From positions 248,001 through 312,000 of the forward strand of contig FUZG01000003.1 of assembly GCA_900168235.1 (NCBI GenBank): DNA of 64,000 nucleotides. Direction: 5' to 3'. The position numbers and the translations under genes were made by a program. Shown piece after piece: positions 1 through 64,000 of this stretch; within the stretch, counting starts at the first letter, position 1, and each line of letters starts with the position of its first letter. The DNA is from Lachnospiraceae bacterium (GTDB taxonomy: Bacteria > Bacillota > Clostridia > Lachnospirales > Lachnospiraceae). A model generated the notes under the pieces. It made no database searches. It saw only the letters and a list, made by a program, of their open reading frames with translations, and was not told the origin of the DNA.

Positions 1-1112
1 AAAACAGCATCGATCACCTTTTTCTGATCCTGCTCAGTCAGTCCATAATACATAGGCAATCTAACAAGTCGTTCACTTTCTGATGTTGTATACCTATCCT
101 CTCCATCAAACCTGCCGAATTTATATCCTGCCGGAGCTGAATGAAGCGGAACATAATGAAATACTGCTAAAACATCACGTGACTTTAAGAACTTTATCAA
201 CGCTGTTCGTTCCTGAAGCTCCTTACATTTTAAATAATACATATGTCCGTTATGAACACATCCATCCGGAACAACCGGAAGATCGACTTTACCGGCTTCT
301 TTCAGCTTTTGAAAAGCGCTGTTGTATCTATTCCAGCTATCTAAGCGATCATTATTTATCTGATCTGCTGCCTCAAGCTGTCCCCAGAGGTAAGCAGCAT
401 TGAGCTCACTTGGCAGATAGCTGTCGCCAAAGTCAACCCATGTATATTTATCAACCTGGCCGCGGAAAAACTTCGAGCGGTTTGTGCCCTTCTCACGGAG
501 TATCTCAGCCTTTTCATTGTAGGCTTCATTATTTATTACAATAGCTCCGCCCTCACCCATTGAATAATTCTTTGTCTCATGAAATGAGTAGCATCCAAAA
601 TCACCTATTGTTCCGAGTGCCTTTCCTTTATAGGTACTCATAACTGCCTGAGCCGCATCCTCGATCACCATTAAACCATGTCTATGAGCAATATCCATGA
701 TCGTATCCATCTCACACGCAACACCGGCATAATGAACTGCCATTATGACTTTCGTCTTTGGCGTGATCGCCTGCTCAATTTTTTTCTCGTCTATATTCAT
801 TGTATCCGGACGGATATCAACAAATACCAGCTTCGCTCCTGCAAGAACTGCTGATGTTGCAGTACTTGAAAAAGTATAACTAGGTAAAATAACTTCATCC
901 CCCGGATGAATATCGCAAAGTAACATTGCCATATCCAGAGCAGTCGTTCCACTAGTCGTTAAAAGAACCTTCTGTGCCTTAAATCTATCCTCTAACCACT
1001 TATTACATTTTTTTGTAAACGGACCATCACCGCAGATCTTGTGATTTTCAGCTGCTTCTGTTACATATTTAAGTTCCGTACCTATATAAGGTGGTATATT
1101 AAATGGAATCAT
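1..1112 (-). CDS. wecE: WecE-like dTDP-4-keto-6-deoxyhexose aminotransferase (3' end cut by window edge)
   Basis: A PLP-dependent DegT/DnrJ/EryC1/StrS-family sugar aminotransferase. It would convert a TDP-4-keto-6-deoxyhexose to the 4-amino sugar used in surface glycans. I translated it by hand: it begins MIPFNIPPYIG and stays open for about 370 codons to the left edge, so only the last few residues are missing compared with the usual ~376. Family marks are TSGTTALDMA near the N-terminus, EDAAQA, and the HETKNYSMGEGG motif whose Lys would bind PLP; this last motif is the WecE/RffA version. AGAAAGG lies upstream of the ATG at 1112. The next gene upstream ends 57 bases away, which fits one transcript. 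Exact sugar substrate is inferred from similarity to WecE. Confidence 0.85.
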   Translation of the reverse strand, partial: MIPFNIPPYIGTELKYVTEAAENHKICGDGPFTKKCNKWLEDRFKAQKVLLTTSGTTALDMAMLLCDIHPGDEVILPSYTFSSTATSAVLAGAKLVFVDIRPDTMNIDEKKIEQAITPKTKVIMAVHYAGVACEMDTIMDIAHRHGLMVIEDAAQAVMSTYKGKALGTIGDFGCYSFHETKNYSMGEGGAIVINNEAYNEKAEILREKGTNRSKFFRGQVDKYTWVDFGDSYLPSELNAAYLWGQLEAADQINNDRLDSWNRYNSAFQKLKEAGKVDLPVVPDGCVHNGHMYYLKCKELQERTALIKFLKSRDVLAVFHYVPLHSAPAGYKFGRFDGEDRYTTSESERLVRLPMYYGLTEQDQKKVIDAV

Positions 1113-1168
1113 TACTATTCTACCTTTCTGTATTTTTTCAATATCAATTTATTTTACCCTTACGCGGC

Positions 1169-2407
1169 TTAACCAATATAGCCTCCACCCGAAAAAACTC
1201 TACCAAAATAGATCGCTCCATTTATGATATGAATTACCAATAAACTGATCGCTATCTTGCAAATCCACTTCATCTTTTCATCCCGAAACATAATTACCAC
1301 TTCTGCAAAACACACTGCAAATAGGATTAACCCTGATAATGGCAGATTCCATCCAAAATTCCCATGTGCTGCCCTGCTTCCGCTCTCCATCAAAAACATG
1401 GACTCACATAAAGTAATAATCTCCATTAACCACGCCAATAATAATACCTTATTTCTTCTGCCTTTAATGAACGAAATTACGGTAACGATAATGGGAAACG
1501 AAAAATTAGCGACTAAAGGGTACAACAAATAACCACTGTGAATATAATCTTTAATTCTTCCTATTGAAAAAATAACACTATTTTTGTTGCCGGTATCACT
1601 TTCTGACAAAAATAATACTAAATATTGGTATCCCAAGACAATCATACTCGCTACAAACGCAATCGCCAATTTGAAATATTCTGAGATTTTTCTTCCTTTT
1701 CCTTCAAAAAGATCCTTTAAGCACACAATAAAAACAGCCGGAGCAAATGCAATTACAAAATTGGGCTTAAACATGTTTGTAAGTGCGAGAAGAATAAAAA
1801 AGATTACATATTCCCGGGTCATAATCTTTTCCTCTTTCCTCAACATTTTTATTAATGCAGCGAATGAAAGAATCGCAAAAAGACGCATTCCAAGATATGT
1901 AGAATTATGCCATGGCTGTGTCAGAAATGAACCAAACAGGACACCACCTTTGCCTCCCATTGTCCCCTCCCAATCACTCAGGATATAAAAGGGTGATTTA
2001 TTAGGAATGAACACAGATCCCAGAAAAAGGAACGCAAATGAAAAAAAGGTCAAAAATTCTTCATCTATATTGTTATGAAATGTATCATCTTTGTAATCCA
2101 GAAATAACGCCTTAAGAAAAAACGCGATAGCTACACCTGTCAAAGATATGATCGCACCCATGAACATTGCAATTAACTTTGTATTTCCCGGAAGCTTATA
2201 TAAAACAGCCATAACTATAGACATCAGCGAATATCCCTGACCATCCAGTGCAGACATTAGATGTTCCGGATAATCCGACACAAACCCCTCACCATTAGAG
2301 GCTGTGATCATCATATAAGTTACATAGGATGATGCACAAAAAATCCAGATTCCAAGAATCACACTTGCCCAATTAATTTTCTTTATTCTTTCAGATAATC
2401 GTTCCAT
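1169..2407 (-). CDS. Polytopic membrane protein, possible GT-C glycosyltransferase
   Basis: A 412-residue integral membrane protein with about ten hydrophobic segments spread over its length, starting near residue 14. A first extracytoplasmic loop after the first helix carries SDYPEH, an acidic loop placement typical of GT-C fold glycosyltransferases, which use lipid-linked sugars outside the membrane. I do not recognise the family further. It follows another multispanning protein (2478-4274) in the same direction and precedes the WecE-like gene. The job may be polymer assembly or lipid-linked sugar transfer; that is inference from topology and context only. Confidence 0.6.
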   Translation of the reverse strand: MERLSERIKKINWASVILGIWIFCASSYVTYMMITASNGEGFVSDYPEHLMSALDGQGYSLMSIVMAVLYKLPGNTKLIAMFMGAIISLTGVAIAFFLKALFLDYKDDTFHNNIDEEFLTFFSFAFLFLGSVFIPNKSPFYILSDWEGTMGGKGGVLFGSFLTQPWHNSTYLGMRLFAILSFAALIKMLRKEEKIMTREYVIFFILLALTNMFKPNFVIAFAPAVFIVCLKDLFEGKGRKISEYFKLAIAFVASMIVLGYQYLVLFLSESDTGNKNSVIFSIGRIKDYIHSGYLLYPLVANFSFPIIVTVISFIKGRRNKVLLLAWLMEIITLCESMFLMESGSRAAHGNFGWNLPLSGLILFAVCFAEVVIMFRDEKMKWICKIAISLLVIHIINGAIYFGRVFSGGGYIG

Positions 2408-2477
2408 ATTTATATTTTTTCTTTCTGAATTTACCTTTTTCTTAATTCTTCTTACACTTCAATACGTACTATCTGTT

Positions 2478-4274
2478 TTATTCTACGTTCACAATTATCT
2501 CGCCCACATCATCTACAAATTTCTCGCTTATGTCATAATCCCAAACATAAATATGATAGCTTTTCACAACAAAATGATCTGTCGTATGTCCAAAAAACTG
2601 TTCCAATTTTGATGATATTAAGGGGTTATCCTTCTTTTTTATTATCAGAAAAGACTTTATTCCATCTATTGGTTCAAAAGCTTTATCATCTACAAGCCAT
2701 CTATACGGCATAGCACCCTTTGTTCCCAAAGATACTGCTCCAACTTTCAACTTCAGATCAGAATAAACCTCATTATTATATGCATCCCAATAGGAACCTG
2801 CATATCCTTTGGTCAACCCTCTGTCAACCAATGCCTGACTCAACGCCTTCTTTTCTGCAAGATTATTTTTCCATTCCCTGTTTGAATAAGTAAGAGAAAC
2901 AACAAATATCAATACTGCAAATGAATATAGTGCAATTACCAATTTCTTTTGATGAAATAGATTTTTAATCCAATACTCATAAATGTAACGAGCAGAAATG
3001 ATTAAAAGCAGAAAAATAGTTGTTAATAAATATCTTGGTTCTGATTTGTCAAAAAAAACAAACAAAATAAACATTTCCACTGCGTGAAATACTGTAAACA
3101 GCAGTAAGAAATGAATTTTATCATTTTCTTTTTTCCAGTTCTTGAACTGAAGGATTGGAATAATAAATATAAGAATAACCGTTGAAGAAATAGTCACGAT
3201 ATTTCTCAATCCGTATTCTGATATTACCATTCCAAACGAAGTATAACCAAAACATCCAAACAGGCCATCAAGATAAGCTATAACTAATCTGATCATCTGT
3301 CTAACTGATCTTACAATCGCAAGCCTACTTCTTCCCGTCTGAATAGTATGGGTACTGCAAATCATTTTATATCCGATTATGCCAACGATCGATGATGGAA
3401 AGATTAATAATAAGTTTTTCATTCCATTAGAAACGATCGACTTAATATCAATGCTTTTTTCTTCAACTCTATAATATTTAAGACACAGACAGGCCCCCAT
3501 TGCTGCGATTATCGGAAGGGTTTGAACCGCTACTGCGCGCATGCCTCCTAAAATAGTCAGAAAACTCACAACCGAATAAAAAACAAATGCCCTCCCCTTC
3601 CTTTTTCCATACATCATTTCGTAAGAAAACCATACAGAAAGGAGAAGCCATATCATCTGTCCTGTATAAGCAGCCTGATACAAAGTAAAATCTAACGACC
3701 CTGAAAGAAATAGTAAAAAGAATGGGATGGAAAACAACCACGCCTTACTCTGTAAATAAAAACGATTGAAAAGATATATAAAAAAGACCGTAACTAAAAC
3801 AAAGACCAACGATCCTAACTCTCTCGCCAAGGGCTGATCTTTCATAAATGCTGTGAACGGCAGCGTAAAAAGATTGATCGCTATCACCCATACATCACCA
3901 TTGACATAATTCCACGTCGCCGGGAACAATGAATGTGTTCTCAACTGAGATTGCGCCAATAATGTAGCTGTAGCAACATCTGAGTGAACGAAGGTCTGTC
4001 CAAAAGTCAAAATCGAATATGCTGAAACACCAACTGCTATCGCACATATCGCCTTTAATAAAATATCTATCTTGTCTGTCCCATTTTTCATATTTAATGC
4101 AAAATAAAACAAAACAGCACTGGAAAACAACGATAAAAAAAGCTCATATACTGTAAAAAAGGATGAATGCCACAGATATAAACTTATCAAGAAGCCTACA
4201 ACTGCGACCAAAACACCACCTATTTTTAACACGCCCTCAATTAACTTATTGTCTAGAAAATTTCTTAAATACAT
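2478..4274 (-). CDS. Polytopic membrane protein, GT-C-like
   Basis: A 598-residue protein with a long array of hydrophobic segments (roughly residues 15-480) and a soluble C-terminal tail of about 110 residues. The loop after the third or fourth helix has an acidic/His region (FVHSDVATATLLAQSQ), reminiscent of the catalytic first loop of GT-C enzymes. The C-terminal tail (VDRGLTKGYAGSYWDAY) resembles the periplasmic tail seen in mannosyl- or arabinosyl-transferase-like proteins. Ribosome-site sequence GAGGAGAATGAG lies directly before the ATG. It sits between the TIM-barrel pair and another membrane protein on the same strand. Function as a lipid-linked sugar transferase is inferred. Confidence 0.6.
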   Translation of the reverse strand: MYLRNFLDNKLIEGVLKIGGVLVAVVGFLISLYLWHSSFFTVYELFLSLFSSAVLFYFALNMKNGTDKIDILLKAICAIAVGVSAYSILTFGQTFVHSDVATATLLAQSQLRTHSLFPATWNYVNGDVWVIAINLFTLPFTAFMKDQPLARELGSLVFVLVTVFFIYLFNRFYLQSKAWLFSIPFFLLFLSGSLDFTLYQAAYTGQMIWLLLSVWFSYEMMYGKRKGRAFVFYSVVSFLTILGGMRAVAVQTLPIIAAMGACLCLKYYRVEEKSIDIKSIVSNGMKNLLLIFPSSIVGIIGYKMICSTHTIQTGRSRLAIVRSVRQMIRLVIAYLDGLFGCFGYTSFGMVISEYGLRNIVTISSTVILIFIIPILQFKNWKKENDKIHFLLLFTVFHAVEMFILFVFFDKSEPRYLLTTIFLLLIISARYIYEYWIKNLFHQKKLVIALYSFAVLIFVVSLTYSNREWKNNLAEKKALSQALVDRGLTKGYAGSYWDAYNNEVYSDLKLKVGAVSLGTKGAMPYRWLVDDKAFEPIDGIKSFLIIKKKDNPLISSKLEQFFGHTTDHFVVKSYHIYVWDYDISEKFVDDVGEIIVNVE

Positions 4275-4309
4275 CTCATTCTCCTCTACCCTGATTGCAG
4301 CAACCCTCT

Positions 4310-5245
4310 TTAGCTAAGATTCTCCGCAAAATAATGCCCAATAGAAGCGATCATCCTAAGCGCCTCAGGTCTCAGTTCCTCCGGGAATGATGACAGAACC
4401 GGGGCTGTCTCAAAGTTCAGCACGCCATTAAATCCGATATTCCTAAGCGCACGTATAAATCCATCCCAGTCTGTGGATGGATGATTTTCTCTTGTCTTTG
4501 TAAACGTAAATGGAATCTGATGCAGATCTGCGATGCCGTCATTATCATGAATATGAAGCACCTTCAATCGATGACCGATGATATTTAAGAATTTCTCGAA
4601 ATCAATTCCTACAAGATTCGCATGTCCCGTATCAAAGCAGAACCCAAGAACTTCTGCTCCATATCTTTCATTTATCCTGTCGATGCGTTCTGCCGCCTTT
4701 CTGGCATCACAGCATGGTCCTTCAAGGATATGTCTCCCTGAAGAAGTATAAATGTTCTCAACGCATATCACAATACCACGTTCTTTTGCAAAAGGCAGCA
4801 CCGTATCCAGAAACTTCTCCGTAGCCTCCCATTCCGCATCCTCAGAACCATAATACTGCTTTACTTTAAGCCCATGAACCACGATGTACTTGCAGCCAAG
4901 AAAATCACAAATCTCCATGCTTTTCGGAGCCATCTCACGGACCAGATAATCATTTAATTCCTTCGGTGCTCCCGGGACAAAATTCGGATACGGCATATGC
5001 ATCTGATGAAAACGTATCCCATACTTTGCAGCAGCATCTTTATGCGGCTTAAAAAATTCCTTAAGCTCGCCCGCAGACTTATCAAAAAAACGGTTCAGTG
5101 TGAACTTATAAAGGTCTGTATTTTTCAGATAAAAATTAAGCGAAAAATCACAGCATGTAAAACCTGTGTCCCTTAAAAGTCTGAATCCCTCTTCCGGATT
5201 CTCGTCATTTATAACATTATGCGTCTGTACGCCTATCTCTAACAT
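4310..5245 (-). CDS. Sugar phosphate isomerase/epimerase-like TIM barrel protein
   Basis: An AP endonuclease 2/xylose-isomerase-like TIM barrel of about 311 residues. It has EIGVQTH at the start, HQMHMPYP, VVHGLK, VCVENIY, GFCFDTGHANL and LHIHDNDG, which supply the Glu, Asp, His metal ligands expected in the fold. An ATG two codons inside the longest reading frame is chosen because AAGGA lies seven bases upstream; the outer start is TTG. The preceding gene (5255-6562) is another barrel of the same superfamily and ends nine bases upstream. A near-identical arrangement exists at 53018-55085, so this is one half of a duplicated two-gene module. The sugar substrate cannot be told from sequence. 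Confidence 0.8.
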   Translation of the reverse strand: MLEIGVQTHNVINDENPEEGFRLLRDTGFTCCDFSLNFYLKNTDLYKFTLNRFFDKSAGELKEFFKPHKDAAAKYGIRFHQMHMPYPNFVPGAPKELNDYLVREMAPKSMEICDFLGCKYIVVHGLKVKQYYGSEDAEWEATEKFLDTVLPFAKERGIVICVENIYTSSGRHILEGPCCDARKAAERIDRINERYGAEVLGFCFDTGHANLVGIDFEKFLNIIGHRLKVLHIHDNDGIADLHQIPFTFTKTRENHPSTDWDGFIRALRNIGFNGVLNFETAPVLSSFPEELRPEALRMIASIGHYFAENLS

Positions 5246-5254
5246 TCTCAATCC

Positions 5255-6562
5255 TTATAATCCCTTCAGACGATCCATATAAGAAGTCTGCAGATACTGG
5301 TCATTAAAGTACTCTATATTCTCCTTAATACCCATATCGCGAAGCTGCTGCTCGATTTCACGATAGTAGATATTGCAGATAAAGATACCGGTATTTTCCG
5401 GCAAATTCTTCAACTTCTCCGGTGACTCGATCGTAAGTCCGCAGAAATCCTCACCCCAGCGGGCAGAATTATTATCACAGGTAAAAAGCGGAGGAAATTC
5501 ATCTCCGTAATTCAGCATGTAATTCCTGCACATATTTCCTGCACCAAAAAGTACCACATGATCGTACTTCTTCATGGCGTCCCCCATACCGATCTGCCAA
5601 CGAAGATAATCCGCCACATGATATGTCAGCCGCAAAATGTCAGATGCAAAAGTCAAAGGGAAATTATACGCTGTCGAACCGATATCAAGTATAAGATCAC
5701 CATCAAAGCTGATTGACCGGAGCCCCCTTATCACCTCGAGCCAGTTTGTGGTTGCCATACCGGCTGAAATGCATGAAAAAGGAATACACGCATCTCTGTA
5801 ATTTCCATCATTATCACTGAGCCACACCGCATCAACTCTGCCCTTCAGAGCCATAGCAAATTCATACATATCCTGAGAGCAAAGATTGCAGTTTCCGATA
5901 TTCATGCAGAAACCAAAAGCATTCTCATACTTTGCTTCTCCATTAAGCTTGTCGAGCCATTCATTGATCTCAGCCGGATCAGAAAGAATCCCGCGTACCA
6001 GATGACCCTCGAAGTGCTTGCACTGATTCTCCAGAAGGATCTTCATTGGTGAACGCTTCACTTTATCTTGCTGCTTTTCATGTTCATCTAAGACCACATC
6101 AGCCAGCTTCAGATAAAAATTTCTATTTAATTCAAATGCATCCTTATCTGAATCCAGTAAATCCAAAGGCTGTACTATAATAGATCTGCAGCCGAGTCGA
6201 ACAGCCAATCTTATCTGTTCCTCAACTACAGACATGTATAGATCCATACCCTTTTTATCAACTTCTGACCCCCATCCAAGCTCAGTCGCTCTGGCTGCGG
6301 GAATTCGAAGGTTATTTTTCTGAAATGCATCAAGAATATTCTGAATGGACGCCTGCACCTGATCAGGATGATCCGGCAGGAAAATAAAACCATACTCCGC
6401 AATATTTTTTCGGGCCTTGTCGATCTCCACATATTCACCGCCGCCGCTGCATATATTGAAATTCAAAAGCATTTCTTGGAAACCGGATTCACCGATATAA
6501 CCCACGCCCTGATTCGGACGCATGCGGTCTATATATGATGTTGAATTAAGTAAAATGTTCAT
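5255..6562 (-). CDS. TIM barrel sugar isomerase-like protein with C-terminal Rossmann-like module
   Basis: Residues 1 to about 320 form a second xylose-isomerase-like barrel. It is less canonical than its neighbour: LENQCKHFEGHL, FGFCMNIGNCNL and VWLSDNDG replace the usual motifs, with Asn or Ser where the partner has Asp or His, so metal binding may be weak. Residues about 330-435 are the recurrent module of this locus (VVLFGAGNMCRNYML, then FTCDNNSARWG, GLTIESPEKL). The paralogue at 53766-55085 has the same architecture and the same position upstream of a canonical barrel. Active barrel plus divergent barrel suggests a heteromeric enzyme; that is inference. Confidence 0.75.
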   Translation of the reverse strand: MNILLNSTSYIDRMRPNQGVGYIGESGFQEMLLNFNICSGGGEYVEIDKARKNIAEYGFIFLPDHPDQVQASIQNILDAFQKNNLRIPAARATELGWGSEVDKKGMDLYMSVVEEQIRLAVRLGCRSIIVQPLDLLDSDKDAFELNRNFYLKLADVVLDEHEKQQDKVKRSPMKILLENQCKHFEGHLVRGILSDPAEINEWLDKLNGEAKYENAFGFCMNIGNCNLCSQDMYEFAMALKGRVDAVWLSDNDGNYRDACIPFSCISAGMATTNWLEVIRGLRSISFDGDLILDIGSTAYNFPLTFASDILRLTYHVADYLRWQIGMGDAMKKYDHVVLFGAGNMCRNYMLNYGDEFPPLFTCDNNSARWGEDFCGLTIESPEKLKNLPENTGIFICNIYYREIEQQLRDMGIKENIEYFNDQYLQTSYMDRLKGL

Positions 6563-6593
6563 GTGTAAATTTTATCTTTCTGTTTTTTATGAA

Positions 6594-7571
6594 TCACGCC
6601 TTTTCAAGCATCCTCTTTATTGCATCCGGTAAACGTAAAACTACCTTCTCCACAAGTCTATCCTGCAAATAAGCTTTATTAAGATGGTCTTTTGAATACT
6701 TAAGATATGTTCCGTTACTCTTTGATACCAAAAGATGTGTAAAAAAACGCTCCCAGCTAAAAAAATCTTCACTACTGATGTAATCTTCCGGATTTTCAAC
6801 TATCCTCTGAACCTCTTTATCATTAAGAACGTCAGAAATAAGCAATATCCACTCAAAGGATTCCGGAAGATATAACTCTGCTCCCTTTATTCTCTTGATC
6901 GCATCAGAAACTCTGGACATCTGTGAGCCAAATGCCGCTCCATCTGCAACAACAACCATTCTTTCCGAGCTATCCCTGTCATTCAATATCGCAAATATAT
7001 TATCTCGACCATTTGCAGAAATACATTTTACCTTATCACCCAAAATCCCACTAAAGAACTCATATCCGGAATTACTATCCTCTACCAACACCGTATCATA
7101 ACTTCCCTGAACAACATTCTTTGAATTATAAATACGATACAAGCTGTGATAAACGGGTTCGAGCGAATTGTATTTTCCAGAGCTATGTATACCATATATT
7201 TCAGTAACACTGTATGGTAATGCCTGCAGGCTTTCTCTCGTAATGATCACATAATAATTATCCGAATTTTTAACAGCTTCTGCAAATTCTACAGATGCAA
7301 CAAATTTATTTCCCTCATCAATAATAACTATGCTTCCATGTATGGGGGATAACTGCTCTTTCCACGTATTTCCCTCTATCAGCCTGCATGGAACATCACA
7401 ACTAACTGTAATTCCCGTATCCGAACCATTTAAGACATACTCACGGATCATATCTGCAAAAGTTGTTTTTCCAGTCGCGCTGTCTCCCTGTATGATAGTG
7501 ATATTCCTCACGATATCCATCTCATACTTTAAATGAGCACTTTGTACAACTAAATGATGTGCTCCCTTCAT
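6594..7571 (-). CDS. P-loop ATPase paired with DUF4869 protein
   Basis: A 325-residue protein with a clear Walker A (GDSATGKTT, about residues 30-38) and a Walker B (SIVIIDEG, about 81-88). The remainder is unrecognised. ATG is preferred over the GTG codon just before it; the ATG overlaps the TGA of the upstream gene by one base, so the pair is translationally coupled. There is no transmembrane segment and no glycan-related motif, so it is probably not a polysaccharide gene. It may be an ATP-driven partner of the small DUF4869 protein; role unknown. Confidence 0.65.
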   Translation of the reverse strand: MKGAHHLVVQSAHLKYEMDIVRNITIIQGDSATGKTTFADMIREYVLNGSDTGITVSCDVPCRLIEGNTWKEQLSPIHGSIVIIDEGNKFVASVEFAEAVKNSDNYYVIITRESLQALPYSVTEIYGIHSSGKYNSLEPVYHSLYRIYNSKNVVQGSYDTVLVEDSNSGYEFFSGILGDKVKCISANGRDNIFAILNDRDSSERMVVVADGAAFGSQMSRVSDAIKRIKGAELYLPESFEWILLISDVLNDKEVQRIVENPEDYISSEDFFSWERFFTHLLVSKSNGTYLKYSKDHLNKAYLQDRLVEKVVLRLPDAIKRMLEKA

Positions 7572-8008
7572 CACACATATCCTCCTGCGATCCTGTTAAG
7601 TTCACCCATATTTGAGACAACTTCATTATTATTTAAAATTCGAATCTTAAAAGGTTCCTCTCCAAAATCCATCAAATGCCTAAGATTAACAGTTATTTCT
7701 CTTTCTTCAGAAAGACGCAGCAACCATCTGGCACAATTATCACCACAGTTAGATGCATTAAATACTTTATCCGGTACCTTATCAATAAGAATCAGAGTTT
7801 TTACTCCACCCGAAAGACTGACCGGAGCAATGATACCAAGAACCGGACTATCTATCGCACCACTTCCTAAAACCTCAGAATCGTCCACATCTCTTATCAT
7901 CTGGATCACTTCAGGCGAAGACATCCATTCTTTATCGAAATTGAACTTAAAATATGCAGATGTATTATATATAGCATCCTTCATATCGCCATAAAAAATA
8001 TTCAACAT
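7571..8008 (-). CDS. DUF4869-like small protein
   Basis: A 145-residue soluble protein beginning MLNIFYGDM, with IDSPVLGII, LSGGVKTLILID and NASNCGDNCARWLL. I recognise this pattern as the DUF4869 family, from memory and without a search; its function is unknown. Two cysteines in the NCGDNC segment stand out. It is the first gene of a two-gene unit with the P-loop ATPase, preceded by about 165 bases that hold a perfect inverted repeat. The pair is an island between glycan genes. Confidence 0.6.
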   Translation of the reverse strand: MLNIFYGDMKDAIYNTSAYFKFNFDKEWMSSPEVIQMIRDVDDSEVLGSGAIDSPVLGIIAPVSLSGGVKTLILIDKVPDKVFNASNCGDNCARWLLRLSEEREITVNLRHLMDFGEEPFKIRILNNNEVVSNMGELNRIAGGYV

Positions 8009-8131
8009 TTCTTGTCCTCTCTTCAGTAATCCAGTACCGTTATTTCAATTCAAAACCGCTATCCCCGCATTGAGATACGTTACGAAATCTCCTTTACTCA
8101 TTACATTCCTATCCAAATTTTGATAATTTGA

Positions 8132-8152
8132 TGTCAAAACAAATTTTTGACA
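8132..8152. promoter_or_regulatory. Inverted repeat upstream of DUF4869/ATPase pair
   Basis: TGTCAAAA, five bases, TTTTGACA: a perfect 8-base inverted repeat about 125 bases before the start at 8008. Read on the minus strand, one arm provides TTGACA, a consensus -35 box. The -10 region seventeen bases later is poor (GGATAG), so the promoter part is uncertain. The symmetry suggests an operator overlapping the promoter. Confidence 0.4.
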
Positions 8153-8175
8153 TATCCATTGTTTAGCCATCCCCC

Positions 8176-10059
8176 TCAGATAATATTTTCCATATTAGGC
8201 TTTCCTTTTAAATACACTAAATTCCAATTATAAACACTAACATTTTCGATTCCCATCTCTAAAAGTTGTTTCATAACCGGATGATAATTTGCAATGCAGA
8301 TAATCACTTTTATCTCATCTGATTTATACTGTTTTAATATGTTTGGCGAATATACTGGTATTCCCATAAATCTTGCGCTACTCTCAGCCACTCTATTATC
8401 TAATAATCCTTCTATCTTATTATTAGCACCATAAAGTTTCAGGAAATGTTCTGCATATTTTCCTGCGCCAAATATAAATAGCCTTCTTCCTTCTATATTT
8501 CCAAAAATTTCCATATACACATTGCGATAGCTTAAATTAAGATTATTTAGGCGATCCCGTTTTTCATTGAATTTATGTACCTCCGGTCCGTGTTCACCCC
8601 AAAATTTTTCTCTTTCTTTCCAATAAAGGAGCTTATCCGTAAAAGCAGATTGATACTTTTCCCAACCTTCTAAGCACTCTTGCAATCCATATCTCTGGTA
8701 GAAAAAATCTTTTGGAACAATTTCTTCCATCCATTTTCTATCGGCATAAGCAATATGAATCACCCTCAATATGATAGCCCTCGCCGGATAAATACCTGTA
8801 CAAAACTCTTGATCATAAAAAACATATTCATTATTAATGAAAAACGCATTTAGTGGTACCAAATCTAAATATCCATTAGAAAGCCACACTCCAGACTTAC
8901 CATCAGAATCAATTATTTCCATCACATCTAATTTTTCCGGAATAATTTCTTTTAATCTATGAATATCTGGCATCTCAACATGCTCTGCAGATCTAAGAAC
9001 AATATCCATAAACTTATCCATCGCTTCAATAAAGGATTCTGAATTAATTATTATAAGTCTGGCAAAGTAATTAACGACACTCTCTGCTTCTACATATGGC
9101 ATAGTATAGTTTCCGTTTATATTTATACCATTCAAAACAGAAATTCCTCGAGACTGTAGCTTATCTGCATTATTAATCAATGCTTCTGTCTTCCACCGTC
9201 CCTCTGGAAGTGCCGGCCGTTTTTCGACTGTCTTATTATTTCTAATAATCGTCAATCCCGAATTCACAACTCCACGATTCATTGCCAATGTAACATGCTC
9301 AACATTTAAGAATTTTTCATCCTCTTCGTCGCGCATGCAATCATAAAAATAACCATTAGCTAACTGATGAAACAATCCATTTTTTATCAAATCAGCATAT
9401 AACAGTTGCTCCTCAATAAAAACAGATCGATTACTATGATATACAGGAAAATACCTTATACTGAGCTCTTCTCGCGGCAAATAATCTTCTGCATATACCA
9501 ATTGAGGAAATTGAACCGATGGAATAACAGAAAAGCGTCTCATTTTAAATCCTGAAACTCTTAAAAAATCTTTTACCTCATAATCAGAATAGCATCTTCC
9601 CTTCATCTTAATCGATACTTCTTCCGGTACACTTTGATAATTCTCTATACCATCAAAATTACGATTTGTAAATGGATCTCTATCGCCGCAAAAATATCGA
9701 AGTCCCATACGATTATCTGTTGCTAAAAACAAATGTCCATTATCATTTAGACACCTTTTAACACCAGTAAGTATTTTCACTGGATCACTACATATTTCCA
9801 GTGCACCAATCATTATAACCCTATCATACACATCGACTCTTTCACACAAAAAAGAGTCCTCTCCCAAATCACAAACATCAATCACATCCACTCTATGTAC
9901 ATTTAATTCAAGATATCCTATTAATGCTTGATTCCATTTATCATTACAATTATTAACATACAAAACCGTTTGTGAAGGACTTAAATCTGTCCACGCAATC
10001 ATCCCCGATGATGTAAGTGCTTCTATTGAGTCAGCCGTATCTGTAAATATACTTTTCAC
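8176..10059 (-). CDS. Methyltransferase-like / kinase-like multidomain protein with C-terminal Rossmann-like module
   Basis: A 627-residue protein. Residues about 25-210 resemble a class I SAM-methyltransferase fold (DVIDVCDLGED, YDRVIMIGALE, LNDNGHLFLATDNRMGLRY), but the first glycine-rich loop is not obvious, so methylation is unproven. The middle (about 260-510) resembles a protein-kinase-like fold: VEKRPALPEGR could give the ATP-binding Lys, DLVPLNAFF looks like a catalytic loop with Asp and Asn, and VFYDQEF could be the metal-binding Asp. Residues about 525-627 are the locus module (RLFIFGAGKYAEHF, GLLDNR, GIPVYSPNIL). The gene ends one base from the next upstream gene (10061), which has the same first parts. 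It is related to methyltransferases of Lachnospiraceae surface loci; the function is inferred. Confidence 0.6.
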   Translation of the reverse strand: MKSIFTDTADSIEALTSSGMIAWTDLSPSQTVLYVNNCNDKWNQALIGYLELNVHRVDVIDVCDLGEDSFLCERVDVYDRVIMIGALEICSDPVKILTGVKRCLNDNGHLFLATDNRMGLRYFCGDRDPFTNRNFDGIENYQSVPEEVSIKMKGRCYSDYEVKDFLRVSGFKMRRFSVIPSVQFPQLVYAEDYLPREELSIRYFPVYHSNRSVFIEEQLLYADLIKNGLFHQLANGYFYDCMRDEEDEKFLNVEHVTLAMNRGVVNSGLTIIRNNKTVEKRPALPEGRWKTEALINNADKLQSRGISVLNGININGNYTMPYVEAESVVNYFARLIIINSESFIEAMDKFMDIVLRSAEHVEMPDIHRLKEIIPEKLDVMEIIDSDGKSGVWLSNGYLDLVPLNAFFINNEYVFYDQEFCTGIYPARAIILRVIHIAYADRKWMEEIVPKDFFYQRYGLQECLEGWEKYQSAFTDKLLYWKEREKFWGEHGPEVHKFNEKRDRLNNLNLSYRNVYMEIFGNIEGRRLFIFGAGKYAEHFLKLYGANNKIEGLLDNRVAESSARFMGIPVYSPNILKQYKSDEIKVIICIANYHPVMKQLLEMGIENVSVYNWNLVYLKGKPNMENII

Positions 10060-10060
10060 A

Positions 10061-12352
10061 TCAACTCCTATTTTTCAATCGACTATTTATAAGCTCCTTT
10101 AATTTCGTGGAGCTAGTTGATTGAGTATACGGAAAAAATACAATGTCCGCTCCACGTTCTTCTAAAAACCTTTTATCCGCAATCCATCCTGCGCTATCAT
10201 CATGATCATTACCTGAAAACTGCACATCAAAATGATATAATCTCCATGCTTCTCGAATCCCACTATCGTATAGCGGTATTTCCACGGCACGATCCACATA
10301 TTTGCAAGCCCCAACTATTTCTAATCTCTCCTCAAAAGGAATAAATGTCGAAGTATTCTTATTCTCACTCACCCATTCATCTGTACATACTCCTGCTATC
10401 AAATAGTCACATTGTTCCTTTGCCCTTCTAAGTAAATTTAGATGCCCCTTATGAAACAGATCAAAAACACCTGCAACATATCCAATATGATACTTTTTTT
10501 TCTCTCCATTCACTATACTTCTATCCATTTTCGGTTCTGGTTCAGACTGTAAATCAGACTCTGGGTCAAATACACTATAGTTCACTACCCCCATACTCCT
10601 TATCTGATTTAAAACATTTTCAAATTGCTTAACACAGATGATAATCTTATACTCATCAGGTTTCATTTCTTTTAGAATGTCCGGACTAACTATCATCACA
10701 TTTTCTAACACTTCACCCTGACGTTTCTCATTATTGTCCAAGACTCTATAAACCGGATACCGCTTCCCATATCTTTGCAAAAACTTTGCAGCATATTGCC
10801 CTGACCCAAATATAATTAATTTTCTATTTCCGATATTCTTGAAAAGATCAACAAACACACGTACATATTCTTGAATTGATAATTCCATCTTTTTTCGGTT
10901 TGAATTAACTGCATTTTCAGAAAGCTCATATCTCTCACGCCATAGTTTCACTATATCATCATGTCGATATCTACATACATACATCCAATCTATATCTGAC
11001 CATAGCATTTTTTTCTCCAGCAAACCATAACGATCTAATAATTCATCCCATTCCACGTACTTTGATAAATCCTTAATGTTTGCATATACATCCCGTATCA
11101 TTCCAAAAACGAGCACATTTGCCGGAATATTATCTATCTTATGTTCTTGCTCACTTAACTTAAATACACCTTTCTCATAAACAACTCTTGATACACACAT
11201 ATCTGGAAAGGCATGTGTTAATATTTTTCCTAAATTTTCAATTTTTTCACCATATTTGTCTACTATTTTTGATACATCCGGATTAAGCAAGTTGGATGAT
11301 TCAGATGATTCAAAAATCATAGACTTTAATCTATCTAATTCTTTAAGAAACTTATCCTTATCCAGCCTCACTAGCCTACTAAGATAATTTATACCCATTT
11401 CTGTTCCATTATATTTCATCTCTGTGGCAGATTCTGAATAATATGTTTCTACTACGGGTATATTTCTATTCCTTAATATTAAAGAGTTCTCTTTAATTTT
11501 CCGAATCTTTTTTATTCCATCATTAAAAATTGCAATGGTTTGCATTTTGTCCAAACGATCATTACACCTTTTAACAATTGCATCCTCTCTTAAACCATTT
11601 ATGCAATATTCTGCATATGCAAGCCCTGAAAAATTATCATCAACTGAACATTCTATAACATATGCATTTGCAATAGCATGAAAAACTCCATTTTGAATCA
11701 ACTCATCAAGAAGACTATTTTCATAAAGATAAACCGAATTGCGATTATAATATAAGGGACAATACTGCGCATGAATTTTATCGACAGAAGGAATTATATC
11801 CTCTCTATAAATAAGCTGTGGAAGCTGTAAATTTGGAAAAACGGAATATATACATGTTCTATTAATTCCTGCATCATGTATTACGTTCATCAATTCCCTT
11901 TTTGAAAATGCACGTCCCGATACATATTTCTTATTTTGTTCAGAAATCTTGATGTACCCATCTATTCCATCAAATTGTCTTCCTGTATGATAATCCTTAT
12001 CTCCACAAAAGTATCGTAATCCCAATCGGTTATTTGCCATAATCAGCAATCTACCATTAACGCTCAAATATGATAACGCCGTTTTCACGAATGAAACAGG
12101 ATCATCTACAAATTCAATCGAACAAGGTAAGATGACCACATCAAATTTTTTTTTGCTGTCAAAAGCAGATGCTGTCACGCAAACAGCATCTGCTCCTTGA
12201 TTTCTATAATACTCTTCCAGTTCACTAATCCAATGATTAATGAACTTATCTTCATGTCCTGATTTAAAGAAAAGTATAGTTTTATCCTTACCAATTTCAT
12301 ACCATGTAAAAGAACCTTTTAAAATGTCATTTTCAATTTCCCTCAAGTCCAT
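10061..12352 (-). CDS. Methyltransferase-like protein fused to Rossmann-like module and cytidylyltransferase
   Basis: A 763-residue fusion. The N-terminal half is a paralogue of 8176-10059 (NRLGLRYFCGDKD, FDGIDGY), with a degenerate kinase-like middle. The locus module follows (KLIIFGSGQYAAKFL, VLDNNEKRQG). The last 140 residues are a TagD/GCT-type cytidylyltransferase: GVFDLFHKGHLNLL holds the HxGH nucleotide-binding motif, FSGNDH follows, and STSSTKLK matches the C-terminal nucleotide loop. The last domain would make a CDP-activated polyol or similar from CTP and a phosphate. Two spare paralogues in a row suggest duplication, with the cytidylyltransferase gained by one. Substrate unknown. 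Confidence 0.75.
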   Translation of the reverse strand: MDLREIENDILKGSFTWYEIGKDKTILFFKSGHEDKFINHWISELEEYYRNQGADAVCVTASAFDSKKKFDVVILPCSIEFVDDPVSFVKTALSYLSVNGRLLIMANNRLGLRYFCGDKDYHTGRQFDGIDGYIKISEQNKKYVSGRAFSKRELMNVIHDAGINRTCIYSVFPNLQLPQLIYREDIIPSVDKIHAQYCPLYYNRNSVYLYENSLLDELIQNGVFHAIANAYVIECSVDDNFSGLAYAEYCINGLREDAIVKRCNDRLDKMQTIAIFNDGIKKIRKIKENSLILRNRNIPVVETYYSESATEMKYNGTEMGINYLSRLVRLDKDKFLKELDRLKSMIFESSESSNLLNPDVSKIVDKYGEKIENLGKILTHAFPDMCVSRVVYEKGVFKLSEQEHKIDNIPANVLVFGMIRDVYANIKDLSKYVEWDELLDRYGLLEKKMLWSDIDWMYVCRYRHDDIVKLWRERYELSENAVNSNRKKMELSIQEYVRVFVDLFKNIGNRKLIIFGSGQYAAKFLQRYGKRYPVYRVLDNNEKRQGEVLENVMIVSPDILKEMKPDEYKIIICVKQFENVLNQIRSMGVVNYSVFDPESDLQSEPEPKMDRSIVNGEKKKYHIGYVAGVFDLFHKGHLNLLRRAKEQCDYLIAGVCTDEWVSENKNTSTFIPFEERLEIVGACKYVDRAVEIPLYDSGIREAWRLYHFDVQFSGNDHDDSAGWIADKRFLEERGADIVFFPYTQSTSSTKLKELINSRLKNRS

Positions 12353-12375
12353 TACTAATTCTCCAATTATTTTAT

Positions 12376-13656
12376 TTAAATTTCATTCCCTTGAAGTTTT
12401 ACTAATTCTTTTCGAATCTTTTTATCTGCAATTCTAATCTCTGTAAATCCTATTCTTTTAGCCGTTTCTAACAAGGATTTTTGTTCATTTGCAACCGATA
12501 TAATGATCAAGTCTATTTCAGTCGGATCATAATCCCCAATGTATTTAACCATCTTCCCCTCTATCATAGACTCATTTTTTGTCTCAGAGACAGCGAACCC
12601 CGCAATATGATCCTCTAAGCCATTTTCTTTTAAATAGAAAAAAACTCTTCTTCCAACTTTACCAGCACCATATACTAAAATTCTGTTTTTCTTCTCCACA
12701 AGAGAAATTAATCCTCTTAATTCCAAATCTTCATTATACTCATCTAATGGATCAAATGATAAAACATCAAACATCAGGGACTCAACAATATTTAACTCAT
12801 CAAAGCGTTCTTTTTCTTTTATGCTAATTCGCGAATAAATGTCTTTTATATTACCAAGTATCTGTCTTGCATATTTAACAAGCGCTGCTTTCTCTCTATC
12901 ATTCTCTGCTTTAGAAAAAATGTATTTCAAGCAAACGACAAACTGCCATATTCTCCATTTTTCATGATCAAATGTAAGCGTCCTTGTCATAATCGAATTT
13001 CTACGTACCCTATAACGATATATTTTTTCACTGACATGCATCATTTTGTTACTCTTAAAATAACATTCTAACGCAAAGGCAGAATCTTCAAAAAGAGCTC
13101 CCTCCACGAAACGAATACGTTCCTTATTTAACCATGCTTTATTCGCTAGAATCAGCCATGCTGATTCAACAAATTCATTATTCTCTATCAATTCAGTAAA
13201 TAATTCTCTTCCCCTTTGAATTCCAGGATAAGAATTGATTACATCATAATAACTATCTTTTTTGTCAAGATCATTTGATTCATATACCAAATCTCCTGTT
13301 TCATAACCAATTATTTCTATTCCCTTATTCTCTCTTACATATCTCCATAATCTTTCTAATGCATCTTTTTCCAACATATCATCACTATCAACGAAGCAAA
13401 TATACTCTCCCAACGCATTATCAATCCCTGTATTTCTAGCTACACTTAATCCTTGATTTTTCTGATCAACAACCCGAATTCTACTATCCATTGACGCGTA
13501 TTTTTTTAGTATTATATCTGAGCCATCCGTCGATCCATCATTTACACAAACTATTTCAAAATTTTCAAATGATTGACCAATAACACTATCCAAACACTCT
13601 TCCAAATACGTTCTTACATTATAAACAGGAATTATAACCGAAATATCAGGGGTCAT
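12376..13656 (-). CDS. GT2 glycosyltransferase with C-terminal Rossmann-like module
   Basis: Residues 1 to about 230 are a GT-A family 2 transferase: ISVIIPVYNV at 5-14, VNDGSTDGS at 38-46, and FVDSDDM around 88-94 as the metal-binding DXD. Residues 326-420 are the locus module (RILVYGAGKVGRR) with a variant second half (AVSETKNESMI) shared with the GT2 genes at 26337 and 43525. The start overlaps the stop of the upstream GT2 by four bases, which gives translational coupling. It would add one sugar to the growing repeat unit on the cytoplasmic face; the donor is unknown. Confidence 0.88.
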   Translation of the reverse strand: MTPDISVIIPVYNVRTYLEECLDSVIGQSFENFEIVCVNDGSTDGSDIILKKYASMDSRIRVVDQKNQGLSVARNTGIDNALGEYICFVDSDDMLEKDALERLWRYVRENKGIEIIGYETGDLVYESNDLDKKDSYYDVINSYPGIQRGRELFTELIENNEFVESAWLILANKAWLNKERIRFVEGALFEDSAFALECYFKSNKMMHVSEKIYRYRVRRNSIMTRTLTFDHEKWRIWQFVVCLKYIFSKAENDREKAALVKYARQILGNIKDIYSRISIKEKERFDELNIVESLMFDVLSFDPLDEYNEDLELRGLISLVEKKNRILVYGAGKVGRRVFFYLKENGLEDHIAGFAVSETKNESMIEGKMVKYIGDYDPTEIDLIIISVANEQKSLLETAKRIGFTEIRIADKKIRKELVKLQGNEI

Positions 13657-14954
13657 TTATACATATCCTCCCAAACAACAAAATTCTCTATACCATATCT
13701 GTTCAAATTACCAATAACATCTGCCTGATATTTTTTTGATACAGCTATAATGAATATACTATCTATCGTTTTTCCAGTTTTAACTACTTCCTCTAGTTCA
13801 ACAACTGGTTTATTATGAAATTTTCTCCCAGCATCAAGATTACTGACAACAAATGCATCTATCTTTTCGCGATCTTCCTGATTAAATTTCCAATAAACCT
13901 TATCTGCATAAACACCAGCTCCATAAAGATATACGAAATTATAGTCCTTAATTTCCATATGTAACATATCTGAACATTTTTTTTGTTCTTTATAAAATAA
14001 ATCTGACGAGTCCATTATCTTAAATAATGTTTCACGATCCTTAATTCCCAAAATTGATATATCTAACAATCCTCTTTCTTCCAACTTGTTAAAATCAACC
14101 TGAACTCGATGTAAAAATTCCAACTTAAACTCATCAGCAATACGACGATATGTATCTCTAGATGCCGCATAACGACACATTGTGTAATATGGCAAAATCC
14201 ATTCTTTTATTTTTTCATCTTTTATAAATTTATTTTGTACGAAATCATATTCATCATATACACAAAAAAGTTTCTCCTTATTGCTCATTGAAGAATTAGG
14301 ATTATCAATACGATAATGATAAAAATATTTATCCATGATATATGCTTTTTTAGCATACATCAATGTCTGAAACCAAAATCCCGTATCCTGGTAAGAAGCC
14401 CCTGGTGTTTCATTGAACCGAATCGAATATTTATTTAAAAATGCTTTATTATAAATTGCTGTCCAATGCGCTATATATCCTCCAAACAGCGTATGAATAT
14501 CGTCACTCTCTATTATTCGATCATATATACCTGGTACATTAATAATTTTAGTCGGTTTTATTTCATAACTTCCCTCCTCTCCAGTTATATATGCAAAATT
14601 AGACTTAACAAAATCAACACATTTATTTTTTTGAAATACAGACATGATAGAACTGAACATGTTACTACTAATGTAATCATCAGGTTCTAAAATCGCAATA
14701 AATTCTCCAGATGAATACTCTATTCCAACATTCATCGAATTGCCATATCCTGTATTTTTCTTATGAATAACCTTAACATTTGAATACTTTTCCGCATACT
14801 CGTCTAGTATTTCTGATGAACGATCTGTAGATCCATCATCAACACATATCAATTCATAGTCAGGGTAATCCTGATTAATCGCACTCTCCAAACATTCCGT
14901 AAGATATTTTTCAACATTATACACAGGTATAATAACAGAAATCTTATTTGTCAT
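13653..14954 (-). CDS. GT2 glycosyltransferase with C-terminal Rossmann-like module
   Basis: A family 2 transferase of 433 residues using the internal ATG (AAGGAG lies ten bases upstream; the outer ATG is too close to that site). ISVIIPVYN, VDDGSTDRS and ILEPDDY are the conserved strands; Glu-Pro-Asp-Asp stands where DXD is usual. From about residue 340 the locus module appears as FVYLYGAGVYADKV with FVVSNLDAG. It is one of three tandem GT2 genes (12376-16300), all with the module and each with little spacing. The closest relative by eye is the next gene, 14972-16300, since both have a GASYQD(I/T)GF(S/W) region (about residue 200) seen in these longer GT2s. Confidence 0.88.
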   Translation of the reverse strand: MTNKISVIIPVYNVEKYLTECLESAINQDYPDYELICVDDGSTDRSSEILDEYAEKYSNVKVIHKKNTGYGNSMNVGIEYSSGEFIAILEPDDYISSNMFSSIMSVFQKNKCVDFVKSNFAYITGEEGSYEIKPTKIINVPGIYDRIIESDDIHTLFGGYIAHWTAIYNKAFLNKYSIRFNETPGASYQDTGFWFQTLMYAKKAYIMDKYFYHYRIDNPNSSMSNKEKLFCVYDEYDFVQNKFIKDEKIKEWILPYYTMCRYAASRDTYRRIADEFKLEFLHRVQVDFNKLEERGLLDISILGIKDRETLFKIMDSSDLFYKEQKKCSDMLHMEIKDYNFVYLYGAGVYADKVYWKFNQEDREKIDAFVVSNLDAGRKFHNKPVVELEEVVKTGKTIDSIFIIAVSKKYQADVIGNLNRYGIENFVVWEDMYK

Positions 14955-14971
14955 TCTTTCCATTCTCCTTC

Positions 14972-16300
14972 TTAATTTACAAGCATCTGTAACGAAAATG
15001 ATTCATTCAATATATAAATTTTATTTTCATTTATTCCACAACTTATCAATTGCGTCTTAATATCATTAGAATTTTTTTTATTTGCAACTAAAAAGTCTGC
15101 ATTCGGAAAAAGGCTTATTAGATCATCTATACTTTCAATTGTATACCCCTCTATAACTTTTCCCCTTAATTCTTTTGAATTATCGCCTAGACCTATTACA
15201 AATTTCTGTCCCGTAATTCTTTCGTATTTTAATATACTTTTTCCTCTAACTCCTGCTCCACAAATAACAAATTTTCTTTTTTGACTTACCATCTCGATAA
15301 AATCCGAAAATGATAGCTCATCTTTCTTAAATTCTTTTTCTTTGTAGTTTATGAAACAATTCAACTCATTTAGCCTATTTAGTGCATCATCTGAAATGTA
15401 AGTAGGCTTTATTTGAATCTTTTTTTCTATTTTTTTTATTTCACTACCAACAACACTTAAAAACGAAATCCTTCCCTCATTACTAAGTCGTTTACAATTC
15501 CATAAATAAGACCCTACTTTTGCAGAATCAATAATTGATTCAACCGTATCACTTAGTAAATTTCTTTTCTTAAACCAATCTATTAAAAAATCAAACTCAT
15601 ATTTTACGCAGAAAATCTTATTGTCGTCCTTCACTGATGAATTTGGGTTATCCAGCCTATAATAATAATCACACTCACTTAAATACATGCATTTTTTGGC
15701 ATTAATCCCAGTCAGTAAAGAAAAACCAATATCCTGATATGATGCACCTTGACTTTCATTAAAAAAAATGTCATTATCAATCAAAAATTTCCTAGAATAA
15801 ATTCCACTCCAAATACTAACAAATATTAGATTTCCCAAACTCAGATCTGAACATACATCCAGAACCTTTCCGGATATTGATTTAATTCTCTCTGAAATAT
15901 TTTTCTGAACTAATTCCGTCCCATTGTAATCAATGAATGACGTATACCCCTCTTTTAAAAAATCAACACCATTTCCACTAGCTATTAAATACATTTTTTC
16001 ATACATATCTAGGGCAATATAATCATCCGTTTCAACAATTCCAATATACTCTCCCTCCGCTGCCTTTATCCCTAAATTCATCTGATATCCGTAACTCTTC
16101 TTTTCAGAATGAATCAACATAACCCGTGAATCATTTCGCACATACTGCTCAGCGATTTGCAGTGTTCCATCCGTTGAACCTGCATCTATAATAATAACTT
16201 GAATGTCCCTCAACGTTTGATTCAAAACACTCTCTATACATTTTTTAAAGTATTTCACCACATTTAGTGTTGGCATTAAAACAGAAACCTTAACACTCAT
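14972..16300 (-). CDS. GT2 glycosyltransferase with C-terminal Rossmann-like module
   Basis: A 442-residue family 2 transferase. VSVLMPTLNV at 5-14, IIDAGSTDGT at 37-46 and IVETDDY around 88-94 mark the GT-A core; the DXD is Glu-Thr-Asp-Asp. The C-terminal module begins near residue 350 (KFVICGAGVRGKSI) and has GLGDNSKELRGKVI. It is the first gene of the three-GT2 run. The stretch upstream (16301-16622) has a possible weak hairpin, so this run could start its own transcript. Sugar specificity is unknown. Confidence 0.88.
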   Translation of the reverse strand: MSVKVSVLMPTLNVVKYFKKCIESVLNQTLRDIQVIIIDAGSTDGTLQIAEQYVRNDSRVMLIHSEKKSYGYQMNLGIKAAEGEYIGIVETDDYIALDMYEKMYLIASGNGVDFLKEGYTSFIDYNGTELVQKNISERIKSISGKVLDVCSDLSLGNLIFVSIWSGIYSRKFLIDNDIFFNESQGASYQDIGFSLLTGINAKKCMYLSECDYYYRLDNPNSSVKDDNKIFCVKYEFDFLIDWFKKRNLLSDTVESIIDSAKVGSYLWNCKRLSNEGRISFLSVVGSEIKKIEKKIQIKPTYISDDALNRLNELNCFINYKEKEFKKDELSFSDFIEMVSQKRKFVICGAGVRGKSILKYERITGQKFVIGLGDNSKELRGKVIEGYTIESIDDLISLFPNADFLVANKKNSNDIKTQLISCGINENKIYILNESFSLQMLVN

Positions 16301-16622
16301 TTAATAAAACTCCTTTATTACTACTATGCCGCCTTCCCATCTTTGGCCCATCATTCAATTATTCTATCAAAAATAAACTTCCATATATTCTACAAATTTT
16401 CAATATATTATAAGAATCATAAATGATTCTTTTTACCTCTTTTATCTAGATATGTCCCAACATACTGACAAACTAGACCTAAAAAACACAATCAGCCCAC
16501 ACCTAGACACTTGCTCATTTATCAGTAATCCTCTTATCAAATATTTATCACCTGATTCATCATGCATAAAACTGCAAACCTATACTTGAAACAAAATTGT
16601 ATTATCACTAAATCAACGTTTG
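16301..16622. other. Gene-free AT-rich spacer with small hairpin
   Basis: About 320 bases without a credible reading frame. A 9-base inverted repeat (AAGAATCAT, two bases, ATGATTCTT) lies at 16412-16431 and could be a weak terminator for the gene at 16623-18311 or simply chance in AT-rich DNA. No clear promoter was identified. Confidence 0.35.
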
Positions 16623-18311
16623 TCATCTCTCAATCCATTTTGTATTTCTATGTCTAAACAAATTACAGTCATTAGAATTTACCAATGCATTATTTACATG
16701 ATATTTAATACCATAATCCTTAAAATTGTAATAAACACCCTCAAAATCCGGATTACATATCTCTATTTCATCTCTACTTTTTAATTTACAATAATATGCA
16801 TCAATTTGAGCCGATTCCTTATACATTTGTGGAAAGTGAACTAAGGGAACACAGTTATTAAATAAAACTAATAACGCAAATAATACTGCAACATACTTTA
16901 CTAATAACGATTCACTTGTTAAAACAACAAACAAAGCAACTACGACGATAAGATAAATATAAGGTGAAAATCTTGCCCACCAACTTTCCTTTATTCCAAA
17001 CATTAATCCCACTGATACTAATAAAACCAATGTCGCAATTATCTTTCTGTTATCGTGTTGCTTTATCATATACCATATAACAAGTATAATTATTGCAACA
17101 ATAAACAAACCGCCAAATATGACACCAAATCCCGATATCCTTGAATCTGTAGCTTTAATACAACTCACTTCACTACCGTCAAACGTAAACGGAATTTTAA
17201 TAACAGCCTTTTTACCACTCGATCTTTGAAAACTATCAACCTTAGAAAATAGAGATATCAACATATTTTTAACGTGATTTTGCTCATAAAACGGTGAATT
17301 ATCCGTAAGAATATCGATTTTTTCTTTTCCTGTTAATGGATATGTTATTGATCCGTGCCTAAAATAATTGGTGACATACGATGTTGCCCCTGCCCAAAAA
17401 ACCGTTCCTAATAATATAGCAAAGTAAAAAACACTTTCGAAAATAACTTCTTTTGACAGTCGATTTTGCTTCCTTATACTTTTAAAACAATCAAGCAAAT
17501 AAAAAGCTATGCAGTATAATCCACCAAATAAAAGTCCTGTAAATTTAATATTTCCACATATAATCATTATGCCAGCTACCAAACTAGCTGATTCTACAAC
17601 ACTAAATGTCTCTCTATCAGAAAGCATAACTAATGCTAGCACAGTCAAAAAAAGAATAGTATGCAAAAAGCCATCAACATAAAATGTGAACATTTGCTGA
17701 ACAGCTATTGGATTAATCATCAAAATACTTGAAAATAAAATACATTGCCAAGTCCTATATTTCTTCTTTTTCATATAATAAAATGAAAGAAAAAAAGCAC
17801 AAATCATAGCTAACATCGTATAGCTTTTTCCAGTTTCTATATTTCCTGTCATTGAATATATGCTAGATGCAAAAATCCAAGTTACCTTGCAATATGCTTC
17901 TACCCACCGAATATTGCCAAAACTTTCAACTCCAGCACCTTCCGTTATACTTAAACTAGGAGTTGATTTTAGTGGATTCCAGTGATTCTTTAACAATCCA
18001 ACAGCAAGTTTATGATATGCATTTCCATCCCAAGAGCAGTCAAAAAACTCTCCTGCAATCCACGAGAAAAAAATAAAAATAGCAACAGAAATTAATATTT
18101 CTAGCCAAGTTGTTTCTTTTTTGTCACATAAATTGACAACTAACACAGAAAATATAAATGACATAATAAAAAAATGCCATGTAATAGTTAGTCCAACAGT
18201 AAATAGAATAGTTGAAATCAACAATTCTATTGTGAACGTAAACATAATTATCTGAGGGATATGCAAACAACTATCTTCCGTAAAACCATTTCTTATTTTA
18301 TTCATCATCAA
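16623..18311 (-). CDS. Polytopic membrane protein, GT-C-like
   Basis: A 562-residue protein with roughly eleven hydrophobic segments from about residue 20 to 500 and a short soluble tail. After the third or fourth segment, FFDCSWDGNAYHKLAVG gives an Asp/His-rich loop like the catalytic loop of GT-C transferases (WDGxxYH is common in such proteins). It could transfer a lipid-linked sugar outside the membrane, or be a polymerase. No Wzx or Wzy signature is recognised. It stands between the GT2 run and a GDP-fucose-synthase-like gene. Confidence 0.6.
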   Translation of the reverse strand: MMMNKIRNGFTEDSCLHIPQIIMFTFTIELLISTILFTVGLTITWHFFIMSFIFSVLVVNLCDKKETTWLEILISVAIFIFFSWIAGEFFDCSWDGNAYHKLAVGLLKNHWNPLKSTPSLSITEGAGVESFGNIRWVEAYCKVTWIFASSIYSMTGNIETGKSYTMLAMICAFFLSFYYMKKKKYRTWQCILFSSILMINPIAVQQMFTFYVDGFLHTILFLTVLALVMLSDRETFSVVESASLVAGIMIICGNIKFTGLLFGGLYCIAFYLLDCFKSIRKQNRLSKEVIFESVFYFAILLGTVFWAGATSYVTNYFRHGSITYPLTGKEKIDILTDNSPFYEQNHVKNMLISLFSKVDSFQRSSGKKAVIKIPFTFDGSEVSCIKATDSRISGFGVIFGGLFIVAIIILVIWYMIKQHDNRKIIATLVLLVSVGLMFGIKESWWARFSPYIYLIVVVALFVVLTSESLLVKYVAVLFALLVLFNNCVPLVHFPQMYKESAQIDAYYCKLKSRDEIEICNPDFEGVYYNFKDYGIKYHVNNALVNSNDCNLFRHRNTKWIER

Positions 18312-18382
18312 ACGCCTATCTTTCCAACTGCCCTTTAACTATTGAGTCTTTTCTCTTCAAATTAGCTAATTATGATATCATC

Positions 18383-19321
18383 CTAACGAACAAATTCTCT
18401 ATTATCAATAAACCAACGATAGGCATTTTCTACGCTTTCTCTAAGATTCATCGACGGTTTCCACCCTAATGAAAAAATTTTTTCTGTATTTAACTGCATA
18501 TGCAATCTTCCCTCTGGCTTATCCGCATCAAAGATCAATTTCCCTTTATATCCAATTATTTCCTTAATCGTCTCCGCAATTTCACGAATCGAAAATTCTT
18601 CCCCACGTCCTATATTAATTAAAGGATATTCAAATTCATGATTCATAAGGAACACGCATGCACTCGCTACATCTTTGCTATTCAAAAACTCTCGACACGC
18701 GCGACCTGTCCCCCAAACAACTACTTCACCAATCTTCTGTTCTTTCGCCTCTAAAATTCTTCGTATAAGAGACGGTACAACACCAGCTTTATCCCCATTA
18801 AACGCCGCATACTCCCCAAAGAAATTACAGGGAATCACTGTAAAAAAGTCATCATTGTATTCTTTTCGGTAATAATTACATAGTTGCATCCCCGCCGCCT
18901 TCGCCAAAGAGTACGGTGTATCAATTTCATTCAAGTTTGTGAATGTTGCATCTTTTTCATCAATGGGTACGGCGGCTGTACTTGGATATAATAGTGCACT
19001 GCTAACATTCAAAAGCCTTTTAACCCCATGATTATGCGCACTTGAAATCACATTCATCTCCATCTGCATATTTTGAAGAAGGACCTCGACCGGATACTTT
19101 CTCTTATATTCAATACCCGCAGAAATTGCCGCAAGAAAAAAAACATAAGACGGTTTATGGACTTCAAAAAAGCTATCAACCACTGCTTGATTAGTACAAT
19201 CAACTTCTGAACGGCTACAGCATACGATATTTGAATAGCCAATACTCGTAAGTTCTGACACTATCGCGTGCCCTAGAACTCCGCTATGCCCAATTACACA
19301 TATTTTTTCATTTAAGTTCAT
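18383..19321 (-). CDS. NAD-dependent epimerase/reductase, GDP-L-fucose synthase-like
   Basis: An extended SDR of 312 residues. GHSGVLGHAI near residues 12-21 is the dinucleotide-binding loop, VSSALLYP gives the active Ser, and YSLAKAAG supplies the Tyr-xxx-Lys. VWGTGRACREFLNSKD is typical of GDP-4-keto-6-deoxymannose epimerase/reductases (Fcl). No GDP-mannose dehydratase gene is in the window, so the substrate could be supplied from elsewhere, or the enzyme could act on a related nucleotide sugar. The fucosyltransferase-like gene at 58788 would be a fitting user of GDP-fucose. Confidence 0.75.
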   Translation of the reverse strand: MNLNEKICVIGHSGVLGHAIVSELTSIGYSNIVCCSRSEVDCTNQAVVDSFFEVHKPSYVFFLAAISAGIEYKRKYPVEVLLQNMQMEMNVISSAHNHGVKRLLNVSSALLYPSTAAVPIDEKDATFTNLNEIDTPYSLAKAAGMQLCNYYRKEYNDDFFTVIPCNFFGEYAAFNGDKAGVVPSLIRRILEAKEQKIGEVVVWGTGRACREFLNSKDVASACVFLMNHEFEYPLINIGRGEEFSIREIAETIKEIIGYKGKLIFDADKPEGRLHMQLNTEKIFSLGWKPSMNLRESVENAYRWFIDNREFVR

Positions 19322-19606
19322 TCTGTTTCATCCTATTCTTCACATTCATAAAATATCCTGTATTTTTCGCAATTAAAACATATTATTCCGAAATTGAAAT
19401 ATGTGTTTCAACTTTAGACATAATATGAACTCAAGCTGTTATTTGTTATTAGTTGATTTTTATTATATCTATACTAATTCCAACTTAAACGCTTCATATA
19501 AGCCACTTGTATAATAGATTTTATCTTATTAGTCAGTTTTTCTTCATTATCGTAAGAACAAAATCTTATTCTATAATTATACATCTCGATAATTCTCTAA
19601 ACAGAA

Positions 19607-21004
19607 TCATCTGAACTTTAAAATTTCTATCGGAAGCACGTGCCTTTCAGCAACTCCACATTCATTAATAAGTTGCTCTTTTATTTCTTCATAGAACACA
19701 TTGCTTCCGATAAGAATATGATCAAATTCTTCACTTGTAATCTCACTAGGATCAATCACACGCTTTCCTTCAAATTCTTCATTATCTACACATCCATTTC
19801 TGGAATATGCTACAACTTCAATTTCTTTAGCTAGCAAAGAAGAATACCTTTTAACAACCATCCCTGTACCAAAAACAATCACCCTATTAATTTCATTTGC
19901 CTTTGCTTTCAAAGAATTAATATTTTCGAGAATATGATTTCTAAGTTCTGCTTCACTAACTCCAATCTTTTCAGAAACAGCACCTATAAAAGAATCTTTT
20001 TTACAAGTATCCTTTTCAAGAGAAATATCGAGATTTGCTTGAGAATCTATATCTTCTATTCCATTTAAAATATAGAACTTTTTGATGAACATATTCCATC
20101 TATTGATCATAACCTCACTGAGTGCTTTGGGTTCATAAATTTTCTTCTCTTCATTTTCCTTTTCAATTCGATCCATCAAGTCCAACGCTCTAATAATCAA
20201 ATCCGCACTATTTTCAGAAAACGAATCAACCTGAACAGGCATTAAAATTTTTTCTGTTTCGTAATCAATGTCAATTCCAAGACTATCCTTCAACTGATTC
20301 TTTTTTACTCTCGTAACATCTTGAAAAAATGGGATATTACCGGAACTTGTGACATTACTTACACCTTCATTATGATAATCCAACAATGCCTTATCTAGAT
20401 TACCTATCCTGCCTCCACATTTTAATACCCTAATCCACAGATCATAATCCTCCGCTAAACATTCCTCATCATATCTCAATTCATTATCGATTAAAAACTG
20501 TCTTCTGATAAAAACTGTAGGATGGGAGACTGGTGAATCAAAAAGCGCAAATGCCTTATTTTTTTCAGGATTGCTATAATATTCAGAATAATGAAACTTA
20601 GAACTATTATAGACTTTCATCTGAGTTCCGCATATTGCTACATCAGGATTACTTTCCATATACTCAAGTTGCTTCTGAAAACGCTCCGGGTATGAATAAT
20701 CATCTGCATCCATTCGTGCTATATACTTCCCTGTAGCCACATCTAATCCAAGATTAAGAGATACTGCTACACCTTTTTTTTGATTAGTCTTCTGGATTAA
20801 TCGAATTCGACTATCTGTTTCAGCATATTGCTCTAATATTTCAGTTGTACCGTCATTTGTCAACGCCTCATTAATTATAATAAACTCAAAATCCGAATAT
20901 GTTTGATTCAAAATACTATTAACTGATCTCTTAATTGTTTTCACCGCATTATACACTGGCATTATAACCGAAATCATACAGTCACTTTTTTCCTTAAATA
21001 TCAT
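19607..21004 (-). CDS. GT2 glycosyltransferase with C-terminal Rossmann-like module
   Basis: Family 2 transferase: MISVIMPVYNAVKTI begins the fold, with INEALTNDGT and ARMDADDYSYPERF (DXD, and the Pro-Glu-Arg-Phe that follows it in many capsule GT2s). An internal ATG ten codons in, directly at the fold start, is an alternative start. The module begins about residue 372 (RVIVFGTGMVVKRY) and includes GKRVIDPSEI. It stands alone, with 285 bases downstream and 180 bases upstream that hold no gene. Donor unknown. Confidence 0.85.
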   Translation of the reverse strand: MIFKEKSDCMISVIMPVYNAVKTIKRSVNSILNQTYSDFEFIIINEALTNDGTTEILEQYAETDSRIRLIQKTNQKKGVAVSLNLGLDVATGKYIARMDADDYSYPERFQKQLEYMESNPDVAICGTQMKVYNSSKFHYSEYYSNPEKNKAFALFDSPVSHPTVFIRRQFLIDNELRYDEECLAEDYDLWIRVLKCGGRIGNLDKALLDYHNEGVSNVTSSGNIPFFQDVTRVKKNQLKDSLGIDIDYETEKILMPVQVDSFSENSADLIIRALDLMDRIEKENEEKKIYEPKALSEVMINRWNMFIKKFYILNGIEDIDSQANLDISLEKDTCKKDSFIGAVSEKIGVSEAELRNHILENINSLKAKANEINRVIVFGTGMVVKRYSSLLAKEIEVVAYSRNGCVDNEEFEGKRVIDPSEITSEEFDHILIGSNVFYEEIKEQLINECGVAERHVLPIEILKFR

Positions 21005-21183
21005 ACTTCTATCCCAAATATAGATTAGTCAAAAACTCTTTCTTATCATTTTAACAACATCATTTAGAAATATCATAGCGAAATCATTACGGCAACATTA
21101 ACCAGAATAAGCAATGCAAGTGGAAACACATACCAAAGGCTACACGTTTTTATCATAGTAATCCACAGCCCCATTGCAAAATG

Positions 21184-22578
21184 TCACAACCTTCCTAATA
21201 TTCCCTTGATATTCGAAGTAAATACATCAGGTGTGAATTCTCTCTCATAAAGCTGTCTAGCACACTCTCCCATTGTATTTATCTTATCCCTGTTATCAAT
21301 CATCCACTCCATCTTCGTTGCAAGATCTTCATAATCTTCAGACTCAAAGATTAATCCATTCTCCTTCTCTGTAATGTAAGGCGCCATTCCTGTTATATCA
21401 GAACTTATCATCACTTTACCATTCATAGCCCCTTCTATAAGAACAGCTGACATTGTCTCCTGTCTTGATGTACACACAACAACATCAATTTCCTTATATA
21501 TTTCTTTCATCTTTTCATGAGAAATTTCTCCTGTGAAAACTATCTTTTCGTCGTCACCTGTTAATTTTCTGACATAATTGTAGTATGCATCTTTGACTTT
21601 TCTCCCTACGATATAACACTTAACATTTCTTCTTTTTTCCATAGGAATAGATCTAAACGCTTTAAGAAAAATGTCTTGCCCCTTAATTTCATCTATATAT
21701 CCAATAACCGCAAATACCAGTTCATCATCTTTTGGGTAATTCAATTCCTTAGCTATATCCGGTACGCAAAATTTCAAAAGACCTATATCAGATTCAGGAA
21801 AGTATTCCTGAAAATTTTTCTGAGCAATATGACTTACCGCATACGTTGGAACATTTAGTAATTCTTTTTCACTAAATACTTCTTCAAATTCGTTTTTTGT
21901 ACGCTGATAATTTGATATCGGATCATGCATCCACCAAATCATTTTTACTCTTTTTTGGAGCAAATAAACACATCTTATAAGATTAATAGAATTAACTATT
22001 AAATAATCAAATTGCTGTGCATACTTAATCTCTTCGTCAGAAAGATACGGCATCGAATACATTATTACGTAGTCAAAATTTCTTCTTTCCAATTCATCAT
22101 AAATAAGTTTCTTTTCCTGTATCTGTTTCTGCGGCGGCAATGCGAACACTACATTATATCCAGCTGAACTTAAACAATCAGCTGCTGTTAAAACAACTAA
22201 ATTTCCCCCAACAGTATTCACAGACGGTAAAAAAAACAATATATTTTTTGACTTATTTTTTACTTTGCAATTATTATGTATATCCATAACGCCTGCATAC
22301 ACATCTCCAAAATACTCTCTTATAAACTTAATTTTTTTTCTCGCAATTCCCAAAGAAAGAAGCTGATCTATCATTTCTACAGGATCAGCATTCATACAAA
22401 TTACAATATCAAACTCAAAATTTACTATTTCACTAGGTGACTCTATTTTAATACCATCCAACATAGTCCCAATCTTATTTATATCATTATCGATTATTCC
22501 TATGATAGAGTCATCTTTCCGTACTAAATCTTTATATTGGCGATATAAAATTCCCGTTCCAAATAATACAACTTTCAT
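21184..22578 (-). CDS. GT4 glycosyltransferase with N-terminal Rossmann-like module
   Basis: Here the module is at the N-terminus: KVVLFGTGILYRQY, then GIIDNDINKIG and GIKIESPSEI. Residues about 120-460 are a GT-B family 4 transferase with NTVGGNL, IWWMHDP, AVIGYIDEIKGQDIF and the Glu-x7-Glu of SRQETMSAVLIEG. The ATG at 22578 with GGGGTG upstream is preferred to the TTG four codons earlier. The swap of the module from C- to N-terminus in this gene argues that it is an independent domain and not part of the GT fold. Confidence 0.85.
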   Translation of the reverse strand: MKVVLFGTGILYRQYKDLVRKDDSIIGIIDNDINKIGTMLDGIKIESPSEIVNFEFDIVICMNADPVEMIDQLLSLGIARKKIKFIREYFGDVYAGVMDIHNNCKVKNKSKNILFFLPSVNTVGGNLVVLTAADCLSSAGYNVVFALPPQKQIQEKKLIYDELERRNFDYVIMYSMPYLSDEEIKYAQQFDYLIVNSINLIRCVYLLQKRVKMIWWMHDPISNYQRTKNEFEEVFSEKELLNVPTYAVSHIAQKNFQEYFPESDIGLLKFCVPDIAKELNYPKDDELVFAVIGYIDEIKGQDIFLKAFRSIPMEKRRNVKCYIVGRKVKDAYYNYVRKLTGDDEKIVFTGEISHEKMKEIYKEIDVVVCTSRQETMSAVLIEGAMNGKVMISSDITGMAPYITEKENGLIFESEDYEDLATKMEWMIDNRDKINTMGECARQLYEREFTPDVFTSNIKGILGRL

Positions 22579-22666
22579 AACACCCCACAACTTTCTATCT
22601 ATTTGTGTATGACCTAAATTAAGCGCTTATCCTTACCTATCTACAACAACTATATTCTTACATTTA

Positions 22667-23721
22667 TCAAAAACGCCCACTTTTGATTAATGTCTCAAGT
22701 CTCGTAACACTCCCTTTTTCCTCATCATTCTTCCATGTTCCAGACTCAAAATGAACTGAAACAGTCCTATCCGAATAAAAATCCGGCATTCCTTCAATCG
22801 TCTTTGGTGACATTACTTCTGCCGGATATAACACAATATCATTCACTTTTTGGTATTGATTAATAATCTTAAAACCATACTTCTTTATTGCAGGATGAAG
22901 AAATGTATGTCCCTGCTTTTTTCCCGGCTTCCCGTTCGGCAACAAGAAATGCTTTCCATTGTATTCATCTATCAAATCCTTCAAAATGTCGCAGCCGGCA
23001 GCCGCACCAAATCCACATCCATTATTAACTCTGTCTGCGCATCCCATGTTAAAAAAAGCCCGATCATTAAGAAGACAATCAAAAGATTTTATAGCTTTTA
23101 CATCTGTATCAAGATAAATACCACCCTCGTTATATATAATATCCAATCGTGCATAGTTAGAAGCAAACCCATATGAGCGAGCCTCTATCGCCTCTCTTGC
23201 ATATTCATTCTTCCAAAAATCATAATTATCTTCATTCCATTCAATTACTTCATAATCAGGATTATATTTTTTCCAAGTATCTATATTTTCTTTGAACTCA
23301 CGTGGTAACTCTTTTCCACCTAACCAAATATAATGTATCTTCTTCGGTATTCTCTGTTCTCCCACAGTAAATTCAAAGTCCGGCACTACTTCCTTAGTAT
23401 TACGTATTACTACCTGCAAAAAGCATTCTATTCCATCTATTTCATTAATCTGATCTAGCTGTTCACTATATCCGCAGCATAAAAAAGAGATGAAACAAAA
23501 ATCAGATAGTCATGAATATTTTCCAATTTTTTTAGTGCATCAACACTTACTATAGGAACCTTCTTTTCACAATGTTCAATAGTACTGCCCCATTTATCGG
23601 AACTGTTATCTACAACATACTCCAATTCCTTATTCTCAAAATAAATATCCAGGGCACTATCCAAGGCTTTTCCGGCTCCGAACACAATAACCTTCTTATT
23701 TTTTATGTAGTGTCTGCTCAA
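22667..23721 (-). pseudogene. Frameshifted GT32-like transferase with N-terminal Rossmann-like module
   Basis: Two open pieces belong to one gene. 23455-23721 encodes the module (KVIVFGAGKALDSAL, YVVDNSSDKWG) and stops after ADIVNS; 22667-23419 encodes the DXD sugar-transferase domain (IPKKIHYIWLGG, GGIYLDTDVKA, HFLLPNGKPGKKQGH). The intact paralogue at 44720-45811 reads ADIVEQLDG across the same point. Restoring one base after GTG at about 23460 recovers EQLDQINEIDGIECFLQVV, so a single-base loss explains the break. The first ten codons differ from the paralogue, where the transposon remnant abuts. It is inactive unless the shift is a sequencing error or is corrected. Confidence 0.8.
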
Positions 23722-24342
23722 TAAACTGCGAAATAAATCTCGCTTCCGCTGAGCCGATTTTTAAGCAGAAAATCTGCCATCTAATCCTTGAAAAGACTGT
23801 TATCAATTTTGAGCACAAATGAACAGCAGCCAGGCGGTTGATATTCATTGTCAGTATGGATAATGCTATGGCACCACGCCGTGGTGATATCAAGCTTTGT
23901 TCGGATCAGGCCAAGACCGTAGCATCTCTTTCCCAGACTGAATCCGCGTTCAACCTCGATACGATCCATATTATCGAGGTACGCTTACTTTTTCTCTTCT
24001 GAACTCATAGCCTTCGGACGACCAAGCGCAGGACCTGAAATCCGGATTCCACATTGCCTACAATACGTGAGATTGTTTCGCTTCCTGTAGATCTGATCTA
24101 CCAACTCTCTATCGGAGTATCCGTATTGCTTCTGGATTATGAGCGAACCCAATGCAGTCCGAAGCGGTTTAGCAGGCATCCCCCTTCTTGGCAGGGAACA
24201 GAGAGGCATACCTGTCTTCAATTTCCTCCCAAGGGATGGTTCCAGCTTTTTTGACCCAGCGATTTTCTGGGTTCATATGAAGCCCAAAGGGCTGGTCAAA
24301 ATCTGAAAGCTTGAACTGATGGTTTCGATCAAATTTGTACAT
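23696..24342 (-). mobile_element. Degenerate IS1182-like transposase remnant
   Basis: Reading from 24342: MYKFDRNHQFKLSDFDQP, a frame shift at about 24185, PLRTALGSLIIQKQYGYSD (IS1182-type N-terminal region), then a jump to the C-terminal part (CRQCGIRISGPALGRPK), an in-frame TAA at about 23970, DRIEVERGFSLGKRC, and another shift to GAIALSILTMNIN. About 300 central residues are missing relative to full-length enzymes. Its tail overlaps the start of the GT32-like pseudogene, so the insertion probably replaced that gene's first codons. No clear terminal repeats were seen. Confidence 0.7.
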
Positions 24343-24616
24343 TAGACATCTCCGAAGTGCAAAATTTTATGAAGGAATCATTAGTTTTTCGTGCACTTAC
24401 ATTATACAAGAGAATGCTGAGAAATTCTGTGTTTTCAAGGATTTTACAACATTTTATTTAACAAAATCAGACACTAACTATAGAAAAACAGAGTACAGTT
24501 TACACCTTGGTAAACCATCAGGTTCTGTCATAACCTCAGGGGGGGTTTGAAAAATTGAAAGGTTCTCTTTGTTGATTACCTACCAACCCCTCGAAAACCA
24601 CACTCTCTATATGCAA

Positions 24617-25297
24617 TTATAAAGAGTAAAGTCTTTCCAACAAATACGCTAAATTCGTTCTTATTTTCATTGTTGCATTCCTTAGCTTTTCAATTCTCAC
24701 CCCATCTTCTAGAGAACTGGAATTAAACAGAATTCTTCCATAACCCACATCATGAAAATATACTGGTGTCAAATAATTACATAAATCTGACAAAGCCCTT
24801 AATATCTCTACTTTTGTGTTTTCAACACAAACACTTTCAAATGTGTTTTTCTTCTTATGCCAATACCTTATCAAATTACTCAGCTCATCAGCTAAATACA
24901 TATTCACTGGCTCGGCAGAAAAGTCCGTATCTATGCAGTATTCTATATATTTAGTAAAACTCTTTTTGAACTCATCGATAAGATTCTTATCATGTTCTGA
25001 ATATGTCTCGTACCTTGGCAGATCCTGTACTTTAACATAAAATGCATCACGAATCTGCTTCAATTCCCCAGAAGAAAACTTATTCCCCTTCGGATGTTTT
25101 GGATTATAACTTCCTATCATACTATGACAATCAAAACATAGTGGAATAGCATTATCAAATGAATCCTCTCCACCATCAGTTCTCTGAACTATATGATGTA
25201 CTTCTATATTGATTCCTTTATACCTTTCACAGTAACAGCAATATCTTTTACAGGCAACAAGAACCTCTTCTTTTACCTTGCTCCAACTCGACATCAT
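24617..25297 (-). CDS. HNH endonuclease domain protein
   Basis: A 226-residue protein whose first 80 residues carry an HNH fold: CYCERY (zinc Cys pair), VEVHHI-type core (IEVHHIVQRTDGG), DNAIPLCFDCHSMIG, and KHPKGNKFS, which places catalytic His and the second Cys pair. The C-terminal 140 residues are unrecognised and mainly helical. It lies in the transposon debris between two glycan genes, has no ATPase partner next to it, and looks like an accessory or defence-related gene. Base composition is as AT-rich as its neighbours. Confidence 0.75.
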   Translation of the reverse strand: MMSSWSKVKEEVLVACKRYCCYCERYKGINIEVHHIVQRTDGGEDSFDNAIPLCFDCHSMIGSYNPKHPKGNKFSSGELKQIRDAFYVKVQDLPRYETYSEHDKNLIDEFKKSFTKYIEYCIDTDFSAEPVNMYLADELSNLIRYWHKKKNTFESVCVENTKVEILRALSDLCNYLTPVYFHDVGYGRILFNSSSLEDGVRIEKLRNATMKIRTNLAYLLERLYSL

Positions 25298-25445
25298 ATA
25301 TACCCCTATCTCATGACTGATGCATCAGTATATCTTAACTTCCTAAAAAAGTTCCACTCAAACTCTATTTTTAGGCTTTCTGCCTCTCTTCTTTTGAGTT
25401 ATTTTTGTCAACTGTTCCTCTGTCATTCCTGATTTCAAAAAACAA

Positions 25446-26030
25446 CTACTGTATGCTATATTTGACAATTATGTCTGCAAATTTTGTCTTCAGTGGGTCA
25501 ATTATTGGTGAGTAATACTTTGAGATTATCTGTGGAAACTGTTCAATATAATCACAGATCTTATCCCACGGCAGATATTCAATATTGAAGGGATGTAATG
25601 GGCGAAGTCTTATCAACTGATCAACTATCGCTGTATCATTCAAGACCGCTGTAGCTATAATGAGTTTATCGAAACGATTAATGCTATAGTAAGTACATTG
25701 CTTCATCAATTCGTCTATATCAGCTGTGGTCATAATTCGCTGGTTCTTGCATTAAACACACCAGAGATTAAAGGGCATTTGAATCGTGATATCAATACCA
25801 TACTGCTTTTGTCCACGTCTTCCATATTCATCAACATCAGCATTTTTTTGCTCGCATCTGAAAATATCTGCAATTAAAGTCTCGAATCTTTTCTCATCAG
25901 CACGTTGTGGAAAGAAATATGTTGACACGAAAACCTCCTCATCTTTCTTTTCGTGGCGACAACAGCTTTGCAACGCCTGCGCTATATGATATATGCGAAG
26001 AAGTAAAAAAATTAGCACCCCCCATTTCAA
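25446..26030 (-). pseudogene. Remnant of a restriction-endonuclease-like gene
   Basis: Two in-frame pieces separated by a single TAA at about 25752. The first has RFETLIADIFR and EYGRRGQKQYGIDI, a motif of Mrr-like or phage-defence effector N-terminal domains; the second starts CKNQRIMTTADIDELMKQC. Replacing the stop by Gln gives VQCKN, the usual core of the PD-(D/E)XK motif, so a CAA to TAA change is the likely lesion. The N-terminus before about 25925 does not look native. The downstream part is short and probably truncated. Confidence 0.6.
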
Positions 26031-26038
26031 ATGGGGGG
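26018..26038. repeat. Near-perfect 21-base palindrome at transposon junction
   Basis: CCCCCCATTT, one base, AAATGGGGGG. It sits between the dead restriction gene and the IS200 remnant. The extreme G/C runs are unlike the surrounding DNA. It may be the folded end of the IS200/IS605 element or a terminator. Confidence 0.5.
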
Positions 26039-26042
26039 GGTA

Positions 26043-26291
26043 TTATTGACAGCTCCGCTGTATAGTACCGGTTCCGCCAAGGGCCGGTGTTCGCAATACC
26101 ATAGTACCAATTGCCCCCGTAGGGGGCTCCATTATTACACTTCTATTTTTTTCATACTCTTCCTGAAATCTGATATGATTCCTTATGCTTTCCTCATTTA
26201 CATTCCCTACCGTGCTGACGTAATATCCGCGTGCCCACAAGTGTCTATCTCCCCATTTTGGACGTGCTTCTGGATGCTTATCGTAAAACAT
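26043..26291 (-). mobile_element. IS200/IS605 TnpA C-terminal remnant with hairpin end
   Basis: The open frame encodes FYDKHPEARPKWGDRHLWARGYY and VSTVGNVNEESIRNHI, the C-terminal part of an IS200-family Y1 transposase, followed by translation of the end sequence. The catalytic His-hydrophobe-His and Tyr regions upstream are absent, so it is truncated at its N-terminus. The end holds GCCCCC/GGGGGC and CCGG/CCGG hairpins and a repeated ATAGTACC, as expected for the folded ends that these elements use. Confidence 0.65.
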
Positions 26292-26336
26292 TAATGCACT
26301 CTTTTAATGCAATGATTTACATTATATGCCCTCATT

Positions 26337-27632
26337 TTATCTTACCCAACCTAAGATGTCAGCATATTCCTCTAATGATATCCATTTCAACTTACGCTTT
26401 TCTAATACTTTCTTCACTTCCCTAGTATTCTTACTATTAAGTGCAAGCACAAACACATTATCTACTTCTCCGTTTTTTGGAACATCATCAATATTGAATT
26501 CTTTATGTTTTCCGTCAGGTTTTATTAACCCTTTAACTTCACCTGAAATAGCAAACCCCTTAAATTCGACATCATTATTTTCAAAAAAACGTGCCAATCT
26601 GAGCCCATATCTACCACTTCCATATATATAAATATCACTTTTTTCTTCAGAGACTTTATTTAACAGATTCTTTTTTGCCTCGTAAATATTAGCGTATACT
26701 GTCCCCGAATCAGCAGTACAATATACAGAAAAAAGGCCATCTCTTTTGATTCCATGTTTAACTATGAAACGATAGAACTTCTCTTGATATACCTTCAATA
26801 AGCTACTTAATTCTCCATAATAATCCAAGTAAGCAACCCCCATATGTTTTAAATAATGCCACAATGCCCATTTAACAAAATCTTCTTCCCAGACATAATT
26901 CTTCCCATCAACAATTGCCCCGACATAATCACATACATCCAATATAGACAATGATTTCTCACTGGCGTTCTCGTGAACAACGCTATCTTCATGCTGATAA
27001 TAATGGTATCCAACTACCCCCGTATAATAAAATTTATTGGCTTTCATAAAAACATCAAAATTTGTTTTCGCATCTTCTCCAACAATCACTGATTCATCAC
27101 AAGTATAATTATTGAATAATTCTCGCCTAAATAATTTTCCTCCCAAACTTGTTGTGAAAATACGTATTTTAAACAACTCTGTTATTGCTTCATCTCGCAT
27201 CATTAATCTCGGACAATCTTTTTTCACCACAGCCCTAAATTCACCGTTCGGAAAAGCAAAATCCATGATACCGATGCTAATATCTATATCATCATTTCTT
27301 TCAATTCCAACGACAAGCTGTTCTATGCAATTCCTTTCAATCCAATCATCACTATCTAAAAAGAAAAGATAATCACCTTTTGCTTCACGAATACCTGAAT
27401 TCCTTGCACTGGATTGTCCACCATTGTCTTTACTGATGACTTGTACTCTCGAATCAACACTTGCTATCGCTTCAAGAATTTGCTTAGAATTATCCACTGA
27501 CCCATCATCAATACATATTACCTGCAAATTATCCCATGTTTGATTTAATACACTATCTAAACATTTCTCTATATATTTTTCTCTATTATAAACTGGAATA
27601 ATGATACTCACCAACGAACTCATTTGATCCAT
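26337..27632 (-). CDS. GT2 glycosyltransferase with C-terminal Rossmann-like module
   Basis: A 431-residue family 2 transferase: LVSIIIPVYNREKYI, IDDGSVDNS, FLDSDDW (DXD). The module starts near residue 330 (DIYIYGSGRYGLRL) with the AISGEVKG variant found in the GT2s at 12376 and 43525. It stands alone between the transposon debris and a strong terminator of the upstream gene (27833-27873), so it needs its own promoter, which I could not assign. Confidence 0.87.
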   Translation of the reverse strand: MDQMSSLVSIIIPVYNREKYIEKCLDSVLNQTWDNLQVICIDDGSVDNSKQILEAIASVDSRVQVISKDNGGQSSARNSGIREAKGDYLFFLDSDDWIERNCIEQLVVGIERNDDIDISIGIMDFAFPNGEFRAVVKKDCPRLMMRDEAITELFKIRIFTTSLGGKLFRRELFNNYTCDESVIVGEDAKTNFDVFMKANKFYYTGVVGYHYYQHEDSVVHENASEKSLSILDVCDYVGAIVDGKNYVWEEDFVKWALWHYLKHMGVAYLDYYGELSSLLKVYQEKFYRFIVKHGIKRDGLFSVYCTADSGTVYANIYEAKKNLLNKVSEEKSDIYIYGSGRYGLRLARFFENNDVEFKGFAISGEVKGLIKPDGKHKEFNIDDVPKNGEVDNVFVLALNSKNTREVKKVLEKRKLKWISLEEYADILGWVR

Positions 27633-27832
27633 AAAAGTACTCTAACAGAATACTCTCCTTCCTTCTTATTGAATGTCTAAAGCTTCTACAATACGCTGAC
27701 AATTCTTGTCATCCCTGAAAATGAACTAATTCATCAAATATATACTGTCTTTTATCCTTTTAAGAATCTTTATTCATACTTGCCATTGCCTAGGGAATCT
27801 GCAAAACTATACGCATCTGAAAAGAAGAAATA

Positions 27833-27873
27833 CTTTGCGTGACAAATTTAATAAAAATATTTGTCACGCAAAG
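27833..27873 (-). terminator. Rho-independent terminator-like hairpin
   Basis: A perfect 15-base inverted repeat (CTTTGCGTGACAAAT, 11 bases, ATTTGTCACGCAAAG). On the minus strand it is followed by TATTTCTTCTTTT. It lies 25 bases beyond the end of the methyltransferase gene. Confidence 0.75.
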
Positions 27874-27897
27874 GCTCATTTTGACTAGCCTCATCAT

Positions 27898-28788
27898 TTA
27901 CTTCTGACAATATAACACTATGTAATCAGACAGTCCTTGCCTACTAAGTTCATCTTTCCAAAGGTTTTCAAGTGGATTTGATAACCAATTAGCATTCACC
28001 TCAGACCGAGGCTTCCTTTCCTTAATCCATCCTATAAAATTATTCAAGCCATATCTCTGATAATATTTTATAGATATATTTCTAAACCCCATTTTTTCAG
28101 CAATCATCTTTAGACTCTTATCATTTAATATCCAAATATGCTGAGTGGAAAAAAGCAACTCCCTTTCATATATTTCTCCTAACATTTCTCTCATCACTGG
28201 TGCGTCTGTCGGTGTACCAATAATCGCTTGTCCACCATCCACTAGCAAAGCCTTAACTTCCTCCATAAATTTAACAGGATCTTCAACATGTTCTATAACA
28301 TCAAATGATGTCACTACATCGACACTGGCGAAAAAATCTTTTGCCTCACTCATATACGGATATGTTATAAATCCTTTTCTATCCATGATTTCTCTATAAG
28401 TTGAAGAAGGCTCTATCGCAACTACATTGCTTGCAACACCGTTCACATAATCCAAAAATGCGCCACATCCACAGCCAATATCTGCGACAACCTTATTTCT
28501 AAAAATTGTAGTACCCGTATATTCAAACTTATTCATACTTTCAGGATCATGCATTCTATAAAAATCAGATTCACATGTTGTATCCTCAAGTTCCATTCTA
28601 TACTCAGTACTTTCATAATATTCTTCAACATTCTTAATTTGATCATGCCATATAGCGCCACACTTATCGCATTGATACATCTTAACAGGTTCTTTAGTAT
28701 ACTTACCAAGTCCACCATCTCTAATTAATCCGTCATATATTATATGCGCCTCATTACAGCTGCATATTTTACATTTTTTCATAGTCAT
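27898..28788 (-). CDS. Class I SAM-dependent methyltransferase with N-terminal zinc ribbon
   Basis: A 296-residue methyltransferase. CKICSC and CDKCGAIW near the N-terminus form a Cys4 zinc ribbon, as in the Methyltransf_13/14-like sugar methyltransferases. VADIGCGCGAFLDYV is the SAM-binding loop, VVAIEPS follows, then SFDVIEHVEDP and IGTPTDAP. The ATG at 28788 with GAGGTAG upstream is preferred to an outer ATG at 28869. It would methylate a sugar or a glycan terminus. It ends before a strong terminator and starts after a 328-base gene-free stretch. Confidence 0.8.
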   Translation of the reverse strand: MTMKKCKICSCNEAHIIYDGLIRDGGLGKYTKEPVKMYQCDKCGAIWHDQIKNVEEYYESTEYRMELEDTTCESDFYRMHDPESMNKFEYTGTTIFRNKVVADIGCGCGAFLDYVNGVASNVVAIEPSSTYREIMDRKGFITYPYMSEAKDFFASVDVVTSFDVIEHVEDPVKFMEEVKALLVDGGQAIIGTPTDAPVMREMLGEIYERELLFSTQHIWILNDKSLKMIAEKMGFRNISIKYYQRYGLNNFIGWIKERKPRSEVNANWLSNPLENLWKDELSRQGLSDYIVLYCQK

Positions 28789-29116
28789 GTCTACCTCAAT
28801 TAAAAGCAACGAATTTTTGTTAACATTAATATGATTCCCTTGAAAATCAAATGCTTCAATTTCATTCATAAGTTTTCATTTGCAAATATGGAAAACTCAA
28901 ATATCCACCTGATCCTTGGATCAGACTCTGGATATGAAGTGGCTTCTATGAGCTCCTTTTTGATGAATTATGGTACAAACAGAAGAACGTCATTCTTTTT
29001 CCCGTATGATGGCCTTCGTTTCTCCCTCATCATCTCCTTGTTAGTTTAATTTTTATTAGATACCTTTACCTGAAATTATATGCTATACCTTTAATTATCA
29101 TTTCCATATTTTTCAC
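28789..29116. other. Gene-free stretch
   Basis: About 330 bases between the methyltransferase and the GT-B-like gene. A plus-strand frame of 72 codons (28831-29049) has no family resemblance and no convincing ribosome site. The sequence is less AT-rich than its surroundings and may be a remnant of a mobile element, but I cannot identify it. Confidence 0.3.
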
Positions 29117-30772
29117 CTATAAATTCGAATTGTTGTCCTTAAATCTTTTTTTTAACTCAAAAAATCCCTCTGGTGTTTTAGGGGGTTCTTTACCAAACTT
29201 GCATTTTCCATCTTGTGAGTTATATAAATAATATTTTAAGCAGATTGCAATAAACCTCTCAAAATTTGCTTTCTGCTTATCTGTAAATCCATATTTGATT
29301 GCATTAATCATGCCATTTTCAATATCTTCATACTTATCAACCTCATATGTAATACCCTTGCGCTTCATTTGATCATATCCAAGAAGCACCACCGGTTTAT
29401 TTCTAATCAGTGCGACATAATCAGTAGACGATTGAATAGTAACTACCACATCAGCTACGTCTATCAAGGTATTAATATTACCTTGAGCCAAATAAATACT
29501 ATTTGGTGCTAAATCTTTTTCAACTTCATTATTGATACTAAATGGATGCGGCTTATATATGAAATTCCAATCATTCTGATAACATATTTGTGAAATTCTT
29601 TTCCCCGCATCAATAGATGATTCAAAAATTGGTGAATAGGTATTCTTTATAAAATCAGTATATGGCTTGAACTCGCTATCTATTTGCGCTGCAAATAAAA
29701 CGGTTGGTCTATCTCTCTTTAGCTTGTTGCGTAAAAAACTATCTATCTCATTTACTGGTTGTATTTTTCTACTTAAACCATTCTCTCTTATTGTGCTAAT
29801 TACCTCTCTAGCATCATATAAATTCTTTTCTGTAATAGGTAACTTCATAAAAGCATCAGAATCAATATTTGTGACTCCTTCTGAAGAATCTCCATCTTCA
29901 TCAAATATAAATGTTCCATACAGAAATCCGGCATGAGAAAAAAGCAACGGGATTTTTTTGTCATGAATTAAACCTCTAACAACATCACCTTTAGCAGATC
30001 TTGAAGAAAGCATAATAATCACTTCGGGCTCTAATTCCTGAATCACTTTCTCAATATACCTTATCATCATATAAACAGTATATGACGCTTCACCAAATGA
30101 AATCTTGTTATCCCCAAGCTCCTGAATCTTAATAGCCGCTGCTCTAAAAAAGGAATTATCATAAATTACTTTTTGTGCATTTTCATCTAGTATCGGTGGA
30201 TCAACAATATAAAAATCCCTCTCAAATATGTATGGTGCAGAAATAGTTGGAACTTCATTCTCGGTCTCTTCTTCCCCCGGCAAATTCCAAAATCCCTCTG
30301 AAACAACCCCCATCTTTTCCCAAAAAGAATCTCCATACATTTTTTTAAAAAAGGGCTTATAGTTTGTTTTTTGTATAAAATCCCACCCCCAATAAAGAGT
30401 TCTATTCTTCATAGATTCACTCTTCACTTCAAGTTCCTTAACTGCCTTCTCATAGTTTTCTTCAAAAACTGCCCTAGTAATATCGAACCGATTCCAAAAT
30501 GGAGCATAATCTCTTGTTTCCAAAAGACCTTTCCCACTCAAAAATCGAGAAGTCTCCTCATAATAGTTTTTCGGAATGTATACAAAATAATTCTCCCAAT
30601 CGTTTATTTCTTCAGGATGAACAATCCTCTTTCCACAATAAAAAGTCCCTACCTTACACTTATTAGAGTCTATAAAACATTCCACGTTATCCCTACCTAA
30701 AGCTACAAGCTGTTTTCCACCAAAATATCCTGCGCCCCATATTATTATTTTTCTTTTATCAATTCTTGCCAA
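29117..30772 (-). CDS. GT-B surface polysaccharide transferase with N-terminal Rossmann-like module
   Basis: Residues 1 to about 95 are the locus module (KIIIWGAGYFGGKQ, FIDSNKCKVG, GKRIVHPEEI). Residues about 200-550 resemble capsule GT-B proteins of the KpsC/CDP-glycerol transferase kind: FSHAGFLYG, FAAQIDSEFKP, FIYKPHPFS and VVTIQSSTDYVALI, with the His-Pro and Ser-Ser/Asp placements of that fold. The family includes enzymes that use CMP-linked keto acids, which fits the CMP-sugar genes just upstream (30779-34442). Donor assignment is inference. It begins six bases after the KdsC-like gene ends, so they are co-transcribed. Confidence 0.7.
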   Translation of the reverse strand: MARIDKRKIIIWGAGYFGGKQLVALGRDNVECFIDSNKCKVGTFYCGKRIVHPEEINDWENYFVYIPKNYYEETSRFLSGKGLLETRDYAPFWNRFDITRAVFEENYEKAVKELEVKSESMKNRTLYWGWDFIQKTNYKPFFKKMYGDSFWEKMGVVSEGFWNLPGEEETENEVPTISAPYIFERDFYIVDPPILDENAQKVIYDNSFFRAAAIKIQELGDNKISFGEASYTVYMMIRYIEKVIQELEPEVIIMLSSRSAKGDVVRGLIHDKKIPLLFSHAGFLYGTFIFDEDGDSSEGVTNIDSDAFMKLPITEKNLYDAREVISTIRENGLSRKIQPVNEIDSFLRNKLKRDRPTVLFAAQIDSEFKPYTDFIKNTYSPIFESSIDAGKRISQICYQNDWNFIYKPHPFSINNEVEKDLAPNSIYLAQGNINTLIDVADVVVTIQSSTDYVALIRNKPVVLLGYDQMKRKGITYEVDKYEDIENGMINAIKYGFTDKQKANFERFIAICLKYYLYNSQDGKCKFGKEPPKTPEGFFELKKRFKDNNSNL

Positions 30773-30778
30773 ATCTAC

Positions 30779-31252
30779 TCAAAACTCCTTTGAATGCAAA
30801 TATTCGACTATATCTCTAACAGCTCCGTCCCCGCCTTTCACACTTGAAACATAATCACATATGCCCCTTATTTCTTCTGTTGCATCAGCTGGACATGCTT
30901 TAAACCCTGCAATACTCATTACAGAATAGTCATTCATATCATCACCAATATATGCTGTTTGTTGGAAATCAATATCTAATCTGTTACAGAGATTTCTTAA
31001 ATCGCTCAATTTATCAGAACTCCCTTGGATAAGATTGCGTATCCCCAATTCTTTACATCTATTTTCAACAATATGTGATTTTCTTCCAGTGATAATTGCA
31101 GGGATGATGTTCATTTGAGGAAGCATGTTAGCAATAGCATAGCCATCCTTAGCATTAAATCTTTTCATTAATTCCCCATCATTACCAATATAAATTCCAC
31201 CATCTGTTAATGTCCCATCGACATCCATAACCATTAATCTAATACTATACAA
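30779..31252 (-). CDS. KdsC-like HAD phosphatase (ulosonate phosphatase family)
   Basis: A 157-residue HAD enzyme without cap, the size of KdsC. DVDGTLTDGG at residues 10-19 has the nucleophile and acid Asp, ITGRKS gives the second-motif residue and the Lys, and GDDMND binds magnesium. In Kdo, sialic and related acid pathways this enzyme removes the phosphate from an 8- or 9-phospho-ulosonate. It lies between a GT-B transferase and, across a transposon remnant, an aldolase and a NeuA-like cytidylyltransferase. Confidence 0.82.
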   Translation of the reverse strand: MYSIRLMVMDVDGTLTDGGIYIGNDGELMKRFNAKDGYAIANMLPQMNIIPAIITGRKSHIVENRCKELGIRNLIQGSSDKLSDLRNLCNRLDIDFQQTAYIGDDMNDYSVMSIAGFKACPADATEEIRGICDYVSSVKGGDGAVRDIVEYLHSKEF

Positions 31253-31379
31253 CTAATATCTCTCAATTCTTTTTATTGCATGTTTACCAAAATTCCTTGG
31301 TTTATCATGGTTTTGATAAACGGTTGACAGTTCCATATAAAGTCAAAAGTAGTGCCTTCCATCTATATACAAAAAGATA

Positions 31380-31931
31380 TTGTCAGTAACTTTCTACCTT
31401 GTACTTGAGGATAACTATCCTCCGTACATATTTAAAAAATGGAATCTTAACCATAAGCATCCTTATGGACAAGATATAGCTTCACCCAAAAGCAGTGAGA
31501 TGTTTGCCTCAATCACTGATGCCCAGATAACCAAGTTCCTTAGACTGCATGCTAAGAGGCGTGTCTAGGATGAGTACTGGGCTTATGACAATTCAAGCTT
31601 CTCCAATTACTCAAAAACTCTTAAGCAGGCTCAGTGGGGCAATCTCAAGGAAATGCTCAACACGAGAAGGCTTCTCGCCAAGTCAAAGAAAAATCTTGAT
31701 GGCAAAATATTTAACGCGTTTATAGCACTAATTCTGTTTTCCCATCTTGATTACAAGATGAAGGAAACAGATTTATACAAAACTTACACAATGCAACAAC
31801 TGCTTAATAAGCTTGACATTCTTGAGTGTTATGAGGATGAAAAGCACGCACTCAGAATTGGGGAGCTTTTAACGAGGCAAGCAGATATTTACAAGACTCT
31901 CGGAGTGGAACTACCAACCTCGTCATGTTAA
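31380..31931 (+). mobile_element. IS1634-like transposase remnant
   Basis: A plus-strand relic. The frame from 31380 encodes ITDAQITKFLRLHAKRR, an in-frame TAG, DEYWAYDNSSFSNYSKTLK, QAQWGN, then jumps to the C-terminal part (GKIFNAFIALILFSH, YTMQQLLNKLDILE). The central catalytic region is deleted. The YSKTLKQAQWGKNK-type core and the IALI / YTMQ C-terminus are those of IS1634-family transposases. It splits the presumed CMP-sugar operon; both flanking parts remain intact. The flanks 31253-31379 and 31932-32139 hold no gene. Confidence 0.65.
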
Positions 31932-32139
31932 TCCGAGAACCCAGGTTCCAATATCAATGCCGATTACCAGCGTTGTATCACTTACTTGTTGGATTATTTC
32001 ATTCTGTGTAGAATTATTCATGTGGGAGCTCTGGTATATTGAGTGATTTGTTACATCCGCCAAGATGCATATCAATCTTACCTTGAGATTCTTTTTTCAA
32101 TTGGCGCAATTTATGAATTGCAGGAATGCTCTCTAAATA

Positions 32140-33762
32140 CTACTCCAAACATTTTTCATAAATACTTGGAGTTATAAATTTGAATTTGCAATTGGGCGAC
32201 ATCGTTTCTACAATCTCTCTTAGCATCATTGAAATATCAGAATTCAAACCATCAAACTCCGAAATATGTCGGTCATTCTGATACGAATCATCCATATAGT
32301 TCTCTCCACTTTCAGTGTTAAAGCCATCAAATCCGGCAAAAGTAATCATTGACGGATTAACCCTCTTAAGAAGATTTAAAATCATCATAGTCGAATTTTC
32401 AAAATATTTATATCGCCTATTTATTAGGCTATGATAATTAACTACAATATCCTTTGTATTATCCGTTCTAACGTTTGACGAGAGAATAACTTTTCTTCCT
32501 TTTCTCTTTTCCTTTTGTCTTGAATATCTTTTCGAATTGCCAAAAAAGGCTATTGCTTTTTTATCATCCGCAACAAAATTCACACTTATAACAATTGGTG
32601 ATTTTTCAGAAGAATAATCATCTATTATTTCTCTATGAGTATTTAGCGTATTCCCTGGAACTAGTATTAAAACTTCTTTTCCTGATATTTCCTTTTTTAA
32701 ATCTTGGACAACATCATAATCATCAATCTTATCAGACACATACTCTGTATATAATCTTTGGATATTATCATAATCATATCTCTGTCTGACCTCGGGATCA
32801 ATCATTGAAAGGAGCTCACCAATATCTTTGGTATCTAATCTAAATTTATCTGTAAGATAAATTACGTTATTGGGATGGGATTTATAAACTCCTGCCATCA
32901 TGGCCGCTGTAGAATATCCCCATTTATGCTTGAAAGAATATTTGTAAATATAATCATCTAATATATCAAGTATATTTTCAAACTCGTAATCATAGTGCAT
33001 CTTCCTTACCAAAAAATCCACTATTAACTCAGTATTAAGATTTCCTGCAACTTTACCCATTCCACCCAATGTTCCATCAATTATTATCTGTCTACTGCTG
33101 GAACCACTCAGCTTTATTATCTCCTGTGCAAGCGCAAATGAAAGCTGGTAATTATTGTGAGAGTGAAAATTAATGCAAATTTCAGGAAGCATATTATGAT
33201 CTATAAGGCCATACAATCTATCAACATCATCCATATACATAGCACCATAAGTATCTACAATTCCAAAACTATATGGATGAAGATCATTGACCATATCAAC
33301 TATTTCCAATAACTCTCGATCTGTATAGCTTAATGAGTTAACTCCTTGTACAAACAACTTATACCCTTTTGATTTTATAGCTTTAGCCCATCTAATTACC
33401 CCCTCCTTTTCATTTATATAGTCTCGTTTTGTAAACCCTAATCTAATACCCTCAATGCTATTGCCATTACATTCATCTAAGCACTCTATATCAAACATTC
33501 CATAATCAATAAAAGCAACATACATTGCATTTGATGATTCCTTATCAATTAATCGCTCAATTTGACTTACTCGCGTAAAGAAAGTAGAATCACCTTCATA
33601 TTTCCATTTCCTTGAATCCCTTAAAAATCCAATTTCAATAATATCAATCTTGGCATTGTCTAACCGTTTCGATATCTCTGATATTTCATGATCTGGAAAT
33701 GCGCAATCAATAATCCTACCGCCATCTCTAAGAGTGCAATCTAATACTTTAATATTTTTCAT
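32140..33762 (-). CDS. DRE-TIM metallolyase-like aldolase with extra C-terminal domain
   Basis: Residues 1 to about 290 form an HMGL-like / 4-hydroxy-2-oxovalerate aldolase-like barrel: DCTLRDGG at 8-15 (catalytic Arg and metal Asp), FHSHNNYQ at 199-206 (metal His pair) and DGTLGGMGKVAGN at 229-241. Members use pyruvate or acetyl-type enolates with a metal. Residues about 370-540 are a separate domain (EVLILVPGNTLNTHREII, IAFFGNSKRYS, ITFAGFDGFN) resembling MptE/Maf-like folds. It is 11 bases downstream of a NeuA-like gene. A pyruvate aldolase next to a CMP-acid synthetase suggests that it makes a 2-keto-3-deoxy acid; this is inference. Confidence 0.72.
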   Translation of the reverse strand: MKNIKVLDCTLRDGGRIIDCAFPDHEISEISKRLDNAKIDIIEIGFLRDSRKWKYEGDSTFFTRVSQIERLIDKESSNAMYVAFIDYGMFDIECLDECNGNSIEGIRLGFTKRDYINEKEGVIRWAKAIKSKGYKLFVQGVNSLSYTDRELLEIVDMVNDLHPYSFGIVDTYGAMYMDDVDRLYGLIDHNMLPEICINFHSHNNYQLSFALAQEIIKLSGSSSRQIIIDGTLGGMGKVAGNLNTELIVDFLVRKMHYDYEFENILDILDDYIYKYSFKHKWGYSTAAMMAGVYKSHPNNVIYLTDKFRLDTKDIGELLSMIDPEVRQRYDYDNIQRLYTEYVSDKIDDYDVVQDLKKEISGKEVLILVPGNTLNTHREIIDDYSSEKSPIVISVNFVADDKKAIAFFGNSKRYSRQKEKRKGRKVILSSNVRTDNTKDIVVNYHSLINRRYKYFENSTMMILNLLKRVNPSMITFAGFDGFNTESGENYMDDSYQNDRHISEFDGLNSDISMMLREIVETMSPNCKFKFITPSIYEKCLE

Positions 33763-33773
33763 ATATAACCAGC

Positions 33774-34442
33774 TTATTTTCTATTTTTCTGTAAGTATTC
33801 AGCTACAACTTCTGCAAATTCAAAATCTTCAGCAGTATCAATGTCAACCGCTTCAAATTGGTCTATTTCGTAAATATATGGTCTATTTCCTATTCTTTGC
33901 CCCAGTTCAGTAAACACTTCCTTATTAAAAATAAAAAATGCCCCCGTTTCCATATATATTGGTTCAAGGTCCTGAGTTCTCACTATATTTTTCATATCAT
34001 AATTTAATGGCTTGCCCGCTTTCCACATGTAATCTTGAAGAATCACAGCTGAAAAAGCAGAATCATACTCACCAGATATCACCTTACTCAACGCTTTCTT
34101 AATTGATTGACTCTTAGTGAATGGTTGCGTAACATGTGTAAGAACATAAATATCTGCATCCACATCCTTAACAAATCGCTCTATTATCTCTAATCCCTTA
34201 ACCTGAAACCCATCTAAATAAGCGTCTCTCTTAAGAAATTTTAACCCTTTTTTCTCATAAGGACTTATATACGGTAGTATTGCTTCATCGCTACAATAGA
34301 CATATTTCTCATCTATATTATCAACATCACAGATTGTCTCAAATATATAATCACAAGTAGGTCTTCCGTTTAAAAGCATTGTATTTTTTCCAGGAAGTCG
34401 TTGATTATTTAGTTTTATAGGAATAAATGATACAATTTTCAT
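33774..34442 (-). CDS. CMP-N-acylneuraminate/ulosonate cytidylyltransferase-like protein
   Basis: A 222-residue NeuA-like enzyme. The ATG at 34442 (GGAGG upstream) is used rather than the longer frame. FIPIKLNNQRLPGKN is the CTP-binding loop, DEAILPYI and VLTHVTQPF follow, and FEAVDIDTAEDFEFAE is the characteristic C-terminal Asp-rich metal motif of CMP-acid synthetases. It activates an acidic keto sugar with CTP. The acid is not named by the sequence. Neighbouring aldolase, HAD phosphatase and transferase fit one pathway; no NeuB-type synthase is present in the window. Confidence 0.82.
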   Translation of the reverse strand: MKIVSFIPIKLNNQRLPGKNTMLLNGRPTCDYIFETICDVDNIDEKYVYCSDEAILPYISPYEKKGLKFLKRDAYLDGFQVKGLEIIERFVKDVDADIYVLTHVTQPFTKSQSIKKALSKVISGEYDSAFSAVILQDYMWKAGKPLNYDMKNIVRTQDLEPIYMETGAFFIFNKEVFTELGQRIGNRPYIYEIDQFEAVDIDTAEDFEFAEVVAEYLQKNRK

Positions 34443-34600
34443 AATTAAAAGCCTCCATATGTTCAAATTGTTCTTAGGTAATCATCATGAATGTGTATAA
34501 TATACTATCTTACCTCAACTTTAAAAACAGCGGGAATACAATCCGTCAATCAATATCAAAATATTGTTACTTTAATAATTATCTTGAACTAACACAAGTA

Positions 34601-34720
34601 TTAGCCAAAAACATCAACACTCATATCCCATATATACGAAAGGTCATTGCCACCGCTTTCTGAGAACTTCACACGATTACGATAGATTAACTTAGCCAGC
34701 TCATCCTGCATTTTTCCCAT
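34601..34720 (-). repeat. Small 39-codon frame, copy 1 of a conserved motif
   Basis: The frame begins MGKMQDELAKLIYRNRVKF and has FSESGGNDLSYIWDM. A second copy of the same length lies at 36642-36761. Their DNA is about 92 percent alike over 68 bases by eye. Here it abuts the broken HAD gene, so it may be the tail of a recombined gene and not a separate peptide. Ribosome site is weak. Unrecognised family. Confidence 0.45.
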
Positions 34721-35585
34721 AATCCACCATCCTCTTTTAAACATCTCTCTTCACACGAAACAAAAATATCGATTCCTTCTGTACGAATTCCGATTTTTTC
34801 TAAAATTTTTTTTTATTTGTTCAGTACTATAGTACATATCCGAAACGATTATTGTTCGCTTTGTTAGTGCAACCTCATTAAAAATTGAAACGATTTTTTC
34901 TAGGGACCATATATGAATAGTCAACTTCAAATTCCAACTTGATTAACTTCTCTATATCTTCACTATCAATATGCGTCAATCCCCTTAAGTGATCATATAT
35001 TTCAACTAAAGTAGCATTTTTTCCTGCCAAAACGCTTGCTTGTTTTCTCATATTGACAAAATCAAAGCTAATTTCATCTACAATTTTTTCTTCTACTAAT
35101 CTGAATAAATCAATATCATTACTATAGATTCTCTTTACAAGTGTACCAAACACATCAAAACTGATAATATCTGCATCTTGGATTTTTTTATTCAAATCTT
35201 TTTCGCAAACATTCCAGTACTCATCTTCTTTATAATTTCTATTCTCTAAAATAGCCCTCTGTCCATTCTTATAATAAACAGGCACCTTCCAATCAGCTAT
35301 CCTCGTAAAAATAGTATTCCAATATGTCGGAGCCGTATTGATTACTACTACATCAGCCAGATGTTCCGCCTCTTGTTGCGAAAGAATAGGTAAGCCAAAT
35401 ATCTTGTCTCCTATCTTCTCATCATATCTATCGCACACACCGACAATATTAAAATCTTTATTCTTTTCAATCAATGTTGCTGTCATTCGCCCTGTTCCAT
35501 ATAGGACTATTCTTTTATTTTTTAAATGACTACAATCGTTGCAAAAGTTATCGTATTCTAAATCAAATTTACTTTTGAAATCCAT
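34721..35585 (-). pseudogene. HAD-like protein with N-terminal Rossmann-like module, broken by poly-A shifts
   Basis: The open part (34878-35585) encodes the locus module (RIVLYGTGRMTATLI, GVCDRYDEKIG) and the start of a HAD domain (ISFDVFGTLVKR, nucleophile Asp present). It stops after YMVPRKNRFNF at a run of A residues near 34905. One base shift there restores SIFNEVALTKRTIIVSDMYY; another shift at the A9 run near 34808 restores ILEKIGIRTEG and FVSCEERCLKEDGG. So the remaining HAD motifs are present but out of frame. Both shifts are at homopolymers, which makes sequencing error or slippage equally possible. After about 34730 the sequence joins the repeat motif. Confidence 0.65.
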
Positions 35586-35619
35586 AGATCTCTTTCTATA
35601 TAAATCAACTATTATATAA

Positions 35620-36618
35620 TCACTTAGTCACAATCAGTGTTCCACTCGCATCACAAATCGGCATTTTGGCCAACGCCACTTTGTAATCCCTTTCATAACG
35701 ATCTACTGCCTGCTCAACCCCCAATAGATCACTAGAATAATCATGAATAAAGATATACCCACCCTTTTCTAGTCTCGGATAAAAATATACTAATCCCTGA
35801 TATATAGACTCCTCAAAATCAGCATCTAATGAAACAAACGCAAATTTATCTTCTAATCCATCTAACGATTCAGGAAAAAATCCCTGTTTAATCACCACTT
35901 TATCGATATTTGTCATTCGATTCAAAACGGTTTCTATAGTCGTATCCTTATATGCCTGAATAAAAGACTCACTGCAATTACCCTTTTGTTTTTCTCGTAA
36001 TGCTTCATTTGCATCAAAGCCTTCAAACGTGTCAAAAAGATACAACTTCCTATCTGGAAATGCAGCATTAATAAATTGGGCAAACTCCCCCTTGAATACA
36101 CCTAATTCAGCAACAGCTCCCTGTACATTGCGCTTACGCATTTCTTTTACAGCTAATTCAAAGCATTTTACACGAACATAATCTGTCCGCATGTATCCCT
36201 GTAGCATTTCTTTGCAATCGCAATTTTCTAAGAAAAGCTCCCCGTACGCTTCTGTTCCACGAATAAGCTTATATCGCTCTTTAATGATTTTTGCATACTT
36301 TTTTCCGACAACTTGCTCAACAAATGAATAATCCGTATTAACATCACGAACGCTCCAATTGTTATATACACAGATAACTTTTGTTGTATCGATAGATAAT
36401 TCCTTACATTGCTGAAGTATTTGCTCTGCATATAAATTACATATTAATATTGCATCATATTCCCTATTTACCATTTCCTCCGGATTATACACCGGCTTAC
36501 CCATAAACTCTTTTTTACTTCGATCGTTATCAATAAATCCTGCTATTTTTTCTAAAGGAAGTACTCGATCAACCACCTTTCCAACTAACCTTCCTACCCC
36601 CCATATGTATACAATCAT
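35620..36618 (-). CDS. TylF/MycF-like O-methyltransferase with N-terminal Rossmann-like module
   Basis: The ATG at 36618 is chosen for GGGAG upstream; the longer frame from 36657 runs into the preceding small frame. Residues 1-100 are the locus module (VYIWGVGRLVGKV, GFIDNDRSKKEFMGKPVYNPEEM). Residues about 150-330 are a TylF-type macrocin/sugar O-methyltransferase: VAELGVFKGEF, LFDTFEGFD, SLDADFEE, and IFIHDYSS, with the metal Asp cluster. It probably methylates a sugar hydroxyl in the glycan. Spacing to the next gene is short, so it is co-transcribed with the HAD-like gene. Confidence 0.82.
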   Translation of the reverse strand: MIVYIWGVGRLVGKVVDRVLPLEKIAGFIDNDRSKKEFMGKPVYNPEEMVNREYDAILICNLYAEQILQQCKELSIDTTKVICVYNNWSVRDVNTDYSFVEQVVGKKYAKIIKERYKLIRGTEAYGELFLENCDCKEMLQGYMRTDYVRVKCFELAVKEMRKRNVQGAVAELGVFKGEFAQFINAAFPDRKLYLFDTFEGFDANEALREKQKGNCSESFIQAYKDTTIETVLNRMTNIDKVVIKQGFFPESLDGLEDKFAFVSLDADFEESIYQGLVYFYPRLEKGGYIFIHDYSSDLLGVEQAVDRYERDYKVALAKMPICDASGTLIVTK

Positions 36619-36641
36619 CTTTTTTCTCCCTTTCTCGCCTT

Positions 36642-36761
36642 CTATGCAATGTTCCAAATATAACTATAGTCTGTTCCGCCGCTTTCAGAAAACTTCACAC
36701 GATTACGATAGATTAACTTAGACAGCTCATCCTGCATTTTTCCTTCAACATCAAATTCCAT
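36642..36761 (-). CDS. Small 39-codon frame, copy 2 of a conserved motif
   Basis: It begins MEFDVEGKMQDELSKLIY and has FSESGGTDYSYIWNIA. AAGAGAG is placed correctly before the ATG. It ends 24 bases before the TylF gene start and begins 13 bases after the stop of 36775-37326, so translation is plausible. Same length as copy 1 at 34601-34720. Unrecognised; could be a remnant of a longer protein's end or a small docking peptide. Confidence 0.45.
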   Translation of the reverse strand: MEFDVEGKMQDELSKLIYRNRVKFSESGGTDYSYIWNIA

Positions 36762-36774
36762 AAAAATCTCTCTT

Positions 36775-37326
36775 TCATCCAATCGACTTTATCTTCCCCA
36801 ACAACTTCTTCTCAAATTCACTTTTCTCTATTACCAAAACATCATCAAAATAGAATCCGCATAATTCATCTAAGCCCCAAATATCATATTTTTCTTTTCC
36901 CCTGTTAGCTTTTGCAATCGCAATTTTCTGACGGGTACTAAGTTTCTTTGCATCACCGTTGTAAACTAATACGAATGCGACCTTTGTTCTGATATAATTA
37001 ACATCTTTACACGTGATTCCACTGATTATATACGCACTATCCGCAGCTTTCTTCCTTATTTCCTCTGTACTAAAGTCCCCATCCTTAAACTCTATGAGGA
37101 AATATTTATCTCCACTAATACTTTCACAAAGTGCATCTGCTGAAGCAGAATTTTCTTCCGAATGGTTAAGGCTATTGCAGTAATTTGTTTTTGCCTGATC
37201 AAAATCGATGACAATTATTCCGCTGTCAACCATGCACCTGTCTGCGGTTGTATTCTTTGAAGTTTCACTTATCTGTTTTAGCGCGCCGTTTTTTCGGAAT
37301 AATTCAAAATCTTTAATTTTTCTCAT
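36775..37326 (-). CDS. Hypothetical protein, possible PD-(D/E)XK nuclease partner of ATPase
   Basis: A 183-residue protein using the internal ATG (37326), which overlaps the upstream ATPase stop by 14 bases. Residues about 60-90 carry CESISGDKYFLIEFKDGDF, where Glu-Phe-Lys after a beta strand matches the E-x-K half of a PD-(D/E)XK nuclease core; SADAL just before could provide an Asp. It would be a two-gene ATPase/nuclease module with 37313-38569. Nuclease function is inferred from one motif only. Confidence 0.55.
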   Translation of the reverse strand: MRKIKDFELFRKNGALKQISETSKNTTADRCMVDSGIIVIDFDQAKTNYCNSLNHSEENSASADALCESISGDKYFLIEFKDGDFSTEEIRKKAADSAYIISGITCKDVNYIRTKVAFVLVYNGDAKKLSTRQKIAIAKANRGKEKYDIWGLDELCGFYFDDVLVIEKSEFEKKLLGKIKSIG

Positions 37327-38569
37327 CCAGATAATCCAATTCCTCACTTATTCTTAAAAACGGTTTCGCCAGCTTTGAATAGATCTGTTCAAGATCACCG
37401 CTTATATCTCTGATTTCAGTTGTGAAATCTTTGCTGTTCTTTTCAAGTAAGTAAATTTTCGTTTTATCTTCGACATTATACTTTTTTGTGAAGTACTCTA
37501 TGAAACTAATATAATCCGTGCTATGTGTGCTTATTACAAAATTAATCCCGAGCAATTCGTGCAGTAATACAACAATCTCCGCATACACTTCCATACTCTC
37601 CGGGTTCAGATGCGTTTCCGGTTCATCTAAAATAACTATCCCATTATCTTCCAGGAAACCTTTCTGTAGTAATGATTTAAGGATTACAAAAGCCTTTACT
37701 CCCGTGGAAATATTAACAACTGAAACACCTTTCTTTAATCCTTTTTCAGAATAGACAAAACCCGTCTCCGGATCAGACACAAGACTTCCAATACCGATCG
37801 TATCTAACTTTTCATAAATTTTCTCGAGTCGATTATTAGCTATCACATCGTCTACCGCAGAGACATTTTCCGAACTGTTCCTTATAAGTTTTCTAACCAG
37901 TTCATGTCTATGTCCTCCGCCTCTAGGAAATGCCCCCTCTGTCATGTCATCCAGAGTATAAGGATCATCGATGTATATGATATCTTTTATCAGATTTATT
38001 TTTTCAGTGATTTCAATCTTTTGTTCTTCATCAACAGAAAATGAGATTTTTTCATTCTTAATAGACAGTTCAATTTCAGAATTATGATCAGCATAATTAA
38101 TATGTCCTAACTGAGATCCAAATTCTGCCTCAATATTTCTTGATGCAATAGCTTTTAATATATCCAGATCATTTGCATCCAATGAATCTTGAATCCGAAC
38201 ACGTACGGTTTGATCTATATCATCCGCTTTTTCTCCAAGAACCTCATATAATAACTGATCGATTGCTTCACTTCTTTTGTCGCATGGATATGTTGCCACA
38301 AAGTCTCTAACTCTGTTTTTAATCCACTGCATTTTTGAGCGTGGAATCAACCTTAGATTTCCGAAAACCCTTATAAATCGGTATATTGATTCAACTCTTT
38401 CCTCGAGAATTTTTTCCTCATAATCATGAAACGTACTAAAGGCACAATACAGGGCCTTTCCAATAGTGCTTTTCCCCGTTCCATTATCACCGCAGAGTAC
38501 AGTTATTCCATTGATATCAATTTCACTGTCTTTATGTATTCTACCGACATTCTTTAATCTAAATTTCAT
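37313..38569 (-). CDS. AAA15/OLD-like ATPase
   Basis: A 418-residue SMC/ABC-type ATPase. Walker A GDNGTGKST at residues 27-35, then a long helical insertion, a signature-type region (VVNISTGVKAF), Walker B with GIVILDEPETHLNP, and the His switch VISTHSTDYIS. This architecture is shared by RloA, PtuA, AriA and Gabija-like ATPases of defence modules. It overlaps a small nuclease-like gene and sits between two glycan gene sets, five bases from an SDR, so it shares their transcript. Confidence 0.75.
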   Translation of the reverse strand: MKFRLKNVGRIHKDSEIDINGITVLCGDNGTGKSTIGKALYCAFSTFHDYEEKILEERVESIYRFIRVFGNLRLIPRSKMQWIKNRVRDFVATYPCDKRSEAIDQLLYEVLGEKADDIDQTVRVRIQDSLDANDLDILKAIASRNIEAEFGSQLGHINYADHNSEIELSIKNEKISFSVDEEQKIEITEKINLIKDIIYIDDPYTLDDMTEGAFPRGGGHRHELVRKLIRNSSENVSAVDDVIANNRLEKIYEKLDTIGIGSLVSDPETGFVYSEKGLKKGVSVVNISTGVKAFVILKSLLQKGFLEDNGIVILDEPETHLNPESMEVYAEIVVLLHELLGINFVISTHSTDYISFIEYFTKKYNVEDKTKIYLLEKNSKDFTTEIRDISGDLEQIYSKLAKPFLRISEELDYLDEKN

Positions 38570-38574
38570 TTATC

Positions 38575-39654
38575 TCATTCATCTTTCTGCGAAAAATGTA
38601 CGCTCGAAAGTATCTCTGATGTTCTGCGTATTCCATCAGAAATACCATACTCTGACTCCCATCCGATACCATGTATCTTATTTGTATCAAGACGCGCATC
38701 ATTTGCCTTTGAGAATCCCGCTGCCTCGTCTTCTTTTGGAAGATCGAATATCACTTTTACACCAAATGATTCTGCTATCAACTTTGCCAGATCTCTTAAG
38801 TGAATGTCCGAATCTTTACTTGTGATATTATATGCTTCCCCGCTTTCTCCTTTTGCAAGAATGGAAACTATAGCATCAACCGCATCTGCCTGGTAGCAAT
38901 AGGAGAAATACTGTGTACCTGCACTCTTTAATACTATATCTTCTTTTCTCAATCCATTTTTAAGGAACTGGGTAAGTGCCTTACTATCATCTGTATGGAG
39001 ACCTGCCCCGTAGCATCTGGCTAATCTCGGTATTACAACATCAAGTTTTTTCTCCTGCATGTACCCACGGCACAGCGCTTCACCGGCTCTTTTTCCTTCC
39101 GGATAGTTTGCTCTGAGCGTATTACAGTTAATATATCCACAATCCTCTTCAGTGAAAGACCCTATATCATTTTTATTTTCGCCATATATCTCCACGGAGG
39201 AACAAAAAACAAAGCGTTTACAATTATGTTCTACAGCAAACTCCAGCAGGTTATTTGTTCCGATCACATTTGTGAGTAATGTTTCTATGGGTTTCTGTGA
39301 ATACTGGAGCGGATGAGTATTACTTGCTGCATGGATCACATAATCAACATCATCCTGAATATCTATACGATCCTTATTTATATCTGCGAAGATAAGATTG
39401 AATAAGGGATTATGGCTGTATTCACTGAACCTTTCTCTTGCCTGTTCACTTCTGACCAGCGCGTATATTCTGCAAGACAAATCTATTTTTTCATTTGCAA
39501 GCATAATAGCATCGATCAGCATACTGCCGATCATTCCACGAGCTCCGGTGATCAGAACTTTTACACCCTTAAATTTTTTAACGAAATACTCTTTTTCAAT
39601 GATATGATTCAATTCTTCCTTGTAGATTTCGTGCTTGTAGTATTCCATTTTCAA
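38575..39654 (-). CDS. NAD-dependent epimerase/dehydratase (extended SDR)
   Basis: A 359-residue extended SDR. VLITGARGMIGSML near residues 32-45 binds the dinucleotide, FVFCSSVEIYG provides the active Ser, and YPEGKRAGE the Tyr-xxx-Lys. The order LicD, IspD-like cytidylyltransferase, SDR with four-base overlaps recurs in other Firmicute phosphopolyol or phosphocholine loci, where the SDR pairs with the cytidylyltransferase. It probably makes or modifies a nucleotide-activated sugar or polyol; the substrate is not readable. Confidence 0.75.
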   Translation of the reverse strand: MKMEYYKHEIYKEELNHIIEKEYFVKKFKGVKVLITGARGMIGSMLIDAIMLANEKIDLSCRIYALVRSEQARERFSEYSHNPLFNLIFADINKDRIDIQDDVDYVIHAASNTHPLQYSQKPIETLLTNVIGTNNLLEFAVEHNCKRFVFCSSVEIYGENKNDIGSFTEEDCGYINCNTLRANYPEGKRAGEALCRGYMQEKKLDVVIPRLARCYGAGLHTDDSKALTQFLKNGLRKEDIVLKSAGTQYFSYCYQADAVDAIVSILAKGESGEAYNITSKDSDIHLRDLAKLIAESFGVKVIFDLPKEDEAAGFSKANDARLDTNKIHGIGWESEYGISDGIRRTSEILSSVHFSQKDE

Positions 39655-40343
39655 CCTTTCTCCAGGATTGCTTCAAATATTTTCATATCATCTTTTGTTG
39701 TTATCTTTAAATTGATTTCTGAGCCTTTTGAAAAATATATCTTTTCACCAAGCATGGACATGAGAACACATGACGCAGTGGTATTGGTTATATTCTTTTC
39801 TTCTGCCTGTTTATGCGCCCACATAAGTTTATTAAGAGCATAAGTATGCGGGGTTTGTGTTCTGAATAATTCGTCACGGTCCAATGACTCCGTAGATTCT
39901 ATCCCGTCTGAACTTCTGAAAATGGCCTCAATACAAGGAATAGCAGCAACTGCACTGCCGTGTTCCCTATATGTTGCCAAACTGTCTGATATGATTTCAT
40001 CTGATATCAACGGTCTGTTTCCGTCGTGAACCATGACTACATCATCCGGTGCACAATCTTTTTCCAGCTCTTCAAGACCTTTTCTTATGGAATCCTGACC
40101 GGTACTTCCACCTGTGACAACCCATTTAAGCTTCGTTATATTGTACTGCTTCGCATATGCCCACAGCATATCCTTCCACGCTTCAAGAGTAACTACAACT
40201 ATCGCATCTATCTGCGGATGTCGCTGAAAAGCTTCCATAGTATACAGTATGATTGGTTTATTTTTTACGTGTATGAACTGCTTAGGTATCTCATTATGCA
40301 TTCTGGAACCTACTCCAGCAGCGGTTAATAATACTATATTCAT
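39651..40343 (-). CDS. IspD/TarI-like cytidylyltransferase
   Basis: A 230-residue enzyme of the IspD/TarI family. LTAAGVGSRMHNEIPKQF (about residues 5-22) is the CTP-binding loop and VMVHDGNRPLISDE the middle motif, with TTKDDMKIF at the end. In surface loci such proteins act as ribitol-5-phosphate or similar polyol cytidylyltransferases; IspD itself is a housekeeping gene normally outside such a cluster. It overlaps the SDR by four bases and follows LicD by two. CDP-polyol for transfer by LicD is the inferred role. Confidence 0.8.
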   Translation of the reverse strand: MNIVLLTAAGVGSRMHNEIPKQFIHVKNKPIILYTMEAFQRHPQIDAIVVVTLEAWKDMLWAYAKQYNITKLKWVVTGGSTGQDSIRKGLEELEKDCAPDDVVMVHDGNRPLISDEIISDSLATYREHGSAVAAIPCIEAIFRSSDGIESTESLDRDELFRTQTPHTYALNKLMWAHKQAEEKNITNTTASCVLMSMLGEKIYFSKGSEINLKITTKDDMKIFEAILEKG

Positions 40344-40345
40344 TC

Positions 40346-41176
40346 TTAATTTCCTTCTTCCGGAAATCTTAACTGAGTCACCGGATGTGATTTTCTTTTT
40401 TCAACAGGCGGAAGCGCCATATAATCTCCGAACTCTGCCTTGAGCCAGTCAAGATAGTTTGCTTCTGCCTGTACTGTTATATCTTCAAACTGTATCGGCT
40501 GGTAGTTATTATACCATTTTCTAAGATACCCTTTCCCCGCCAAACGCTTTGGAAGAGGAAAAGTAAGTGCCCGAACAAGTTTTGTTTCTTTATGGTTACT
40601 GTAACCTATCAATTTTCTGTACATCCACACGATAGTTTTCTGAGGTATATGACTTACTAACCTATAAACAAGTCGTATTATTCTATTTGGTTCGCGCGTC
40701 TTTCCAACCTCTGACCACATTATCTTTCGAAGACAGAAACACAAAAATGTGTGTACTTTTCCTGCAATTTTTCCATCCGGAATACCATCTCTCGGAAATA
40801 TATCCATGAATATCCCCTGTTCATATGGCATTCCTTCCTGGCCTTCTCTTAGAAAGACAGTGTCTTTCCTTCTGAGTTTACCATATCCCCAACGATAACC
40901 CGGTGTGGTTTCTATATCCTGAAAGTAAAACTTGGAGTGATCCAAATCCCGTTTGCAGATCTTCTGAAACTTATCATAGTCCTCTCGAAGCATAACAACA
41001 TCAGCGTCGTCATCCCATGGTATGAATCCACCATGTCGTACTGCTCCCAGTAATGTTCCTCCGGTTACTGTATAGTGCAAGTTGTTTTTCTTGCAAACCC
41101 TGTCGAACTCTTGTAACAGTTCAAGCTCAACCTTATGGATTTTATGCAACTTATCTTCATCTAACTCTATCTTCAT
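40346..41176 (-). CDS. LicD family phosphotransferase
   Basis: A 276-residue LicD protein. GTLLGAVRHGGFIPWDDDAD is the family signature with the metal Asp cluster, and EDYDKF follows. LicD proteins transfer phosphocholine, phosphoribitol or phosphoethanolamine from a CDP donor to glycan sugars. It is first in a transcript beginning near 41331 (promoter-like motif) and is coupled to the cytidylyltransferase, which probably makes its donor. Confidence 0.85.
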   Translation of the reverse strand: MKIELDEDKLHKIHKVELELLQEFDRVCKKNNLHYTVTGGTLLGAVRHGGFIPWDDDADVVMLREDYDKFQKICKRDLDHSKFYFQDIETTPGYRWGYGKLRRKDTVFLREGQEGMPYEQGIFMDIFPRDGIPDGKIAGKVHTFLCFCLRKIMWSEVGKTREPNRIIRLVYRLVSHIPQKTIVWMYRKLIGYSNHKETKLVRALTFPLPKRLAGKGYLRKWYNNYQPIQFEDITVQAEANYLDWLKAEFGDYMALPPVEKRKSHPVTQLRFPEEGN

Positions 41177-41330
41177 TTATAACCTTTCAACTGACAATTT
41201 TTTGAAGGTATCAGCCACCCTTCTACCAAGCTAAACGTAATAAGGTCTATTAAATAATACATATTTGTTACATCATCTAGAAGCTTGTTAAGATTATATT
41301 GCGGATATATATACCTCATAAGTTCTTCTT

Positions 41331-41360
41331 ATTGTACCACACTCCAAACAATTCAGTTAT
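41331..41360 (-). promoter_or_regulatory. Extended -10 promoter-like motif, copy 1
   Basis: Minus-strand reading gives ACTGAATTGTTTGGAGTG then TGG TACAAT, an extended -10 box. It is 155 bases before the LicD start. The same pattern occurs at 43421 and 47957; the similarity to the latter continues for about 100 more bases (41361-41463). Confidence 0.6.
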
Positions 41361-41532
41361 TGCAATCTCTATTCGCCGCGTTCCCGCCACCAATTTAATG
41401 AAAACCAACAATTGACGCACGAACATTTTTTGATATCGCAGCCTCGAACACGTATTTTGAATATTATATTTTATATTCCCTTGCACATGTGCATGGTATA
41501 CTAAAAATCTAGTGAGTAATAGAACGTAAAAA

Positions 41533-41575
41533 CGAAATGTACTTCCGATATTTCTTTACCGGGAAGTACATTTCG
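41533..41575 (-). terminator. Rho-independent terminator
   Basis: A perfect 14-base inverted repeat (CGAAATGTACTTCC and its complement) with TTTTTACG following on the minus strand. It lies about 98 bases past the stop of 41673-43355 and ahead of the LicD promoter motif, marking a transcript boundary. Confidence 0.8.
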
Positions 41576-41672
41576 CTTACATTTGGGGATCTTACTGATC
41601 CAGATACTCATCATACATTGCAACAAGATTACATAGTGGTAAGTCTTTTTCAATCGAAATAAAATTACGGAT

Positions 41673-43355
41673 TTATTTTACCATCAACTTCACCATTGCT
41701 TTCTTCTTGAAAAAAGCTATACCAAAGCATAACCGTTCTTTATATCCATCGAAGTCATCCGCTTCGTAATATCTTCTTTTTGAAATCTGATCTACAGCAT
41801 CGATAGTATCTTTCTCCATCTCTGCTTCACTATTTGAACGTTTAGCCTCGATTATGATCATTCTACGATTATCTTGATCTTTTATTACAATGTCAGGACG
41901 TCCCAGACCTTTTTCCTTATTAGACTCGACCTCATATCCCAAACCGAGAAAAATACCAGCTAGGAATGCATGGTAATAGTCCTCATGATAATCATTATAA
42001 CTAATCGTTTTCCATAAAAAATCAGATATTATCTCACCTGCTCTAACAGTATCTTTAGACCATAAAGCACTCATCATTTGCTTTTGATCACTATTGTTAA
42101 CTGTCTTCCTAAAAAGTTTAATAACAGTATCCTTAAATATCGATAAAATCTCTTTATTTGGAATTCTTAAACTAACTGTATCATCTTGATCATTTACATT
42201 TGCTTTAGTAACATAACCTGTCATAAGCAACACACTCCACAAATTATCCTCCGATGAATGTAGAGTGTCATACGTCATATCATCCGACACAGTTTGCACT
42301 ATAGTACCGCCGTTTAGTAATGCCTCAAATTTCCCCTTTACCTTAAACTCTGTTCTTTGAACAAATGTCAGCAATATACCGTTATGGCTTGTATTCTTCC
42401 AATAATTTGATGGTTTTGCATCACTATTATACGTAAGGTCCGAGAGATAATTTATGACATCCCATGGACAATAAACATGTCTATTACCAAAAAGATACCC
42501 ATCATACCATTCTTTAACGACCGAAGACTTATCTTCATAACCAGCTCTTTCCAGCAAGGTATCTACTTCATTCTCTGAAAAGCCGAAATATTGACTAAAT
42601 CTTTCATCCAATACAGAATATGCGACAAAGTTATTCGTACCTGTAAATATGCTCTCTTTCGCAATTCTAAGACACCCTGTCACAACTGCGAATTTCAAAA
42701 ATTCATTGTCCTTTAATGAACTGCTAAGCATCCCCTTGATCACATCAAGCATACGCGCATAGTATCTATTCTCTTTTGAATTCTTCTCACTGGCGCATGC
42801 GAGCGGAACATCATACTCATCTATCAACAAAATAACTTTTTTGCCATGAATATTATTCAACATTCTCATGATAGTTTTTAACGCTCCATGCACCTCCGCT
42901 TCTGAAGCATTTCCAAACATCAATCGTTGAAAAATCTCAGCATCTGCCGGATTTACTCTCTCGTCATCTGCAATATATGCGTTCTTTTTGCATACTCCGG
43001 CTATTATGTCTTTTAACTTGTCGAAAGCAACTTCATACGTATCTGCCTCAACATCCTTAAACGAAATAAACAGCACCGGATACTTATTCATCCATTCTTC
43101 GCAGAATTCATGATGATTTCTTGTAATATCGAGACCTTCAAATATCTCATTACTACTCTTTCGAATATTGAAGAAATTCTCAAACATACTCATCATTAGA
43201 GTCTTTCCGAAGCGTCTTGGTCTATTGAATAACGTTACTTCGTTATGAGTTTCTTTTACTAATTCGTACAATATCTCAGTCTTATCAACATAGTAACCTT
43301 TTTCTTTTCTCAAAACTTCAAAGTCCGAAGTACCAACGCCAAACACAAGATCCAT
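41673..43355 (-). CDS. AAA-ATPase-like / PD-(D/E)XK nuclease family protein (DUF1703 type)
   Basis: A 560-residue protein. The start at 43355 (AGAGGGAG upstream) is preferred to an outer ATG because it matches the usual FGVGTSDFE beginning. NRPRRFGKTLMMS is the P-loop variant of the AAA-ATPase_like family, KKVILLIDEYDVPL the Walker B. At the C-terminus, GLGYEVESNKEKGLGRPDIVI and MIIIEAKRS give the Asp and Glu-x-Lys of a PD-(D/E)XK nuclease. These proteins are abundant in gut anaerobes, of unknown role and often present in many copies. Its own promoter motif and terminator isolate it from neighbours. Confidence 0.85.
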   Translation of the reverse strand: MDLVFGVGTSDFEVLRKEKGYYVDKTEILYELVKETHNEVTLFNRPRRFGKTLMMSMFENFFNIRKSSNEIFEGLDITRNHHEFCEEWMNKYPVLFISFKDVEADTYEVAFDKLKDIIAGVCKKNAYIADDERVNPADAEIFQRLMFGNASEAEVHGALKTIMRMLNNIHGKKVILLIDEYDVPLACASEKNSKENRYYARMLDVIKGMLSSSLKDNEFLKFAVVTGCLRIAKESIFTGTNNFVAYSVLDERFSQYFGFSENEVDTLLERAGYEDKSSVVKEWYDGYLFGNRHVYCPWDVINYLSDLTYNSDAKPSNYWKNTSHNGILLTFVQRTEFKVKGKFEALLNGGTIVQTVSDDMTYDTLHSSEDNLWSVLLMTGYVTKANVNDQDDTVSLRIPNKEILSIFKDTVIKLFRKTVNNSDQKQMMSALWSKDTVRAGEIISDFLWKTISYNDYHEDYYHAFLAGIFLGLGYEVESNKEKGLGRPDIVIKDQDNRRMIIIEAKRSNSEAEMEKDTIDAVDQISKRRYYEADDFDGYKERLCFGIAFFKKKAMVKLMVK

Positions 43356-43420
43356 GCAATTCTCCCTCTTGACTCTTAACAATTGAACACAGACAGCAAA
43401 TTTCACAAGCTACTGTATTT

Positions 43421-43450
43421 ATTGTATCACACTCCGTGCAATTCAATTAT
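43421..43450 (-). promoter_or_regulatory. Extended -10 promoter-like motif, copy 2
   Basis: ATTGAATTGCACGGAGTG then TGA TACAAT on the minus strand, 66 bases before the start at 43355, which gives a normal leader length. Nearly identical to copy 1 in the core. Confidence 0.6.
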
Positions 43451-43524
43451 CCCAACACCTCTACTCAGTGCCCCTATATTAAACAAATGATATTCCCACT
43501 CAAGCGCCTAGACAAAATATCGAG

Positions 43525-44727
43525 TCACATACACCAGACATTCTCAAAACCATGTTCCCTAAGATTACTTTTTATTCTATTCTTTTCATCAGACATGATA
43601 GCTATTATCACTAGCGAGTTCTTTCTATAGCTCATATAATCATCAATGCTCTTTACAGGAAGATTTTCCACTTCTTTTTTATTTCCTCTTGTTTCAGAAA
43701 CCGCAAAACCATCTACTCGTAATCCTTTGAGATCTCTGAGCACTCGCTTTCCGAGCCTGCCTGCTCCGTATATTATGATGTGCTCATATTTTTTGAACGA
43801 TTCTATCTCTTCACCAGAAAATAATCCCTGACTCTGCCTAAAGAGATGATAAATATGCTGATAATATGGATTATCAAATTTCAAATCACCAAACGAATTT
43901 ATATCAGGAAAATCAGATAAAACTGTATTGAACTTCCTGTCAAGAATGTGTGACAGTACGGGTGATATTTCCTGGTCATCGTAATATTTACTTGTTAATA
44001 ACCTCAACATATCTGCATACGCAGCAATGCTTCCCTTTAGCCTTTTCTCCTGATTAGCCAAAGTTGTTATTGAACTTTCCCTCCTAAGATATATATAAAG
44101 CTCATCATCTATTACTTTCGCACGCTTCGCGGATAACATTATCTTAAGAGAATATGCATTATCTTCATGCACAAATCCCTCTGTAAAACGTATGTTACTC
44201 TCTCTGATCATATTAAGTGAAAGCAATTTTGCCGTGCAGATCATATCAATCCATCCATTTGTATCGATCAACATCTGCTTCCCACTTTTTATCGGTCCGA
44301 CTAAATACTTCGACCTTTTTGAATATGCTTCATAAAATTTCTCAAGTTCCTGATCTTCATATAATAATCTCATCTGGAAAATCACCATGTCTAAGCTATT
44401 CCTTAACGCACAGTCATATGTGATTTTCAATGTATCTTTTTCAAGCCAGTCATCCGAATCAAGGAAAAGAATATACTCACTGTCAGCTTGCTCAACTGCT
44501 CGATTACGGCAAAATGCCACACCATTATTACATGTATTCCTTATAACTCTTACGTTACTATATTGATCCTCATATTCAGCTAAAATAGCCGGTGAATCAT
44601 CTGTTGAGCAATCGTCTACGCATATTATGTCAAAATCCTCAAAGTCCTGTCCCACAGCGCTATCAAGGCACTTCTTCAGATATTTTCCTGCATTATACAC
44701 AGGGATTATAATTGAAACCTTACTCAT
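43525..44727 (-). CDS. GT2 glycosyltransferase with C-terminal Rossmann-like module
   Basis: A 400-residue family 2 transferase. The ATG at 44727 follows AAGGA and overlaps the preceding stop by eight bases. KVSIIIPVYNAGKYL, VDDCSTDDS and LFLDSDDWLEK are the core. The module starts near residue 300 (HIIIYGAGRLGKRV, AVSETRGNKK). This is the last gene of the TagF-like operon (47914 to 43525), with no close neighbour downstream before the DUF1703 promoter. Confidence 0.87.
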   Translation of the reverse strand: MSKVSIIIPVYNAGKYLKKCLDSAVGQDFEDFDIICVDDCSTDDSPAILAEYEDQYSNVRVIRNTCNNGVAFCRNRAVEQADSEYILFLDSDDWLEKDTLKITYDCALRNSLDMVIFQMRLLYEDQELEKFYEAYSKRSKYLVGPIKSGKQMLIDTNGWIDMICTAKLLSLNMIRESNIRFTEGFVHEDNAYSLKIMLSAKRAKVIDDELYIYLRRESSITTLANQEKRLKGSIAAYADMLRLLTSKYYDDQEISPVLSHILDRKFNTVLSDFPDINSFGDLKFDNPYYQHIYHLFRQSQGLFSGEEIESFKKYEHIIIYGAGRLGKRVLRDLKGLRVDGFAVSETRGNKKEVENLPVKSIDDYMSYRKNSLVIIAIMSDEKNRIKSNLREHGFENVWCM

Positions 44728-45811
44728 CAATCCTTCCACTCTTCAACAGTCCCAGCAGTTTTTCCATTCCTGCCTGTTCTTTTTCATTTCTCCATGATCC
44801 AGATTCCAGATGCACCGAAACCGTTTTATCAGAGAACATATCTTCCATTCCCTCTAATGTCTTAGGTGACATCACTTCTGATGGATACAAGACTACATCA
44901 TCAATCTTTTGATACTGGTTTTTTATCTCAAACCCGTGTTTTTTCAGTACCGGATGCAGGAATGTATGTCCCTGCTTTTTCCCGGGCTTTCCGTTTGGCA
45001 GCAGGAAATGTTTACCGTTATACACATCAAGTAATTCCTTTACTATACTGCTTCCCTTTTCTGCGCCAAAGCCGCAGCCGTTATTTACTCTGTCTGCAGA
45101 ACCCATATTAAAGAATGCTCTGTCGTGTAATAGGCAGTCAAAATTTTTCAAAGCCTTTACATCCGTATCGAGGTATATACCGCCTTCATTGTATATGATA
45201 TCGAGTCTGGCATAGTTTGAAGCAAAGCCATATGCGTGTGCTTCCAGCGCTTCTTTAGCATATACGCACTTTCCGAAATCATAATTATCCTCATTCCATT
45301 CTACTATCTCGTAGTCAGGGTTATGCATTTTCCATGATTTTATATTTTCCCGAAATTCTCGGGGTATTTCTTTATTTCCGAGCCATATATAGTGTATCTT
45401 TTTAGGAATACGTTCTTCGCCTTCCGAAAAGCTATAATCGTTTATCTTTTCTTTAGCATAACGGATGAGCACCTGCAGGAAACACTCCATCCCATCTATT
45501 TCACAAATACCATCCAACTGCTCCACAATATCTGCTGCATAAAATGGTGATGATATAAATATCAGATAGTTCTGTTTATCTGTTATATTTCGTAGTGCCT
45601 CAATACCGACTATCGGAATCTTTTGACCAAGATGTTCTATATAAGTTCCCCATTTATCCGGACTATTATCTATTATCATCTCCGGTTTCTTCTCAGCGAA
45701 ATATATATCAAGTGAGCTTTCCGTCGCCCTTCCGGCACCAAAAATGATCACTTTCTTATCAACTATATATTTTCTAAATTCCTCCGGTCCCCTATTGATT
45801 ATTCTAACCAT
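44720..45811 (-). CDS. GT32-like DXD sugar transferase with N-terminal Rossmann-like module
   Basis: A 363-residue protein, intact paralogue of the pseudogene at 22667. Residues about 14-110 are the module (KVIIFGAGRATESSL, IIDNSPDKWG). Residues about 130-360 match the Gly_transf_sug/GT32 family: IPKKIHYIWLG, ASNYARLDIIYNEGG, IYLDTDVKAL (DXD) and HTFLHPVLKKHG. It adds a hexose on the cytoplasmic side; donor unknown. The paralogue shows that the N-terminal module and GT32-like domain are an established pair. Confidence 0.85.
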   Translation of the reverse strand: MVRIINRGPEEFRKYIVDKKVIIFGAGRATESSLDIYFAEKKPEMIIDNSPDKWGTYIEHLGQKIPIVGIEALRNITDKQNYLIFISSPFYAADIVEQLDGICEIDGMECFLQVLIRYAKEKINDYSFSEGEERIPKKIHYIWLGNKEIPREFRENIKSWKMHNPDYEIVEWNEDNYDFGKCVYAKEALEAHAYGFASNYARLDIIYNEGGIYLDTDVKALKNFDCLLHDRAFFNMGSADRVNNGCGFGAEKGSSIVKELLDVYNGKHFLLPNGKPGKKQGHTFLHPVLKKHGFEIKNQYQKIDDVVLYPSEVMSPKTLEGMEDMFSDKTVSVHLESGSWRNEKEQAGMEKLLGLLKSGRIDE

Positions 45812-45816
45812 CTGCC

Positions 45817-46635
45817 TTACCTGTACTGCTCATCGATTCGTCTGTTTGTTTCTTCCAAAATGCGGATCGTGTCTTCATCAAGCCCCATCTCCAACGCACG
45901 GTCTTTCGAGAATGAAGCATCCCCATGAACTTCCTCTATGGTTTTACTCGACGGATATACATCGCACACTATATAGTCCATTTTTTTGATCATAGCGATT
46001 GCGATCCTGTGCGTTCCATCTATCGGGTACTTGTCTTCCATAAGGGATACAGTCCGGCTTTCATCATATCCGTTCTCATCCCAGCTCTTCAACAGTTCTA
46101 TGTATTTTTCCAGTCTCTTTTTAGATGTTTCTTCGCTGTTAAAGATCGACAGACCGCGTATATAGATTTCATATCCGTCATCTCTTAACCCATAATACTG
46201 CTCCGCCGCCAGATATCTGAATGCTGCGGAATATGTATTCCGTGCTGCCCTCCATATATCACGAAGCGGTATATGTACATTTTTCTGTATAGGTTCTCCC
46301 AATATTAAACCATACAAAAAGGGATACACCCATACATATTCCGTGAATCCCCTTGCCTGAAGTAATCCGATGATCTCATCTCTTATCGATTCATGTACCG
46401 CAATACAAATCATAGTTCTCGGATCATTCTTTATACGATCTACAGGAACTATTTCAAGACCATCAATTTCCTTTTCTTCACTTTCCTTAGATGTGATATA
46501 GCATAACACATTTTTCTTTAAGCCATGCTCACATACAGCTTTATAAACGCGTCTCGCCGTATAACCAGCCCCGTAGATCATGACTTTATTACGGGACATT
46601 TCAGTCAATAGTTCTGATACAGTTTTTATGTTCAT
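45817..46635 (-). CDS. ParB/Srx-like domain protein with N-terminal Rossmann-like module
   Basis: A 272-residue protein with the locus module at residues about 15-110 (KVMIYGAGYTARRVY, ITSKESEEKEIDG). The C-terminal half includes YPIDGTHRIAIAMIKK and YIVCDVYP: the Gly-x-His-Arg motif resembles the ParB/sulfiredoxin nucleotide-binding fold. Related domains include free serine kinase SerK/SbnI, so this might be an ATP- or ADP-dependent kinase, but that is inference. It lies between a TagF-like gene and the GT32-like gene in one operon. Confidence 0.65.
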   Translation of the reverse strand: MNIKTVSELLTEMSRNKVMIYGAGYTARRVYKAVCEHGLKKNVLCYITSKESEEKEIDGLEIVPVDRIKNDPRTMICIAVHESIRDEIIGLLQARGFTEYVWVYPFLYGLILGEPIQKNVHIPLRDIWRAARNTYSAAFRYLAAEQYYGLRDDGYEIYIRGLSIFNSEETSKKRLEKYIELLKSWDENGYDESRTVSLMEDKYPIDGTHRIAIAMIKKMDYIVCDVYPSSKTIEEVHGDASFSKDRALEMGLDEDTIRILEETNRRIDEQYR

Positions 46636-46654
46636 AGCACTTCTAGATTCTTTC

Positions 46655-47914
46655 TTAGCTCGAAAGGCTGCTCCTTCCCATCAGCTCTTCCGCAAGTTCC
46701 GCTGCCCGTTCTGACCCTCTGCCGTCTCCGATGTATCCCAGATCCTCATTCATCTTCCTTATCGCATCTGCGTATTTAGCGGGATCAAATTCGCGGATTT
46801 GTTTTTCAATCTGATCATTGTCCTGCGCAACAGGAAATGGAATTATCGCATTGATATTGGGGGTCACTTCATGATTTGCTGAAATTACAGCATCACTTGA
46901 AATGTCAAAACTCAGATCACCACGATTTTTTCGATATTCATCCAGATCATCTGCGTAGAGAAATACAGGGATTCCGTTGCATCCTGCGTCGAATGCCATG
47001 CTGGAGTAGTCTGTGATCAGCATATCTGATGCTGCAATGACTTCATCAGCTTCGTCCCACTGACTGACATCTATCACTCCGGTTTCTGACTTTACTGCAT
47101 TTTTCTTGCGTGCTGCTACTATCTGGGGATGCAGTCTTTCGAACATCACCCATTTTTCCCCGGTCTTTTCTTCCAGATTTTTAAGCACCCTCTGTTTATC
47201 CAGCGTAGTGTCTTCTTCATACACACTTCTATTTGTCTTCTGCCCTTTTTCCCTGAAAGTTGGGGCATATAAGACTACTTTGACGTCATCCGAAACATTG
47301 TATGTACTTTTGATAATATGCTTTATCTCTGACCTGTCCCCGTACAGGATATCTTCACGAGCCTGACCTATGACCTTTATAGGTCCATCGTAGACAAGAC
47401 CTTTTACAAAGTACTCCTTTGCCCACTTAGAATCTGTAACCACATAGTCTATCAGTTCCGAATCTCTTTTGCTTACCAGATGTGCTATCTTTGAGAATCC
47501 CTTTCCTCTCCACATTCCTATGTTTTTAAGCCCAAGACCCGCGTGCCAGGTGTTTATGTAGTACTGACCTTTGCGCTTCAGGGTTCCTAGCGGCTTTCTG
47601 TAGTTATCTATCCAGAGTTTTGATGTTGATAGGTAATATGCCCGATTCCAAAGAGTCTCCTCACGCTTTTTTATATATGACGGAAACTGCTTTGACATGT
47701 CATTTACAAGCCAGTAAATCTCGAGATCCGGATTCCTGCGATGCATTTCCTCTATGATGTACTTGGGATTACAGCAAAATCCTCCTCTTCCCTCAAATGT
47801 CACTACCGTGATCCTGTTTTTCTTTATTGGGAATATCCTGCACGCTCTGTATGCAAGGCTATGAAAAAATGCCTTTGATTTTCTTTTTTGTATATATCTA
47901 TCTTCGCTGGTCAA
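46655..47914 (-). CDS. TagF/TarF-like CDP-polyol glycerophosphotransferase
   Basis: A 419-residue GT-B protein of the CDP-glycerol glycerophosphotransferase family. INTWHAGLGLKNIG holds the catalytic-type His, ERLHPQIVAA the second His, and LITDYSSMAFD is the family's C-terminal motif. It would transfer glycerol- or ribitol-phosphate from a CDP donor to the glycan at the membrane face. The N-terminus is basic and amphipathic, as expected for peripheral attachment. It is the first gene of the operon, preceded by promoter motif copy 3. Confidence 0.85.
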   Translation of the reverse strand: MTSEDRYIQKRKSKAFFHSLAYRACRIFPIKKNRITVVTFEGRGGFCCNPKYIIEEMHRRNPDLEIYWLVNDMSKQFPSYIKKREETLWNRAYYLSTSKLWIDNYRKPLGTLKRKGQYYINTWHAGLGLKNIGMWRGKGFSKIAHLVSKRDSELIDYVVTDSKWAKEYFVKGLVYDGPIKVIGQAREDILYGDRSEIKHIIKSTYNVSDDVKVVLYAPTFREKGQKTNRSVYEEDTTLDKQRVLKNLEEKTGEKWVMFERLHPQIVAARKKNAVKSETGVIDVSQWDEADEVIAASDMLITDYSSMAFDAGCNGIPVFLYADDLDEYRKNRGDLSFDISSDAVISANHEVTPNINAIIPFPVAQDNDQIEKQIREFDPAKYADAIRKMNEDLGYIGDGRGSERAAELAEELMGRSSLSS

Positions 47915-47956
47915 CTAAAGTGCTCCTTGACGTTCGTATTAAAAAATAACTTTATA

Positions 47957-47986
47957 ATTGTACCACAATCCGTATAATCCTGTTAT
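47957..47986 (-). promoter_or_regulatory. Extended -10 promoter-like motif, copy 3
   Basis: AACAGGATTATACGGATTG then TGG TACAAT on the minus strand, 43 bases before the TagF-like start. Similarity to copy 1 extends upstream to about 48110 (GACGCA and TTTGATATC blocks shared). Confidence 0.6.
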
Positions 47987-48192
47987 GCCTATCACTATCC
48001 GTAATGATTCAGTTACCAATTACTGACATAACATAATCAGAATGTATGCAAGAAATCGACGCATTGACATTAGAACATTTTTTTGATATCACAATCACGT
48101 ATTTTGATTATTATCATGAAATACACTCATGTACGGAAAGGAGTCGATGAAGTTATGGGCGGACAGGTTTCTTCTGTTTTCCCATCATTAAA

Positions 48193-48226
48193 GGCCTCCT
48201 TTGAAAAGTGTATCTCACAGGAGGCC
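48193..48226 (-). terminator. Terminator-like hairpin after RloA/RloB-like pair
   Basis: GGCCTCCT, 18 bases, AGGAGGCC, about 50 bases past the end of 48274-48918. The T-run on the minus strand is weak (TTTAATG). The rest of 47915-48273 holds the promoter motif and no credible gene; a plus-strand 64-codon frame has no family resemblance. Confidence 0.45.
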
Positions 48227-48273
48227 CTAGATTATGTATTTTTTATATTTACAGAAAAAATGTCACAGTCTCC

Positions 48274-48918
48274 TTAAACCTGTTCACCCAGTTTTACTAA
48301 TACATCAAATAAATCATTAATATTTGTCCCTCTTTTTTCGAGGTTATCCTTATTAATTCTGCTCTCAACAATGATCTGAAACAATGACTTCTTAACTGTA
48401 ATGTGATTGATTATGACTGTCTTACTCTTATTTATATTTTTTAACAAAAAACTATATGAATTGTCCTTAGAATTTAGCCTTTCAAACACTTTCTCATCTG
48501 ATTTAAAGTCACTAATCTCTTTATATCCAAATTCCTTCACAAGAAACTTTTTGTAATCATTTCCTTTGTATTTTGGAGAATGCAGACACGCCACATACTC
48601 AAAATCAGGATTATCAATGATTAATATATGCGGTATTCTTCCACTTTTATTTTGTACTACACAATATTCAATCAATTCATACAGATTTTCGCTTTCAAAA
48701 TTTGCACGGTCACCATCCACAACGATGAATTTAGCAAGACAATTATTATTAGCATCAGTCCGAAGTTCCTTCAAAAAATTCTTATACCCGCCCCCATGCA
48801 TATTAACCGGTCTAATTGCCAAAGATAGCTTATTTTTTTGCTTAAAAGACGAAAAGTAATTATATTCAGTATCGCCCTCACAAAAGATTTTTAGAACTTT
48901 TTTTGTAACCCTACTCAC
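48274..48918 (-). CDS. RloB-like Toprim-fold protein
   Basis: A 214-residue protein with FCEGDTEYNYF at residues about 12-22, FIVVDGDRA about 64-72 and IDNPDFEYVACLH about 100-112. This pattern (EGxTE, then Asp-x-Asp, then a hydrophobic NPxFE stretch) is the RloB/Toprim-like signature. It overlaps the ATPase stop by eight bases and forms a two-gene unit. RloA/RloB-like pairs are associated with restriction loci and candidate phage defence; the mechanism is unknown. Confidence 0.72.
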   Translation of the reverse strand: MSRVTKKVLKIFCEGDTEYNYFSSFKQKNKLSLAIRPVNMHGGGYKNFLKELRTDANNNCLAKFIVVDGDRANFESENLYELIEYCVVQNKSGRIPHILIIDNPDFEYVACLHSPKYKGNDYKKFLVKEFGYKEISDFKSDEKVFERLNSKDNSYSFLLKNINKSKTVIINHITVKKSLFQIIVESRINKDNLEKRGTNINDLFDVLVKLGEQV

Positions 48919-50179
48919 TTGCTGTTCCTCCTAAAATTCCCTTCATATAAAATTCATAAACCTTTGAGGTTTCATATCTTACTTCAGGAAATTCAGAAAG
49001 TGAGTACATTTCAGATTCTAATGTTTCGACATCCTTTGTAATAAAATAAATCTGCTCTTTCATATAGTTTTTCAGATCAAGATGCAAAACATTGTGTGTT
49101 GTGAAAATAAATTGGCCTTTATGATCCGTGCCATTTATCAAAGAAACAATTCTATCTGCCAGAACAGGATTCAATACCCTGTCCATCTCATCGGCAATCA
49201 CTATTTTATTTTCATATATGACCTTGAAAATTTGTACCGCCCAAGCAAAAAATTCTCTTACACCACTGGAATCTTTTCCCAATTCTCTAGTAAAAACACG
49301 ACCATCTCGTCCCTTACGGTATACAATAGACTTCTTAAACGGATCATCCTCATCTATATCTACCTTGAAAATACTATAATCCACAAGTCTGAATATCTTA
49401 AAATATCGATCGTCCCTTAAAACATCCAAATCTTCCTGTTCCTTCTTTATTGCCTTATACAAATCAAATGTAATATAATTCGATTCCGGTAACAAACTAT
49501 CCTTTATCAATTTGACAAATTTCACCGCAGGAACGCAATCCAAAATAGAAAATTTCGTCACAAACAACCCCATTCTCTGATCCGGTGAACTATTCTCAAA
49601 TAATCTCTTGTCAAACCCCTTTATATAATCACTATTTAATCCAAGTTTATAACCCATATGAACTTTATCTATATGGCATTTTTCCGACTCACAATTATTT
49701 CTATCACATTTTATATCTTTGTCGTTCCTATTTACATCAAATACCACTTTACTCTTTTCGCTCTTTTTCTTTTTTAAGGAGAGTTTTTCATTGATAATTC
49801 CCAAAAAATCATATTTAAGCTCATAAGAATAAATCACATCATCTTGGTCAGAAATTTCAACAAAAAAACTCTGTATTGTATCCGCTCTCTGAGGGCAATC
49901 AGTATGACAATAATTTGAATTAATCAGATACTTCCGCGAATTAACAGAATCATTATTTGTAAAAAAATACTTTAGTAAACTGAAGCTATGCACAAAATTA
50001 GATTTTCCACCCGCATTTTCACCCACGATAACTGCAGTTTTTTGAACATCAAACCCATTTGTCAACTTGACATAGTTATCCCTGAAACGATTCTTTACCT
50101 TAGTACTAGGTGCAAGCATAGAAAAACTTACTTTTTCTTTAAATGAATTAAAATTCTCAAATTCATATTTTAATAGCAT
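48911..50179 (-). CDS. AAA15-family ATPase (RloA-like)
   Basis: A 422-residue ATPase: Walker A VGENAGGKSN near residues 52-61, KDSSGVREFFAWA as the signature-type helix, Walker B KIVIADEMDRVLNP, and FTTHNVLHLD as the His switch. The start MLLKYEFENFNSFKEK is typical of this family, which binds DNA or partner nucleases in defence systems. It is the first gene of the pair with 48274-48918. Compare the second ATPase pair at 36775-38569, which is a different subfamily. Confidence 0.78.
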   Translation of the reverse strand: MLLKYEFENFNSFKEKVSFSMLAPSTKVKNRFRDNYVKLTNGFDVQKTAVIVGENAGGKSNFVHSFSLLKYFFTNNDSVNSRKYLINSNYCHTDCPQRADTIQSFFVEISDQDDVIYSYELKYDFLGIINEKLSLKKKKSEKSKVVFDVNRNDKDIKCDRNNCESEKCHIDKVHMGYKLGLNSDYIKGFDKRLFENSSPDQRMGLFVTKFSILDCVPAVKFVKLIKDSLLPESNYITFDLYKAIKKEQEDLDVLRDDRYFKIFRLVDYSIFKVDIDEDDPFKKSIVYRKGRDGRVFTRELGKDSSGVREFFAWAVQIFKVIYENKIVIADEMDRVLNPVLADRIVSLINGTDHKGQFIFTTHNVLHLDLKNYMKEQIYFITKDVETLESEMYSLSEFPEVRYETSKVYEFYMKGILGGTASE

Positions 50180-50426
50180 AACAATCTCCTTCTTTCGACT
50201 TGATTATACCATCAAATATATCGGTTAAAACATTTTTTTGCTTAGGCTTTACGTTTTTTTTATATTTTTTTATATTTTATGAAAGTCAAACCATTTTTTC
50301 GTGTTAACCCACCTCCCAATAATACATAACAAGTTACGCCAGGCTCGATAATACCTCGCCGAGCGAACTTGCATAGCACGCACTAAGCTCGAAAAAAACC
50401 TCGCTAAGTGCTCCGCATAATAAAGA

Positions 50427-50464
50427 AATAAGCCTGCGGAGCAGTTAAACACCGTAGGCTTATT
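50427..50464 (-). terminator. Rho-independent terminator
   Basis: AATAAGCCTRCGG arms separated by about 12 bases, followed on the minus strand by TTTCTTTATT. It lies 48 bases past the end of the flavin reductase-rubredoxin gene. The rest of 50180-50511 has other small inverted repeats and no gene. Confidence 0.75.
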
Positions 50465-50511
50465 CCTAAGTATATATTGCAAAATGTCCTGTTCGGGCAT
50501 CCTGTCTTTAT

Positions 50512-51150
50512 TTACTTCACAACCTTCTCAAAATCTGCTTTTCCGTGCTTACAGATCGGACAGATAAAATCATCCGGAAGCTCTTCACCCACGTACTCGT
50601 AGCCGCAGATACGGCATCTCCATATGGTCTCGCCCTTCGGAGTCGTTCCCACTGCCTGAGGCTTCGGCTTGATATTGTTCTGATAGTATTCGTATGTGCA
50701 GGATGATTCATCCGAGAGCACATCCATGGCGGTAGGTTCACAGATGAAGAGTGTATGTGAACCAAGATCCACGGTGGACTCAACTTTCAGTGAGAAGTAT
50801 GCGTTTGTACCATCTTTTATGAAGGGAACGCCATTCTCAGCGATTCCGTACTTTTCAGATGCGAAATCCGCGAATTTGTCCACGTCACGTCCTGACTGGA
50901 ATCCGAAGTGCTTAAAAAGCTCGAACGAAGCGCTCTGACTGATAGCCGATACGTTGCATACACCTGTTTCCTTTATCATGTCGTGGGTGTAATTTGCCTT
51001 GTTTACGGCTATTGAGATCCTGTTCGGTTCAGACGCAACCTGAATAGCGGTGTTTATGATACATCCGTTTTTCTTGTCACCCCGAACCGCTGTACATACA
51101 AATAGACCATAGGACAATTTGTACATTGCTTTCGTGTTCATCTCGCTCAT
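50512..51150 (-). CDS. Flavin reductase domain fused to rubredoxin (high-molecular-weight rubredoxin)
   Basis: A 212-residue protein. Residues 1 to about 160 are an FMN-binding flavin reductase domain (YGLFVCTAVRGDK, IAVNKANYTHDMI). The last 45 residues are a rubredoxin: WRCRICGYEYVG and DDFICPICKHGKADF, all four iron Cys present. In anaerobes this fusion (Hrb type) passes electrons from NADH-dependent partners to rubredoxin-using oxidases and peroxidases for oxygen defence. Not a glycan gene; it has its own TATAAT about 70 bases upstream and its own terminator. Confidence 0.85.
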   Translation of the reverse strand: MSEMNTKAMYKLSYGLFVCTAVRGDKKNGCIINTAIQVASEPNRISIAVNKANYTHDMIKETGVCNVSAISQSASFELFKHFGFQSGRDVDKFADFASEKYGIAENGVPFIKDGTNAYFSLKVESTVDLGSHTLFICEPTAMDVLSDESSCTYEYYQNNIKPKPQAVGTTPKGETIWRCRICGYEYVGEELPDDFICPICKHGKADFEKVVK

Positions 51151-51219
51151 GTTTCCCTCACCTTTCCCGGCATATCAATGCCGACCAGATCAAAGATTCT
51201 ATCTTAAGCCATTACTGAA

Positions 51220-51225
51220 ATTATA
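51220..51225 (-). promoter_or_regulatory. -10 box of the flavin reductase-rubredoxin gene
   Basis: TATAAT on the minus strand, preceded by GGTG, 70 bases upstream of the start. No good -35 box is seen at the standard spacing. Confidence 0.4.
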
Positions 51226-51258
51226 CACCTTCCACACGCATTTCCCCGTATAAATAAA

Positions 51259-51274
51259 GTACAAATTTATGTAC
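51259..51274. promoter_or_regulatory. GTACA palindrome, copy 1
   Basis: GTACAAATTTATGTAC, a 16-base symmetric site about 35 bases upstream of the -10 box. A similar site lies at 53000-53015 upstream of the secreted-protein leader. Confidence 0.4.
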
Positions 51275-51296
51275 TTTTTAAGCTCTTATGATCTCA

Positions 51297-51401
51297 TTTG
51301 GGGTGCCGGCGGAGAAGATTCTCAGCAAGTACTCTAAGGAGCTCTATGACGAGGCTGTGAAGCAGATGCCTCGTCCTGATGAGGAACCCAAAGAAATGTG
51401 A
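51297..51401 (+). pseudogene. Short plus-strand C-terminal gene remnant
   Basis: An open plus-strand stretch with coding-like composition (GVPAEKILSKYSKELYDEAV) ends in TGA just before a terminator. No start is present. It may be the last 34 codons of a gene otherwise lost; family not recognised. Confidence 0.35.
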
Positions 51402-51437
51402 CGATGCTCTGTTCATTTATGTAAGTTACATGAAAAA

Positions 51438-51475
51438 GGCTGGTGCAATTTTATTTTGCACCAGCCCCTTTTTAA
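51438..51475. terminator. Bidirectional terminator
   Basis: GGCTGGTGCAA and its complement as an 11-base stem, followed by CCTTTTT on the plus strand and by TTTTTC on the minus strand. It serves the secreted-protein gene (minus) and the plus-strand remnant. Confidence 0.8.
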
Positions 51476-51521
51476 TGATGAGAGTTATCCGTTTTAATTC
51501 TTGTTTGTTGGTTCTGTGAGA

Positions 51522-52715
51522 TTATTCTACGGAATCAACGTATGCGTCGTTATCAGCCTTGTAAGCGCCGTATACGATATTCTTCTTGCCCTTCAGACGC
51601 ATAGCAATCTTGTAGCCAGGATCATAATGTGACTCAAAACCATCACGTACATATGCTCCTGAGAATACATAATTAGTGCTGGTAAAAGCATCAACAACTG
51701 CAACTGTCTCACCACCTACAGTACCTGTTGTAAGTGTATAGTCCTTTTTGTTAATTTTCTTAATAACCTCTTTGTGGTTCTCAAGCTCAATCTTGAAAGC
51801 AAGGTCTGCCTTTGGTGTGCTGCCCTTTATATTAAGCTTTGTTGCAAAGACGTTCCAATCAAAATTATCACCAACATACTTTACAGTATTCTCTGAAACC
51901 TTTCCGTTAGGAGCATAGCTCACCAAATCCCCTGTCATAATTTCCATCGGTTCGATTGCAAGCTTATAAGTCTTATCCTTAAGTGCAGCTGTGATTGCCT
52001 TCTTAACACCCTTATCAACAGAATCAGCCTTATCAAACTTAATCTTAGGCTTTACTGTAAATGTTGCAAGATCTTTTCCCTCAAGCTTAGGATGAACGGC
52101 ACGTTCTCCTTCCTTCTTAGTGATAGCATTGAGAGATATATTCGCATCAACATTGTCCTTCATCTTAAGGCTGCCTACTGTAACACCGCCGATTTCTGTT
52201 GCTATCTTTGAAGCAGCATCATACTTTACAAGTGCAAGATATGCATCCACATCCTCATGCTTTGATCCAGAAGACTTACCCTTCTTATTAAACTCCTTCT
52301 TTCTTCCGTCGTAATGAGCTGTCGGAATCTTTCCTTCTTCACCTTCAACCGCATTCAAACCTCCATCTTCGGTTTTATATCCAAACCAAAGAGTCAGATC
52401 ATCATATCCATCTAACTTAATTACGCTGGCAGAAATAGTCGATGTATCATTTGAACTTACCGGTATCTTCTTATTATTTGCAAGATGCTCATCTGTACTT
52501 TGTCCCTGTAATACCGCATGAATTGCCTCTGCATTATCTACCATATTCCATGAAAGAGGATTAGTGGTATTTTTGACGATTGCATCTCCGTCATCAGCAA
52601 AGGTTATAACATCCCTTTCAGCTTCCTCTGCGAATGCTGCTGTGTTCAGTGTCAGCACCATTGCTGCTGAGAGAACAACAGCTAAAATCTTTTTTGTACG
52701 TGTCCATTTCCTCAT
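51522..52715 (-). CDS. Secreted protein of unknown function with signal peptide
   Basis: A 397-residue protein. The ATG at 52715 has GGAG eight bases upstream and begins the basic stretch MRKWTRTKK, followed by ILAVVLSAAMVLTLNTAAFA and a cleavage-like Ala-Phe-Ala/Glu site, so it is exported by Sec. The longer frame reaching 52865 runs through structured RNA and is rejected. The mature part is lysine- and threonine-rich with beta-like repeats (LGVxxxxY, KKxxKKDYTL) and no known domain or LPXTG. It might be a cell-surface or S-layer-type protein; function unknown. Confidence 0.7.
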   Translation of the reverse strand: MRKWTRTKKILAVVLSAAMVLTLNTAAFAEEAERDVITFADDGDAIVKNTTNPLSWNMVDNAEAIHAVLQGQSTDEHLANNKKIPVSSNDTSTISASVIKLDGYDDLTLWFGYKTEDGGLNAVEGEEGKIPTAHYDGRKKEFNKKGKSSGSKHEDVDAYLALVKYDAASKIATEIGGVTVGSLKMKDNVDANISLNAITKKEGERAVHPKLEGKDLATFTVKPKIKFDKADSVDKGVKKAITAALKDKTYKLAIEPMEIMTGDLVSYAPNGKVSENTVKYVGDNFDWNVFATKLNIKGSTPKADLAFKIELENHKEVIKKINKKDYTLTTGTVGGETVAVVDAFTSTNYVFSGAYVRDGFESHYDPGYKIAMRLKGKKNIVYGAYKADNDAYVDSVE

Positions 52716-52727
52716 ATGTTTCTTCTC

Positions 52728-52880
52728 CTTTTCTCCCTCTTCGGGGCCATCCATGTCCCTGAAGTCGTGTCCGGTGTGTGCCCACCGCCGTGCATCAGAG
52801 CGGTTCCTACAGGCTGTGCCGCCTACAGGAATCCATAGATAAATTTTTACGTAGCGGCCTGTCATTTTTGACCGCTATGT
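52728..52880 (-). ncRNA. Structured 5' leader, candidate cis-regulatory RNA
   Basis: Three inverted repeats in about 140 bases before the start at 52715: an 11-pair helix (52804-52814 with 52821-52831, G-U pairs included), a CUUC/GAAG-GGG/CCC helix (52739-52764), and a TAGCGG/CCGCTA helix (52852-52877). The GC-rich sequence contrasts with the AT-rich DNA on both sides. I do not match it to a known riboswitch class. Confidence 0.5.
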
Positions 52881-52999
52881 AAGAAAGTACCAAGAGAAAT
52901 CATTTGGTTTTAATATTTTCTGTTGTTTTTTAATAAATACAAAATCAATTAAAACCCTGGGAATATTGCACTTTTACACATACAATCCAGCATTTGTTT

Positions 53000-53015
53000 G
53001 TACAGATTTTTGTAC
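53000..53015. promoter_or_regulatory. GTACA palindrome, copy 2
   Basis: GTACAGATTTTTGTAC, with the same arms and spacing as the site at 51259. It stands about 285 bases before the secreted-protein start, upstream of the structured leader. Confidence 0.4.
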
Positions 53016-53017
53016 AT

Positions 53018-53956
53018 TTATATGCATATCTCATTTCTAAGATACTCGCCTATCTCCGCGATGGTCCTGAGCGCCTGATCCTTCACGAGCTCAGGGAAGC
53101 TGTTCATGCACGGAAATGTTTCAAAGCTCAGCGTTCCGTCGAACTTTATGTCTCTTAAGCCCCTGATAAAGCCTTCCCAATCTACGCCGATATCCGCAAC
53201 ACCCTCTGAACGAAATGTAAACGGCATCTGGTGGAGATCACCTATGCCGTCATTATCATGGATATGCAGGATCTTTAGCCTGTTTCCAAGAGTCGTGACC
53301 ATCTCATACGCATCTCTGCCTACGAGATTCATATGGCCTGTATCCAGACAGAAGCCAAATCTCTCCTCTCCTGCCTCTTCATTCAGCCTGTCTATCAGCG
53401 CTGAGGCTTCATGAGGGTCTGCACATACACCTTCTACTATACGCCCTGCCTGACCTTCATAGAGATTTTCCAGACAAATTACCACATTGTTTTCCCTCGC
53501 CATGGAGATAAGTGACCTGAAGTATTCAAAATTTTTCTGTATCTCAACTTCTTTTCCCAGATGATACTGGAGTTTCCATGGGTGTATCACCATATACGGG
53601 ATTTCCATGAATCCTGCGAAATAAAAGCTCTTCGGGATGACATTTTCCATCGTATAGGCGTTCTGACGCTCCCTGTCAGGCCCCGGAACGAATACAGGAT
53701 AGGGAGCATGCATCTGAGATATCTTTATACCGGCTTTTTTCAGTGCCTCTTTATAGGGCAGAAACTTATCCCTTATCTCGTCTAACGATGCGTCGAAGAA
53801 GGGATTTAACTTTCCTCCATATATTTCTGAGTTCATGATAAAGACGTCTAAGTTGAAATCTACGCAGTCGAAGCCTGCCCTCTTTATCATATCTATACCA
53901 TTTGTTGAGAGTTCCCTCTCCAGTATCCCCTTTGTCTGGACACCAAGTTTCAGCAT
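53018..53956 (-). CDS. Sugar phosphate isomerase/epimerase-like TIM barrel protein (paralogue of 4310-5245)
   Basis: A 312-residue TIM barrel. The ATG at 53956 has GGAGG eleven bases upstream and gives MLKLGVQTKG, matching the length and start of its paralogue at 4310-5245. HAPYPVFVPG, MVIHPWK, VICLENLYEG, FGFCLDTGHMNLVG and LHIHDNDG are the active-site strands; His, Glu and Asp metal ligands are conserved. The start lies inside the tail of the upstream gene (overlap 191 bases), which is unusual and discussed there. Confidence 0.8.
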   Translation of the reverse strand: MLKLGVQTKGILERELSTNGIDMIKRAGFDCVDFNLDVFIMNSEIYGGKLNPFFDASLDEIRDKFLPYKEALKKAGIKISQMHAPYPVFVPGPDRERQNAYTMENVIPKSFYFAGFMEIPYMVIHPWKLQYHLGKEVEIQKNFEYFRSLISMARENNVVICLENLYEGQAGRIVEGVCADPHEASALIDRLNEEAGEERFGFCLDTGHMNLVGRDAYEMVTTLGNRLKILHIHDNDGIGDLHQMPFTFRSEGVADIGVDWEGFIRGLRDIKFDGTLSFETFPCMNSFPELVKDQALRTIAEIGEYLRNEICI

Positions 53957-55085
53957 ATTTTTTGTCATCCTCCATAAACCATCCTGCATCAAACACATCT
54001 ACGTCTGCTATTCCAAGCTCATGGAATTGCCTCACGTAATCGCGATATGCAGCGAGACACACCAGCGCATAGACCTCATCCCCAGGTATCTTACGCACTT
54101 CCTCAGGGTTCTTTATCTCAGCACCGCCGATCTTTTCTCCCCAGCGCTTTTCATCATTATCAATGATAAAGTACGGGGTATGTCTCTCACCATATAATTC
54201 CATAAATTTGTACATGAATGGTCCGGCACCGAAGGTTATGAGCTTCTTATCTCCAATGGCATCAAGTATCTGATCCCAGTGAAATGACTTATCCCATTCA
54301 TCTGCGATACGATATACCATACGGAGCATAGTGCCTGCGAGCGGTGAAGGCACACTGCCCGTAAGTCCATCAATATCAAGGAAAAGTCCTCCGTCAAATC
54401 CGACCTTATGAAGCTCTCTTATAACGAGCCTCCAGTCCGTAAGGAGTATGCCTCGTCCAACCGTAAAGGTATAGGGCATCTGATGCATATCGTGGATACC
54501 GTCGTTGTCATTTGCATGGAGGAATTTTAGTTCAGAACCCAGTCCTGTAATGAGTTCCACTACATTTGCAGAGAAAAGCATTGCATGACCTATATTAAGT
54601 CCAGCCCAAAATCGAGAATTATTACTATTTTTAATATTCTCAGCTTTACGGAGTTCTGCTAAAACCTTTCTAAAATCCTCTGCATCACAAAGACCGTTAC
54701 GTCGTACCCTGACGTCTCCCTGCTCCACATAGTAGCCGTTTTCCAGCACTATACGACAATCAGACCTTTTTATACGGTCCATAATGCCTATAAGTGTTTC
54801 AATAATGTCCTTCACATCCTTAATGCCTTCTGTTTCTATAAGGATATAGGGCACTTTCAGCCTGTCCGCATTATCAAGTGCATCAGAGATCACGTCTCTG
54901 AAACTGTCTGTTTTTCCCGCAGACACTGTTATGCAGCCGATGCTCAGATCATCACAGTGAGCCACACTCTGTATCTGAGCCTCTGCTTCTTTTAAGTTTT
55001 CATACGGGATCTCAAGATGCCGAAATCCCGCTTCTTTTACCGCAGCTATCAGATTACTCTTTGTTTTAATTCCGGTAATCATCAC
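53766..55085 (-). CDS. TIM barrel protein with C-terminal Rossmann-like module; overlong C-terminus
   Basis: A 439-residue frame, paralogue of 5255-6562. The barrel (1 to about 280) has IVLENGYYVEQG, AGLNIGHAML and LHANDNDG; the metal His is replaced, as in the left paralogue. The module is at about 290-380 (KLITFGAGPFMYKF, FIIDNDEKRWG, GAEIKNPEEV). After DVFDAGWFMEDDK the frame runs 60 codons into the next gene in another frame, giving a basic tail (RLRLRRFQLRRLYH) not seen in the paralogue. A lost stop or a nearby frame shift is likely. It starts four bases before the end of the Gfo/Idh fusion gene. Confidence 0.75.
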   Translation of the reverse strand: MMITGIKTKSNLIAAVKEAGFRHLEIPYENLKEAEAQIQSVAHCDDLSIGCITVSAGKTDSFRDVISDALDNADRLKVPYILIETEGIKDVKDIIETLIGIMDRIKRSDCRIVLENGYYVEQGDVRVRRNGLCDAEDFRKVLAELRKAENIKNSNNSRFWAGLNIGHAMLFSANVVELITGLGSELKFLHANDNDGIHDMHQMPYTFTVGRGILLTDWRLVIRELHKVGFDGGLFLDIDGLTGSVPSPLAGTMLRMVYRIADEWDKSFHWDQILDAIGDKKLITFGAGPFMYKFMELYGERHTPYFIIDNDEKRWGEKIGGAEIKNPEEVRKIPGDEVYALVCLAAYRDYVRQFHELGIADVDVFDAGWFMEDDKKYAETWCPDKGDTGEGTLNKWYRYDKEGRLRLRRFQLRRLYHELRNIWRKVKSLLRRIVRRDKG

Positions 55086-56905
55086 GCCTCTTTCTTAGTT
55101 TCCACGTACCTGTCCGGTACATTTGTGATTATGTCTGTTACTCCGTTTCGCGCAAATCTCGTCATATTTTTCTCTACGAGACGCGCATCTGCTCCCTGTA
55201 TAAATAAGGGTTCCTGACCGCCCCAGGCTCTGACAGCGTGATCACCGCCCTTGAAGCGCTCAGGCACTTCTGTATCCAGGCAGTAGCATGAAGGATGCAG
55301 AGCCTCTGCATTTGCCTCGTCAGCACCTTTTACGCATGCTGCGAGACTTCCTGCCAACATTCCGGTCTTCGCTTTTGGATCAAGTTCTTTCATATGCTTT
55401 ATGGATTCCATGAGGAATGACGACCATACGATGTACTTTTCTACGCCATGCCTGCGGACTATCTCCAGAGCTTTCTCCTCAAGCCCCTCATACCTGTAAA
55501 CAGAAGTTTTGAGCTCGATATTAAGGAGCAGTCCGTTTTTCTCCATATAAGGTTTTAAGAGCTCGAGGGTCTCATCAAGGGTCGGGATCTCTGTATAGCT
55601 TCCATCCCTCTTATCGATCTTTATGCGCTTAAGCTCATCTAACGTATAGTCCCTGAGATTCCCCTTGCCATCCACTGTCACACGGTCGAGGGTCTCGTCA
55701 TGAAAGACCACGACTTCTCCGTCTTTTGATAGCTGGATATCTGTCTCTATGCCTGTAAGAGCGTTTCCAAGCTCTGCTGCTGCCTTAAAGGCTTCAAGGG
55801 TATTTTCCGGATACTCCATGGACATACCGCGGTGAGCCCACACACGCACAGGGGGCATCTCATCTATCGCCTTCTGCACTTTTCCTCTCCGCTCTGCATT
55901 TTCCGCAAGGAACTGTTCCATTACAGCTGACCTTGCGATGCTTTCTTTTTTAAGTACTCTGCGCTCAGCCTCAGACGAACTGTCATCTCTCACGAGACTC
56001 CTGATGTGTCTCACAAAGGCACCAGCCTCATACTGAAGTCCAGATCCTTCAAATGAAGCCTCATGCTTTTCCTGCCTGTTCGGATCTTCATATCGCACAC
56101 TGAAACGCTTTGTGAGCCACCAGGGTGCATCTCCGAGGATATATCCGTCTGTTCCTGATATAAGTATCTGACCTTCACTCTTTACCCCAAGTCCGCACTT
56201 AGCTGTAGCAAACCTTCCGTCACCATAGTCAAATACTGCCTTGGTATAGAGATCCAGCCCGTTCTCAGCATAGGTCGAGTAGAAATGAACATCCTTATAA
56301 TCCGTGCCATAAATACGGAATACCGGGAGCATGTTATAGCTTCCAAGTTCCAGGAAGCTTCCGCCATATTTCAGATCTGTAAGCTCTCGAGTGTTTTTCC
56401 CTTCAAGCTTCGTAAATGCTGCCTCTATATCTCGGACAGCTCCTATGTGTCCTGAGTGAGCTTCTTCCATCATTTTATGGAAGCCCTCGCAGTAGGCTGT
56501 CTTCAGCGCTTCTAAAAGGATCAGACCTTTTTCCTCCGCAAGACTGTACAGTTCCTCTGCATCGCTTTTTGAAAAGCTTATAGGTTTCTCACAGAGCACA
56601 TGCTTCCCATGTTCAAGTGCAGTGCGTGCATATCCCACGTGTGTTTCATGAGGTGACGCGATATATACGGCATCTACCGCTGAGAGAAATTCCTCTATAT
56701 CGTCAAATGCGTTTTTCAATCCCTGAAGCTTTGCAAACCGTTCCGCACTTTTCCTGCGGACATTGTACACCGCTGTCACTTCCAGAAATTTTACGTCCCC
56801 GACTGACTGCACGAATCTCTCAGCTATACGGCCTGTACCTATGACACCCAGACGGATATCTTTTTCTGTGAGCTTATTTACGATTTTTTTAATTATTCCG
56901 TTCAT
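55082..56905 (-). CDS. Gfo/Idh/MocA oxidoreductase fused to glycerophosphodiester phosphodiesterase
   Basis: A 607-residue fusion starting at the ATG at 56905 (GGGGAT upstream). Residues about 20-340 are an NAD(P)-dependent oxidoreductase: GVIGTGRIAERF, CEKPISF (catalytic Lys) and FLELGSYNMLPV. Residues about 357-607 are a GDPD barrel: WAHRGMSMEYPENTLEAF with the catalytic His/Arg, GIETDIQLSKDG with metal Glu/Asp, and FHDETLDR with the second His. The first domain is closely similar to the C-terminal domain of 60897-62243. The fusion links a polyol or sugar redox step to phosphodiester hydrolysis, perhaps turnover of a glycerophosphate-bearing polymer. Confidence 0.85.
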   Translation of the reverse strand: MNGIIKKIVNKLTEKDIRLGVIGTGRIAERFVQSVGDVKFLEVTAVYNVRRKSAERFAKLQGLKNAFDDIEEFLSAVDAVYIASPHETHVGYARTALEHGKHVLCEKPISFSKSDAEELYSLAEEKGLILLEALKTAYCEGFHKMMEEAHSGHIGAVRDIEAAFTKLEGKNTRELTDLKYGGSFLELGSYNMLPVFRIYGTDYKDVHFYSTYAENGLDLYTKAVFDYGDGRFATAKCGLGVKSEGQILISGTDGYILGDAPWWLTKRFSVRYEDPNRQEKHEASFEGSGLQYEAGAFVRHIRSLVRDDSSSEAERRVLKKESIARSAVMEQFLAENAERRGKVQKAIDEMPPVRVWAHRGMSMEYPENTLEAFKAAAELGNALTGIETDIQLSKDGEVVVFHDETLDRVTVDGKGNLRDYTLDELKRIKIDKRDGSYTEIPTLDETLELLKPYMEKNGLLLNIELKTSVYRYEGLEEKALEIVRRHGVEKYIVWSSFLMESIKHMKELDPKAKTGMLAGSLAACVKGADEANAEALHPSCYCLDTEVPERFKGGDHAVRAWGGQEPLFIQGADARLVEKNMTRFARNGVTDIITNVPDRYVETKKEA

Positions 56906-56961
56906 ATTTATCCCCGCAAAACGCCGTAAAGTTGGGATCATAAAATGACCCCAACTTTAAC

Positions 56962-58749
56962 TTACGCATTTTCAACTGTCTGCTTAAATGCAGCTTCCAT
57001 TACTTCACGCTTATCCTTCTCATGAACTTTTCCGTCACGAACTTCGTAAACGATGTCACAGTTACGGATAGTTGTGAGACGGTGAGCAATGATAATAAGT
57101 GTACGTGAACCTGCAAGTTTATCAATAGACTCCATAACGGCTGTCTCTGTCTCAGTATCAAGAGCAGATGTAGCTTCATCAAGGATCAGTACTTCAGGCT
57201 CGTTATAAAGTGCTCTTGCGATACCGATTCTCTGTCTCTGTCCGCCGGAGAGCTTTACGCCCATTGCACCGATGTTGCTGTCGAGGTCCATATCATGCTC
57301 TCTGAAATAGTCAGCAAGCTGTGCCTCTTCCAGCGCTTTCCATACACGCGCATCATCGGTATCTTCCTTTGAATAACCAAAAGCTACGTTTGCACGGATA
57401 GTATCGTCAATAAGATAGATATTCTGTGGAATATAACCCACGTGCTTATGCCATGCATGGAGATGATCATATACATCATGACCATTTACCATTACATGTC
57501 CGCCCTCAGGCTTCAGAACTCCGAGGATCACGTCTGCAAGTGTTGTCTTACCTGCACCGGACGGGCCGATAAATGCCACAGACTTATTGTATGGTATCTC
57601 CATATCGATCTCATTCAGGATCACAGCCTCAGGCTTAGAAGGATAGAAGAACTTCACCTTATCAAGACGGATGCCGTCCTTCATGGAAAGCTCTGTAGTG
57701 TCCTGATTGTCCTTCAGAACTTCCAGACGAAGACCCTCAATGTCATGGAGATCTTTATAAACACTGTCTACAGAGGACTTTGCGCCTGTGATGACAGAGA
57801 AACATCCGCTGATACGGTTAAAGGACGGGAGCAGACGATATGCTGCTACTACAAATACTGACAGGATCGGAACAAAGCTCACCATATCCTCACCGGAAAG
57901 CACGCGGAATGCTACATATCCGAGAAGTCCGCATACTACAACCACCTCCATGATAGGACGAGGCACGATAGAGATAAGGAGTGACTGTCTGGAGAGATTT
58001 GTGGACTTAATATAGTTTTCATTGTAGTGATCAAGGAAATACTGCTCACGGTTTGCTACCTTGATCTCCTTGATTCCCTGAAATGACTGGATGAACCACT
58101 TATTCTGCTCAGCACCGATCACACGCTGTTTCTGACCGATAGCAACAAGCTTTTTCTTAAATACTACGAGTACGAAGTACAGGAAGAAAAGCATAAGGAC
58201 GAGGATGAACATTGTAGTCCCTATATCTTCCAGCATCAGGAACACAACGAGGAATGATACTGTCATGATCTCTGTAGCAAGCTGGATGATATTTAAGAGC
58301 ACCTGGAAAAAGCTTCCTACGTCACCGCTGCAGTTTCTCTGGAGCTCTGCCACGCTGTGTGACACGTGGAAGAGATAATCCTGAGACATATAGCACTGCA
58401 TGAGCTTATATGAGATACGTCTCTGGTTATTTGTGGTGTACTTAAACTGCAGATTATAAAGGAAGATGAGGTACAGATTTTTTACCACATATACCCCGAT
58501 CATTATCATCGCAAGTACAAAAATATACTCTCGTACTTCACTGATATGAAGCACTTCTCCAATGAACCTGTAGTACTTATTGGTCTCGATGATATCCGGC
58601 TTTGTCACTACGTTTACAACCGGAAGAACCGCTGAAATACTGATGGTCTCAAAAAATGATCCGATCGCGATACATACTGCAAGGATCATCAGGTTTCGTT
58701 TCTGACGCTTGTCCAGAATGTAGTTGATCTTCTTAAATATGTTCCACAT
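56962..58749 (-). CDS. ABC transporter, fused permease/ATPase (MsbA/PglK type)
   Basis: A 595-residue half-transporter. About six membrane segments lie in residues 20-320. The ATPase half has GPSGAGKTT at 395-403, LSGGQRQRIGIARAL, VLILDEATSAL and IIIAHRLTTI. Related proteins flip lipid-linked oligosaccharides (PglK) or lipids (MsbA); acting as a homodimer. In this locus it is the best candidate for moving the completed glycan-lipid across the membrane. It stands 56 bases from the Gfo/Idh-GDPD gene. Confidence 0.88.
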   Translation of the reverse strand: MWNIFKKINYILDKRQKRNLMILAVCIAIGSFFETISISAVLPVVNVVTKPDIIETNKYYRFIGEVLHISEVREYIFVLAMIMIGVYVVKNLYLIFLYNLQFKYTTNNQRRISYKLMQCYMSQDYLFHVSHSVAELQRNCSGDVGSFFQVLLNIIQLATEIMTVSFLVVFLMLEDIGTTMFILVLMLFFLYFVLVVFKKKLVAIGQKQRVIGAEQNKWFIQSFQGIKEIKVANREQYFLDHYNENYIKSTNLSRQSLLISIVPRPIMEVVVVCGLLGYVAFRVLSGEDMVSFVPILSVFVVAAYRLLPSFNRISGCFSVITGAKSSVDSVYKDLHDIEGLRLEVLKDNQDTTELSMKDGIRLDKVKFFYPSKPEAVILNEIDMEIPYNKSVAFIGPSGAGKTTLADVILGVLKPEGGHVMVNGHDVYDHLHAWHKHVGYIPQNIYLIDDTIRANVAFGYSKEDTDDARVWKALEEAQLADYFREHDMDLDSNIGAMGVKLSGGQRQRIGIARALYNEPEVLILDEATSALDTETETAVMESIDKLAGSRTLIIIAHRLTTIRNCDIVYEVRDGKVHEKDKREVMEAAFKQTVENA

Positions 58750-58787
58750 TTGTTTCTATTGCCTTTCTGTTAAGCGTGAGCAAAAGC

Positions 58788-59852
58788 TCATTTCCTGGCA
58801 TTATTATAATAATGCTGAGGATTTTTCCCATTCTTAACTATTCCATGATCCAAAAGTATCAGATCACGGTATTTATCGCCTCTGCCGGACCTCGTGATCC
58901 TGGCAGCGAGACTTACCTGTGACTGTCCTGCAATGAGCGCGCTGCAGTGAGCGAGCGTCTCCATATCGCGCAGTACTTCGAGCCCCAGATTGTAGTGATG
59001 GAGAGGTCTGTCATCATTTGAAAATGCCACTGACGTATCTCCCTCTGCCCTGTACACATCACTGTAACACAGGAGCTTCTCACCAAATCTCTCTTTGAAG
59101 GAAGCAAGCGCTTCTTTATCATCCGTAGCGAGGAAAACTTTATCATACGTGCCTTTTTTCAGCAAGTTTTCAGCTTTCTCCATCTCTTCCGCAGGTCCTG
59201 CATATACCGGATGACCATCAAGCCCTCTTTTATAATCTGTACCTCTGAAATGCACACCGATCACGCGATTCCAGTCTCCGTCATAGAGTTTACTGAGATT
59301 TTCATCTATATAACTCTGGACTGCTTTATTGAGACGGATATACTTGTGATCAATTCTGCCCATGATCTCGATATATCTGTCGGAATAGCCGTATATACCA
59401 TCTCTCTCCCTCATGATGTTCTCATTAAGGGTATGTACAAACTCGGATCTCACGACATTCCGGCTCTGCTCTGCATCTGACGGCTCGATCCCTGCGGGTT
59501 CTTCATAAAAATACCGGAAGGGATTAGTGTGTCCGTTTACAGGCTCTTTTTCCGTATAAAGATAGTCTTCCGTAAAACGCACCACCGGAGTCATATGATA
59601 GTAATCCGCCACATAGAGATACATAAGGAGTCTGCCGTACTCCGCAAAGAAGCCGTCTCCTCTGTCGCCCATTACTATGTAATAAATATTCCGATCAGGA
59701 TTTTTATCTCCGAGACATCTAAACCGAAACACCTCCGGATCAGTCTGCATCGCTTTTGTGATATAGTCGGGATCTGCACTATGCTTATAGGCGTAGAGTG
59801 CTGCGCCGAGTCTCGGATGATCCGTTATCAATTTTTTTAAGAAACTATTCAT
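58788..59852 (-). CDS. Fucosyltransferase-like protein (NodZ/GT23-GT11 superfamily)
   Basis: A 354-residue protein. VIGVHFRGTDYKRG around residues 197-210 is motif I of alpha-1,6/alpha-1,2 and O-fucosyltransferases, whose Arg binds GDP-fucose. VFLATDDKEAL and LAHCSALIAGQSQVSLAAR match later motifs. YYIVMGDRGDGFFAEYGRLL at the N-terminal side is the first Rossmann strand. The start overlaps the neighbouring GT2 stop by four bases. GDP-fucose could come from the SDR at 18383, if that and a dehydratase are expressed. Confidence 0.78.
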   Translation of the reverse strand: MNSFLKKLITDHPRLGAALYAYKHSADPDYITKAMQTDPEVFRFRCLGDKNPDRNIYYIVMGDRGDGFFAEYGRLLMYLYVADYYHMTPVVRFTEDYLYTEKEPVNGHTNPFRYFYEEPAGIEPSDAEQSRNVVRSEFVHTLNENIMRERDGIYGYSDRYIEIMGRIDHKYIRLNKAVQSYIDENLSKLYDGDWNRVIGVHFRGTDYKRGLDGHPVYAGPAEEMEKAENLLKKGTYDKVFLATDDKEALASFKERFGEKLLCYSDVYRAEGDTSVAFSNDDRPLHHYNLGLEVLRDMETLAHCSALIAGQSQVSLAARITRSGRGDKYRDLILLDHGIVKNGKNPQHYYNNARK

Positions 59853-60856
59853 GTGTCTATCGCCTTCTTATGAAGGACCTTTCTTGCCTGATAGTTGAGA
59901 TACGGGCTCACGATAAAAAGTCCGAAAAGGATAGTCTGCACAGGTGACAGCATCCTTTTCCCATGAGCTTTTCTATATACATCTGCATAGGTATCAAAGA
60001 GTTCATGTCTGAGCCCGGTTTTCTCCGGAAAGTGATATCTGATGCCGTAGTAGTAGTACTGGAATCTTTTCAGGAAATCCAGATAGCAGATACGTACGAG
60101 TTCCCGCTCTCCCTTTTCTTCAAAGAACCGTATCCTGTCAAGAAGTGCCGGTATGCAATCCAGTCTTTTCATAGAAAAACTTGATTTTGTGATACTCTTT
60201 TTTTCTACCCTGTAATAGAAAAGCACGTCATCCGTATATGTGACGCGCTTCGCATGATCTAAAAGGTAGTGCGCCAGATATTCGTCTTCATGGATTTTTC
60301 CGTCAGGATAATGCAGACCGTTAAAAAGCTCTTTTTTACAGAGCTTCTCCCAAGGAACTATAGAGTCGAACTTCCTGTCATCAAAAAGCTTCAGGAATTT
60401 ATCCGCGCCTTCATAAGTATCTACTCTGCGGTTCTCATTTACATGAAACTCATAATCCGGCAGATCACCTGTCGTCATTGTGCAGACGCACATATCCGCA
60501 TCAGTTTCTATTAAAGTTTTGTAAAGAGTCTCGACAGTTTTCGGACTTATGTAGTCATCCGCATCTACCTGCAGGATATATTCACCCTTTGCAGAATTTA
60601 TGAGTGCGTTTCTCGCTGATGCGACTCCTGCATTTTCCTGATGGATGACTCTTATCCTGCCATCGGATGATGCACACTCGTCAGCTATTTCACCTGTCCT
60701 GTCCTTTGATCCATCATCTACTACGATGATCTCCAGATTTTCCCAGGACTGATGAGAAATACTCATTATACACTGTTTTATATATTTCTCTGCCTCGTAT
60801 GCCGGCACCAATACCGATATCAGAGGCAGAGCACTTTCTACACTGTTTTTTCGCAT
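59849..60856 (-). CDS. GT2 glycosyltransferase, no Rossmann-like module
   Basis: A 335-residue family 2 transferase: LISVLVPAYEAEKYI, IVVDDGSKDRT, LQVDADDYIS (DXD). It ends with a short basic tail after a hydrophobic stretch (VQTILFGLFIVSPYLN) that may attach it to the membrane. It lacks the C-terminal module of the other GT2s in the window. It is coupled to the fucosyltransferase-like gene. Confidence 0.87.
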   Translation of the reverse strand: MRKNSVESALPLISVLVPAYEAEKYIKQCIMSISHQSWENLEIIVVDDGSKDRTGEIADECASSDGRIRVIHQENAGVASARNALINSAKGEYILQVDADDYISPKTVETLYKTLIETDADMCVCTMTTGDLPDYEFHVNENRRVDTYEGADKFLKLFDDRKFDSIVPWEKLCKKELFNGLHYPDGKIHEDEYLAHYLLDHAKRVTYTDDVLFYYRVEKKSITKSSFSMKRLDCIPALLDRIRFFEEKGERELVRICYLDFLKRFQYYYYGIRYHFPEKTGLRHELFDTYADVYRKAHGKRMLSPVQTILFGLFIVSPYLNYQARKVLHKKAIDT

Positions 60857-60896
60857 ACGTCCGTGATTATATCACACTATCTGACCATCAGTCTAA

Positions 60897-62243
60897 TTAC
60901 AGTCTTCCCCGCTGCCGTAAAAATTTCTCAACTACATCCGCCATGGCAATGGATTCCTCGGATGTGAGGCGGTAGCCGTTTTCGGAGCTTCCATTTATCT
61001 TGCGCACAAATTCTGCGATCTCATAGCGGAATCCGTCACCCTGAAAAACAGGCTCATAATGCTCTATCTTATTTGGATCTTCATATCGGATATCAAACTT
61101 ATGAGTGAGCCACCAGGGCGACTGGGCAATGATATAACCCTCTGTGCCCGCGATGACGAGCTGTCCTTCGCTTTTTACGCCTACTCCTGCCTTCGCTGTT
61201 GCAAAACCGTTCTTGTAACGGATCATTATCTGGGTATAGTGATCGATGCCGTTCGGTCCGTCGATGCAGTCGATCCTGATATCCTGAAAATCCATACCCA
61301 TGAGCTTTATTATGGGCAGAAGCGGGTAGCTTCCGTTTTCGAGAAATGCTCCGCCGTACTTTTCATCAGTCATCTCTCTGGAGTCTTTACTCGCGATTCT
61401 TGTAAAAACCGCAGTAACATCGCGGATCTCACCAATCTTTCCGCTCTTTGCCACATTGATGAGCTGCTGGAATCCCGGACAATACGCCGTTTTGATTCCT
61501 TCCATGAGGACGATTCCTTTTTCCTCAGCGAGTTTATACAACTCTTCTGCCTGCTCTCTTGTAAAGGTGAGCGGTTTTTCAGAAAGGACGTGCTTATCTG
61601 CAAGAAGTGCTTTTTTTGCATACTCATAGTGAGTCTCATTTGGAGACTCGATATAAACCGCGTGCACCGAATCAAGAAATTTATCATAATCCTGATGCTC
61701 TACAGGCACGTTGAATCTCTTAGTGAACTTTTCTGCAGTACCGTCTGTTGTATCCGGATTAAACGCAGCTACGATCTCAACTCCGCTCACGAACTTTGAC
61801 TCATCATAAAATCTCGGAGCGAGACGGCCTGTTCCTACAAGTCCCAGGTTCACGAGCTCATTTGAATTGTTCCGCTTCATGGTACTTGAGATACCGGGAG
61901 TCCGGGGCAGATAAACCACCTTGCAGAATGCATTCAGATAATCAAAGTGTCCAACCCAGTCTGATCCGACCGTAAATATGTCTACGTCATATTTCTGGAT
62001 ATCTTCAATTTTTTGTCCATCATGATCCTCTACGATGATCTCGTCTGCAAATCCGGTCTTTTTTACGTTTTCGATCCTTGTCATGATGGGATCGACTACA
62101 TTTACCTTACCGCGCGCCTCATCAAAGTGCTGGGTCGTGACTCCCACCACCAGATAGTCACCCAGCTCTTTTGCATGCTTCAAAAGATTGTAATGTCCCT
62201 CATGAAAGAGATCGAATGTTCCGTATGTGATAACCTTTTTCAT
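60897..62243 (-). CDS. Cytidylyltransferase fused to Gfo/Idh/MocA oxidoreductase
   Basis: A 448-residue fusion. Residues 1-126 are a TagD/GCT-type cytidylyltransferase: GTFDLFHEGHYNLL with HxGH at 14-17, GSDWVG, and PRTPGISSTMKR as the nucleotide loop. Residues 131-448 are the oxidoreductase: GLVGTGRLA at 134-142, SEKPLTF at 221-227, YGGAFLENGSYPLLP. The two catalytic parts would act in sequence, for example reduction of a phosphoketo compound and its activation as a CDP-polyol. Next gene downstream is a GT2, upstream is LicD, which could be the user of the CDP product. Confidence 0.87.
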   Translation of the reverse strand: MKKVITYGTFDLFHEGHYNLLKHAKELGDYLVVGVTTQHFDEARGKVNVVDPIMTRIENVKKTGFADEIIVEDHDGQKIEDIQKYDVDIFTVGSDWVGHFDYLNAFCKVVYLPRTPGISSTMKRNNSNELVNLGLVGTGRLAPRFYDESKFVSGVEIVAAFNPDTTDGTAEKFTKRFNVPVEHQDYDKFLDSVHAVYIESPNETHYEYAKKALLADKHVLSEKPLTFTREQAEELYKLAEEKGIVLMEGIKTAYCPGFQQLINVAKSGKIGEIRDVTAVFTRIASKDSREMTDEKYGGAFLENGSYPLLPIIKLMGMDFQDIRIDCIDGPNGIDHYTQIMIRYKNGFATAKAGVGVKSEGQLVIAGTEGYIIAQSPWWLTHKFDIRYEDPNKIEHYEPVFQGDGFRYEIAEFVRKINGSSENGYRLTSEESIAMADVVEKFLRQRGRL

Positions 62244-62267
62244 AAATATTGTCCCGCCTGAGTGTTT

Positions 62268-63242
62268 TTAGAGTGTAAGATCTTCGTCTGTTAAAACCGG
62301 ATGGTTCTTTTTATTTTTGAGATAATATGTGTACGGTCTGTCCACATCGAAAAGTGTGCCGCCGTGAACACTGGGCGCCGCATGGGGAGTTCTCCATCCT
62401 TCCCCATACTCAGCCCGAAGTGCCCTGTCGTAGTTTACCGGCACAGGAATCTCCATAAATTCAAACTTCCTGTATTCCAGGTTTTCATAATCTTCACGGT
62501 GCCTGTACATACGTCCTGAACCAAAGGTCATTGCAGTTACGTATGTGCTGTCCTTGTGATCATTGTATCTCTCAGAAACTTCCTCAAACTGACGGTAGAT
62601 CTTGTCATAGTCATAGATCTTTTTGCCGATACCGGTCATTACAAGCCAGTGGAAGACTGCTTTTCCGATGCGATTTACAAATGTGGTCGCCTGATCCTTA
62701 TACCACTCAGAATAGTATGCCATGCGCTCGTATTTAAGCTTGAGCTCTGCCATTTCCCTTTCCTGCTCCGCAAACTGCTCTTCTGTATCAGCAACCGCAT
62801 CGAAGGGATAAATATCTATAAAGATACCCTGATTAAAAACAACGTTTTCATTGTATTCAGAGCTCAGGATACCTGTTGTATCACTTCTTCTGAGCTGAGC
62901 TATACGCCGGAGGCTTCCTCTGTCAGTATACTCTGTCTGGAGGAAATACGGACCGGAAAGCTCCTTTGGAGCTACCTCACAGAATTTCTCATAATCTTCT
63001 CTGAGCATTGCGATATCGATATCATCATCCCACGGGATAAACCCGCCGTGACGCACGGCTCCGAGCTGAGTCCCTGCAAAGGATGCATATTTCAGATCAT
63101 ATTTTTTGCATATACGATCCATCTCAGCAAGGAGATCCAGTTCAACTGCCCATACCTGTTTTCTCTTTTTTGTTACGAGAAATCCGTTTCTTTCTTCCGG
63201 TTCCAGAAATCCTTCCGGAATTTTTATCTTAAGATCAACCAT
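62268..63242 (-). CDS. LicD family phosphotransferase
   Basis: A 324-residue LicD protein: KYASFAGTQLGAVRHGG then FIPWDDDIDIAMLREDYEKF, with the Asp cluster intact. It is longer than the LicD at 40346 and has a distinct C-terminal region (YRKFEFMEIPVPVNYDRAL). It would transfer a phosphate-linked group from a CDP donor to the glycan, possibly that made by the cytidylyltransferase 25 bases downstream. Confidence 0.85.
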   Translation of the reverse strand: MVDLKIKIPEGFLEPEERNGFLVTKKRKQVWAVELDLLAEMDRICKKYDLKYASFAGTQLGAVRHGGFIPWDDDIDIAMLREDYEKFCEVAPKELSGPYFLQTEYTDRGSLRRIAQLRRSDTTGILSSEYNENVVFNQGIFIDIYPFDAVADTEEQFAEQEREMAELKLKYERMAYYSEWYKDQATTFVNRIGKAVFHWLVMTGIGKKIYDYDKIYRQFEEVSERYNDHKDSTYVTAMTFGSGRMYRHREDYENLEYRKFEFMEIPVPVNYDRALRAEYGEGWRTPHAAPSVHGGTLFDVDRPYTYYLKNKKNHPVLTDEDLTL

Positions 63243-63254
63243 CTATCTTGTTCC

Positions 63255-64000
63255 TTATTCATTAATATTTGCGTATTCTATATGAGGCTTAAAAAATAGT
63301 CCTGCGACCGCTCCGGTCCTGAGCATTTTTTTGCGGAGTGCTTTGTTATCCGCTGCCTCTTTTCCGATCCTTCTGCTGAGCTTGATATCATCACGTATTT
63401 CACGAAGAAGAGGCATGATGCCCTTCACCTTTGCCATATACATGCTGTTTCTGCGGTCATAATAGTACCGCTCTACTTTTTCCGCCGGGATCGTTATGAT
63501 ATCTGTTCCTTCATTAGCCCCCATCTTGTGGACTATCACACTGTCGAGATCCAGATACGCCGGTACATCTTTTTGTATCCGACGTGTATACTCTACATCA
63601 TCCCCGTAAATAAAGAAGTCCGCGATCGGCAGCGCTTCTTTTTTTGCAAGACTTAAGTTCACGAAGCAGCCAACAAATGAACATCTTCTTATTGTGAGCA
63701 GCCTCTCATGGTCTAACAGATCCAGGTCGCCGAAATCCCGGGCTTCCTGAACGTTCATTTTTGCGATACTGCCATCTGTCCAGCGAACAAGTGATGACAG
63801 GAATGAAAACTGATTTTTTAATACAGCTGCCTTTTTTACAAGGCTCTCCAGAGCATCTGCTTCCGGTATAGAATCATCATCCATGAGCCATGCGTAATCG
63901 TATCCGCCTTCGATCGCAAGGCGTACTCCTGCAGAAAAGCCTCCTGCACCACCGATATTTTTTCCTGTATTGTAATATCCGATCCTGTCATTCTTTAATG
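63255..64000 (-). CDS. GT2 galactofuranosyl/rhamnosyltransferase-like (5' end cut by window edge)
   Basis: The frame is open to the right edge, so the start is outside. The visible part has NTGKNIGGAGGFSAG and YAWLMDDDS at 63880-64000, the hallmark loop and DXD of GlfT2/WbbL-like GT2 enzymes, then FFIYGDDVEYTRR, which carries the catalytic-type Asp, and MGANEGTD. Members add galactofuranose or rhamnose. About 248 residues are visible, roughly the C-terminal 80 percent of the family length. Confidence 0.8.
   Translation of the reverse strand, partial: LKNDRIGYYNTGKNIGGAGGFSAGVRLAIEGGYDYAWLMDDDSIPEADALESLVKKAAVLKNQFSFLSSLVRWTDGSIAKMNVQEARDFGDLDLLDHERLLTIRRCSFVGCFVNLSLAKKEALPIADFFIYGDDVEYTRRIQKDVPAYLDLDSVIVHKMGANEGTDIITIPAEKVERYYYDRRNSMYMAKVKGIMPLLREIRDDIKLSRRIGKEAADNKALRKKMLRTGAVAGLFFKPHIEYANINE

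Follow-up and report, generated by a model that had tools for sequence, protein, structure and literature searches.

The large surface-glycan loci of Clostridia and Negativicutes from the gut and rumen are generally interpreted one enzyme at a time. In the locus described here, a single Rossmann-like module recurs on a whole series of otherwise unrelated enzymes. In a preliminary description of the window (the entire 64,000-nt stretch of DNA that was analyzed), 17 such segments had been listed as similar, and we were able to locate all 17. Specifically, a profile containing no window sequences recovered 17/17 segments, with E-values from 2e-33 to 1e-9, and matched no other window ORF at E ≤ 1. 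This window-free profile was built from 505 modules of named loci and is independent of the window in sequence, not in gathering, since its members were collected via profiles descended from the window modules. The features are listed below; each module was recovered with the window-free profile, and Pfam support is indicated where it contributed.

4310..5251, minus strand: untagged TIM barrel, intact, adjoining the tagged barrel on its downstream side (phmmer relatives 3wqo and IolI 1i60; all eight conserved positions kept)
5261..5575, minus strand: module, C-terminus of tagged degraded TIM barrel, gene 5255-6562 (E 2.4e-33; metal-site loss)
8191..8499, minus strand: module, C-terminus of methyltransferase-like plus kinase-like protein, gene 8176-10059 (K, D, N and D of the kinase retained)
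10529..10837, minus strand: module flanked by a degraded methyltransferase/kinase region and a cytidylyltransferase of glycerol-3-P type, gene 10061-12352 (model pLDDT 91.8; TagD-type relatives)
12400..12699, minus strand: module, C-terminus of GT2, 12376-13656 (Pfam)
13656..13955, minus strand: module, C-terminus of GT2, 13653-14963 (Pfam)
14978..15292, minus strand: module, C-terminus of GT2, 14972-16300 (Pfam)
19610..19897, minus strand: module, C-terminus of GT2, 19607-21004 (the sole one above the PF22674 cut-off in hmmscan, 30.1 vs 27 bits)
22303..22578, minus strand: module, N-terminus of GT4, 21184-22590 (Pfam)
23458..23706, minus strand: module of broken GT32 gene, in another frame than the GT32 ORF 22667-23419
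26346..26654, minus strand: module, C-terminus of GT2, 26337-27632, the most divergent of the 17 (leave-one-out E 0.011; window-free profile E 1.1e-9)
30473..30760, minus strand: module, N-terminus of capsule-synthesis/GT-B-like protein, 29117-30772 (Pfam)
35229..35528, minus strand: module, N-terminus of shortened HAD-like protein, ORF 34878-35585 (HAD label from reading only)
36334..36627, minus strand: module, N-terminus of TylF-type methyltransferase, 35620-36657 (Pfam)
43528..43800, minus strand: module, C-terminus of GT2, 43525-44739 (Pfam)
45461..45769, minus strand: module, N-terminus of intact GT32, 44720-45811 (Pfam)
46303..46602, minus strand: module, N-terminus of 'ParB-like' protein, 45817-46635 (ParB-like by reading only)
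53018..53998, minus strand: second intact untagged TIM barrel, the ORF as called overlapping tagged gene 53766-55085 (metal-site residues)
53952..54260, minus strand: module, C-terminal side of second, partly degraded TIM barrel, 53766-55085 (metal-site residues)

With leave-one-out profiles, 16 of the 17 segments came back at E ≤ 1.4e-6; the divergent module of 26337 did not, and in its own test it was outscored by the epimerase at 18383 (Pfam Epimerase; E 0.0029). Among 5,300 shuffled ORFs, the lowest E-value over all leave-one-out tests was 0.1. Median pairwise identity among the window modules is 20%, and the two glycines of the GxG motif are the sole invariant positions. Taken together, the sequences support common descent of the 17 modules. 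Their placements were also as previously described: C-terminal on six GT2 genes as well as 5255 and 8176, towards the C-terminal end in 53766, N-terminal on the GT4 gene, two GT32 genes, and the GT-B-like, HAD, TylF and ParB-like genes, and internal in 10061. No significant Pfam match was obtained for the 'HAD' and 'ParB-like' partners, whose labels come from reading only. The two genes considered broken are indeed so, with module and GT32 ORF of 22667 lying in different frames, and with the HAD part of 34721/34878 cut short beside an intact module.

With respect to fold, a structure model (pLDDT 91.8) predicts a single Rossmann domain with the hallmarks of the nucleotide-binding type, namely a beta-alpha-beta unit, a GxGxxG-like loop and an acidic end to strand 2. 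Across modules, the loop positions are conserved as G (95%), G (84%) and [GA] (79%), and the acidic position as D (77%). The Asp after strand 2 is missing in ~23% of modules, with V in its place in 15%, and its loss is commoner among C-terminal modules (Asp kept in 64%). No conserved interaction surface or surface patch was seen across modules. The conservation and identity sets omit segments with <70 aligned columns and retain a Rex-like protein of locus L066, which is also in the set of 373; the segment of L082, which looks like a GT2 fragment, was wrongly dropped by a size rule aimed at Rex. The structure alignment used 66 picked modules minus 8, and one near-duplicate was left out among 99 tagged proteins picked from 334.

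The fold family is already known. Among the matches listed, the closest folds are the CAC2185 N-domain, the WbaP/3nkl accessory domain, Rex and PglD-like N-domains, and many of the fold relatives were solved with nucleotides, CoA or nucleotide-sugars, according to their structure titles. PF22674 (C2185-like_N), represented by 2g6t of C. acetobutylicum, shares the fold of the module; against its 27-bit cut-off, 19607 scored 30.1, followed by 21184 (22.6, or 27.5 bits in a genome-wide search), 35620 (21.4) and 29117 (16.1), with no listed match in the remaining window proteins or the 22667 module. Matches to this model occur in just 11 of 200 family genomes, each of which has one or two. We know of no function for PF22674, and no paper on it was found in the literature searched. 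The WbaP-type accessory domain (PF13727, and 3nkl, which we take to be WbpM-type) is joined to membrane phosphoglycosyl transferases and PglF-like dehydratases, whereas the module is carried by many soluble enzymes. PF13727 is absent from the hmmscan matches of the 16 tagged window proteins at E ≤ 1 and of the 22667 module at 0.01, HMMER filters dropping weak matches. WbaP provides a precedent, with both a response to uridine nucleotides and dimer contacts reported for this domain (PMC10942596).

The kinship with PglD-like proteins that had been suggested is supported by weak, sub-cut-off matches to PglD_N and TIGR03570 and by fold matches, which include PglB, PerB and VioB and the entries 4m99, 4ea7 and 7txp. 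Unlike in the PglD_N/NeuD acetyltransferases, however, the module seldom has a hexapeptide acyltransferase as its partner (2 of 20 cluster representatives), and Pfam found no hexapeptide acetyltransferase in the tagged window proteins. The NADH-sensing C-terminal domain of Rex likewise has a DNA-binding partner in place of the enzymes seen in the window, where no tagged protein had a Pfam match to a winged-helix DNA-binding domain. Among solved proteins from other bacteria, 2g6t and probably the FkbM protein 2py6 carry such a domain. No description of the module as a tag across a pathway was found in the literature searched, from which subscription journals were mostly absent.

The survey of module-tagged loci proposed earlier returned many in Lachnospiraceae and beyond, with a second tagged cluster elsewhere in the window's own genome. 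At least five module matches were counted by hand, scoring at most 17 candidates per genome, in 48 of 299 sampled family genomes, the window's own included. We rely on these genomes because lone matches in ORFs of ~220 aa resemble Rex; tallies of any match (221/299 and 126/398 genomes) overstate tagging. In 73 named core-bearing loci, 351 of the 465 ORFs (≥200 aa) between the outermost tagged genes carry the module, compared with 0/247 in control regions; this count omits the outermost genes, which are tagged by definition (491/605 with them). The module thus sits on roughly three in four span genes, in most cases without reaching the thresholds of the family libraries used. Its partners belong to more than 20 Pfam families and are mainly transferases acting on glycan. 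Sugar-nucleotide makers within the spans are mostly untagged, which disfavors the shared nucleotide-sugar store that had been considered; untagged enzymes of the spans also include 10 GT2 and 5 GT1/4, of 107.

For 158 of 257 modules, the closest module from a different genome falls in the same partner cluster (mean of 33 and maximum of 51 after shuffling), which indicates that many of the fusions are ancient and move together with their enzymes and disfavors recent shuffling of one tag. The preliminary reservation that each segment might, in other loci, normally form part of its own family is partly justified by this result and by 2g6t and probably 2py6. Modules of one locus with different partners are hardly more alike than modules between genomes (20.2% vs 19.6% identity; an excess of ~4 SD of permutation, partly from recent duplicates), so no clear locus-specific docking code is seen, and the idea was set aside given so tiny an effect.

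A tagged TIM barrel whose metal site is degraded and an untagged intact barrel occur together in 51 loci. In all 51 the tagged one is upstream, the distance being no more than 200 nt in 45 loci and 1.4-7 kb in 6. Residues at what we presume to be the IolI/xylose-isomerase-like metal site are not kept in the tagged barrels (59 tagged vs 55 untagged compared), except that at least three of six diagnostic residues remain in those of 53766 and L168, and HIHDND and DVGH in that of G170 (L228). Within the sequence examined, the pair is missing from 22 of 65 loci over 20 kb. Untagged barrels with no tagged partner occur in more distant loci (G156, G152, G114, G161) and on contig 15 of the window's own genome; G057 was dropped from these cases, since there the contig breaks off immediately before the barrel on the upstream side.

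Modules also occur in tandem and alone. Many stand-alone modules have a hydrophobic N-terminus, and 16 have a probable membrane anchor (set A2, 16 of 34 short module ORFs, selected for an N-terminal segment); some lack the second glycine, and the stand-alone profile had no PDB match. At E ≤ 1e-8, nothing in the window's genome matched the anchored stand-alone family, so anchors are apparently not needed everywhere.

In this bacterium and many relatives, the module is found on most enzymes of one surface polymer, and sometimes on worn-out copies or on a small separate protein; this suggests a shared docking or sensing part, and the docking or sensing role first envisaged is plausible. Our preferred reading, held with slightly less than even confidence, is that of a nucleotide-responsive Rossmann adaptor that would gather or gate glycan-assembly enzymes. 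Fused mainly to enzymes acting on the growing surface glycan, the module would make them answer to one shared cue, most likely by binding a nucleotide or nucleotide-sugar by-product. The ligand state would govern association of modules with each other, such that enzymes would be gathered and gated together at the membrane, the degraded barrel would act as adaptor of the intact one, and binding may alter enzyme activity. Features in keeping with an adaptor are the retained phosphate-loop glycines, usually with an acidic residue after strand 2, the prevalence among transferases that act on glycan compared with the few tagged sugar-nucleotide makers, the tag on a degraded barrel beside its intact paralogue, and the stand-alone modules. 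Less in keeping with it are the ~23% of modules without Asp, the lack of a conserved surface or clear locus code, the tagged barrels that keep metal-site residues (53766, L168, L228 of G170), the 6/51 separated pairs and 22/65 large loci without a pair, the untagged barrels without tagged partner, and the untagged GT2 and GT1/4 enzymes. A fuller version, possible but doubtful, is a ligand-gated assembly line in which the tag would recruit most of a locus's glycan-acting enzymes to one another and, in some species, to small membrane-anchored modules, with degraded copies bringing in untagged active partners.

Pure ligand sensing, in which the module would regulate its own enzyme only (by UMP, CDP, NADH or nucleotide-sugar feedback) with no docking between enzymes, is somewhat unlikely. 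The ligands of many fold relatives, the WbaP precedent (PMC10942596), the conserved loop, the free surfaces and the lack of a clear locus code all suit it, but it poorly explains degraded tagged barrels, stand-alone modules with probable anchors and tandem modules. These last features, together with the missing second glycine of some stand-alone modules and the concentration on glycan-acting enzymes, would be expected of a structural interaction domain that kept its fold and lost ligand binding; such a docking-only role is nonetheless improbable, as the two glycines of GxG are retained at 95 and 84% against a drift to 20% identity elsewhere, and neither a conserved patch nor clear locus-specific similarity is seen. 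Old fusions without a shared role, each family having gained the domain for stability or donor/acceptor binding and tagged families piling up in large loci, would account for modules following their partners (158/257) and for 2g6t and probably 2py6, but are highly improbable in view of more than 20 partner families, three in four span ORFs tagged, degraded barrels and stand-alone copies.

As an adaptor, the module could extend WbaP-type nucleotide sensing (PMC10942596) from the first enzyme to most of a pathway. It would also serve as a handle on pathway organization that predicts which enzymes serve one polymer, and complex formation by soluble glycan enzymes becomes directly testable.

The core protein of these loci is modeled as two folds in succession, first that of a methyltransferase and then one of aminoglycoside-phosphotransferase type. 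For 8176 these assignments rest on the model, as phmmer found no match in the PDB; 4fev and kin are fold matches at 5-7% identity. The GxG of the SAM loop is missing in 60 of 62 core-type sequences and present in 2, and set A7 leaves out 17 of 77 core relatives. WbdD is a methyltransferase-kinase type protein, and the core protein would have the same order of domains. In contrast to WbdD, the core protein mostly lacks the SAM-loop GxG and carries the module and a cytidylyltransferase in addition.

The window holds a long surface-glycan locus, chiefly on the minus strand, and corresponds to positions 248001-312000 of contig 11 in a host genome of 3.79 Mb. The preliminary description had listed 17 enzymes of this locus (named here by gene start) as sharing a Rossmann-like module of 90-100 residues. 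When each segment was excised and tested with a profile trained without it, 16 of the 17 were regained at E values of 1.4e-6 or better; the segment of 26337 reached only 0.011, ranking after the epimerase at 18383. A second profile, built from 505 modules of the L-numbered loci from other genomes, excluded the window sequences, its members tracing back to searches seeded with the window's own modules. It regained all 17 segments (weakest E 1.1e-9) and matched no further window ORF at E ≤ 1, and by this test the list is complete and free of false members.

Contig 27 of the same genome carries a second module cluster (about 39-66 kb) and one match near 88 kb. The proposed survey of other Lachnospiraceae revealed at least five module matches in 48 of 299 genomes of the family (hand count). 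In a phylum sample, 126 of 398 genomes gave a match, many of these probably Rex, and eleven genomes outside the family carried five to twelve. The window together with 60 loci from 40 genomes yielded 373 module ORFs, in which the module is N-terminal (173), C-terminal (148) or internal (19), or the ORF is short (33); a few, at L065 and L066, are by reading Rex or dehydratase-type proteins. Their partners form 81 BLAST clusters, 38 being single proteins, over several of which one enzyme family may split. Scanning for relatives of the core protein 10061 (degraded methyltransferase/kinase part, module and cytidylyltransferase) gave 236, from which the best 80 loci were retained; their titles are chiefly Lachnospiraceae or Selenomonadaceae, and they include Acetatifactor muris, Dorea sp. 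5-2, Selenomonas ruminantium and Anaerovibrio lipolyticus.

Tagging was counted in the 73 of these 80 loci with at least three module ORFs, over ORFs of at least 200 aa between the outermost tagged genes. The module was present on 351 of 465 such ORFs, and on 284 of 397 once core and TIM-barrel genes were excluded, as against 0 of 247 ORFs in a control set of 20 further 20-kb regions from five tagged genomes. Partners recognised by Pfam include GT2, GT4, GT8, GT32, WbsX, RgpF, DUF4422, CDP-glycerol transferase, LicD, FkbM, TylF, radical SAM, TupA ATP-grasp, MptE-like, polysaccharide deacetylase, FrhB and hexapeptide proteins. Among 98 tagged proteins drawn from 334 (core and barrels excluded), GT2 (40), GT1/4 (13), FkbM (11) and CDP-glycerol transferase (7) were prominent, and epimerase or nucleotidyltransferase families were absent from the 25 commonest families listed, those beyond having one member each at most. 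The 107 untagged span ORFs of 200-700 aa gave, again among the 25 commonest families listed, Epimerase (13), NTP_transf_3 (12), GT2 (10), IspD (8) and GT1 (5). By this census the tag marks glycan-acting enzymes more than makers of activated sugars, and the position of the latter on the untagged side speaks against the shared nucleotide-sugar store proposed earlier.

With respect to the barrels, the window has two gene pairs, 4310/5255 and 53018/53766, the second gene of each being tagged. IolI (1i60) is a sequence relative, and eight conserved positions (numbered as in 4310) presumably form an IolI-type metal site. Across the L-numbered loci and the window, H126, E165, D207, H210, H233, H235, H244 and E281 are all retained in 55 of 55 untagged barrels, whereas the 59 tagged barrels keep E165 in 43 and D207 in 47, but H126, H210, H233 and H244 in two each, H235 in one and E281 in three. 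Loss of the site is thus usual but not universal: two of the 59 (53766 and that of L168) retain at least three of the six most telling residues, and a tagged barrel of genome G170 (L228) retains HIHDND and DVGH. Such barrels may represent earlier stages. In all 51 loci having both forms, the two genes run in the same direction with the tagged barrel upstream, the gap being ≤50 nt in 32, ≤200 nt in 45 and 1.4-7 kb in six; more distant loci have untagged barrels without a tagged partner. From the residue loss and this pairing, an adaptor role for the degraded barrel can fairly be inferred.

The module also occurs alone. The fetched loci contain 34 module ORFs of <200 aa, some broken or cut at contig ends, and 16 of these (157-171 aa) were selected on an N-terminal hydrophobic or Gly/Ala-rich segment, which is followed by a helical-looking linker and the module. 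Hydropathy exceeds 1.6 in 11 of the 16, so a membrane anchor is likely, if not certain for all. Their top Pfam match is 2-Hacid_dh_C in 11 of 16, below the cut-off even in the best member (24.4 versus 25.1). The stand-alone profile matched 41 of 299 genomes, partly via longer ORFs (WbsX tags, for example). Counted by hand, a matching ORF of ≤185 aa is present in 27 genomes, in three of them partial or interrupted. Members of the family were not detected in the host genome at E ≤ 1e-8. At least five modules occur in 30 of the 41 matching genomes versus 18 of the other 258 (Fisher p 7e-20), a comparison that is partly circular because the two profiles overlap. Tandem two-module proteins and very large ORFs (>1300 aa) were found as well:

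L180:15462-17210, N-terminal tandem modules
L187:15459-17210, N-terminal tandem modules
L199:2658-4391, N-terminal tandem modules
L127:2403-4118, N-terminal tandem modules
L110:1981-3663, N-terminal tandem modules, Radical_SAM match below cut-off
L184:4721-8716, very large ORF, two modules, one near each end
L190:4317-8537, very large ORF, two modules, one near each end

In terms of function, the two phosphate-loop glycines are retained in 95% and 84% of modules, and 77% have the Asp that follows strand 2, amid 20% identity over the rest of the segments, which argues for a kept ligand site. Among modules with different partners, sharing a locus adds very little similarity (mean score 0.601 versus 0.561 when permuted, SD 0.010; identity 20.2% versus 19.6% between genomes), which argues against a strong locus-specific docking code. 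For 158 of 257 modules, the nearest neighbour has a partner of the same cluster, indicating old fusions in many instances. According to PMC10942596, the related domain of WbaP has a dual role, holding the dimer together and responding to uridine nucleotides. The favoured reading is therefore a module that would both dock and act as a nucleotide-responsive adaptor; its main rival is pure sensing. The fold family itself is already known; a literature search conducted mostly without subscription journals found no description of a tag that spans a pathway, has degraded enzymes among its partners and occurs in putatively anchored stand-alone copies.

Further features of the window are:

8176-12352, kinase-type and cytidylyltransferase parts apparently divided between 8176 and 10061; one joined protein elsewhere
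23750-24600, transposase-remnant-like frames (by reading), upstream of the broken GT32 gene
24617-25297, adjoining HNH-type ORF with a weak PtuB match
36775-38569, AAA ATPase like HEC-02A / PD-T4-4_A with a small neighbour (PADLOC 5.6e-23)
41673-43406, AAA-ATPase_like and PDDEXK_9 protein
48274-50179, AbiLi/AbiLii-like pair (PADLOC 1.3e-52 and 7.1e-12)

The AbiLi/AbiLii-like pair, within the glycan locus, is a candidate anti-phage system, and the AAA ATPase at 36775-38569 is another candidate defence gene. AAA-ATPase_like and PDDEXK_9 also recur in other tagged spans, each on 6 of the 107 untagged ORFs.
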